Source of the DNA: Fibrobacter succinogenes
GTDB lineage: Bacteria; Fibrobacterota; Fibrobacteria; Fibrobacterales; Fibrobacteraceae
NCBI GenBank assembly: GCA_902768325.1
Contig: CACXKY010000039.1
Coordinates: 1-33,326, forward strand
Reading direction: 5' to 3'
DNA: 33,326 nucleotides
Below are positions 1 through 33,326 of this stretch, piece by piece (within the stretch, counting starts at the first letter, position 1; each line of letters begins with the position of its first letter). The position numbers and the translations under genes are program-made. Under the pieces are notes generated by a model. The model did no database searches. It saw only the letters and a list, made by a program, of their open reading frames with translations, and had not been told where the DNA came from.

Positions 1-101
1 GTAAACGCCTGGGAAAGGGTCAATCCCAGGTCATTGAATAGTTCGGTGGCTTGAGCTTTTAGCTCCTTGTCTATTCGAATGTTTGTAACCACAGTACTCA
101 T
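1..101 (-). CDS. RelB/DinJ-family antitoxin, N-terminal fragment
   Basis: Reading leftward from the ATG at 101-99, 33 codons are open to the window edge. The product begins MSTVVTNIRIDKELK and continues with a helix rich in Ala, Glu and Leu ending LGLTLSQAF. This matches the N-terminal ribbon-helix-helix segment of RelB/DinJ antitoxins, which dimerise, bind their own operator and neutralise a RelE/YafQ-type mRNA interferase. Only the DNA-binding half is inside the window; the toxin-binding C-terminus and any toxin gene would lie beyond the left edge. The start is set by a promoter-like TTTACA-17-TATATT whose -10 hexamer ends 7 bases before the ATG, and by AGAGG one base before it. GTG at codon 4 is an alternative start. 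The family call is from a short segment but a distinctive one; the presence of a toxin partner is inferred. Confidence 0.72.
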   Translation of the reverse strand, partial: MSTVVTNIRIDKELKAQATELFNDLGLTLSQAF

Positions 102-106
102 ACCTC

Positions 107-137
107 TAAATATACAACAAAAAATTCCAAATGTAAA
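107..137 (-). promoter_or_regulatory. Promoter of the antitoxin gene
   Basis: On the minus strand TTTACA (137-132) is followed by a 17-base spacer and TATATT (114-109). This is a near-consensus housekeeping promoter. Transcription would start about at the antitoxin ATG, so the mRNA may be nearly leaderless. Confidence 0.55.
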
Positions 138-166
138 GTATTTGTAGTGTTATTGTTGTGAAATGG

Positions 167-183
167 ATGCGGTGGCCCCGCAT
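167..183. repeat. Perfect inverted repeat in the intergenic region
   Basis: ATGCGG, a 5-base loop TGGCC, then CCGCAT. It lies about 65 bases upstream of the antitoxin start in the 244-base gap between divergent genes. It has no T-run, so it is not a terminator; an operator role is possible but unsupported. Confidence 0.3.
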
Positions 184-345
184 GGCGAACAGGAAAACGG
201 CTCCTGTTTATCCTATAAGACGGATTTTTCTCGAAAAATGAGCTTTTTTTAATGATATCTATCCCTAAAAAATTGCACTCTGTCAAGAAATCGGGTCTTT
301 TCTTTCCTGACGAATTTTTGCTTGATTATCTTGTATACCGAAAAC

Positions 346-1419
346 ATGATAATCTGTCGTATAAAACATTTCCTTCTTTTGTTGTGCGCCTTGCCTTTGC
401 TGGGGTTGCCCGCTTATGCCGATCCTAGTGGAATGTACATTGACTTTACGGCACAGACCGACAACGATTACGACGGCCCGCTGGTAACCAGGATTCCGCA
501 TGGGTTCTTCAATGTGGGATTGCTGGTGGAAGAAGGCGAATGGAGCGAGGGTATCAATGTCGATGAGATGCAGGGGATATCCCACGACAACGAAAACTAT
601 TACCTTACAAACCAGTGGGAGATATTCAAGGTTTCCAAGAAAACGCATAAGGTTGTCGCGAAAAATCACCTGCTCAGGGTAAACCGGTTTCTGAAGGACG
701 GTTTCTACCGCCATTTCGGAGGCATCTCGTGCTATGGGGACTACCTGTATGTTGCCACAACGGGGCGTAGGCATCCCCTGACTACGAGGAAGGCCGTCCC
801 GATAATTATTGTGTTCGATAAGGAACTGAATTTTGTCAAGTTCGGATTCTTGCCCGAGGACTTGCAGAAGGGGGCCGCCTGGGTTGCCGTGAATCCGGCA
901 AACGGACACCTGTATTCGTCGTACGGGCAGGTGGTTTACGAGTATTCCCGCGATTTCCGGAACGGGGAAACCTTGAATGCGGTTGGACACTACGTCCTGA
1001 ATTTCCGGCATGCCGACTTGAGTCCCGAGGAATGGGAAGACGCCGTGGCGCAGGGAGGCACATTCTCCGGCAACGGGGTCCTTTTTTATGTCCTTGACTT
1101 GAAACACTCCGCAAAGAACGCGAGCACGGGAATCCATGCCTTTGCCCTGCATGACAGCGAAGGTGACGAAATTGACCTCTGGGGATTAAACAACAAGGGA
1201 GAGATGCGTCCCTTTATTTCCATAAGGTACATCGGCAGCCGTGACGGGGAGCGTTTCTGGGAAATGGAAGACCTGACTTTCGGGAGGGATTCCATTGGCG
1301 AGTATATCGGATTGTTGCAACTGAGGAACGGCAAGAAGGACGAAGCACAGGTGGTCCATTACCGCCTGCTGTACGATATCAGGAAGGCTCTAGACGATCT
1401 TTCCAAAAAGTTCTTCTAG
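346..1419 (+). CDS. Exported protein of unknown function, possible beta-propeller
   Basis: I do not recognise the family. The 357-residue product starting at ATG 346 has a clear signal peptide: basic MIICRIKHF, a Leu-rich core, and a likely cut after LPAYA. The mature part is rich in aromatic residues and glycine, with blocks such as EMQGISHDNENYYLTNQW and a later EMEDLTFG. Such spaced repeats are seen in beta-propeller and YncE/SdiA-regulated-like proteins that report on ligand or substrate binding, so a periplasmic or surface propeller is a guess. An in-frame TTG at 322 would add 8 residues before the signal peptide and is less likely. TATCTT at 327-332 could be its -10 element. Its last 30 bases overlap the end of the convergent glycosyltransferase gene (1390-1419). 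Confidence 0.6.
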   Translation: MIICRIKHFLLLLCALPLLGLPAYADPSGMYIDFTAQTDNDYDGPLVTRIPHGFFNVGLLVEEGEWSEGINVDEMQGISHDNENYYLTNQWEIFKVSKKTHKVVAKNHLLRVNRFLKDGFYRHFGGISCYGDYLYVATTGRRHPLTTRKAVPIIIVFDKELNFVKFGFLPEDLQKGAAWVAVNPANGHLYSSYGQVVYEYSRDFRNGETLNAVGHYVLNFRHADLSPEEWEDAVAQGGTFSGNGVLFYVLDLKHSAKNASTGIHAFALHDSEGDEIDLWGLNNKGEMRPFISIRYIGSRDGERFWEMEDLTFGRDSIGEYIGLLQLRNGKKDEAQVVHYRLLYDIRKALDDLSKKFF

Positions 1420-2502
1420 CTTCTCGTTCTGCTTGACGGTGTCGTATTCTGCTTCCATCTTGGCGCGGGCATCAATGCCCATTTGCATGCGCAGGTTGTA
1501 GTCGCTGGCGAGGGAGTCCATGCTCTCCGCCAGTTTGTCGATGTCGCGCTGGCCAACAAGGTATCCTGTGCGCCCGTCGTCGATGATTTCGGGGAGGCCG
1601 CCACAGTACGTACCGATGCTCGCCATGGCGCTTGCGCCCGCTTCCTTGAGCACGATGAGTCCCGAGTCGCGGTCGTTGTTTTTGGCGACGATGCACGGTG
1701 CCACGAGTACGTCGTAGTTCGCGAGAAGCTCGGGCATCAGCTGTGCGGCAACGCTTCCCTTGAAAATGACTTTGTTCGCAATGCCGAGTTCTGCGGCGAG
1801 GCTTTGGAGCTGTTCTTGCAGCGGACCCTTGCCTATGAGCGTGAGTGAGGAATCCTGGTGCTTGCCTGCAATTTTTGCAAACGCGCGGATGCCGTATTCA
1901 AAGCCTTTTTTTTCAACCTGGCGGCCGATCATCAAGAACTGCGCGGGCCGTTCGGGGCGCCTGAACGGCGTGAACGCCGAGGTATCGACGCCGAGCCTAT
2001 GGACGTGAATCTTGCTTTCGGGGGCGCCCAGCTGTACGAGGCAGTCGGCGAGCTCTTGCGAGGCGGGCAACAACAGCTGTGCCGTATCGAACATTTTCTT
2101 GTAGGTGCGTTTGTAAAACAGGTAGTCAACGGGGATGTGCGGGTTCAGCAAGATGCCCACATCCACTCCGTGGAGCGTCACGATGAGCGGGACTCCGGCT
2201 TTTTTCGCGGTGGCCGAGACGAGCGCCCCGTTCGTACCGAAATGCGCGTGCACGAACCGCGAACCGCTTTCCTTTATGACGTTTACGAACTTGCCGCAGG
2301 GGAGTGCCGCATAGTAGAGCATCCGTGCGACGGGGCCGAGCGAGGTGACGTGATCGTAGGGGAAGTTTTCGCGTGCCGGGTTCAGGCCGCGGGCGATGAC
2401 GTACGGTTCGAATTTCTTAGCGTGCTTCACCTGGTCGTAGATGAAGGTCTCGCTGTAGGGCAGCCAGTTGCCTATCGCCATTGCGTACGGTATTTTCGTC
2501 AT
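1390..2502 (-). CDS. Glycosyltransferase family 4 (GT-B fold)
   Basis: A 370-residue protein with the layout of GT4 retaining glycosyltransferases, which move a sugar from a nucleotide donor to a growing envelope glycan at the cytoplasmic face. The N-terminal acceptor domain holds VHAHFGTNGALV and VTLHGVDVG; the C-terminal donor domain begins near LMIGRQVEKKGF and continues to KGP, VAPC and the conserved acidic stretch DSGLIVLKEAGA, then GGLPEIIDDGRTGYLV. It resembles colanic-acid-type transferases (WcaL/AmsK-like), but the sugar cannot be read from the sequence. ATG at 2502 is preferred over the upstream in-frame start at 2526 because homologous sequence begins there (MTKIPYAMAIGNWLPYSETF). 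It is divergent from the next glycosyltransferase, with 65 bases between starts, and its 3' end overlaps the 3' end of the exported-protein gene. Confidence 0.88.
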   Translation of the reverse strand: MTKIPYAMAIGNWLPYSETFIYDQVKHAKKFEPYVIARGLNPARENFPYDHVTSLGPVARMLYYAALPCGKFVNVIKESGSRFVHAHFGTNGALVSATAKKAGVPLIVTLHGVDVGILLNPHIPVDYLFYKRTYKKMFDTAQLLLPASQELADCLVQLGAPESKIHVHRLGVDTSAFTPFRRPERPAQFLMIGRQVEKKGFEYGIRAFAKIAGKHQDSSLTLIGKGPLQEQLQSLAAELGIANKVIFKGSVAAQLMPELLANYDVLVAPCIVAKNNDRDSGLIVLKEAGASAMASIGTYCGGLPEIIDDGRTGYLVGQRDIDKLAESMDSLASDYNLRMQMGIDARAKMEAEYDTVKQNEKLEELFGKIV

Positions 2503-2567
2503 GCTGTTAATGTAGCATTTTTGCAAGACCGCTTGGCGAAATAGATGTATATTTGCATGGGTACACC

Positions 2568-3605
2568 ATGGACAAGGTCAAAGTCTGCTTTTATCCTACT
2601 TGCGAGAACGCGACGAACCATTTCCTCGCGAATCTTGCGCGGCTCCTCCGCGACGAGGGCTCTTTCGAGTGCTCCGGTTTTTTGGACCTTGCCAAGCAAA
2701 AGAAGGGCGAGGAATTCAGGCAAGACGTGTACCATTTCAACTGGTTCGACCAGAGCCTCTCTTTTGCGTCGTTTCTGTACCGCTACTACATCTTGCTTCG
2801 CGTGATTTTTGCCCGCAAGAGGATCGTGTGGACCATCCATAACACGGTCCCGCACGGCGGCGTGCCCGCCTACAACCGCATCTTGCGCGCTCTCTTGTTG
2901 CGTTTTTCTTCCGTCATCCACATCATGAGCGAAGGGAGCCGCGAACTGCCCTATTTGCAGCCGTACTTGCACAAGGTCGAACTCGTTCCGCATGGCGACT
3001 ACTTCGGTTCTTATCCGGAATGCGATGCCGATATCCGCAAGCGCTTTAACATCGCGGAAGGGACCCCGATTGTACTTTTCCTCGGTGCGGTGCGCCCCTA
3101 CAAGAACATCGAAATCCTTTTGGACGCCTTCGATTTTGACGATGCCGCACTGCTCATTTGCGGTAACGTGCGCCCGAGGGAATATTTGAACAAGTTAACG
3201 GCTAGCGTGGCGGGCCACAAGAACGTCATCTTTGCGCCGGAATTCGTGCCGGACTCGGAACTTTCTGCCTACTTGCGTGCATCCGCTTTCTTGGTCGCGC
3301 CGTATTCGTATGAATCGGCTCTCAATTCGGGTACGGTCCTGCTCGCCTGTTCGTACGGCAAGACGGTGGTGTGCCCCGACATCGCCGGAGTCCGCGATAT
3401 CCAGGCGGCCGCTAATTGCCTGTACGCTTACCATTACGAGGGCGAAGCGGAACATACGGGCAAACTCCGGGAAACCCTGGCCCGCGCCCTTGACGATTAC
3501 CGGTCGGGTGTAATTGCCGAAAAGCAGTCCAGGGCCGTGGATTACATGCGCCGCAATTCCTGGGATGCGAACCGTTCCAAATGGTGCGGCCTTTTCAAGC
3601 GCTAG
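2568..3605 (+). CDS. Glycosyltransferase, GT4-like (GT-B fold)
   Basis: A 345-residue putative glycosyltransferase. The N-terminal half has VYHFNWFDQ and VWTIHNTVPHGG, the usual position of the acceptor-binding His. The C-terminal half has VLFLGAVRPYKNIEILLDAF (donor-domain opening typical of GT4), then VAPYSYESALNSGTVLLACSYGKTVVCPDIAG, where GT4 proteins bind the nucleotide sugar. It probably acts in the cytoplasm or at the inner face of the inner membrane on a surface glycan, alongside the adjacent GT4 and GT2-flippase genes. ATG 2568 is chosen; the in-frame TTG at 2553 has no ribosome-binding site. TATATTTG at 2548-2555 is a likely -10 element. Donor and acceptor are unknown. Confidence 0.8.
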   Translation: MDKVKVCFYPTCENATNHFLANLARLLRDEGSFECSGFLDLAKQKKGEEFRQDVYHFNWFDQSLSFASFLYRYYILLRVIFARKRIVWTIHNTVPHGGVPAYNRILRALLLRFSSVIHIMSEGSRELPYLQPYLHKVELVPHGDYFGSYPECDADIRKRFNIAEGTPIVLFLGAVRPYKNIEILLDAFDFDDAALLICGNVRPREYLNKLTASVAGHKNVIFAPEFVPDSELSAYLRASAFLVAPYSYESALNSGTVLLACSYGKTVVCPDIAGVRDIQAAANCLYAYHYEGEAEHTGKLRETLARALDDYRSGVIAEKQSRAVDYMRRNSWDANRSKWCGLFKR

Positions 3606-3632
3606 GCTCTTCAAATTTTCTATCTTTTGAAT

Positions 3633-5921
3633 ATGGAGATAAAGGCAAAGGACAGCTACCTTCCCGGTTTTACCGTATTGATTCCCTTCTACAATGAACG
3701 GAACTTTTTGCCACGGCTTTTGGAAAGCCTTTTGCAACAGACGGAACTTCCGGCGAAGCTCGTATTGATTGATAACGATTCGACAGACGATTCGGTGGAG
3801 GTGGCGAAAAAAGTCCTGGAGAATTCTCCGGTTCCCTATGAAATCCTCCATGAAGCCCGCAAGGGCAAGGCGAACGCCCTGGAACAGGGCTGCACCCGCA
3901 TCGAGACGGAATACACGGTGTGTACCGATGCCGACACGTGGTTCCCGTCCCATAGCCTAGAACTGGCCAAGAAGCTTTTCGAGGAGAATCCCGATTACAG
4001 CTGCTACCTGGCTTTCGGTGTCAACGAAGAATGGGCGCCTGACGAACAGAAGGATTTCATCAACAAGAGTTTTGCGCTGGCGGCCCATTTTAAGGACCGT
4101 TGCTTTTCCGGTGGCTACGGACACTTTTTCCGCAGCGACCCGTTCCTCAGGTGCGGCGGCTTTTCCACGTCGATATGGCCGTATACCCTGATGGACCACG
4201 AAATCATCCACCGTATGTTGAAGTACGGGAAGCGCGGTTACCATAAGGACCTGTGGTGCTATACGAGTTTCCGCCGTACGAACCGCCGCTCGGTGCGATG
4301 GAATTTTACGGAGCGATTCCTCTACCACCATCTGCCTCCTTTCTGCATGGGCTGGTTTTTCTACAAGTTCCTGAGCAGGCGTTTTGAAAAACGCAAGATT
4401 GTGGGAACGAACCTGCGAGAACAACCGTGGCAGACCGAAAAAAAGGTGGATGCGCCGAGCGATGAATTCGCTGTGGACAAGAAGTACCTGACGCAGAGTT
4501 CGCTGTTCTCCGTATTAGGCACAATCTTCAAGGTGGCGGCCCCGATCCTGATGATCGTGGTGGCGCGCGTTTTTGACAAGGAACAGTTCGGTATTTACGT
4601 TTCGGTGCAGCTGTTGATGTTGATGCTCAGCCGTGTGGCGGTCCTCGGCTTGGACAAGGGCCTTCACTGGTTTATCCCGCAAAACAGGTTGCAGGGGCGG
4701 CCCGCCTACTATGGCGTTTCGGAATCCGTGCGCCGTGCGTTACTGTTGGCTTTGGGAATTTTTGCCGTAGGGGTGGTGGCTTCGTTTTTCGGGCTACACC
4801 GGTATTCGACCAGCCTCTCCGGGTTGTCGCTGACCGATAATGCGCTGTTCTTCAGTTCGCTTTTGCCGTGGGTCGTTATCCACGTGCTTTCCGGAGCGTC
4901 CGAGGGGAATCGCAAACCGCAGTACAAGATTTTCGTGAACGATATCGCCGTGGCGACCCTCGCTCCGCTTATCGCGCTAGGGCTTTATGCTTGCGGGTTC
5001 GAAAAGCACGCCCTCCCTATAGGCCTTCTCTCTGCCAACATCATCGGTGCCGTCACCTTGATGGGGCTTGCGGCAAAGCAGTTCCCCAACATGCCCTGGT
5101 TTACCAAGAAGTCCTTGGATAAGGTATTGTTCCGCTACGCCTTGCCGCTCGGTTTTTCCGAAGTGGTGATATCGCTGTTGTTGCGCATGGACTTGTGGAT
5201 GGTGCTGCTTTTCCTCGGCCCGGGATACGCGGGTGTGTACGCCTTGATGGTGACCATCTCGAACGGGCTTCGCACCATCAGCTTGAGTTACGCTCCTATC
5301 CTTTTGCCGGTCGTCGCGGGCATGAAGCCGGAACGCTACGGCAAGGATTTGAAGGGAACGTATAGTTACTGTGTGGCGCTGGTAACACTCATCCAGCTTT
5401 CCATTGGTTTCTTTATCGTCTTGTTCCCCGATGAAATCTTGATGATCGCGGGCAAGTCGTTCGTGATTAACCCCGAGGTATTGGGAATCCTGTTGTTCGG
5501 TAACTTGCTGAACGGGTTCTTCGGGCTTTCGGGAACGGTCATCAACGGCATGGGAAACAGCCGCTTTATGCTCAAGCTGAACGTGGTGACGTTGATGTTC
5601 GCGCTGTGCATGAACTTCATCTTGATCCCGCGCATGGGCCTTGCGGGTGCAGCCCTCTCGACGGCTTCGTACCAGTTGCTGCAATGCGTATGGATGAACG
5701 TCTACCTCGTCCGCATGGGCTACTGGCCCTATAAACTTTCCCTGTTGGTGCAGGTGTTCTGGATGGTGCTTTTGCTGGTCCTCTACATTGCCGTCAATAC
5801 GAACCTCCACCTCTCTTTCTATCAAGATGTGCTGGTCTTTACCGTCGCGATTGCAGGCCTGCTTATCACGCTCTGGCGCCAGGGCCTGATGGATTCACTC
5901 TTTTCGAAGGGGAAAAAGTGA
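3633..5921 (+). CDS. Fusion of GT2 glycosyltransferase and Wzx/MATE-like polysaccharide flippase
   Basis: A 762-residue two-domain protein. Residues about 12-240 are a GT-A family 2 glycosyltransferase: VLIPFYNE at 15-22, IDNDSTDDS near 47-54, the metal-binding DAD at 99-101, and a downstream acceptor region with a WPYTLMDHEIIHRMLKYG block. A charged linker of roughly 40 residues (about 250-290) leads into residues about 290-755 with about 12-14 hydrophobic segments resembling the MOP superfamily (Wzx/RfbX) that flips undecaprenyl-linked glycans. Normally these are two proteins; the fusion could couple the last sugar addition to export. The reading frame is uninterrupted, so this is not an assembly artefact seen as overlapping ORFs. 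The start is ATG 3633, with TATCTT six bases upstream and no Shine-Dalgarno site. Its stop overlaps the ATG of lptC by one base. Confidence 0.85.
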   Translation: MEIKAKDSYLPGFTVLIPFYNERNFLPRLLESLLQQTELPAKLVLIDNDSTDDSVEVAKKVLENSPVPYEILHEARKGKANALEQGCTRIETEYTVCTDADTWFPSHSLELAKKLFEENPDYSCYLAFGVNEEWAPDEQKDFINKSFALAAHFKDRCFSGGYGHFFRSDPFLRCGGFSTSIWPYTLMDHEIIHRMLKYGKRGYHKDLWCYTSFRRTNRRSVRWNFTERFLYHHLPPFCMGWFFYKFLSRRFEKRKIVGTNLREQPWQTEKKVDAPSDEFAVDKKYLTQSSLFSVLGTIFKVAAPILMIVVARVFDKEQFGIYVSVQLLMLMLSRVAVLGLDKGLHWFIPQNRLQGRPAYYGVSESVRRALLLALGIFAVGVVASFFGLHRYSTSLSGLSLTDNALFFSSLLPWVVIHVLSGASEGNRKPQYKIFVNDIAVATLAPLIALGLYACGFEKHALPIGLLSANIIGAVTLMGLAAKQFPNMPWFTKKSLDKVLFRYALPLGFSEVVISLLLRMDLWMVLLFLGPGYAGVYALMVTISNGLRTISLSYAPILLPVVAGMKPERYGKDLKGTYSYCVALVTLIQLSIGFFIVLFPDEILMIAGKSFVINPEVLGILLFGNLLNGFFGLSGTVINGMGNSRFMLKLNVVTLMFALCMNFILIPRMGLAGAALSTASYQLLQCVWMNVYLVRMGYWPYKLSLLVQVFWMVLLLVLYIAVNTNLHLSFYQDVLVFTVAIAGLLITLWRQGLMDSLFSKGKK

Positions 5922-6838
5922 TGCGCTGGAAGGGTAGACTGTTGATAGTGGCACTCGTGCCGCTTGCGCTGTTCCTTGGCGCCTGCGAAGAGATCGAAGA
6001 GGAAAAACCGTGGATCCAGGTGGACCGCCCGCAGATGCTCTTTACCGATACGACGCTCCTGGACAGCTACGACAAGGACGTGCTCAACTGGAAGTTGAAA
6101 ACGGCTTACCTGGAACGCTGGGCCGACAAAGAAATCGTCTTTGTGCGCCCGGTGCTTGTCGACATCTATGATTCCCTCGGCGAGCGTGTCGCGTTCCTCC
6201 GTGCGGATTCCGGCAGTATGGACATGAAGTTTACCTACGTGAGCGCCTTTGGCCACGTGTATGCCTTGACCCCGAAGGGCGCCTCCGTCCGCGCCGATTC
6301 GCTGTTGTGGAACAAGAAAGACAACCTGGTCCGTACGGAAAGCTACGTGCGCGTCGTGAGCGAAGAAGGCGACGTGTTGCAGGGCAAGGGCTTTGAAAGC
6401 GATGCGAAGATGGACCACTGGAAGATCCTCTCCGATGTGACCGGTATTTTCCAGGATGCGGCCAAGCGCCTCAAGGAAGAAGACAAGAAGGAATCCGTAC
6501 ATCTGGATAACGCGTCTTCGTCGTCGGGAGCATCGTCTGCGGTGACGCCGTCTTCGGCAAGGCCTGTCGTACGCTCGTCCAGTTCGGCGGTTTCGACGCC
6601 GGCTCCTAAAAAACGCCTGAGCCCTGAAGATTCCGTTGCCATGGAAGAAAACAAGAAGGCCCGCGAGAAGGTGATGCACATGAACCTGTTGCGTGCCCAG
6701 GCGCGCCAGCGCATGAACCAGGGCTCCGAAGGCGATGCCGCGAAACCGGACGAAGTGAAAAAGCCCGAAGATTCAAGCAAGTCGGCAGAAGCGAAAAAGC
6801 CGGAACCGCAGAAGTCGAACGAGGCGAAAAAGGAATGA
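5921..6838 (+). CDS. lptC: LptC-like LPS export protein, lipoprotein form
   Basis: LptC belongs to the Lpt bridge that moves lipopolysaccharide from the inner to the outer membrane. The product (about 305 residues) opens with MRWKGRLL, a hydrophobic stretch and the lipobox LGAC (Cys22), so it is predicted to be a lipoprotein, whereas the Escherichia coli protein is a bitopic membrane protein. The following region (residues about 30-180) has the beta-strand pattern of LptC, including FTDTTLLDSYDKDVLNWKLKTA and the repeated strands up to KILSDVTGIF. A long C-terminal tail follows, rich in Ser, then Lys-Pro-Glu-Ala repeats, which is unusual and may be a flexible spacer. ATG 5921 overlaps the upstream TGA by one base after AAGGGG; GTG 5918 is the alternative. 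It overlaps lptA at its end. Confidence 0.82.
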   Translation: MRWKGRLLIVALVPLALFLGACEEIEEEKPWIQVDRPQMLFTDTTLLDSYDKDVLNWKLKTAYLERWADKEIVFVRPVLVDIYDSLGERVAFLRADSGSMDMKFTYVSAFGHVYALTPKGASVRADSLLWNKKDNLVRTESYVRVVSEEGDVLQGKGFESDAKMDHWKILSDVTGIFQDAAKRLKEEDKKESVHLDNASSSSGASSAVTPSSARPVVRSSSSAVSTPAPKKRLSPEDSVAMEENKKAREKVMHMNLLRAQARQRMNQGSEGDAAKPDEVKKPEDSSKSAEAKKPEPQKSNEAKKE

Positions 6839-8106
6839 TGCGCTTTTCACGTCATATCTTCGCCTGTGCGGTCTTTGGGATGCTCGCTTGCGTGAGCGCC
6901 TTTGCCCAGAGTTCCCCGCTCATCATGAAGCATGCCGACGTGTTGAATGTTGCACGTACCTATGGTACATTGCTGCTCGAGGGGAAGGTGTCCTTTGTCC
7001 ACGACAGCATCCAGTTCCGCACGCAGCGGGCCACTTGGAACAAGAATATCGAAGTGGTGCAGTGCGATGGCGGATTCCTCTTTACCCACCCGTCCGGCTA
7101 TATCCAGGCGAATACCGGCATGTACAACAAGAAGGGGCAGGTGGCGACCGCGACGGGGAACGTGAGCGCGGCGGATTCGGCCGGTTCGTACCTCGTGACG
7201 GCCGAGCACTTGATTTACGACCGCGAGAACGAAGTGCTGACTTTGCCCGACAAGCCCAAGCTGTACCAGTTCGAAAAAAGGAAGGACGGCACGGTGGATA
7301 CGGTGACGATCGAGGCGCGCCGGATTATCTTCAATAAGAAGGAATCGTTCGCGGAAGCCTTCAACGACGTGAAGGTGGTGCAGAGCGATATGGTGGTCAC
7401 CTGCGATACGGGCTACTTTGACCGCAAGAATAACTGGCTCAGCATGAAGGGCCACCCCAAGTGCGAAATGAAGAACTACCACCTCACGGGCGATTCCATC
7501 TTCCTGGTTCTCGACGAGACCGGAAAGTCGTTGCAGTCGGCGCTCGTGATTCGCAATGCGCACGGTGTACAGCAGGAGGAACCCAAGAAGGGCGCGCCCG
7601 GCAACGTTACCGAGGCTTTCGGCGATACGCTCTACTGCGAGTTCGCGAACAACAAGATTGAACGCCTTTACGTGAACCTGAACGCGAAGGGATTCTTTTA
7701 CGAGACGGACCTGCCGGATTACCGCAACCTGATGGACGGCGACCGCCTCGACCTGTTTTTCAAGATGGGCAAGATGGACCACGCCGTCGTTTCGGGCAAG
7801 GCGCAGAGTACGTATTTCTACGTGAAGAAAGACCGTACCGTGTCGGGCAAGAACGAAGCCGCGGGCGATACCATCAACATCATTTTCGATGCCCAGAAGA
7901 ATGCGGTGAAGTCGCTGAAGCTTCTGGGGCGCTCCAACCTGGCGAGTGGCCGCTATATCGACCTCGAAAAGGAGAGCCGCAACAAGGCGGCGGCCGAAAA
8001 GGCCCGTGCGGATTCGCTCTATAAGAGCAAAAAGCAGCAACTTAATGCTTTTGCGGTTGACAGGCGCGGCGTAAAAAACAATAATATGGATGAGAAAAAG
8101 AAATGA
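6835..8106 (+). CDS. lptA: LptA/OstA-like periplasmic LPS transport protein
   Basis: A 423-residue exported protein with a signal peptide (likely cut after SAFA, residue about 24) and a long run of short beta strands that fits the OstA-like jellyroll which carries LPS across the periplasm. Recognisable OstA-type phrases are [18 protein letters not shown], then [18 protein letters not shown] and, further on, [15 protein letters not shown]. It is about twice the length of E. coli LptA (185 residues), suggesting two OstA-like repeats plus a charged C-terminal tail. Two adjacent ATGs (6835, 6838) are possible starts; both overlap the lptC stop. It overlaps lptB by four bases, so lptC-lptA-lptB are probably translated in a coupled way. 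Confidence 0.82.
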
Positions 8107-8840
8107 AGACTTTGGTAAGCACCATCCGGACGGACAAGTTACGCAAGATTTATGGCGGTCGCCAGGTAGTGAGCGACGTGTCCATCAGCGTGTCCCAGGG
8201 CGAAATCGTCGGGCTCTTGGGGCCGAACGGTGCGGGCAAGACGACTTCGTTCTACATGATTGTCGGCATGGTGCGCCCCGACGCCGGGCATATCTTCCTT
8301 GACGATATCGAGATGACCGACAAGCCGATGTACAAGCGCGCCCGCCTGGGCGTGGGTTACCTCCCGCAAGAAGCCTCTATCTTCCGCAAGCTTTCCGTGG
8401 AAGACAACATCATGGCCATCCTCGAGACGCAAGACATGAAGCGCCGCGAGCGCAAGATGCGCCTGGAACAGCTTCTCGAGGAATTCAAGATTACGCATAT
8501 CCGCAAGACGAAGTCCATGAGCTGCTCCGGTGGTGAACGTCGCCGCCTGGAAATCGCGCGTGCGCTCGCGAGCGACCCGTCGTTCCTCTTGCTCGATGAA
8601 CCTTTCGCCGGTATCGACCCCATCGCCGTTGCCGACATCCAGTCCATCATCTCTGGGCTTAAGGAACGTGGTATGGGCGTGCTCATCACGGACCATAACG
8701 TCCGCGAGACGCTTTCCATTACCGACCGCGCTTACATCATGTACAAGAGCCAGGTGCTGACCGAAGGATCTTCTGAATACCTCGCAAACGACCCGGAAGC
8801 CCGCCATATCTACCTCGGCGACAGTTTCCGCTTGGATTAG
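8103..8840 (+). CDS. lptB: LptB, ATPase of the LPS export ABC transporter
   Basis: LptB hydrolyses ATP in the cytoplasm to drive LPS extraction by LptF/LptG, passing it to LptC and LptA. The 245-residue protein has all the ABC motifs: Walker [10 protein letters not shown] at 40-48, Q-loop LPQEA around residue 89, signature SGGER at 142-146, Walker B FLLLDEP at 161-167 and switch histidine H198 (TDHN). The sequence between ([19 protein letters not shown]) is characteristic of LptB rather than of amino-acid importers. Its ATG overlaps the lptA stop by four bases. lptF and lptG are not in the window. The next gene is rpoN, an arrangement shared with many diderm bacteria. Confidence 0.95.
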
Positions 8841-8854
8841 AAGGGGGCGGTGGT

Positions 8855-10465
8855 ATGGATGTTGGAATGCAGCTTGGGCAGAGCCAACGGCTAGAGCAGA
8901 CTGTCTCGCCGCAGATGCTCCAGTCCATTGCGATACTGCAGAAGAATTCCCTCGAACTCGAGACGGCTATCAAGCAGGAAGTCGAAAGCAACCCGCTGTT
9001 GGAACTCGACGACGATATTCCCGACGAAGTCCCTGCCGATGCGGCGGAGAACGAACCTGACTACGCCCAGGATTCCGATGAAGGCGCGGGCAAGGAGATG
9101 GACTTTGAGCGCGGGACGCTCGAGGACAGCGCCGACACGGATTACGATATCTACGAGAATTCGTCTGGCGAAGATTGGGCGAAGCGCCTCGAAGACGGCG
9201 CGAGCGACGTGGACGCCCCTTTCAAGGATTTGAACTACGCGGCTCCGGACCCGGACGAAGTTTGGGACCGCCCGCAGAAGGATCGCGATGCGAGCCTGCA
9301 AGATAGGCTTTTGGACCAGCTGCGCGAATGGAACGGCACGCGCGAACTGATGGACCAGCTTTTAAAAGCGGGCTGTACGGAAAAGCGCTTCCGCGAACTG
9401 GTGGAATACCTCATCGATTCGCTCGACGAGAACGGCTTCCTCCAGAGTGCCGACGAAGGCGCCATGGCGAAGGTTCTTGCCGACAACGACCGCTTTATCG
9501 TCGAAATCGAACGCGTGCTGCGGAACGAACTCCCGCTGGAATCGGCGAGCCTGCCGGTGGCCGAGGCCATCCATGTGTTGCAGACGTTCAAGCCGCGCGG
9601 TATCGGCGCCCGCAACCTGCAGGAAAGCTTCTTGATCCAGGCGCTGGCCTATGACGACTTTCCCGAGCTTGCCATCAAGATCCTCCGTGACCACTATGAA
9701 GACCTGATGGCCCTCCGTTACGGAAAGATTGCGAAGGATGCGGCCGTCTCTACCGAGGCGGTACAGCAAGCTGTCGCGAGCCTCTCGAGGCTCGCCCCGC
9801 ATCCGGGACTGCAGATATCGGCGAGTCCGACGCAGGTGAAGGCCGCCGACATGAGCGTCGTCTTCAAGAACGGCCGCTACGAGGTGGAGTGCTTCAAGCC
9901 GCCGGTACAAAAGCGCCTGCGCATCAACAAGACGTATGCCAAGATGCTCGACAACAAGGGCTTAAGCAAGAGCGACCGCGACTACATCCAGAGCAACCTC
10001 GTCAAGGCGAACGACTTTATCAAGTCGCTGGACAACCGTTTCAGCACGATGGAACAGGTGATGCGCGCTATCGTGAAGCACCAGAGGGATTTTTTCAAGA
10101 AAGGCCCCGCCTTCTTGAAGCCGATGATCCTCCAGGACATCGCCGACGAGGTGGGCCGAGATCTCTCGACCATCAGTCGCGTCACCAACGGCAAGTACGT
10201 GGAAACGCCCTACGGGATTTTCGAGCTGAAGCAGTTCTTTACCTCCGGCGTCAAGCAGGCTGCCGACGAGGTGGTGGGTTCTGCCCAGATTTTGGACGCC
10301 ATCAAGGCGCTGGTCGACTCCGAGGACAAGAAAAAGCCCCTTTCGGACCAGGCCATAGCCGAGGCGCTCCTGGCCCAGGGGATCCGGGTCGCCCGCCGTA
10401 CGGTGGCCAAATACCGCGAGGAAGAGCTCAAAATATTGCCCGCCCGGTTCCGTAAACAGGTCTAA
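8855..10465 (+). CDS. rpoN: RNA polymerase sigma-54 factor
   Basis: Sigma-54 directs RNA polymerase to -24/-12 promoters that need an AAA+ activator. The 536-residue protein (usual size 450-500) has the Gln- and Leu-rich region I (MQLGQSQRLEQTVSPQML onward), a long acidic region II, the core-binding region (about 110-330), a helix-turn-helix (around DLSTISRVTNGKYVETPYG) and the RpoN box ARRTVAKYRE at residues 513-522 that reads the -24 element. The extra length is mainly in acidic region II. The start ATG follows AGAAGGGGGCGG, a strong ribosome-binding site, 14 bases after lptB. A sigma-54-type promoter lies elsewhere in the window (upstream of hsp20). Confidence 0.96.
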   Translation: MDVGMQLGQSQRLEQTVSPQMLQSIAILQKNSLELETAIKQEVESNPLLELDDDIPDEVPADAAENEPDYAQDSDEGAGKEMDFERGTLEDSADTDYDIYENSSGEDWAKRLEDGASDVDAPFKDLNYAAPDPDEVWDRPQKDRDASLQDRLLDQLREWNGTRELMDQLLKAGCTEKRFRELVEYLIDSLDENGFLQSADEGAMAKVLADNDRFIVEIERVLRNELPLESASLPVAEAIHVLQTFKPRGIGARNLQESFLIQALAYDDFPELAIKILRDHYEDLMALRYGKIAKDAAVSTEAVQQAVASLSRLAPHPGLQISASPTQVKAADMSVVFKNGRYEVECFKPPVQKRLRINKTYAKMLDNKGLSKSDRDYIQSNLVKANDFIKSLDNRFSTMEQVMRAIVKHQRDFFKKGPAFLKPMILQDIADEVGRDLSTISRVTNGKYVETPYGIFELKQFFTSGVKQAADEVVGSAQILDAIKALVDSEDKKKPLSDQAIAEALLAQGIRVARRTVAKYREEELKILPARFRKQV

Positions 10466-10564
10466 AAGCCCTACGGACAAGTGTAAAAAAAGGTTTGAAT
10501 TTGCTCAAAATTGGGCGTATATTCCAAATAGGACGATAAACTGCCATAAAAATCGACAAATTAC

Positions 10565-10596
10565 TTGCTTTTTTGGCAAAAAAAGATGTATATACT
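10565..10596 (+). promoter_or_regulatory. Probable promoter upstream of hpf
   Basis: TTGCTT (10565-10570) and TATATACT (10589-10596) lie about 60 bases before hpf; depending on the hexamer chosen the spacer is 18-20 bases, so it is not ideal. A second TATATT occurs at 10518-10523. No terminator separates rpoN from hpf, so read-through is also possible. Confidence 0.35.
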
Positions 10597-10604
10597 CTAG
10601 ATGC

Positions 10605-10620
10605 AAGGCAAAAAAGCCTT
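10605..10620 (+). other. Small hairpin in the hpf leader
   Basis: AAGGC, a loop of six A, then GCCTT, 16 bases in all, followed by A rather than T residues. It sits between the likely promoter and the ACGGAGG ribosome-binding site of hpf. It could stabilise the transcript end; it is not a terminator. Confidence 0.3.
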
Positions 10621-10654
10621 AAAATAGCCAACTTTATTTTACGGAGGTACTATT

Positions 10655-10972
10655 ATGGACATTCAGTTTTCTGCTCGCCACTTCAACGCTTCTGCCGGTC
10701 TCCAGGATCGTATCCAGGAAGAAATGGACAAATTGGCTAAATTCTATCCGAACATCACCGGAGCCTCTGTAATTCTCGATCACGAAGTCGAACATCTCCG
10801 CCACTGCGAAATCTCTGTCAGCATCACCGGCAACACCATTGTCGCTTCTGCCGACGAAGAAAACATGGGCAAGGCTGTCGACGTGACGCTGGAACGCATC
10901 AAGGTCCAGTTGAAGAAGGCCAACGATAAGCAGAATGACCATCGAGCACAGCCGACATCCAATCTTGTATAA
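10655..10972 (+). CDS. hpf: Ribosome hibernation-promoting factor, short form
   Basis: A 105-residue HPF/RaiA (sigma-54 modulation) protein that binds the 30S subunit in slow growth and blocks translation. It shows the family pattern: FSARHFNASAGLQDRIQEEM at the start, ITGASVILD and the C-terminal strand-helix with SADEENMGKAVDVTLERIKVQLKK. The length is that of the short form, without the C-terminal dimerisation domain of long HPF. A strong ACGGAGG site lies 7-8 bases before the ATG. Its TAA shares one base with the ATG of hprK, which implies coupled translation. Confidence 0.94.
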   Translation: MDIQFSARHFNASAGLQDRIQEEMDKLAKFYPNITGASVILDHEVEHLRHCEISVSITGNTIVASADEENMGKAVDVTLERIKVQLKKANDKQNDHRAQPTSNLV

Positions 10973-12003
10973 TGGCTGAATCACGAATGAGAGATATAAA
11001 AGTTTTGCACCGAGAAAAGCTCTCGGTGCGAGACTTTTTTTTCCATTACGGGAAGGACCTCCAGCTGGAGCTCCATTCTCCCGAAACGGATTTGGAAACG
11101 GATATTGCGGAAAGCGGTATCCACCGTCCCGGTCTTGCGATGGCGGGCTACACCAAGGTGTACAGCTCCCAGCAGATCCAGGTCGTAGGCCATACGGAAT
11201 GGAACTACCTGGAATCCATAGGCCCCGACGAACGCAAGAAAATTTTTGACCGCCTGTCCGTGTTCCACGCCCCGATGTGGGTCGTGACGCACGCGCAGAT
11301 GCCGCACCAGGAACTGATGGAGATGTGTGCGAAGCTGCATATCCCGCTGTTCTCCACGACGCTGCATACCTACGAGTTCAACAAGGTGGCACAGCGCATC
11401 TTGGAAGAATTCTTTGCCCCGCACGCCGTGGTTCACGGAAGCCTTGTGGACGTCTACGGTGTGGGCATGCTCTTTGTGGGCGACAGCAACGTGGGTAAGT
11501 CGGAATGCGTCCTTGACCTCGTGGAAAGCGGCCACCGCATGGTCGCCGACGACGTGGTCCACATCAGTCATGTGGGTAATATTATTATCGGGCGTCCCGA
11601 TCCGCTCATTAGGCACCACATGGAAATCCGCGGGGTGGGCATCATCGATATCCGCTCCATGTTCGGTATCCATGCGATCCGCAAGGTGAAAAAGATTGAA
11701 GTGATCGTGGAACTCCAGCAGTGGAGCCGCGATGTATCTTATGACCGTACCGGCCTCAACGAAAGCGAAGAAATCGTGATGGGCGTGCCTATCTCGAAAA
11801 TCGTGATTCCCGTGGCGCCGGGCAAGAACCTGACCGTGATCAGCGAAGTCATCGCGATGAACGCGTTGATGAAGTTGAACGGGCAGAATGTCGCGGCCGA
11901 CTTCAACGAAAGCCTGATGCAGAAGATCAAGGAAAAGGCGAAGGGGAAGTATTCGGACGACTTGCTGGATATGAACCCGCAGCAATGGGACCCTTACGAG
12001 TAG
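10972..12003 (+). CDS. hprK: HPr kinase/phosphorylase
   Basis: HprK phosphorylates and dephosphorylates Ser46 of the phosphotransferase protein HPr in response to carbon supply. The 343-residue product has the N-terminal domain (1-140) and the kinase domain: the catalytic-region HGSLVDVYG (His155), Walker A GDSNVGKS at 170-177 followed by Glu178, ADDVV at about 192-196, and the family signature EIRGVGIIDIRSMFG at about 218-232. The start ATG overlaps the hpf stop; ATG 10987 is an alternative five codons later. In Gram-negative lineages hprK often stands near rpoN and hpf, with rapZ and PTS EIIA genes next; here an MCE gene follows instead. HPr itself is not in the window. Confidence 0.95.
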   Translation: MAESRMRDIKVLHREKLSVRDFFFHYGKDLQLELHSPETDLETDIAESGIHRPGLAMAGYTKVYSSQQIQVVGHTEWNYLESIGPDERKKIFDRLSVFHAPMWVVTHAQMPHQELMEMCAKLHIPLFSTTLHTYEFNKVAQRILEEFFAPHAVVHGSLVDVYGVGMLFVGDSNVGKSECVLDLVESGHRMVADDVVHISHVGNIIIGRPDPLIRHHMEIRGVGIIDIRSMFGIHAIRKVKKIEVIVELQQWSRDVSYDRTGLNESEEIVMGVPISKIVIPVAPGKNLTVISEVIAMNALMKLNGQNVAADFNESLMQKIKEKAKGKYSDDLLDMNPQQWDPYE

Positions 12004-12004
12004 C

Positions 12005-12922
12005 ATGAACTTGTTTCTAGATAAAATAAAGTCGAATACGTTCCCGTTTATTGTAGCCGTGACCTTGCTCTTGGGCTGTAGCGGTGCTTGGTATTTTTTT
12101 CACCCGCTGAGCCCTTACCACAAGCGCTATACGTTCGTCATTCGCTATGAAATGATCGGTACGCTTTCTCCGGGGAACCGCGTGGGCGTGCAGGGCATTA
12201 CCAAGGGGCAGGTCCTGAAGGTGGAGCTGACCGAAGAGGCGGTTTACGTGACGGTCGAAGTGCTTGCCGATACGAAGATCGCGAAGAATTCGGAGTTCCG
12301 CTTGATTACGTCCGGCTTGATGGGTGAACGTGAGGTGAACGTCATCTGCGGCGATGCCCAGGACTACATTGCCGACGGCGATACGGTCAAGGGCGTCTTC
12401 GACAACGGGACCTCTGGCATATCGAAGGACTTGATGGCCGCTTTTGAAAACCTGCGCGAAATCAAGGACAAGATGGTCGCCCTGAAAGACACGTTTACGA
12501 CCGGCAGCGCGGGCCAGCGTATCGACCGCATTTCCCGCAAGGGAACCAAGATTGTGAAGACCGCCAACGCCATGGCCGATGAAAGCAGTGCTGAAGTCCG
12601 CGAGGCTCTCGAGAAGGGACGGGCCGCCTTGCAGAAGGCCAAGGATTTGGTGGAAAAGCTTCCGGATCGCTCGGAAGAATCGCTCAAAAAGGCGGCGGAA
12701 GTCGTCGAACGGGTCGATTCCCTGGTGATGCGGATGGACAGGGTGCAGCAGCACCTGGACTCCATATCTTCCAACTTGGACCAAACCGACAACACGGTTG
12801 GGCTTATTGTTTCGGGCAAAGGTCGCCTAATTCGCGAATTAGATGCGATTTTGAACGATACCGACGCCTTGATTTCCGATATCAAGAAGCAAGGCCTCAA
12901 ATTAAATATCGATATTTTCTAA
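12005..12922 (+). CDS. MCE/MlaD family lipid-transport substrate-binding protein
   Basis: A 305-residue protein with one N-terminal membrane helix (FPFIVAVTLLLGCSGAWYFF) and a single MCE domain at about 40-116 (YEMIGTLSPGNRVGVQGI, then the strand GLMGEREVNV). MCE proteins form hexameric rings in the periplasm that carry phospholipids between membranes. After the MCE domain is a long helical region (about 135-290) rich in Ala, Lys, Glu and Val that is expected to form a coiled coil or tube. The ATG follows the hprK stop by one base. The permease and ATPase of the system (MlaE, MlaF) are not adjacent, so they must lie elsewhere. Confidence 0.85.
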   Translation: MNLFLDKIKSNTFPFIVAVTLLLGCSGAWYFFHPLSPYHKRYTFVIRYEMIGTLSPGNRVGVQGITKGQVLKVELTEEAVYVTVEVLADTKIAKNSEFRLITSGLMGEREVNVICGDAQDYIADGDTVKGVFDNGTSGISKDLMAAFENLREIKDKMVALKDTFTTGSAGQRIDRISRKGTKIVKTANAMADESSAEVREALEKGRAALQKAKDLVEKLPDRSEESLKKAAEVVERVDSLVMRMDRVQQHLDSISSNLDQTDNTVGLIVSGKGRLIRELDAILNDTDALISDIKKQGLKLNIDIF

Positions 12923-12996
12923 GGGTACTTGCTTTTTGTAAAAAAAAAGATAATTTAACACGCATAATGTGAGAGTTTTAACAGAAGGAGCAGACC

Positions 12997-13470
12997 ATGG
13001 CAGAGAAGAAACCCGCTAAAATGAGTGATGCAGATCTTAAGTTTTTTGAGGAGATGCTTATTGAGAAGCGTCGCCAGCTGGTGACGGCTCAGAGCGAATC
13101 CGAAAAAGCCAATGCGTTCCATGGTCAGAAGAGCCAGGCCGGTGACGGTGGCGACTCCGATAGCGCCGACTCTGCGACGGACTACAACGCCCTCGAGACG
13201 ACGTTCTCGCTGGCGGCCCGTGAAGGCAAGTACCTGGTGTATCTGGAAGAAGCCCTACAGCGTATCCGCAAGGGTACCTTCGGCGTGTGCAAGGTCTGTA
13301 AGCAGTTGATTCCGAAGGCTCGCCTCCTCGCGGTGCCGACGGCGACCAAGTGCGTGAACTGCAAGGAAGAGACGAAGAAGAAGGAACAGGAAAACAACCG
13401 CATCGAGATGGCGCGCTTGTTTGCCGAAGAACAGCGTCGTGAATTGCAGAAGAAGAACGCCGGCCGCTAG
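12997..13470 (+). CDS. dksA: DksA-type transcription factor with C4 zinc finger
   Basis: A 157-residue DksA/TraR-family protein that enters the RNA polymerase secondary channel and, with ppGpp, retunes rRNA and amino-acid promoters. The coiled-coil tip carries D55-S-A-D58-S-A60, matching the essential DxxDxA of E. coli DksA. The zinc finger is Cys98-x2-Cys101 and Cys119-x2-Cys122 (CKVC and CVNC). It has a lysine-rich C-terminal helix. AGAAGGAG lies just upstream of the ATG. The gene is convergent with the serine hydrolase and overlaps it by four bases; its terminator lies inside that gene. Confidence 0.95.
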   Translation: MAEKKPAKMSDADLKFFEEMLIEKRRQLVTAQSESEKANAFHGQKSQAGDGGDSDSADSATDYNALETTFSLAAREGKYLVYLEEALQRIRKGTFGVCKVCKQLIPKARLLAVPTATKCVNCKEETKKKEQENNRIEMARLFAEEQRRELQKKNAGR

Positions 13471-14558
13471 ATAGAACCGAAGAAAGTATCTGAGAGAAGA
13501 GCGCGGAACGCATGGATGCGGTCCGCGTTTTTTTCGCGATGCGGGTACGTGAAATTGCTGAGCAGCACGGCGGCGGCGCCCTTGCTTGGGTCGGCGACGA
13601 TGCTTGCGCCGGTGAAGCCCGTTTTGCCGAAGGCGTGCGGCGAGACGCGCGTCCCCATGAACTTTTCGCTGTTCAGTTCCCAGCCGAGTGCGGTGCAGGC
13701 GCCCTGGGCGGTAGAAAACGCGCGGGATTGCGGCTGCAGGAAGGCGTTCTCGCTGACCATCTTCAAGATTCCCGCGGGGGCGACTCGGATCTTTTCGCCA
13801 GCGTCGTTGACCGCGGTTCCGTCGTTTAAAACCATCTTCACGAACTTGAGCAGGTCGGGCACGCAGCTGAACATGCCGGCACTCCCGACGGGGAAAAGCT
13901 TGCGCAATACCCAGGCGCTTTCGTCGTGGATTTCGCCCTGGATTTCGCGGCCACGGAATTCGCAGATTTCGGTCGGGGAAATTTCGTTGGGCGGGATGGG
14001 GTTCCAGTCGCGCGTGAGCGGGTCCCAGCCGCTGCGGGACATGCCGAGCGGTTCGAAAAAGCGTTCGCGGCCTTGCTGCTGCAGGTCTTTGCCGGTAAGG
14101 CGCTGCAAGATCATCCCGAGGAGCACGCTGGCAGGGTTCCCGTAGTTGAAGTCGGCTCCGGGCGCCTTCTCGAACTGGTACGTGAATAGCGCATCGAGGA
14201 TGCCTTCGGGCGGGAGCGTGCGCAATGTCTTCATCGGGACGCGGTAATCCAGGCTGTGCGTGAGCAGGTGGAAAATGCGGACGTCTTCGCGGTAGTTTGT
14301 CTGTAGTTCCGGGATGTAGTCGATGACCTTCGTGTCTACGGAGAGTTTGCCTTCGAGGATGTAACTCAGGGCGAGGGTAGACGTGGGGCAGACCTTGGTG
14401 AGGCTCGCGATATCGAAAACGGTATCTTCGGGCGTATTGAACGGGATGATTCGCGTGGAGCCGTCGGGCAAGATGAACCCTACGACGGCCTTGTGGAATA
14501 CGTCGGCAGCTTCCGCCTGTTCCAGGAGCCTTTCGATATTGTTTTCGCTGAAAGCCAT
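13467..14558 (-). CDS. Serine hydrolase of the beta-lactamase / class C type
   Basis: A 363-residue protein of the beta-lactamase-like serine hydrolase family (esterase, D-aminopeptidase or penicillin-binding-like). The nucleophile motif is S52-L-T-K55 (DIASLTK), the second motif Y139-G-N141 (FNYGN), and near the C-terminus HAFGKTGFTG fits the KTG element. The usual LLTHTSG after the SxxK reads LLTHSLDYR, which is a small departure. No signal peptide is visible, so the enzyme may be cytoplasmic. The start follows TATAAT by six bases and has no Shine-Dalgarno site. Its 3' end overlaps dksA by four bases, and the dksA terminator sits inside its C-terminal codons. The substrate cannot be told. 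Confidence 0.87.
   Translation of the reverse strand: MAFSENNIERLLEQAEAADVFHKAVVGFILPDGSTRIIPFNTPEDTVFDIASLTKVCPTSTLALSYILEGKLSVDTKVIDYIPELQTNYREDVRIFHLLTHSLDYRVPMKTLRTLPPEGILDALFTYQFEKAPGADFNYGNPASVLLGMILQRLTGKDLQQQGRERFFEPLGMSRSGWDPLTRDWNPIPPNEISPTEICEFRGREIQGEIHDESAWVLRKLFPVGSAGMFSCVPDLLKFVKMVLNDGTAVNDAGEKIRVAPAGILKMVSENAFLQPQSRAFSTAQGACTALGWELNSEKFMGTRVSPHAFGKTGFTGASIVADPSKGAAAVLLSNFTYPHREKNADRIHAFRALLSDTFFGSI
13502..13534 (+). terminator. Intrinsic terminator of dksA, inside the convergent gene
   Basis: CGCGGA, a bulged A, CGCA, loop TGGA, TGCG, a bulged G, TCCGCG and then seven T. The stem is strong and G+C-rich. It starts 32 bases after the dksA stop and lies entirely within the coding sequence of the opposite-strand serine hydrolase. 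Confidence 0.75.
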
Positions 14559-14564
14559 GTTAGA

Positions 14565-14570
14565 ATTATA
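14565..14570 (-). promoter_or_regulatory. -10 element of the serine hydrolase gene
   Basis: TATAAT on the minus strand, six bases upstream of the ATG at 14558. No clear -35 box and no ribosome-binding site are present, so transcription would start about at the initiation codon. Confidence 0.55.
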
Positions 14571-14615
14571 GTAAAGTTATCGTGTTAGATATTTTTTGTT
14601 GCAGTCCTCATTTGT

Positions 14616-14621
14616 TATCTT
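14616..14621 (+). promoter_or_regulatory. -10-like element of the Nudix operon
   Basis: TATCTT, seven bases before the ATG at 14629, with TTTTGT about 16 bases further upstream. No Shine-Dalgarno site lies between, which fits a leaderless transcript. Confidence 0.45.
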
Positions 14622-14628
14622 ATACCAC

Positions 14629-15168
14629 ATGGCAGAAGAACAAATCGACATTCTGAATGCGGACGGTACCCCGGCGGGTTATTCCTGCGGGCGTACGCGC
14701 GTACATGCGGAAGGCTTGTGGCACCGCACGATACATGTGTGGGCTTTTAACCGCGAAGGGAAAATCCTTTTCCAACTGCGGGCCCGCGTGAAGGAAAACA
14801 ACCCGGGACTCTTGGATACGAGCTGTGCAGGGCACATCTCCGCCGGCGATACGAGCGTCAACGCCGCCGTGCGCGAACTCCGCGAGGAACTGGGCGTGCG
14901 TAAAAGTTCGCGTGACCTCGAATACTTATTCGAGGTCAAGTACGCAACCGTACTTAACGGCGGCACCTACATCGATAACGAATTCTACGACGTTTACAGG
15001 ACGACCCTCACGGATGAGGAGGCTGCTTCCTTGGTGCCGCAGCCTGGCGAAGTCGACGGATTCGTATGGATGAGCCGTGATGAGTTCTTCGCAAAACTCA
15101 AGATGCATCCCGAAAAGTTTGTGTCGCACCCAGAAGATTTCCAGTGGCTTATGGAGAATGCCCGATGA
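14629..15168 (+). CDS. Nudix hydrolase, isopentenyl-diphosphate isomerase-like
   Basis: A 179-residue Nudix protein. The Nudix box is GHISAGDTSVNAAVRELREE followed by LGV, which keeps REL-x-EE-x-G but has Asp where the box normally has its first Glu. The surrounding pattern (WHRTIHVWAFN, LLDTSCAGHISAGD) is that of the YfcD/Idi-like subfamily that acts on nucleoside or other diphosphates. The exact substrate is unknown. The start is ATG 14629, because the sequence from MAEEQIDILNADG matches the family and the upstream in-frame start at 14596 lies before the likely promoter. It overlaps the patatin gene by four bases (ATGA). Confidence 0.88.
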   Translation: MAEEQIDILNADGTPAGYSCGRTRVHAEGLWHRTIHVWAFNREGKILFQLRARVKENNPGLLDTSCAGHISAGDTSVNAAVRELREELGVRKSSRDLEYLFEVKYATVLNGGTYIDNEFYDVYRTTLTDEEAASLVPQPGEVDGFVWMSRDEFFAKLKMHPEKFVSHPEDFQWLMENAR

Positions 15169-16034
15169 CGATGTACAAGAATACGGCTCTCGTGCTTGAA
15201 GGCGGCGGAATGCTCGGTGCCTACCTGTCGGGCGTGCTCGACGTGATGCTCGATAATGGACTCAAGTTCGGCGGCTATGCCGGAACTTCGGCGGGCGCCA
15301 CGCACCTGTGCAACTACCTCTCCGAACAGCGCGATAGGAACAGGCGTGTCGACGTTATCCATTCGGCGAGCAAGCGCTACATGGGATGGGGCAACCTCAT
15401 CCGCACCGGCGATTTCTTTGAAGTCGATTACTGTTACAGGCAGATTCCCTACGTGATAGATCCGTTCGATTTCGAGAAGTTCCGCGAGAACGCCGCTCAG
15501 TCCGATTTCTATGCCACTGCAACGAATCTGGAAACGGGCGAGGGCGCCTACTTGCTGACCCGCGAACTCGACACGCCCGAAGGCATGGACAGGATCCGTG
15601 CCTCGGCATCGCTCCCGCTGCTGAGCCATATCGTGGAAGTTGACGGCATGAAGCTTGTGGACGGCGGTACCGCCGACAGCATCCCGTTCGAAATTATGGC
15701 GAAGAAGGGCTTCGAAAAACAGGTCGTCATCGTGACGCGCCCCGAGGGTTATGTCAAGGGGCCGAATTCGCTGATTCCCCTGTTCAGGCTAATCTATCGC
15801 AAGTATCCGAAGTTTGTCGAGGCCTCGAAGAACCGCCATATCCGTTACAACCAGTGCTTGAAAACGCTTGACGAATGGTGCAAGCGCGGGACTACGTTCC
15901 GAATCCGCCCCAGTGCGCAGCTGAATGTCGCGCGTCTCGAGAAAGACAAGTCTAAACTCGCGCGCCTCTACGACCTCGGCGTGAAAGACGCGACCGCGAT
16001 CATGCCGGAGTTGATAAAGTTCCTGGAGAAGTAA
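15165..16034 (+). CDS. Patatin-like phospholipase
   Basis: A 289-residue patatin-family hydrolase, expected to cleave acyl chains from phospholipids or other esters. It has the oxyanion-hole motif GGGMLG at 13-18, the nucleophile elbow GTSAG at 40-44 (Ser42), and the second catalytic residue in DGG at 166-168 (Asp166). The ASASLPLLSHIV stretch before it is typical of YjjU/RssA-type bacterial members. No signal peptide or membrane segment is seen, so it is likely cytoplasmic. The ATG at 15165 overlaps the stop of the Nudix gene, so they are co-translated; a second ATG at 15171 is possible. Confidence 0.92.
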   Translation: MTMYKNTALVLEGGGMLGAYLSGVLDVMLDNGLKFGGYAGTSAGATHLCNYLSEQRDRNRRVDVIHSASKRYMGWGNLIRTGDFFEVDYCYRQIPYVIDPFDFEKFRENAAQSDFYATATNLETGEGAYLLTRELDTPEGMDRIRASASLPLLSHIVEVDGMKLVDGGTADSIPFEIMAKKGFEKQVVIVTRPEGYVKGPNSLIPLFRLIYRKYPKFVEASKNRHIRYNQCLKTLDEWCKRGTTFRIRPSAQLNVARLEKDKSKLARLYDLGVKDATAIMPELIKFLEK

Positions 16035-16035
16035 A

Positions 16036-16278
16036 GTGTCGAAGGCAATAACCGGTCACAAGTACCGCCATTATAAAAAAGAGACGATGGTCTATACCGT
16101 CGTCACTGCCGACGCGCTTGACTGCGAATCGGTCAAGCCGCTCGTGGTTTACCGCAGCGAGTACGAGACTCCCGACCACCCGAAGGGAACGCTCTGGGTG
16201 CGTGACCGCGAAGATTTCGAAAGCAAGGTGACGCTCGCCGACGGCACGGTCGTGGACCGCTTTACGGAAATCGGCTAA
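16036..16278 (+). CDS. DUF1653 family protein
   Basis: An 80-residue protein with the DUF1653 pattern: HKYRHYKKE near the start, VVYRSEY in the middle, then TLWVRDREDFESKV and DRF near the end. The biochemical role of the family is not known to me. The start is GTG, one base after the patatin stop and about 8 bases after GGAG. It completes a three-gene Nudix-patatin-DUF1653 operon. Confidence 0.8.
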   Translation: MSKAITGHKYRHYKKETMVYTVVTADALDCESVKPLVVYRSEYETPDHPKGTLWVRDREDFESKVTLADGTVVDRFTEIG

Positions 16279-16362
16279 CTGCAGTTCCGGCAGTCTCTTC
16301 CTAAACCATAGCTAGAAATTTTGGGCTAATTATATAGAGGTTGTTTTTTCCCAAGCTCGCTC

Positions 16363-17385
16363 TTATTTCATTTTTCGCTCTCTAATTATTTTTAGCTGAC
16401 CTTCGGTGCAGAAGCCGGAAATAAAAATTTTGGTAGAGCCAGAATGATGAAGACGAACATAATTCGAGTCGTAGCTGATTTCCCAATCTAGATTATAATA
16501 GGTATTTTTGATTTTATTTAATTTAGATTGCTCCTTTTCTGTTGACTTATGTATCTCGTCTAAAGAAACATATTCTCTAGTGTCAAATTTTTCCTTTAAA
16601 CATCCCGATGTTTTTTTTTCATTATAGCTTGAATTACCAAGCATTTGTCCAAACTCGTCATTTACAATGTCATCGTTAGAAAAAAAAGAATACTTATACT
16701 TATAAGCACATGGAATATAAGAAAAAAGATAAGTTAAATTACCCTTATATTTTTCCCATTTCCATACAGTCCCTTCTTTTGATTTTTCTTTAACAAAACA
16801 GTATTCACCAAACACGTCTTCTGAGGAAGAAATGTTTTTTTTATCGGGTTCTTCAATATTTTGAAATTCTGGACATTCTCCAGTAATTACCGCCGTAAAA
16901 TTGGCGGACAGCTTTATTTTGCTATTATAAAGCTGCGCAGACCACTGACCTTTAATCCTTTTCCCATAATATTTTTTTAATGATTCTTTCGCATTTTCCA
17001 AGAAATAACCCAAATAGGAATTCCCTTTTACCAACTCTGTCTTTAATGGTTCGACCTTCCCTTTTTTTGGGGAATTCGCTGAAAAACAGAAATGTCCTCC
17101 CTTTCGCATGAACAACTCGAAATCATCTTCCTTTGTGGATTGCGGAGCATCAAGAAGATAATTGTATTCCCAAGAGGTGCAACCCCCATCAAGTGAATCT
17201 GGAATGTTCCATTTTTTATTTTTTGGAATTTCAATGTTTTGCGTTAAAACAAGTTCATACTTGTTATCATCCAGAATATTTGCACAAAATTCCGCAACAG
17301 GAAGACTATGCTTTTGTTCAGAAGAATGAATCAATCCAAAACACAAAAGCATTGCCAACCCTATTTTTTTTACACACAAATTCAT
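16363..17385 (-). CDS. AT-rich exported protein of unknown function
   Basis: I do not recognise this 340-residue protein. It has a signal peptide (MNLCVKKIGLAMLLCFGLIHSS) and a Lys-, Asn- and Tyr-rich mature part with about nine Cys, which could pair in the periplasm. Its base composition is much richer in A+T than the flanking genes and its codon use differs (many AAA, TTT, ATA). The ATG overlaps the stop of the upstream gene (17382-19328) by four bases, so the two form an operon. A role together with the neighbour, for example as an inhibitor or partner of a putative metalloprotease, is only a guess. Confidence 0.6.
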   Translation of the reverse strand: MNLCVKKIGLAMLLCFGLIHSSEQKHSLPVAEFCANILDDNKYELVLTQNIEIPKNKKWNIPDSLDGGCTSWEYNYLLDAPQSTKEDDFELFMRKGGHFCFSANSPKKGKVEPLKTELVKGNSYLGYFLENAKESLKKYYGKRIKGQWSAQLYNSKIKLSANFTAVITGECPEFQNIEEPDKKNISSSEDVFGEYCFVKEKSKEGTVWKWEKYKGNLTYLFSYIPCAYKYKYSFFSNDDIVNDEFGQMLGNSSYNEKKTSGCLKEKFDTREYVSLDEIHKSTEKEQSKLNKIKNTYYNLDWEISYDSNYVRLHHSGSTKIFISGFCTEGQLKIIRERKMK

Positions 17386-19268
17386 CTTTGTCTACATTTT
17401 TTCAATTGTATATTGTATAAACTATCCAAAGTCTTATCTACATCCGGAAAACTTATATGAAATCCTTCATTATTAGGGTCTTGATAATCCCAATTATTGT
17501 GTGCATTTAACAAAGATCGTACATTCCATTTTACAGCTACTGAGTTAGATTCAGATTCCCAAAATGAATCTACGATTAATCTACATTTTTCTTTTTTTGT
17601 TTTTCCTTTAGGTATATCAACATTGACTCCTTCCCATGAACCAAATGCAAGGTTTTGATCCATATAAAGCTCCTTGTGCTTATCTTCGTGAGCCTGCAAT
17701 TTCGTATTCGTTGAAGTAAAATCATTCGTAATTTTAGTCGTCATTGCCACATTTAGAGTATATGTAATTTTTCCATCTTTTTTTTCTTCATTACTAACAC
17801 ACCAATCTATATTAATATCAGCATCAGTATGCCCAGATATGACATTTGTTAATGCAAGCATTCTTGAGGGGGTGAAATCAACATTGTATAATTTAATATA
17901 ATTATCAGTCTTTTTTAACTCCCTTCTTCCAAGAATATCAAAATACGTATTTCGGGACACATTTGGTGAATATGTGACCAAATCCTCATGCTGTATCGTA
18001 ACAGAATGAACATTTTGTTTAAAAAGAGCATTCCCCGCAAGACACCGATCAAAGTTATCTTCTTCCTCTTCTTCAAAAGGATTATAGCAATCAACTTCTT
18101 CAAGATAATGTGGTTCCGCATAGTACAGCTTTTCTGTCCATATCCAGTGCTCAGCACATCCTCCACTGGGAGAGGGATTCTTGCATTTGTAACATTTACC
18201 ATTCCATGCGAAGCAGGCTTTTGATAAGTCTTTCGGGATTGAATCCAGTGGTTGTGCAGGACACATTCCAATTCCTTTGTCAAGCTTTTCTCCTGTAGAA
18301 CAGTCCACTTCGTTGAACCAGTGGAATGTATCTACTGGAACTTGGGGGGCTTGCCACGACCAACTATTGCGACAACTATTTTCGTCAATTTTAGCCTTGC
18401 ATTTAAAGCAGTGTCCGCTGTTTTCAAAGCATGCTGACTTGATATTGTCCGGGAATTCATTAACGGGAACAGATTTGCAAAGCCCATCTTCGCTAGAAGA
18501 GCTTTCATTTTCAGAACTTGATGAACTGTAATATGGATTCTCGCCGGGATTACATGACCCCACGACACACCACCCGCGATTAGAAAGGGTCGTGTCAAAA
18601 TTTGGAATGCCCATGGCCAGGGTGCAGTTGTCGACAGAATCTTGCATAGCCGTCTCTACTTCGCTTGCATAACCGAAGCAATCTTCGTCATGTGGATACC
18701 ATTCGCCACGGCAAAACTCGTGCATTTTATCAATAGAGGGAATGCGCGGATAGGCTGCATAGAAAGCGTTTTCTAAATCATATGTGCTTACGTTGCTTGG
18801 GAAAAGATGCCGTCTTTTGAAAAAAGTTAGCAAACCGATATTTGATGTTACATAGACTGGTTGAACCATATTCTCAATTTCCATGATGTCTTTTCCGGTA
18901 AAATCTTTGGTTCCCCATGTATAACCGGAGGAGTAATATTGGTCAGAGTGGTATACAACTACAGAAGATCCGCTATAATCGCAGTAACCGTTGCCTAGAC
19001 CGGGGCACCAATAGGCCTCACTGAGGTAACATAGGTCCAAAAATTCAGGAAGGTACCCTTGTACGAAACCAAAATTGACGTAGGTGCATTTGAAGGAGCC
19101 GTCCTCATTGCATGAACAGTTGCTGACATGTATTGATTCGGGATTGGCCATGAATGGCCATACGGAATACAGGTCTTGGTGAACAGTTGAAATTTGACGA
19201 AGAGGCTCAAAATAGGTGTCCTCTATATTTTCATTGAGAACATGTCGTTGCCATTCTGCTCCTTGCAT
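17382..19268 (-). CDS. Cys-rich protein with serine linker and HExxH motif, unknown function
   Basis: A protein of about 628 residues from ATG 19268 (648 if TTG 19328 is used). In order: an N-terminal region of about 230 residues rich in Trp, Tyr and Cys; a serine linker (SSSSSENESSSSED) of the kind common in Fibrobacter exported proteins; two tandem copies of a six-Cys domain of about 65-70 residues (18065-18490); a run of Glu; and a C-terminal region with HEDKH (DNA 17676-17690), which fits an HExxH zinc-protease site such as in DUF922-like proteins. No signal peptide is visible from either start and an in-frame TAG at 19344-19346 blocks an upstream extension, so the 5' end may be lost. Base composition is AT-rich, most strongly in the C-terminal third. 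Confidence 0.55.
   Translation of the reverse strand: MQGAEWQRHVLNENIEDTYFEPLRQISTVHQDLYSVWPFMANPESIHVSNCSCNEDGSFKCTYVNFGFVQGYLPEFLDLCYLSEAYWCPGLGNGYCDYSGSSVVVYHSDQYYSSGYTWGTKDFTGKDIMEIENMVQPVYVTSNIGLLTFFKRRHLFPSNVSTYDLENAFYAAYPRIPSIDKMHEFCRGEWYPHDEDCFGYASEVETAMQDSVDNCTLAMGIPNFDTTLSNRGWCVVGSCNPGENPYYSSSSSENESSSSEDGLCKSVPVNEFPDNIKSACFENSGHCFKCKAKIDENSCRNSWSWQAPQVPVDTFHWFNEVDCSTGEKLDKGIGMCPAQPLDSIPKDLSKACFAWNGKCYKCKNPSPSGGCAEHWIWTEKLYYAEPHYLEEVDCYNPFEEEEEDNFDRCLAGNALFKQNVHSVTIQHEDLVTYSPNVSRNTYFDILGRRELKKTDNYIKLYNVDFTPSRMLALTNVISGHTDADINIDWCVSNEEKKDGKITYTLNVAMTTKITNDFTSTNTKLQAHEDKHKELYMDQNLAFGSWEGVNVDIPKGKTKKEKCRLIVDSFWESESNSVAVKWNVRSLLNAHNNWDYQDPNNEGFHISFPDVDKTLDSLYNIQLKKCRQR
18065..18490 (-). 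repeat. Tandem pair of six-Cys domains within the 17382-19268 gene
   Basis: Each unit runs Cys, a Pro-Asp/Lys stretch, ACF, a gap of six to Cys, x2, Cys, a further Cys, W-x-W, and ends in EVDC. Unit 1 begins at GLCKSVPVNEFPDN and unit 2 at GMCPAQPLDSIPKD. The equal spacing of Cys and Trp shows an internal duplication. Confidence 0.7.
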
Positions 19269-19416
19269 TCCTTGTGAAGCTGAGCGAGTGACTTTTCTGC
19301 TGATGCGAGAGATGGATGACAGGGACAAGAAAAACTTGAAGAACTAGAGGTCCCTTGCGAGTTTCGTCAATAGAGCTGATTGTAAAAAAAGTCAAACTAT
19401 TGTTGGTCGATGTTCC

Positions 19417-19424
19417 TATATTTC
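19417..19424 (+). promoter_or_regulatory. -10-like element of the Y-family polymerase gene
   Basis: TATATTTC, with TATATT ending eight bases before the ATG at 19431. There is no Shine-Dalgarno site. I see no LexA-type box in the 100 bases upstream. Confidence 0.45.
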
Positions 19425-19430
19425 ATCATC

Positions 19431-20819
19431 ATGGACTCCCGGACTTTTGCTGCCATAGACTTGAAGTCGTTCTTTGCCTCGGTGGAATGCATCCTCCGCG
19501 GTTTGGACCCGCTCAAGGCGAAGCTTGTGGTGGCCGACGAGAGCCGGACCGAGAAGACGATTTGCCTTGCGGTGACGCCCGCGCTCAAGGCTTACGGGAT
19601 TCCGGGCCGTGCCCGCCTTTTCGAGGTGAACCAGAAGGTGCGCGAAGTCAAGCGCCGTACGGGCGAGGACATCGAATTCATTATCGCGAAACCGCAGATG
19701 GCTAAATACGTGGAGTTTTCCACGAAGGTCTACAACGTTTATCTGAAATACGTCAGTGCCGACGATATCCACGCCTATTCCATAGACGAATGCTTTTTGG
19801 ACTTGACACGTTATCTGAAATTGTATAAGAAGTCGGCGCGTGAACTGGTGAAGACGATTATCCAGGACGTTTTCACGACGACGGGAATCACCGCGACAGG
19901 CGGCATCGGCACGAACCTTTACCTATGCAAGATTGCGATGGACGTGATGGCGAAGCATGTGGAAGCCGACGAAGACGGCGTGCGCATTGCGGAACTCGAC
20001 GAGATGACTTACCGCAAAAAACTCTGGTCGCACCAGCCGATTACGAGCTTTTGGCAGGTGGGCCGCGGTATTGCGGCGCGTCTTGAAAAATGCTATTTGA
20101 ACGGCGGCCGCGGTTTGCGCACGATGGGCGATATCGCGCGAGCGAGCGTCAAGAATCCCGATGCGCTTTACAAGATGCTCGGCGTGAATGCGGAGTTGCT
20201 GATTGACCATGCGTGGGGTTACGAACCGTGCACGATTGCCGATATCAAGAAGGCGAAACCGCGCTCGCAGAGCATGGGCGAGGGGCAGGTGCTGCAGGAT
20301 CCCTACAGCTTTGAGAAGGCGCGTCTCGTGGTGCGCGAGATGGTGGATACGGTCTCGATGCGCCTGGTGGAAAACGACTTTGTGGCAAAGGGCATGGTGC
20401 TTACGGTGGGTTATGACCGCGAAAACGTGGACAAGGGCATTTACCACGGCGAGACGGTCGTTGATTTTTACGGACGTACGATTCCGAAGCCCGCCCACGG
20501 CACGGCTTCCCTCGGGCATTATTCCAGTTCGCAGTCGGCGTTTGCCGAAGCGGTGATGCGCCTGTTCGACCGCATCGTGAATCCCGAATTGACAGTGCGG
20601 CGCTTGAACCTTGTGGCGATTGACGTGGTGGACGAAAGCAACGAAGGGTTCGACCTGTTTACCGACGTGCAAAAGCAGGAGCGCGAAAAGAAACGCCTGA
20701 AAGCGGAACTCCTGATCAAGAAACGCTTCGGCAAGAACGCCATCGTGAAGGGCATGGACCTACAGGATGGCGCCACTACTGTGGAAAGGAATGGACAAAT
20801 CGGGGGCCATCGAGCCTAA
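19431..20819 (+). CDS. Y-family DNA polymerase (UmuC/ImpB/YqjW-like)
   Basis: A 462-residue translesion polymerase that copies past damaged bases. The start FAAIDLKSFFASVEC contains the catalytic Asp10, and SIDECFLDL (S117-L125) carries the catalytic D119 and E120. Further on are the thumb helix-hairpin-helix region (WQVGRGIAARLEK) and the little-finger domain. It is closer to the UmuC/YqjW group than to DinB, as shown by SMGEGQVLQDPYSFEKA and LGHYSSSQSAF. The usual SOS control is expected but no LexA box is seen. A YolD-like gene lies 24 bases downstream, the normal partner of this subgroup. ATG 19431 is used rather than the open frame's first start at 19410. Confidence 0.93.
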   Translation: MDSRTFAAIDLKSFFASVECILRGLDPLKAKLVVADESRTEKTICLAVTPALKAYGIPGRARLFEVNQKVREVKRRTGEDIEFIIAKPQMAKYVEFSTKVYNVYLKYVSADDIHAYSIDECFLDLTRYLKLYKKSARELVKTIIQDVFTTTGITATGGIGTNLYLCKIAMDVMAKHVEADEDGVRIAELDEMTYRKKLWSHQPITSFWQVGRGIAARLEKCYLNGGRGLRTMGDIARASVKNPDALYKMLGVNAELLIDHAWGYEPCTIADIKKAKPRSQSMGEGQVLQDPYSFEKARLVVREMVDTVSMRLVENDFVAKGMVLTVGYDRENVDKGIYHGETVVDFYGRTIPKPAHGTASLGHYSSSQSAFAEAVMRLFDRIVNPELTVRRLNLVAIDVVDESNEGFDLFTDVQKQEREKKRLKAELLIKKRFGKNAIVKGMDLQDGATTVERNGQIGGHRA

Positions 20820-20860
20820 TTGATGATTGATAATGGATAATTGATGGTTGATGATTATAA
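20818..20860. repeat. Short degenerate direct repeats
   Basis: A run of near-repeats of TTGATGATTGATAATGG and TTGATGGTTGATGATTAT joins the polymerase stop to the YolD-like start. It looks like slippage-type or dispersed AT-rich repeat DNA. It is partly coding. Confidence 0.35.
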
Positions 20861-21089
20861 AGACATAATAAATTTGCCGTACCCGCGGGATGACTGGAAC
20901 TTCCTCATGAAGCACCCGCGCATGAGCATGGAGGACCGTGCGAAAATCTTTGCGCCGTTTGCGGCTTTGCGCGGGCACAGTACGGCGCTCGCGAAGACGG
21001 CCGAGAAAAAGCTTGATTCGGTGGAACATGAATTGACGCTGGAAGATCCGGACGCTGTGATGATGGATGAGGGTGCGGAAAATTTTTAA
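20844..21089 (+). CDS. YolD-like protein, partner of the Y-family polymerase
   Basis: An 81-residue protein containing HPRMSMEDRAKIFAPFAAL, the hallmark of the YolD-like proteins that accompany UmuC/YqjW-type polymerases and are thought to replace UmuD as an accessory factor. A short N-terminal INLPYPRDDW and an acidic C-terminus surround it. The ATG at 20844 follows a TTG at 20841, and the upstream repeats make the exact start uncertain. The polymerase-YolD pair makes a two-gene translesion-synthesis operon. Confidence 0.75.
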   Translation: MVDDYKDIINLPYPRDDWNFLMKHPRMSMEDRAKIFAPFAALRGHSTALAKTAEKKLDSVEHELTLEDPDAVMMDEGAENF

Positions 21090-21092
21090 ATT
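21087..21092 (+). promoter_or_regulatory. -10-like element of the FISUMP gene
   Basis: TAAATT, six bases before the ATG at 21099. No ribosome-binding site is seen, in line with the leaderless pattern found at other genes of the window. Confidence 0.35.
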
Positions 21093-21098
21093 TTACGC

Positions 21099-21752
21099 AT
21101 GAAGAATTTTTTGACGATTGCGGTTTCCTTTGTCCTTGCGTTTTCGGGTTTATCGGTGGCGAAGCCGGCCAAGGCGTCGAAGGCTGCGCCGAAAGCTTCC
21201 AAAGTCGTGACGAAACGTAGCGAGTTCAAGGATTCGCGCGACAAGCAGAAATACCGACTTGTGAAAATCGCGGACCGCGAATGGTTCGGCGACAACCTGA
21301 ACTTCAAAAGCGAAGGCAGTTACTGCCTGGATGACGACGATAACAATTGTATGGCCTATGGCCGCCTCTACACATGGGACGCCGCCCAGAAGGCGTGCCC
21401 TGCCGGGTTTCGCCTGCCGGCCCAGGCCGATTTCGAAAGCTTGTGGACGGCCGCCGGTGCCGACTTCAATGCGGGTTACTTGATCAAGACGGATTACGGC
21501 TGGAAGGGCGAGACGAACGGGAACGATACGCTCAAGTTTTCTGCAATGCCTGCGGGGAACCGCTTTGATGACGCGACTTACGGGAACCTTGCGAAGTTCG
21601 CCTTTTTCTGGAGCTCGGACGATTCGCTGGACGGAATCGAACCGGGCAATGCGCGCGTGTGGTACTTGACAAACAAGTCGATGGCTTTCAGCTATACCTC
21701 TAAGGCTAAAATTTTTGCGTTCTCGGTGCGCTGCGTGCGCGATGCCAAGTAG
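21099..21752 (+). CDS. FISUMP-domain exported protein
   Basis: A 217-residue member of the Fibrobacter succinogenes major paralogous domain family (FISUMP). It starts with a signal peptide (MKNFLTIAVSFVLAFSGLSVA), then a Lys-, Ala- and Ser-rich spacer to about residue 45, then the domain: YRLVKIADREWFGDNLNF, YGRLYTWDAAQKACPAGFRL, WSSDDS and a final FSVRCVRD. These are the usual landmarks (W-x-x-x-N-L, G-R-L-Y-x-W, C-P-x-G-x-x-L-P, V-R-C). The function is unknown; members are exported and numerous in Fibrobacter. The stop codon lies in the stem of its terminator. Confidence 0.93.
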   Translation: MKNFLTIAVSFVLAFSGLSVAKPAKASKAAPKASKVVTKRSEFKDSRDKQKYRLVKIADREWFGDNLNFKSEGSYCLDDDDNNCMAYGRLYTWDAAQKACPAGFRLPAQADFESLWTAAGADFNAGYLIKTDYGWKGETNGNDTLKFSAMPAGNRFDDATYGNLAKFAFFWSSDDSLDGIEPGNARVWYLTNKSMAFSYTSKAKIFAFSVRCVRDAK

Positions 21753-21771
21753 GCCTTCGTCCGGCCTTTTT
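21751..21771 (+). terminator. Terminator of the FISUMP gene
   Basis: AGGCC, a loop of seven bases, GGCCT and a run of five T. The stem is only five base pairs but GC-rich, and overlaps the stop codon. Confidence 0.5.
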
Positions 21772-21812
21772 GCTAAATTAAAACAGAAGGTCCCCTTTTT
21801 CCCGAGGTCATT

Positions 21813-22160
21813 ATGAGTCTTGAAGAAGAACGTATCCGCGAGCTCCAGCGAAAGGACAAGGAACACGATGCCCGCCTGGACATGCAGAAGGAAAAGGATT
21901 ACGAACACGACGTTCGTATCGACGCGCTCTATTCCAAGGGCCGTGAACAGGATTTTAAAATCAAGGCGCAGGCGGCCAAGGATGCGGAACACGATTTCCG
22001 TTTGAATTCCGTCGACTCCATCAACGTGCAGCAAGACGATGAACTGCACCGCCAGTCCGAAAAGGACCGCGAACACGATGCCCGCCTGGAGAAACTCGAA
22101 AAGCTTTGTGTGGATTTGACGGCCCGTATTGAGGCCCTTGAAGCCCAGCTGAAAAAGTAG
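21813..22160 (+). CDS. Coiled-coil protein with 14-residue repeats
   Basis: A 115-residue charged protein with no signal peptide. Residues 15-95 hold six repeats of exactly 14 residues. In each, an Asp-x3-Glu/Gln-His/Gln-Asp-x-Arg/Lys/Glu-Leu/Ile pattern recurs: Asp at 19, 33, 47, 61, 75 and 89, and Leu/Ile at 22, 36, 50, 64, 78 and 92. The period of two heptads indicates a long helix with polar layers in its core. A normal hydrophobic heptad tail (LCVDLTARIEALEAQLKK) ends the protein. GAGG lies before the ATG. Its stop is five bases from the ATG of the EF-G-like gene, so the two are probably co-transcribed. Function unknown. Confidence 0.75.
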   Translation: MSLEEERIRELQRKDKEHDARLDMQKEKDYEHDVRIDALYSKGREQDFKIKAQAAKDAEHDFRLNSVDSINVQQDDELHRQSEKDREHDARLEKLEKLCVDLTARIEALEAQLKK

Positions 22161-22165
22161 GTGGT

Positions 22166-24133
22166 ATGCCGCAGGCCGTACGCAACATCGCTATCCTTGC
22201 GCATGTGGATGCCGGAAAGACGACTCTTTCCGAGCGCATCTTGTTTGCAGCAGGCGAAGTGCGTAGGCCGGGCAAGGTCGAAGAAGGCCTTGCCACTATG
22301 GACTACATGCCCGAAGAAAAGGAACGCGGCATTACGATCGAAAGCGGTGTCGCGCATTTCGAATGGAAAGACACCTGGTTTAATTTTATCGATACCCCGG
22401 GCCATGTGGATTTTGGTGCCGAGGTCGACATGGCGCTTTCGGCGGTGGAAGGCGCGGTGCTTGTGGTGAGTGCGGCAAGCGGTGTGGAAACGCAGACCGT
22501 GGCCGCGTTCAAGAAGTTGCGCGAAGCGGGCGTGCGGACGCTCCTGTTCGTGAACAAGCTGGACAATCCCGACTATTCGCTTGACGATACGCTCATCCAT
22601 ATCGAAGAAGTCCTAGGCGTACGCCCGGTGCTGATGACGCTCCCGCAGTACGAAAACGGATGTATGACGGGCGTTCTCGATGTGCTCAGCCAGAGCAGGC
22701 TTGTGCATTCGGATACAGGCGAAGAGGTTGTTGATGACGGATGGAACGTGGAAGACGGCTGGGACGGTTCGCAGGAATTGAAACGGCATTATGCCGAAGC
22801 GGTTGAATTCGCGAGCAATTTTGACGACGAGATTTTGAAGCTTGCCATGGAAGGCAAGCGCGTTCCGCCCAAGATGTTGTTGCGCGGGCTCAAGGAGCTT
22901 GCCAAGGGTGACGATTACGCGCTTTGCTATGCGGGCTCTGCGATGGAAGGCTTTGGCGTGAGGAGCCTTGTGACGGCGTTGACGTTCTTCTTGCCCGATG
23001 TTCCGGAATTTGCGCCTGATGAATTAGGTCAGGTCGTTCGCCTTAGGCATTTCAAGGGCGTGGGCGAGATATCGCTGTTCCGCAGCCATACCGATATGGA
23101 ACGCAAGGCGTGGCCCGCGGGCTTTGAATTTTCACGCCTCAAGGCGAACCTGTTGCAACCCGTCGACGAAATCCGTTCGGGCGATATATATGCGATGCGC
23201 ACCCCGTTTGAAACGGAACTCGGAGAAATCCTCAAAGTGACGCCCGAAGGGCGGAGCGAACCCATACCTCAAAGCGACCAGGGGGAGCGCCCTCATTCCT
23301 CCATCCGTGACAAGTACCAGCCGCTGTTGCAGACCCGCGTGGAGTGCATCGGTTCTGAAGACTACGCCCATGTGGAAAAGAGCCTCGCAACGCTTAGCCG
23401 TATGGACCCTTCGTTCCGCGTGCAAAAAGACGATGGTGGTTTTTGGTATTTGCATACCGTAGGTGAAGTTCAGTTAGAAGTCTTGCTCGCCCGCCTCAAG
23501 CGTGAATTCGGTTGCGAAGTGAAGGCGGGATCCCCGGAAGTCCGCTGGCAGGAACGCCTCTGCCGTAATGTGGGCCCCGTCGAAAATACGTTCCAGTTCG
23601 GCCCGCACAAGATTTCGATAAAGCTTTCTGCAACGCCGCTCGATAGCGATGCGCATGATATCCGTCTTTCCGCTGAATTCCTGGAAACCGCTCCCCGCGA
23701 GATTCTGGCGGGCGTTCGCTCGGCGCTGTTGGAATCGACCGAAGTGGGAATCTTGGGCAAGGGCCCGCTTGTGGGTGTGCGTTTTGAAGTCCACGAATTC
23801 ACCTGGACCGAGGGCGCCTTGCCGCCGATGATCAAGAAGGCATGCGCCGATGCGGTGACGAAACTCATCAAGCCTGCCGATGTGGAACTCTACGAACCGG
23901 TCATGGAACTTTCGCTGGAATGCCCCGTGAATTTTGCGGGCCTCGTGACGGGAGATATCCAGGCGCGCGACGGCAAGGTAAAGGAAATCGGCGGTGACGG
24001 CAAGACGCACTTCTTGAAGGCCGATATTCCGCTGCGCAAGATTTTCGGCTACGCTACGGGAGTCCGCAGCATCAGCAAGGGCACGGCTCTTTACAGCATG
24101 AAGTTGCTCGGGTATCGTCCGGCAACAATTTGA
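22166..24133 (+). CDS. EF-G/TetM-like translational GTPase
   Basis: A 655-residue ribosomal GTPase. The G domain has AHVDAGKTT, switch I with ERGITIES, DTPGH (G3) and NKLD (G4). Domains II, III, IV and V follow in order; the HTVGEVQLEVLLARLKREFG block is domain III, SPEVRWQERL opens domain IV and GYATGVRSISKGT closes domain V. It is shorter than canonical EF-G (about 700), and the domain IV stretch lacks the usual KKQSGGRGQ loop, reading instead like the ribosomal protection proteins (TetM/TetO type). It could be an EF-G paralogue with a special role or a ribosome-protection factor; the sequence alone does not decide. A canonical fusA is presumably elsewhere. It lies 14 bases before the acetyltransferase. 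Confidence 0.85.
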   Translation: MPQAVRNIAILAHVDAGKTTLSERILFAAGEVRRPGKVEEGLATMDYMPEEKERGITIESGVAHFEWKDTWFNFIDTPGHVDFGAEVDMALSAVEGAVLVVSAASGVETQTVAAFKKLREAGVRTLLFVNKLDNPDYSLDDTLIHIEEVLGVRPVLMTLPQYENGCMTGVLDVLSQSRLVHSDTGEEVVDDGWNVEDGWDGSQELKRHYAEAVEFASNFDDEILKLAMEGKRVPPKMLLRGLKELAKGDDYALCYAGSAMEGFGVRSLVTALTFFLPDVPEFAPDELGQVVRLRHFKGVGEISLFRSHTDMERKAWPAGFEFSRLKANLLQPVDEIRSGDIYAMRTPFETELGEILKVTPEGRSEPIPQSDQGERPHSSIRDKYQPLLQTRVECIGSEDYAHVEKSLATLSRMDPSFRVQKDDGGFWYLHTVGEVQLEVLLARLKREFGCEVKAGSPEVRWQERLCRNVGPVENTFQFGPHKISIKLSATPLDSDAHDIRLSAEFLETAPREILAGVRSALLESTEVGILGKGPLVGVRFEVHEFTWTEGALPPMIKKACADAVTKLIKPADVELYEPVMELSLECPVNFAGLVTGDIQARDGKVKEIGGDGKTHFLKADIPLRKIFGYATGVRSISKGTALYSMKLLGYRPATI

Positions 24134-24135
24134 TA

Positions 24136-24143
24136 TATATTTA
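24136..24143 (+). promoter_or_regulatory. -10-like element of the acetyltransferase gene
   Basis: TATATTTA, with TATATT ending six bases before the ATG at 24148. It overlaps the region just after the GTPase stop, so this gene may have its own promoter besides read-through. The only weak ribosome-binding match is AGGG. Confidence 0.45.
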
Positions 24144-24147
24144 GGGT

Positions 24148-24795
24148 ATGAACGAAAAAATCCCTAATCCAAATACGATTCATCCCATCGCGGGCTATGA
24201 CAAGGAAATCTACGTCAAGCCGACTATCAAGAATCCGAACATCATCGTCGGGGATTTTACCTATATCGCGGACTCGGAATTCGAAAGCCATGTGACGCAC
24301 CATTACGACTTTATCGGCGACAAGCTCATCATCGGAAAATTCTGCCAGATTGCCGCGGGCGTAGAATTTGTGATGAATGGCGCAAACCACCAGATGAATG
24401 CCGTTTCCACATTCCCGTTCTATACGCTTGAAGGCTGGGACATGAAGCCGCCTGCTGCAAGCGATATGCCGTTCAAGGGCGATACCGTTATCGGGAACGA
24501 CGTGTGGATCGGACAGAATGCGACAATCTTGCCTGGCGTGCATATTGGTGACGGCGCGATTATCGGCGCGAACAGCGTTGTCGCTAGCGACGTGGAACCT
24601 TATTCGATTGTCGTCGGGAACCCGGTCAAGTTGATCCGCTACCGCTTTGATGGCGAACTGACTTCGCTCCTTTTGAAATTCAAGTGGTGGGACAAGCCCG
24701 TCGAAGAAATCAATGCGTTGATTCCTATTCTCACGAACAGCGATTTGGAATTCGTAAAAAACAAAATTCGAGAATTAACAGAAAAGGTGGTTTAA
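24148..24795 (+). CDS. Vat/CatB-like O-acetyltransferase (left-handed beta helix)
   Basis: A 215-residue acyltransferase of the xenobiotic acetyltransferase family, which acetylates hydroxyls with acetyl-CoA. It shows hexapeptide-repeat turns ([55 protein letters not shown]), the catalytic-His region [15 protein letters not shown], and the C-terminal [11 protein letters not shown] that marks the Vat/CatB group. Members include streptogramin A and chloramphenicol acetyltransferases, but many genomic homologues have other or unknown substrates. It stands right after an EF-G/TetM-like gene. The stop codon lies in the hairpin of the terminator. Confidence 0.9.
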
Positions 24796-24809
24796 AACCA
24801 CCTTTTTTT
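24786..24809. terminator. Bidirectional terminator between acetyltransferase and DUF58 genes
   Basis: GGTGGTTT and AAACCACC form an eight-base-pair stem with a tiny loop, then seven T on the plus strand. On the minus strand the hairpin is followed by TTTT, so it may also stop the DUF58 transcript. Confidence 0.75.
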
Positions 24810-24824
24810 GAAATTTTTATCGTG

Positions 24825-25715
24825 CTACATTCTCGCGGCTTTCGCGCGGCGTCTAAAGTGCTCGATGAGCGGAGCGACCGTTTCCTTGAAGTCGTCGTGC
24901 GTCTCGATGCGCACGAAGTCAATGGACATGCGCTGGAACAACTCCTTGGTCGCTTTGCCCTGGCGCTTGGCTTCACGGGCGAACGCTTCGCGGAAGGCGG
25001 CGTCTCCGGTGTCAATCAAGAGCGTTTCGCCAGTTTCGGGGTCTTCAAGTTCCACGAGTCCTGCGGGCGGGAGTTCCATTTCACGCGGGTCCACCACCGA
25101 GACCGCAAGCACGTCGTGGCGCTTGCGAAGAATCTTGAAGGCGTTCTCGAAACCTTCGTCCAGGAAGTCGCTCATCACCACGACGACGGCACGACGGTTC
25201 AGAATCTTACCGGCGTACTCAAGCGCTACCTGCGTGTTCGTGCCGTGGTGCTGCGGCTTGAAGTAGAGGATTTCACGGATAAGCCGCAGCACGTGCTTGC
25301 GGCCTTTTTCCGGCGGTATGAACAGTTCCACCTGGTCGGTATAAATCAGCAGGCCGACCTTGTCGTTGTTCTTGATGGCGGCAAAGGCGAGGAGTGCGGT
25401 AAGCGTCGCCATGACTTCGCCCTTCATCTGCTTGCCGGAACCGAATTCCGAAGAGCTGGAGGCGTCGACCATCAAAAGCATGGTCATTTCGCGCTCTTCG
25501 ATAAACTTCTTCACATAAGGCGTGCCCGTACGTGCGGTCACGTTCCAGTCGATAGTACGCACGTCGTCGCCCGGCATGTACTCGCGGACTTCGCTGAACT
25601 CCATACCGTTCCCCTTGAAGGAACTGTGGTAGGCGCCGGTCATCACGGTGTCGAGCGTGCCGCGAACGGAAAGTTCGATGCGGCTGACGGTCTTTAGAAC
25701 TTCTTTATCTAACAT
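24825..25715 (-). CDS. DUF58 family protein with von Willebrand A-like domain
   Basis: A 296-residue DUF58 protein. Landmarks are GMEFSEVREYMPGDDVRTIDWN near residues 37-58, the defining DUF58 block; then a vWA-type fold with the metal-site DASSS (VDASSSSEF) and later VVVVMSDFLDEG. Such proteins usually belong to MoxR ATPase operons thought to act in metal insertion or protein folding. Here no MoxR gene is adjacent: the 205 bases upstream hold no gene and hsp20 comes next. The ATG at 25715 has AGAGA upstream and TATATTC about 22 bases further. Confidence 0.92.
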   Translation of the reverse strand: MLDKEVLKTVSRIELSVRGTLDTVMTGAYHSSFKGNGMEFSEVREYMPGDDVRTIDWNVTARTGTPYVKKFIEEREMTMLLMVDASSSSEFGSGKQMKGEVMATLTALLAFAAIKNNDKVGLLIYTDQVELFIPPEKGRKHVLRLIREILYFKPQHHGTNTQVALEYAGKILNRRAVVVVMSDFLDEGFENAFKILRKRHDVLAVSVVDPREMELPPAGLVELEDPETGETLLIDTGDAAFREAFAREAKRQGKATKELFQRMSIDFVRIETHDDFKETVAPLIEHFRRRAKAARM

Positions 25716-25814
25716 TCTGAATCTCTTTTCACCGAAGAATATACAAAAAACTGAAAAAAAGAACCAATCTAAGTGCGTCGTTCGTCATTGTACAGGCGCG
25801 GGTAAGTACTGTAT

Positions 25815-25847
25815 GGATCCTTCGAGGCTTCGCCTCTCAGAATGACG
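25815..25847. repeat. Possible dispersed repeat with hairpin
   Basis: GGATCCTTCGAGGC, TTC, GCCTCTCAGAATGACG: the core GAGGC-TTC-GCCTC is a perfect stem. Units of this kind (ending in CAGAATGACG) are familiar as scattered intergenic repeats in several genomes; whether this one recurs here cannot be tested from one window. Confidence 0.4.
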
Positions 25848-25878
25848 ATAAAAAAAGAACTCCCGGCATAACCGGGAG
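25848..25878 (-). terminator. Terminator of hsp20
   Basis: On the minus strand CTCCCGG, loop TTATG, CCGGGAG, then TTCTTTTTTT. It starts about 43 bases after the hsp20 stop. Confidence 0.8.
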
Positions 25879-25920
25879 CCCTCTAAGGAGAACGATGAAT
25901 GGAGTACACTTGTTTTAGGA

Positions 25921-26301
25921 TTAGCCGATCGTCAACTTGCGTGCGGCGGCCTGGGCCTTTTTCGACAAGTCGAATTTCAAGATGCCGTTTTCAAGCGAGA
26001 CCTTGATGTTCTCGGTGTCGATGTCGTCTGCCAACCTGAAGCTGCGCTCGAAGGTGAACTTCTCGTCTTTGCTGCGGACACGCGTCGCCTTGACGGTGAT
26101 GATGTTCTTTTCGACCTGGATGTTCATGTCTTCTTTCTTCACGCCCGGGAGTTCGACTTCGAGTGCAAAACCGTTTTCGGTCTCGTAGTAGTCGGCCTTC
26201 GGCGTGTAGGTGCATTCGCCCTTGGCGGCTTCGGCGTTCAAGTTGTCAAGGAAGTTCTGGATACCATAGAATGCAGTCGGGAGAATCTGTGCGTTGATCA
26301 T
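25921..26301 (-). CDS. Hsp20 / small heat-shock protein
   Basis: A 126-residue small heat-shock chaperone that holds unfolding proteins in solution. The alpha-crystallin domain runs from about residue 34 to 122: YYETENGFALEVELPGVKKE, then ITVKATR, ERSFRLADDI, and the closing ENGILKFDLSK (the usual N-G-x-L signature). The C-terminal extension is short and ends KLTIG, where many family members have an I-x-I/V motif. The ATG at 26301 is chosen because AGAGGT lies eight bases upstream; a GTG at 26361 in frame would add 20 residues, but falls at the transcription start predicted from the sigma-54-type promoter (26371-26386). Confidence 0.94.
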   Translation of the reverse strand: MINAQILPTAFYGIQNFLDNLNAEAAKGECTYTPKADYYETENGFALEVELPGVKKEDMNIQVEKNIITVKATRVRSKDEKFTFERSFRLADDIDTENIKVSLENGILKFDLSKKAQAAARKLTIG

Positions 26302-26370
26302 AATTTTACCTCTTTTGGTTGCGGGTTCGGCCTTCGCCGCCGCCCATTGTTTCTTGTTCACCCTCCTTTA

Positions 26371-26386
26371 AGCGAACTCCGTGCCA
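26371..26386 (-). promoter_or_regulatory. Sigma-54-type -24/-12 promoter of hsp20
   Basis: TGGCACGGAGTTCGCT on the minus strand, against the consensus TGGCACR-N4-TTGCW: one mismatch in the -12 box (TCGCT). The GG and GC dinucleotides are exactly 10 bases apart. Transcription would begin near 26360. The TGGCA-type half sites around it (TGCCA 26382-26386 and TGGCA 26394-26398) form a small inverted repeat. Confidence 0.6.
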
Positions 26387-26549
26387 AAAGTGCTGGCAAG
26401 GCCGTTCTGCCTATGCCTAAAGGCAAAAAAAGGCCTTTTTTGAGCTAAAAACGCAGTTTTTGGGACCTCGCCCATGCCAATGCCGGGGCCTGGCATTTCA
26501 AAAAAGGACATAGGGCGTTTCGCGGGTGAAACAAGCCGTTTTTCAGATT
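26387..26549. other. Intergenic region with inverted repeats between hsp20 and the first esterase
   Basis: The 316-base gap between the hsp20 start and the end of the esterase gene holds no convincing gene. It contains the hsp20 promoter, a TGCC-TAAA-GGCA palindrome (26414-26425), an ATGCCA / TGGCAT inverted repeat (26474-26496) that could be an activator site, and the esterase terminator (26550-26592). The roles of the two palindromes are unknown. Confidence 0.4.
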
Positions 26550-26592
26550 GAAAAGAGGAAAAAGAAACGGCCCCTGTGGGGACAGGGACCGT
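26550..26592 (-). terminator. Terminator of the first CE1 esterase gene
   Basis: On the minus strand ACGGTCCCTGT, loop CCCC, ACAGGGGCCGT (an 11-base-pair stem with one T-G pair), then TTTCTTTTT. The 26-base hairpin (26567-26592) recurs exactly at 29901-29926 after the third esterase gene. Confidence 0.8.
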
Positions 26593-26617
26593 TGTAGGTT
26601 GGTTATGGAGGGCAATT

Positions 26618-28105
26618 TTAAAATTGTTCGAAGAACTTGTGGACTTCTTCGGGGACCCAGGTGCTTTCCCAGTTCCAGCCTACGCTCATGTTGCCGGTAT
26701 CGTGGGCGGTCCACTGGTGGCTTCCGGGCCAGCTGCACCACTTGACGGGGAAGCGTTCGTCCACCGTCTTGAAGTCGTAGCACACGTGGCCGGTGTTGCC
26801 GCTGATTTCTTCGGGCTTTTCGCTGCTCGCGTCGGTGAAGTCGCCATTCTCGTCGGCCTTGCCGTTTCGCTTGAGGATGCGCGTAAGGGCGCTGTTCTTC
26901 GCACGGTTGTAGTCACAGCGGTCGTCGTTTACGCCGTGCACGTTCATCCAGGCGATGGGCAGGTTCTTCATGGCGTTGCCTTCGGGCAGCCAGATGTTGT
27001 AATCGGCCACGGCATAGGTCGCGGCGGCACGCACGCGGTTCTGCATGTCCTGGGCCAGCGAGTAGCTGAACATGGCGCCGTAGCTGAAGCCCGTGATGAA
27101 CACGCGGCTCGTGTCAATGCAGTAGTTCTCGTTCAGGGTGGTAAGCGTCTGGGCGAAGAAGTCGTGGTCAGCCTGGCCCTTGTTCCACAGGCCGCCAATC
27201 GCGTCGAGAGAGACAAAGATGTAGTCGCCGTTCTTGTCGAGCACCTGCTGGCCGTAGTACGGAGTCGGATGGTCGTAGTCGGCGGCGTGGTGCACAAAGT
27301 CTTCGCCGTTGCTGCCGTAGCAGTGCAGTGCGAACAGCACCTTGTGCGGCTTGGTGTTGTCGTAGTTCTTGGGCAGGGTGATAAAGTAGGTGCGGTTGTC
27401 GCTACCGACCTTAATCTGGAACTGGTCGCCGTTTTCGACGCTCTTGACCTTCTGCAGCTTGGATGCCGAGCCGCAGCCCTTACTCGGGGTCGGGTCGTTC
27501 TTGAGCGCGTAGCCGAACTTGAATTGCGGAGCGGTTTTCTTGAGCTTCACGTCGAGCGTGGTATCGAGCGTGCCGAGCGGTACGGAGAGCGTATCGAAGC
27601 CTTCGGCCACAAAGCGGATGGTCTCCCCTTGGGCCACTTCCTTGGCGAGGGAACTGTTGCGCGTGAACTTGAAGTTCTGCTTGGCGTTACCGACGCTCAC
27701 CTGCGCAAAGTAGGTGCCGCGGGCCTTGACGGCGCGGCTCAGGTCGTAGGTGCCGGAGCCCTGCAAGGTCTTCTTGAAAACCTGGTTTCCGAGCGGGTCG
27801 TAAATCTTGACCTGGACGGGCGCGCCGCTGCTCTGCGAGTACGAGAGGATACCGTTGCTTATGCCGATGTAACCAACGGAATTCCTGGTGGCGTTGAGGC
27901 CGATCGTTTCCTCTTCGTGGATGGTGAATTTGCCCTGGTCGTCGGTCGTTGTGGACTTGCCTTCTTTCAAGAGATCAACGGCGACGTCCTTGAGGGCTTG
28001 ACCCTGTTCGTCGGAGACGGTGCCCGAGACGGTGTATGCGGAAGCTAGCCCGCAGAACGCCAGGAGGCATGCAGCCGACAAAAGATGGGGTGATTTGGTT
28101 CTCAT
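26618..28105 (-). CDS. Secreted CE1-type esterase, paralogue 1
   Basis: A 495-residue exported esterase, likely removing feruloyl or acetyl groups from plant cell wall xylan. Parts in order: signal peptide (1-23, MRTKSPHLL... ASA); a carboxypeptidase-regulatory-like Ig domain (25-66, VSGTVSDEQGQALKDVAVDL); a second beta domain (75-190) ending GFDTLSVPLGTLDTTL; then the alpha/beta hydrolase from PTPSKGCG (206-212). Catalytic residues are Ser341 (GFSYG), Asp394 (GVNDD) and His463 (HQW). The start is ATG 28105 with AAAGGAG upstream; an upstream in-frame extension is rejected. Unlike the other two it has LDAIGGLWN where they have a PxGxTDxMPW stretch, so a loop near the active site has changed. 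Confidence 0.87.
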   Translation of the reverse strand: MRTKSPHLLSAACLLAFCGLASAYTVSGTVSDEQGQALKDVAVDLLKEGKSTTTDDQGKFTIHEEETIGLNATRNSVGYIGISNGILSYSQSSGAPVQVKIYDPLGNQVFKKTLQGSGTYDLSRAVKARGTYFAQVSVGNAKQNFKFTRNSSLAKEVAQGETIRFVAEGFDTLSVPLGTLDTTLDVKLKKTAPQFKFGYALKNDPTPSKGCGSASKLQKVKSVENGDQFQIKVGSDNRTYFITLPKNYDNTKPHKVLFALHCYGSNGEDFVHHAADYDHPTPYYGQQVLDKNGDYIFVSLDAIGGLWNKGQADHDFFAQTLTTLNENYCIDTSRVFITGFSYGAMFSYSLAQDMQNRVRAAATYAVADYNIWLPEGNAMKNLPIAWMNVHGVNDDRCDYNRAKNSALTRILKRNGKADENGDFTDASSEKPEEISGNTGHVCYDFKTVDERFPVKWCSWPGSHQWTAHDTGNMSVGWNWESTWVPEEVHKFFEQF

Positions 28106-28234
28106 GAGTTCTCCTTTTTTCCCTAACTCCTCATTATAAATGAATTTAAACTCCGGTCCGCTTAAGGTCGCAGGGCAAAACCGTTTGCCTATGGACGAAT
28201 TATCTATAAAAAGAAGTTTACGGCTTATTTTGCA

Positions 28235-28270
28235 CAAAAAAACGGTCCCTGCAGGGGGTGCAGGGGCCGT
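28235..28270 (-). terminator. Terminator of the second CE1 esterase gene
   Basis: A 12-base-pair hairpin on the minus strand (ACGGCCCCTGCA, loop CCCCC, TGCAGGGACCGT) followed by a run of T. It is a variant of the terminators of the two neighbouring esterases. Confidence 0.8.
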
Positions 28271-28294
28271 CGTGGGTTTTATGGAGGAAAAAAA

Positions 28295-29770
28295 CTAGAA
28301 CTGAGTGATGAATTCCCAGCCGATGTCGGATGCCCACAGCTTGCCGTTTTCACGCATATCCCACTGGTGGCCGCCGTTGAAGGTGCACCACTTCACGGGG
28401 AAGCGCGGGTCGACCGTCTTGTAGTCGTAACAGACGTGGTTGCCGCCAGTGTATTCGGTCGCCTTTTCGCCGGTGCAGTCGGTGTGGCCTTCGGGGCCGT
28501 TGTTCTTCAAGATCCTGTCGCGGGCGCTACGTCCCATGCTCGGCGGGCAGGTGCCATCGCTTAAGCCCACGGTTCCCATCCAGGCAATCGGCTTGCCTGC
28601 GTTCTTCGGGAGGTAGATGACCTGGTCGGCGGTCGCGAATACCACCACGCCGCGGAGCCTGTGCTGGAATGTCTGGGCGAGAGAGTTCGAGTACATGGCG
28701 CCGAAGCTGAAGCCCGAGGAGAACACGCGCGAGGTGTCGACGCAGAGGTTCTCGTTCAGGTAGGTGAGGATTTCGTCGAAGAACAGGTGGTCCTTGTTGT
28801 CACCGCAGCGCCAGGGCATGTTGTCGGTGTAGCCGTGCGGTGCCACGAAGATGGTGCTCTCCTTGGCGCCCTTCTGGTCGCGGTAGCCGTAGTAATGCTC
28901 GTTCTTCGCGACGTTCTGGGCGGAACCGCCCATGCAGTGCATGCCGAACACCAGGCGGTAGGGCTTGTTCTTGTCGTAGTTCTCGGGGAGGTCGAGGTAG
29001 ACTTCGTGCTCGATGCCGCCGCCGGTGAACTTGAAGTAGTTCTTGAGCGTGTTGTCCTTGCCGCAGCCCTTACTCGGGGTGGGATCGTTGCCGATGGCGT
29101 AGCCGAAAGCATAAGTCTGCTGGGTGGCCGCGGCCGTGAGCTTGAGCTCGAGAGTCGTGTCAAGCGTACCGAGCGGAACGGTGAGCGTGTCGAAACCTTC
29201 GGCAACAACACGGAGGGCTTCGCCCGCCTGCACGTCCTTGAGCAATGCACGGCGGCTTTCGCCGAAGGTGGTGCTGTAGTTGCTGGTCGAAGTGAAGCGG
29301 ATGGTCTGCTTCGCGCTGCCGACGGCGATTTGGGCAAAGTAGGTGCCCTTGGCCTTTACAGCGGAGGTGAGGTCCACCTGGCCCGAACCGTAGAGGCTCT
29401 GCTTGAACACCTGGTTACCCATGAGGTCGAAAATCCTGACGTTCACGGGGGAATTGCCGCTCTGCGAGAACGAGAGGATTCCGGAGTTGATGCTGATGTA
29501 GCCCGGCGCTACGGAAGCATGAAGACCGATGGGTGGCGTTATGGTATCGCCCGGCTGCGTGGTGTCGCCCGGCGAAGCCTCGTCTTCGTGGATGGTGAAC
29601 TTGCCGGACTTGTCGGTGACAGTCGACTTGTTCTCCTTGATGAGCGTGACCTCGGCTCCGACAACAGCCTTGTTGCTATTGTCCTTGACGGTGCCACTGA
29701 TGGTGTAGGCGGATGCTACTGAAAACGCTGTCGCCAATGCGACAGTGAAAACGGATCTGACTCCTTTCAT
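28295..29770 (-). CDS. Secreted CE1-type esterase, paralogue 2
   Basis: A 491-residue paralogue with the same plan: signal peptide (1-21), regulatory-like Ig domain (23-62), a spacer rich in Pro, Gly, Asp and Thr (64-80) not found in paralogue 1, a second beta domain to about 211, and the CE1 catalytic domain from PTPSKGCG (230-237). Catalytic residues are Ser355 (GFSFG), Asp405 (GLSDG) and His468 (GGHQW). It is the most divergent of the three in the catalytic domain: VGLSD replaces the VHGxND of the others and its C-terminus is SDIGWEFITQF. ATG 29770 with AGAGGAG upstream is the start. Confidence 0.87.
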   Translation of the reverse strand: MKGVRSVFTVALATAFSVASAYTISGTVKDNSNKAVVGAEVTLIKENKSTVTDKSGKFTIHEDEASPGDTTQPGDTITPPIGLHASVAPGYISINSGILSFSQSGNSPVNVRIFDLMGNQVFKQSLYGSGQVDLTSAVKAKGTYFAQIAVGSAKQTIRFTSTSNYSTTFGESRRALLKDVQAGEALRVVAEGFDTLTVPLGTLDTTLELKLTAAATQQTYAFGYAIGNDPTPSKGCGKDNTLKNYFKFTGGGIEHEVYLDLPENYDKNKPYRLVFGMHCMGGSAQNVAKNEHYYGYRDQKGAKESTIFVAPHGYTDNMPWRCGDNKDHLFFDEILTYLNENLCVDTSRVFSSGFSFGAMYSNSLAQTFQHRLRGVVVFATADQVIYLPKNAGKPIAWMGTVGLSDGTCPPSMGRSARDRILKNNGPEGHTDCTGEKATEYTGGNHVCYDYKTVDPRFPVKWCTFNGGHQWDMRENGKLWASDIGWEFITQF

Positions 29771-29890
29771 TGTTGACTCCTCTCCAACTCCCACACAACC
29801 TTTGGTTGTTGTTCTCCTAATATAAATTAATGCTGGGGAAAATTATTAATTGTAAAAAAAAGTTGGTGTAAAAATTTCTGGAATCGGAAA

Positions 29891-29926
29891 ACAAATGGAA
29901 ACGGCCCCTGTGGGGACAGGGACCGT
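29891..29926 (-). terminator. Terminator of the third CE1 esterase gene
   Basis: The 26-base hairpin 29901-29926 is identical to that at 26567-26592. The T-run is weaker here (TTTCCATTTG), so termination may be less efficient. Confidence 0.65.
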
Positions 29927-29952
29927 TCTTGGGTTGGTTATGGAGGGTAATT

Positions 29953-31476
29953 CTAGAACTGTTCGAAGAACTTGTGGACTTCTTCGGGAACCCAGGTGCT
30001 CTGCCAGTTGCCGTTGTCGTAGGCGGTCCACTGGTGCTGACCATTCCAGCTGCAGAACTTGACCGGGAAGCGTTCGTCGACGGTTGTGAAATCATAGCAG
30101 AGGTGTCCGCTGCCACCGACCTCCTTCGGCTTTTCAGCGCTAGCGTCGGTGAAGTTACCATCTGCATCGGCCTTACCGTTGTTTTTGAGGATGCGCTTCA
30201 GTGCACTGTCTCTGGCGCGGTTGTACTGGCAGGTGCCGTCATTCTTGCCGTGCACGGCCATCCAGGCGATGGGCAAACCCTTGTTCTTCGGCAAGTAGAT
30301 GTTGTAGTCGGCAGTTGCGTACACGGCCACGGCGCGCAGGCGGTCTTGCATGTCCTGGGCCATGGAGTTCGTGACCATGGCGCCGAAGCTGAAGCCCGTC
30401 ATGAACACGCGGCTGGTGTCAATGCAGTAGTTTTCTTCGAGAGTCGTAAGCAACTGGTCGATGAACTTGTGGTCCTTGTCGCTAGATACGCTCCATGGCA
30501 TACCGTCGGTATCGCCACGCGGAGAAACGAAGATATAGTTGCCTTCCGTATCCAGCTTCTGCTGGCCGTAGTACGGACTCGGATGGTCCTGGTCCGGATT
30601 GTGGTGGACGAAGTCTTCGGCGTTAGAGCCCATGCAGTGCATGGCGAAGAGCAACTTGTAAGGTTTCTTGTTGTCGTAGTTTTTGGGCAAAGTGAGGAAG
30701 TATTCGCGGTTTTCGCTACCCACTCTCAATTCGAAGCGGTCGCCATTTTCGACACTCTTGGTCTTTTGCAGCTTGGAAGTCGTGCCGCAGCCCTTACTCG
30801 GGGTCGGGTCGTTCTTCAAGGCGTAACCGAATTTGAATGTCGGTGCCGGAGGCGGGGTCTTCGTGAGCTTGAGGGCAAGCGTCGTGTCAAGGGTGCCGAG
30901 CGGAACGGAGAGAGTGTCGAATCCGTCGGCGATGACACGAAGGGTTTCTCCCGGCTGGACATCCTTCAGCAGGGCGTGGCCGTTGGCATCGAAGGATGCG
31001 CTGAAGTTGCCTTCCGAAGTAAAGCGGATGGTCTGCTTGGCGCTGCCCGTGGATACCTGGGCGAAATAAGTGCCTTTGGCCTTGACGCCGGACGTGAGGT
31101 CAACCTGTCCGGAACCGTAAAGGGTCTGTTTGAAAACTTGATTGCCCATCAGGTCGAAAATCCTGACCTGGACGGGAGAATTCGCGCCCTGGTTGAACGA
31201 GAGAATGCCGGAATTGATGCTGATGAATCCCGGGGTCGTGCTGCTCGCGAAGATGCCGGTGGGAGGTGGTTCGACATTTTCATCCTCGTGGATGGTGAAC
31301 TTGCCTTCCGCATCGGTTTTGGTGGCTTTGTTTTCTTTGACAAGCGTAACATCGGCATTGCCGATTGCGACGCCAGATTCGTCAGCAACGGTACCGCTAA
31401 CGGTATAAGCCGAGGCTGCTGTGCTAAGGGCGGCTACAACGGCCGCCATGGACAACGAAAGATGAAGGTCCTTCAT
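29953..31476 (-). CDS. Secreted CE1-type esterase, paralogue 3
   Basis: A 507-residue exported esterase with signal peptide (1-23), Ig-like regulatory domain (25-65), short Pro-rich spacer (EPPPTG), second beta domain (to about 205) and CE1 catalytic domain from PTPSKGCG (224-231). Catalytic residues: Ser363 (GFSFG), Asp413 (GKNDG), His481 (GQHQW). Its N-terminal half is closest to paralogue 2 (ISINSGILSF, VRIFDLMGNQVFKQ), while most of its catalytic domain matches paralogue 1 (KFGYALKNDPTPSKGCG, YNRA, STWVPEEVHKFFEQF), which suggests a recombinant. ATG 31476 follows AAAGGAG by seven bases; the longer frame to 31563 crosses the likely leader and is rejected. Confidence 0.87.
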   Translation of the reverse strand: MKDLHLSLSMAAVVAALSTAASAYTVSGTVADESGVAIGNADVTLVKENKATKTDAEGKFTIHEDENVEPPPTGIFASSTTPGFISINSGILSFNQGANSPVQVRIFDLMGNQVFKQTLYGSGQVDLTSGVKAKGTYFAQVSTGSAKQTIRFTSEGNFSASFDANGHALLKDVQPGETLRVIADGFDTLSVPLGTLDTTLALKLTKTPPPAPTFKFGYALKNDPTPSKGCGTTSKLQKTKSVENGDRFELRVGSENREYFLTLPKNYDNKKPYKLLFAMHCMGSNAEDFVHHNPDQDHPSPYYGQQKLDTEGNYIFVSPRGDTDGMPWSVSSDKDHKFIDQLLTTLEENYCIDTSRVFMTGFSFGAMVTNSMAQDMQDRLRAVAVYATADYNIYLPKNKGLPIAWMAVHGKNDGTCQYNRARDSALKRILKNNGKADADGNFTDASAEKPKEVGGSGHLCYDFTTVDERFPVKFCSWNGQHQWTAYDNGNWQSTWVPEEVHKFFEQF

Positions 31477-31561
31477 TCCAACTCCTTTATTGTGTGTTTT
31501 CCAAACGCTCCAATATCCCCAATGGGCAATATATTTGTATTTTACGTGGCTGGCACAAGCC

Positions 31562-31595
31562 AAAAAAATACGCCATGGATAAATTGTCCATGGCG
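31562..31595 (-). terminator. Terminator of the TolC-like gene
   Basis: On the minus strand CGCCATGGA, loop CAATTTA, TCCATGGCG (nine base pairs, perfect), then TATTTTTTT. It lies about 50 bases past the stop of the TolC-like gene and upstream of the third esterase gene. Confidence 0.8.
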
Positions 31596-31644
31596 AAATT
31601 TGCGCAAAAATGCGGTTTTTGCTTACGAAAAGCGTTTTTTTTTG

Positions 31645-32940
31645 TTAGTCCAGGACCCCCTGGTAGAGGTCCAGGAGTTTGCGGGCGAGGAGGCTCGTAT
31701 ACTTGGCGTTCACGAGGGTGGCCTGCGCCTTTTCCAGGTTGTTTTTCTGGCCGAGGTAGTCGGTGTAGGTGAGGGCGCCGGCGTTCCGCTGTTCTTCGGC
31801 GACCAGGAGGGCCTCTTCTTCGGCTTGGACCTGGAGGATGGCGGCGCTCCACTGCATGTCTGCGCTGAGGGCGTTCAGGTAGAGCTTTTCGATGTTGTTT
31901 TCGAGCGACTTCGCGGTTTCTTGCATGCTGACCTGCGATTCGGCTTCGCTCACCTGCGCCTGCAGCACCTTGTTGGCGGTCGCCCCGCCGTCAATGATGG
32001 GGATGTTGATGCCCAGCGATATGGAGTTCTGCCAGCCGTACTTGAGCTGGTTCTTGTAGGCCTTGGATTCCCAGGCCTGAAGCCCTGTGCTGGAGTTCGC
32101 CCCGAGTGTCACGGTCACGGAACTGCCCTTGCCCGCGACTTCGGTCGACTTTTTCGCGGCACGGACCGCCACGCTGTCAGACTTGAGCCCGGGATGGGCT
32201 TCCTTGACGCTTTTCTTCAGTTCGTCCAGGGTCGGCAACGGCGGGAGTGAATCCGGACTGCCTATTTCGGTCTCGGGCGCAGAAATGTCGAAGTCGGCGC
32301 TGTCGTCGAGCTCCAGGAGCTGGCGGAGGGTCGTCCGGGCCGTATTCACGTTCAGCTGGGCCGTGAGCACGGCGGTCTGCTTCTGCAGTACGTTGGACTG
32401 GCTCTGGGTGAGGTCCTTCTTGGTGATGGAGCCGGCTTCAAAGAGCTTCGTGTAGTTTTCGAATTCCGCCTTGGCGAGTTCGACGGACGCATTTGCGGTC
32501 TTGAGGTTCTCGGCGGCGGCAAGCAGGCTCATGTAGGCGTTCAGCACGCTTTCCTGGACGGAACGTTCGGTCTGCTTGGTCGCAAGCGCTACCGCTTCTT
32601 TCGACAGTTGGGTCGCTTCGACGTTCAGGCTGGTTGCGCCCCCGTCCCACAGCGTGTAGGATCCCGAAACGCCGAGGTTCAGGCGGTAATGGTCTTCGTT
32701 GTCGATAAACGGGTGGTCGAAAAGGGTGTTCTGGATGCTGGCGTTCACGCTCGGGTAGTTGCCGGACTTGGCCTGCTTGATGCTGATGTCGGCCTTCTGT
32801 TCGCGGAGCTTGGCGGATTCCAGCGAGAGGCTCTTCTGCTTGGCTTGCTTAAGGCAGGCTTCCAACGTCCACGCCTCGCCGGCTAGGGCGAATGCGGCTG
32901 TGGAAAGGAGCGTGAGAATGGAAACCTTGATGTATTTCAT
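31645..32940 (-). CDS. TolC-family outer membrane efflux protein
   Basis: A 431-residue outer-membrane factor. A signal peptide (MKYIKVSILTLLSTAAFALA) is followed by TLEACLKQAKQKSLSLESAK, the standard TolC-family start. The helical barrel shows two similar halves: first NLGVSGSYTLWDGGATSLNV and later SLGINIPIIDGGATANKVL, the usual outer-membrane beta turns. It would form the exit duct of a type I secretion or RND/MFP efflux system; no membrane-fusion or pump gene is adjacent on the minus strand up to the tRNA. TATCTT at 32992-32987 is a possible -10 element 46 bases before the ATG. Confidence 0.9.
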   Translation of the reverse strand: MKYIKVSILTLLSTAAFALAGEAWTLEACLKQAKQKSLSLESAKLREQKADISIKQAKSGNYPSVNASIQNTLFDHPFIDNEDHYRLNLGVSGSYTLWDGGATSLNVEATQLSKEAVALATKQTERSVQESVLNAYMSLLAAAENLKTANASVELAKAEFENYTKLFEAGSITKKDLTQSQSNVLQKQTAVLTAQLNVNTARTTLRQLLELDDSADFDISAPETEIGSPDSLPPLPTLDELKKSVKEAHPGLKSDSVAVRAAKKSTEVAGKGSSVTVTLGANSSTGLQAWESKAYKNQLKYGWQNSISLGINIPIIDGGATANKVLQAQVSEAESQVSMQETAKSLENNIEKLYLNALSADMQWSAAILQVQAEEEALLVAEEQRNAGALTYTDYLGQKNNLEKAQATLVNAKYTSLLARKLLDLYQGVLD

Positions 32941-33006
32941 ATCGTTTAGATGCGTGGCGCGGGTTTTGCGTTGCCGTGCCTGAGCGAAGATAGCAAAAAA
33001 AACAAG

Positions 33007-33031
33007 AAAAGTCCGGCAAGACCGGACTTTT
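33007..33031. terminator. Terminator of tRNA-Val
   Basis: AAAAGTCCGG, loop of five, CCGGACTTTT: a ten-base-pair stem, symmetric. On the minus strand it follows the tRNA and is continued by TTTTCTTGTTTTTTT, so it ends the tRNA transcript. Confidence 0.85.
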
Positions 33032-33037
33032 CTCGAG

Positions 33038-33112
33038 TGGACGGTACTGGATTTGAACCAGTGACCTCTGCCGTGTGAAAGCAGCGCTCTAAACCAACTG
33101 AGCTAACCGTCC
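33038..33112 (-). tRNA. tRNA-Val(CAC)
   Basis: The minus strand folds as a full cloverleaf of 75 bases: acceptor GGACGGT with ACCGTCC, D-arm GCTC/GAGC, anticodon stem CTGCT/GGCAG with loop TTCACAC, variable AGGTC, T-arm ACTGG-TTCAAAT-CCAGT and discriminator A. The anticodon is CAC (plus-strand 33075-33077), reading the Val codon GUG. The 3' CCA is not encoded. Confidence 0.96.
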
Positions 33113-33122
33113 GAGGTGCGAG

Positions 33123-33130
33123 CAAATATA
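33123..33130 (-). promoter_or_regulatory. -10 element of tRNA-Val
   Basis: TATATTTG on the minus strand, with TATATT ending 12 bases before the tRNA 5' end. As an RNA gene with no translation signal, it gives independent support that TATATT-type hexamers are promoter elements in this genome. Confidence 0.55.
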
Positions 33131-33140
33131 GGATACGTGG

Positions 33141-33222
33141 TTAATAGTCATTAGTTGTTAGTCATTAGTAGAAGCAAGGCCCTGATGGCGCAGATCTAAT
33201 AACTATTGACCAATGACCAACT
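33141..33222. repeat. Short direct and inverted AT-rich repeats
   Basis: TAGTCATTAGT occurs at 33145-33155 and 33159-33169. An inverted relative (AACTATTGACCAATGACCAAC) closes the segment near 33201-33221. The pair flanks a 40-base unique core. It may be a miniature dispersed repeat between the tRNA and the next gene. Confidence 0.4.
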
Positions 33223-33326
33223 ACAGGTACTTGTCTTCGGCGGCGCGGAGGATGGTCAGGAATTCGGCCGGGGTCTTGGCCGCGATGAGGTCCTTGCGCA
33301 CGTTGCCGTCGGCCAAAAGGCGGCTC
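33221..33326 (-). CDS. C-terminal fragment, perhaps a PTS EIIA-type protein
   Basis: The last 34 codons of a gene entering from the right edge, stop TAG at 33223-33221. The product ends SRLLADGNVRKDLI and then a helix TPAEFLTILRAAEDKYL. This resembles the C-terminal helices of fructose/nitrogen-type PTS EIIA proteins (PtsN group), which would fit the hprK gene in the window. The fragment is too short for a firm call. Confidence 0.5.
   Translation of the reverse strand, partial: SRLLADGNVRKDLIAAKTPAEFLTILRAAEDKYL

Follow-up and report, generated by a model that had tools for sequence, protein, structure and literature searches.

The genome of Fibrobacter succinogenes carries a hexamer (TATATT and its variants) that is set 6-8 bases before the start codon of many genes and is almost always found without a Shine-Dalgarno (SD) site. 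The genes with such an adjacent, mostly SD-less hexamer, namely those identified in the analyzed window (the whole stretch of 33,326 nucleotides studied here) and roughly one in five of the sampled gap-preceded genes of the same genome, are very probably expressed as leaderless mRNAs; the observation itself is confirmed as real and general. Because the hexamer is locked at 6-8 bases from the start and an SD site is almost always missing, the mRNA likely begins at the start codon. The hexamer would then be the -10 box of the housekeeping sigma factor and the start site would obey the usual 6-8 base rule, so that RNA polymerase would take the A of the start codon as its first base, and ribosomes would load on a leaderless mRNA by reading its 5'-terminal AUG or GUG. 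Fibrobacter, a lineage of the gut and rumen noted for degrading cellulose, is a relative of the Bacteroidetes; leaderless initiation is best known from Deinococcus and Actinobacteria.

The preliminary description of this DNA listed seven genes with such hexamers as candidates for leaderless expression. All seven hexamers are present exactly where they had been placed, at spacings of 7, 6, 6, 7, 8, 6 and 6 bases (direct reading and a script), as is the TATATT upstream of tRNA-Val, and an eighth hexamer, upstream of a glycosyltransferase gene, had been overlooked (Table 1). The antitoxin is identified by a RelB Pfam match over 33 residues inside the window, and the Nudix hydrolase and serine hydrolase genes form a divergent pair separated by 70 bp. 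For the Y-family polymerase, our in-house gene caller placed the start at 19410; orthologues favour 19431, the start given previously. Upstream of the acetyltransferase gene, the A/T-rich stretch 5' of the hexamer overlaps the stop codon of the preceding gene, which ends at 24133.

Table 1. Hexamers upstream of genes in the window (positions of the first T are relative to the start codon)
Gene	Gene coordinates	Hexamer	Hexamer coordinates	Strand	First T	Distance to gene
Antitoxin, RelB-type	ATG at 101	TATATT	109..114	-	-13	7 bases to ATG
Group-1 glycosyltransferase (Pfam)	ATG at 2502	TACATT	2509..2514	-	-12	6 bases to ATG
GT2-flippase	3633-5921	TATCTT	3621..3626	+	-12	6 bases to ATG
Serine hydrolase (Pfam Beta-lactamase)	14558-13467	TATAAT	14565..14570	-	-12	6 bases to ATG
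Nudix hydrolase	14629-15168	TATCTT	14616..14621	+	-13	7 bases to ATG
Y-family polymerase	19431-20819	TATATT	19417..19422	+	-14	8 bases to ATG
Fib_succ_major (FISUMP) protein	21099-21752	TAAATT	21087..21092	+	-12	6 bases to ATG
Hexapeptide acetyltransferase	24148-24795	TATATT	24136..24141	+	-12	6 bases to ATG
tRNA-Val (non-coding gene)	33112-33037	TATATT	33125..33130	-		12 bases 5' of tRNA

Among 20 possible transcript-leading starts in the window, picked by eye and including one (17385) that overlaps the preceding gene, 8 show a TAnnnT whose first T falls at -14..-12, compared with 1.45 +- 1.13 expected when the individual upstream regions are resampled by a first-order Markov model; none of the 5000 draws attained 8. 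Chance would be one alternative explanation, the motif being frequent in AT-rich intergenic DNA (about 10 TAnnnT per position in 424 upstream regions), but the resampling, together with the genome-wide peak and the excess in all genomes of the genus described below, already refutes it and leaves it practically no likelihood. The division of the genes by SD site also holds as originally reported: AGGA, GGAG or GAGG is found at -17..-4 in none of the 8 hexamer genes (in the antitoxin gene, a GAGG lies one base 5' of the ATG) and in 6 of the 12 remaining starts, including three "esterase" genes, for which Pfam gives weak alpha/beta-hydrolase matches only, in two of the three.

Gene-level counts were made on 830 kb sampled from the same genome, with expected values derived from -60..-18 and gene starts from the in-house caller, which recovered 38 of 45 stops and 28 of 38 starts on one 50 kb E. 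coli stretch. At -14..-12, TAnnnT occurs 43 times among 154 divergent starts (13.7 expected), 34 times among 204 co-directional starts with a gap of at least 40 bases (13.1 expected) and 17 times among 90 co-directional starts with a gap of 10-39 bases (3.9 expected); at the 137 operon-internal starts, with gaps below 10 bases, it is at background (3 matches, 2.9 expected). The peak lies at -13/-12 of gap-preceded starts, where TAnnnT is the top non-SD three-letter pattern (74 vs 19.9 expected, n=424); the largest ratio among seven control patterns at these positions is 19 vs 10.7 (ATnnnT at -12), and TATATT occurs there 18 times vs 2.6 expected, compared with 8 vs 1.9 for the best other permutation of its letters. 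The 358 divergent starts and co-directional starts with gaps of at least 40 bases comprise 75 with the hexamer alone, 94 with an SD site alone, 1 with both and 188 with neither, that is, an SD site accompanies the adjacent hexamer in 1 of 76 genes, although part of this mutual exclusion is plain occupancy because the hexamer falls within the SD window. Thus the hexamer is enriched in SD-less genes of its own genome at the distance originally given, and about 20% of the gap-preceded genes in the sampled part are predicted to be leaderless.

The same spacing emerges from counts that do not depend on gene calls. TATATT is followed by ATG after gaps of 6, 7 and 8 bases 22, 22 and 14 times, respectively, vs a mean of 5.2, and TATATT-N6-8-ATG opens a frame of at least 80 codons in 46 of 58 cases, with an SD site in 1 of these 46. 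At N16-18 a frame is opened in only 4 of 14 cases, and at N26-28 in 11 of 13, 7 of these 11 having an SD site. Over the whole genome, 184 near (N6-8) arrangements of TATATT and ATG contrast with 40 far (N16-18) ones.

Orthologues of five genes of the window were compared using best-scoring matches. Without the five genes of the window itself, the comparison covers 109 orthologous regions in other genomes; the hexamer is located at -14..-12 in 63 of them, compared with 22 of 654 control windows, and 1 of these 63 has an SD site; the other 46 comprise 27 with an SD site and 19 with neither. By gene, the hexamer was detected at -14..-12 in 3 of the 4 full-length flippase orthologues, the remaining one having it at -15 (first 5 of 30 loci, near-full-length matches), in 21 of 28 of the serine hydrolase (best 30 of 41 matches; one locus, L211, was dropped, having no start nearby), in 13 of 29 of the Nudix hydrolase, with 10 SD sites and 6 having neither (best 30 of 41), in 17 of 29 of the Y-polymerase, six with GTG starts (best 30 of 39), and in 9 of 19 of the acetyltransferase, the other 10 having SD sites (first 20 of 30 listed loci); the window's own gene is included in each of these sets of loci. 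It could be argued that the hexamers are -10 boxes but that the annotated ATG is wrong, with transcripts beginning elsewhere or translation starting further in: start calls are predictions, and the start positions of orthologues differ by up to 12 bases. This is, however, highly improbable, because where the start has shifted between orthologues of the Y-polymerase, the acetyltransferase and the Nudix hydrolase, the hexamer has shifted along with it; for the Y-polymerase, its distance to the start codon has a standard deviation of 0.65 bases, vs 4.94 when measured to the homologous first residue (n=18, counting the window's own gene). Furthermore, TAnnTT precedes 105 of 827 in-frame ATG or GTG codons near starts vs 12 of 582 out-of-frame ones.

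That the hexamer is very likely a promoter is indicated by the tRNA genes, which have the same box: for 8 of 13 tRNA genes, TATATT lies within the 60 bases 5' of the gene, whereas it is found in 21 of 424 stretches taken from -120..-61 of genes. The promoter role proposed previously is further supported by the same hexamer further upstream of SD-led genes, 47 of 121 of which have TAnnTT at -45..-26, compared with 28 of 121 at -110..-71, twice the span. In a promoter scan, the best match lies at -110..-26 in 56 of the 59 SD genes with a match and at -15..-11 in 81 of the 155 non-SD genes with one; the scan matrix was trained on adjacent sites, so only the SD-gene result is independent. Alternatively, the A/U-rich stretch could belong to a longer leader and serve translation there, unstructured or bound by S1 as proposed for Bacteroidetes, instead of acting as a promoter. 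The upstream regions of non-SD genes are indeed T-rich, the FCB group has been described as having non-canonical AT-rich ribosome-binding sites (PMC9581028), and A/T bias near -20..-10 has been judged ambiguous between a Pribnow box and an S1 site (PMC5397173). We consider this reading unlikely: what precedes the starts is one specific hexamer, kept in register to within about one base, as opposed to general A/T-richness; it recurs at tRNA genes, does not exceed background at operon-internal starts and is denser at -45..-26 of SD genes than further upstream.

The promoters that we propose for leaderless genes have an architecture of their own. At leaderless-type sites, a TTGACA-like -35 element 16-18 bases before the -10 box occurs in 9 of 82 cases, no more often than in shuffled sequence (10.0 +- 2.9), and the -35 of an E. 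coli-type sigma70 promoter was rejected for these sites; the element is found at 15 of 47 SD-gene sites, 8 of the 11 tRNA sites tested and 3 of 28 control sites. A Bacteroidetes-type -33 box (sigma-ABfr) was rejected as well, TTG (scored in place of TTTG as such) occurring at offsets -21 and -20 from the hexamer in 3 and 3 of 90 sites, as at other offsets. Instead of these elements, an A/T tract of 6-7 bases (T for the most part), often with a C, lies directly 5' of the hexamer, the A/T block being strong at -8..-2 of the hexamer with slight rises further upstream (judged without a formal periodicity test), and T or TG often follows directly 3'. Within the box, the fifth place is T in 0.91 of 90 sites; the seventh is T in 0.61 and the eighth G in 0.39. 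The U-run of the upstream gene's terminator was rejected as the sole cause of the A/T tract because divergent genes also carry it (T 0.82 at -4, n=39). These -35-less promoters might be read by a minority alternative sigma factor, which would be compatible with leaderless mRNAs. The disparity in -35 elements between leaderless-type sites and SD-gene and tRNA sites fits this possibility, and the six region-2 matches in the genome include three short RpoD-like sigma factors that lack a Pfam match for region 1.1. It nevertheless appears rather doubtful, given that the identical hexamer stands at tRNA genes, which are housekeeping, and that a fifth of the gap-preceded genes would be a broad regulon for an alternative sigma factor.

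The near excess extends across the genus: whole-genome counts give significantly more near than far arrangements (P<1e-3) in all 67 genus genomes sampled and in 24 of 27 other genomes of the family; outside the class, a significant excess was found in one genus (7 of 8 genomes) and in 2 of 33 other genomes. With the same script, named Fibrobacter loci (L257-L275, one of which, L264, is labelled Clostridiales) yield 46 matches vs 13.6 expected, and no peak was detected in E. coli DNA (1 vs 4.5 expected) or in Firmicutes DNA (15 vs 49.1 expected; 52 loci chosen by record title, 18 long ones of which were used in the frame-opening count). Plasmid MP1 of D. radiodurans has a peak (11 vs 2.1 expected) of TAnnnT, with no TAnnTT and P=0.35 in the in-frame vs out-of-frame test. 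At the gene level, G005 (200 kb) taken alone gives a weak result, with TAnnnT at 16 of 160 in-frame vs 6 of 126 out-of-frame positions (P=0.12; TAnnTT, P=0.026), and the class member G034 is marginal (15/213 vs 2/116, P=0.039). The test was not significant in small samples of G028 and G031, from the class, and G040, from outside it, and in a small sample of another class member, G026, it pointed in the opposite direction (0/63 vs 5/70, P=0.06); these four samples are too thin at the gene level, so whole-genome pattern counts were used (for G026, 35 near vs 6 far). The candidate leaderless mRNAs are supported, at the level of sequence, by their own genome, by the genus and by orthologue footprinting.

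Taken together, these observations lead us to consider it reasonably likely that the class Fibrobacteria has a two-state start system built on one -10 box. In the leaderless state, 6-8 bases would separate the box from the start codon, with the A/T-tract-C element replacing the -35; in the SD-led state, the same box would lie about ten or more bases further off, with an SD cassette between, which would give a leader of roughly 14-33 bases. tRNA genes usually have a -35 box besides the same hexamer. To judge from the orthologues, genes seem to toggle between the states in evolution as about 10 bases holding the SD site are gained or lost 5' of the start codon while the -10 box is kept upstream of them. 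The leaderless state would let a promoter fit intergenic gaps as small as 9-40 bases. If the genes are indeed leaderless, Fibrobacter joins the groups that make wide use of leaderless mRNAs, gene finders that rely on SD sites could misplace Fibrobacter starts, and operon calls based on distance would miss promoters within gaps of 9-40 bases. Dozens of sequenced species with orthologues in differing states would offer a ready system for studying the switch between leaderless and SD-led expression and the benefit of each state.

Broad use of leaderless initiation in Fibrobacter would indeed be notable, as originally suggested, with the qualification that numerous bacteria are already known or predicted to use it; the apparent novelty lies in the clade and in the architecture of the promoters. 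A search of titles and abstract openings found no start-site study of Fibrobacter. In a survey of 953 genomes (Zheng et al. 2011, PMC3160421), a TA-like signal some 12 bases 5' of the start was taken to indicate leaderless genes; Fibrobacteres are not named in its list of groups with such genes, and the Fibrobacter box resembles the signal both in its distance and in that SD and TA signals replace each other between related genomes. The housekeeping promoter of Bacteroidetes has a -7 box, TAnnTTTG, located in F. psychrophilum at -12..-5 of the start site (PMC7366714, PMC9723704); many Fibrobacter boxes similarly read TATATTTG, and the F. psychrophilum spacing, applied to Fibrobacter, would make transcription begin on the ATG. 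Unlike Bacteroidetes, Fibrobacter also uses SD sites and its tRNA genes often have a TTGACA-like -35, and leaderless mRNAs are rare among mapped Bacteroidetes transcripts at 3.7-5.5% (about 3.7% in B. thetaiotaomicron for 5' UTRs shorter than 10 nt and 5.5% in F. psychrophilum for leaderless mRNAs; PMC7366714, PMC9723704). In the sigma70 promoters of Campylobacter jejuni (PMC3656092), as at the leaderless-type sites of Fibrobacter, A/T-rich sequence 5' of the -10 box replaces the -35; in Fibrobacter, this is one block adjoining the hexamer, with neither a TGx extension nor clear periodicity. In Deinococcus-Thermus, reporter and transcriptome tests accompany a -10 motif, TANNNT, that adjoins the ORF in leaderless genes, on average about 30% of ORFs (Zhong et al. 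2025, PMC12340547, the main text of which does not contain the word Fibrobacter). The Fibrobacter case belongs to another phylum, is known from sequence only and differs in its TATATT-like box with the conserved fifth-place T and the preceding A/T tract and C, but the two systems are alike in a -10 box a few bases before the ORF at a specific spacing, mostly without a classical -35, and in the coexistence of genes led by ribosome-binding sites (PMC12340547).

All seven of the -10-like hexamers that the preliminary description had placed shortly before start codons (antitoxin, GT2-flippase, serine hydrolase, Nudix, Y-polymerase, FISUMP and acetyltransferase genes) are present at the positions and spacings claimed, as is the box upstream of tRNA-Val, and the observation of a recurring start-adjacent hexamer is thus confirmed. 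An eighth hexamer had been overlooked (see the table). With starts picked by eye, 8 of the 20 starts in the window are preceded by TAnnnT with its first T at -14 to -12, that is, with 6 to 8 bases between box and start codon, compared to a resampling expectation of 1.45; none of 5000 draws reached 8.

Window features and their positions
Feature	Position	Strand	Associated loci or gene
Eighth hexamer	2509-2514	-	group-1 glycosyltransferase
Y-family polymerase	19431-20819		L276-L336
Gap, A/T-rich stretch and probable promoter	24128-24148		acetyltransferase

The window, which also encodes a Fib_succ_major protein, corresponds to contig 39 in a draft assembly of 2.91 Mb and 231 contigs. From this genome, 40 stretches were sampled, giving 830,326 bases and 624 genes together with the window. 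Genes were called with a purpose-made procedure that relies only on codon usage and start codon type and never uses upstream signals. For 45 annotated E. coli genes, it recovered 38 stops, with identical starts for 28 of these 38, so about one quarter of the called starts may be wrong; such errors should weaken a hexamer peak rather than create one. The genome-wide enrichment near starts, a check set beforehand, was borne out by a peak at -14 to -12 in this sample. With expectations taken from more distant parts of the same upstream regions, TAnnnT occupies these positions in 43 of 154 divergent starts (13.7 expected), 34 of 204 co-directional starts with gaps of at least 40 bases (13.1 expected) and 17 of 90 starts with gaps of 10-39 (3.9 expected), with no excess for gaps below 10 (3/137 vs 2.9 expected). 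When all three-letter patterns were scanned at -13/-12 (n=424), fragments of the Shine-Dalgarno (SD) sequence and TAnnnT ranked at the top (74 TAnnnT occurrences vs 19.9 expected), whereas the maximum rise among seven control patterns of like composition was 19 vs 10.7; TATATT was also conspicuous against permutations of its own letters.

The same signal is apparent in counts independent of gene calls. In the sample, the TATATT-to-ATG gap peaks at 6, 7 and 8 bases (22, 22 and 14 sites; mean elsewhere, 5.2), and 46 of these 58 sites open a frame of at least 80 codons, only one of the 46 with an SD. Such a frame is opened by 4 of 14 sites at gaps of 16-18 and by 11 of 13 at gaps of 26-28, 7 of the 11 with an SD; in control DNA, gaps of 6-8 open a frame in 0 of 3 sites from E. 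coli and 7 of 51 from 18 Firmicutes loci.

The two signals are nearly mutually exclusive: among the 358 divergent genes and co-directional genes with gaps of at least 40, 75 have the hexamer only, 94 the SD only, one both and 188 neither. Thus, about half of these gap-preceded genes in the sample lack both an SD and an adjacent hexamer, of which start errors probably account for only a part. Allowing for wrong starts, an in-frame ATG or GTG within 60 bases with TAnnTT at -14 to -12 was found for 104 of 424 gap-preceded genes, compared to 5 and 8 of 424 in the two other frames, which points to a predicted leaderless share of about 20%.

The hexamer does what a promoter would do, unlike a ribosome-binding signal, because one box is common, at differing distances, to tRNA, leaderless-type and SD-led genes. 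TATATT lies within 60 bases upstream of 8 of 13 tRNA genes from this and other Fibrobacter DNA, compared to 21 of 424 equal-length stretches at -120 to -61 of genes (11/13 vs 129/424 for the looser TAnnTT). In SD-led genes, TAnnTT occurs at -45 to -26 in 47 of 121, a higher density than at -110 to -71 (28/121 over twice the span), and of the 59 SD genes with a match to a promoter matrix, 56 have the best one at -110 to -26. Alignment of leaderless-type sites on the hexamer (90 with TAnnnT, 82 with TAnnTT) revealed an A/T tract at -8 to -2 of the hexamer (at -4, A/T 0.98 and T 0.77), C at -1 (0.48), and T (0.61) then G (0.39) after the box. The tract is weaker at SD-gene sites (T 0.53 at -4) and is not merely the terminator of a neighbouring gene, given that divergent genes carry it too. 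A -35-like box (TTGACA with up to 2 mismatches, 16-18 bases) shows no excess at the leaderless-type sites (9/82 vs 10.0 +- 2.9 in shuffled sequences); by the same criterion, SD-gene sites have one in 15 of 47 cases and tRNA sites in 8 of 11, compared to 3 of 28 for control sites. Upstream of the acetyltransferase gene, the probable promoter sits within a 14-base gap and the preceding A/T-rich stretch overlaps the upstream stop codon, an arrangement that spacing-based operon calls would miss. Three RpoD-like sigma factors (loci L001, L002 and L004; 281-312 aa with starts of our choosing) have no Pfam match to region 1.1, and L001 has none to regions 1.2 and 3 either.

Five of the seven genes (GT2-flippase, serine hydrolase, Nudix, Y-polymerase and acetyltransferase) were followed within the genus through best-scoring matches. 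The 109 orthologous upstream regions contributed by other genomes comprise 62 with the hexamer at -14 to -12 but no SD, one with both, 27 with an SD only and 19 with neither; control windows further upstream contain the hexamer in 22 of 654 cases. The flanks, judged by eye, have largely diverged in most orthologue groups. The hexamer follows the start codon both where this is displaced by 3-12 bases and where it reads GTG, as it does in six Y-polymerase cases. For the Y-polymerase (n=18), the hexamer's spread is 0.65 bases relative to the start codon vs 4.94 relative to the homologous residue. In alignments of serine hydrolase loci (L197, L208 vs L198, L207) and Nudix loci (L158, L160, L162, L164 vs L155), the -10 box is kept and about 10 SD-holding bases before the ATG are present or absent; we read these differences as putative switches between leaderless and SD-led initiation. 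Taken together, these sequence comparisons support leaderless initiation as the likely mode for the hexamer-adjacent genes.

Of the 19 best-matching named records for the Y-polymerase, 18 are Fibrobacter MAGs. The remaining one, L264, bears the label Clostridiales Firm_05 and encodes a Y-polymerase 86% identical to that of the window; this contig probably belongs to Fibrobacter and was misbinned. The closest listed non-Fibrobacter relatives of the window's enzyme are mostly from Lachnospiraceae and other Clostridia (52-62% identity), which suggests that the gene was acquired or passed on by horizontal transfer.

Across 150 whole genomes of the phylum, we compared TATATT-N6-8-ATG (near) with TATATT-N16-18-ATG (far). 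The pooled near/far ratio is 2.39 in the genus (P<1e-3 in 67/67 genomes) and 2.02 in the remaining genomes of its family (24/27), f1, which we infer to be the Fibrobacter family; in the other families, it is 6.67 in f2 (2/2), 2.18 in f3 (5/10), 2.67 in f4 (0/2, with few sites) and 1.25 in f5 (0/1). Outside the class Fibrobacteria, ratios are 1.00-1.35 by family, with P<1e-3 in only 2 of 33 genomes, apart from genus g21 of family f9 (G063, G066, G069, G080, G083, G101, G102 and G115), with a ratio of 1.94 and P<1e-3 in 7 of 8 genomes. The other genera of f9 show an excess in 0 of 16 genomes, and that of g21 could reflect either independent gain or retention. A gene-level test on thin samples was marginal in G034, pointed the opposite way in G026 and was not significant in G028, G031 and G040.

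The list of groups with leaderless genes in a 2011 survey (PMC3160421) does not include Fibrobacteres, and the word Fibrobacter(es) is absent from the main text of that article and of PMC5397173, PMC12340547 and PMC9581028. Literature on Fibrobacter combined with leaderless, Shine-Dalgarno, transcription start site or sigma factor yielded nothing on the subject, as judged by titles and the beginnings of abstracts. An anti-SD of the CCUCC type is reported for the class Fibrobacteria (PMC10783764), and mapped near-leaderless or leaderless mRNAs amount to 3.7% in B. thetaiotaomicron and 5.5% in F. psychrophilum (PMC7366714, PMC9723704).
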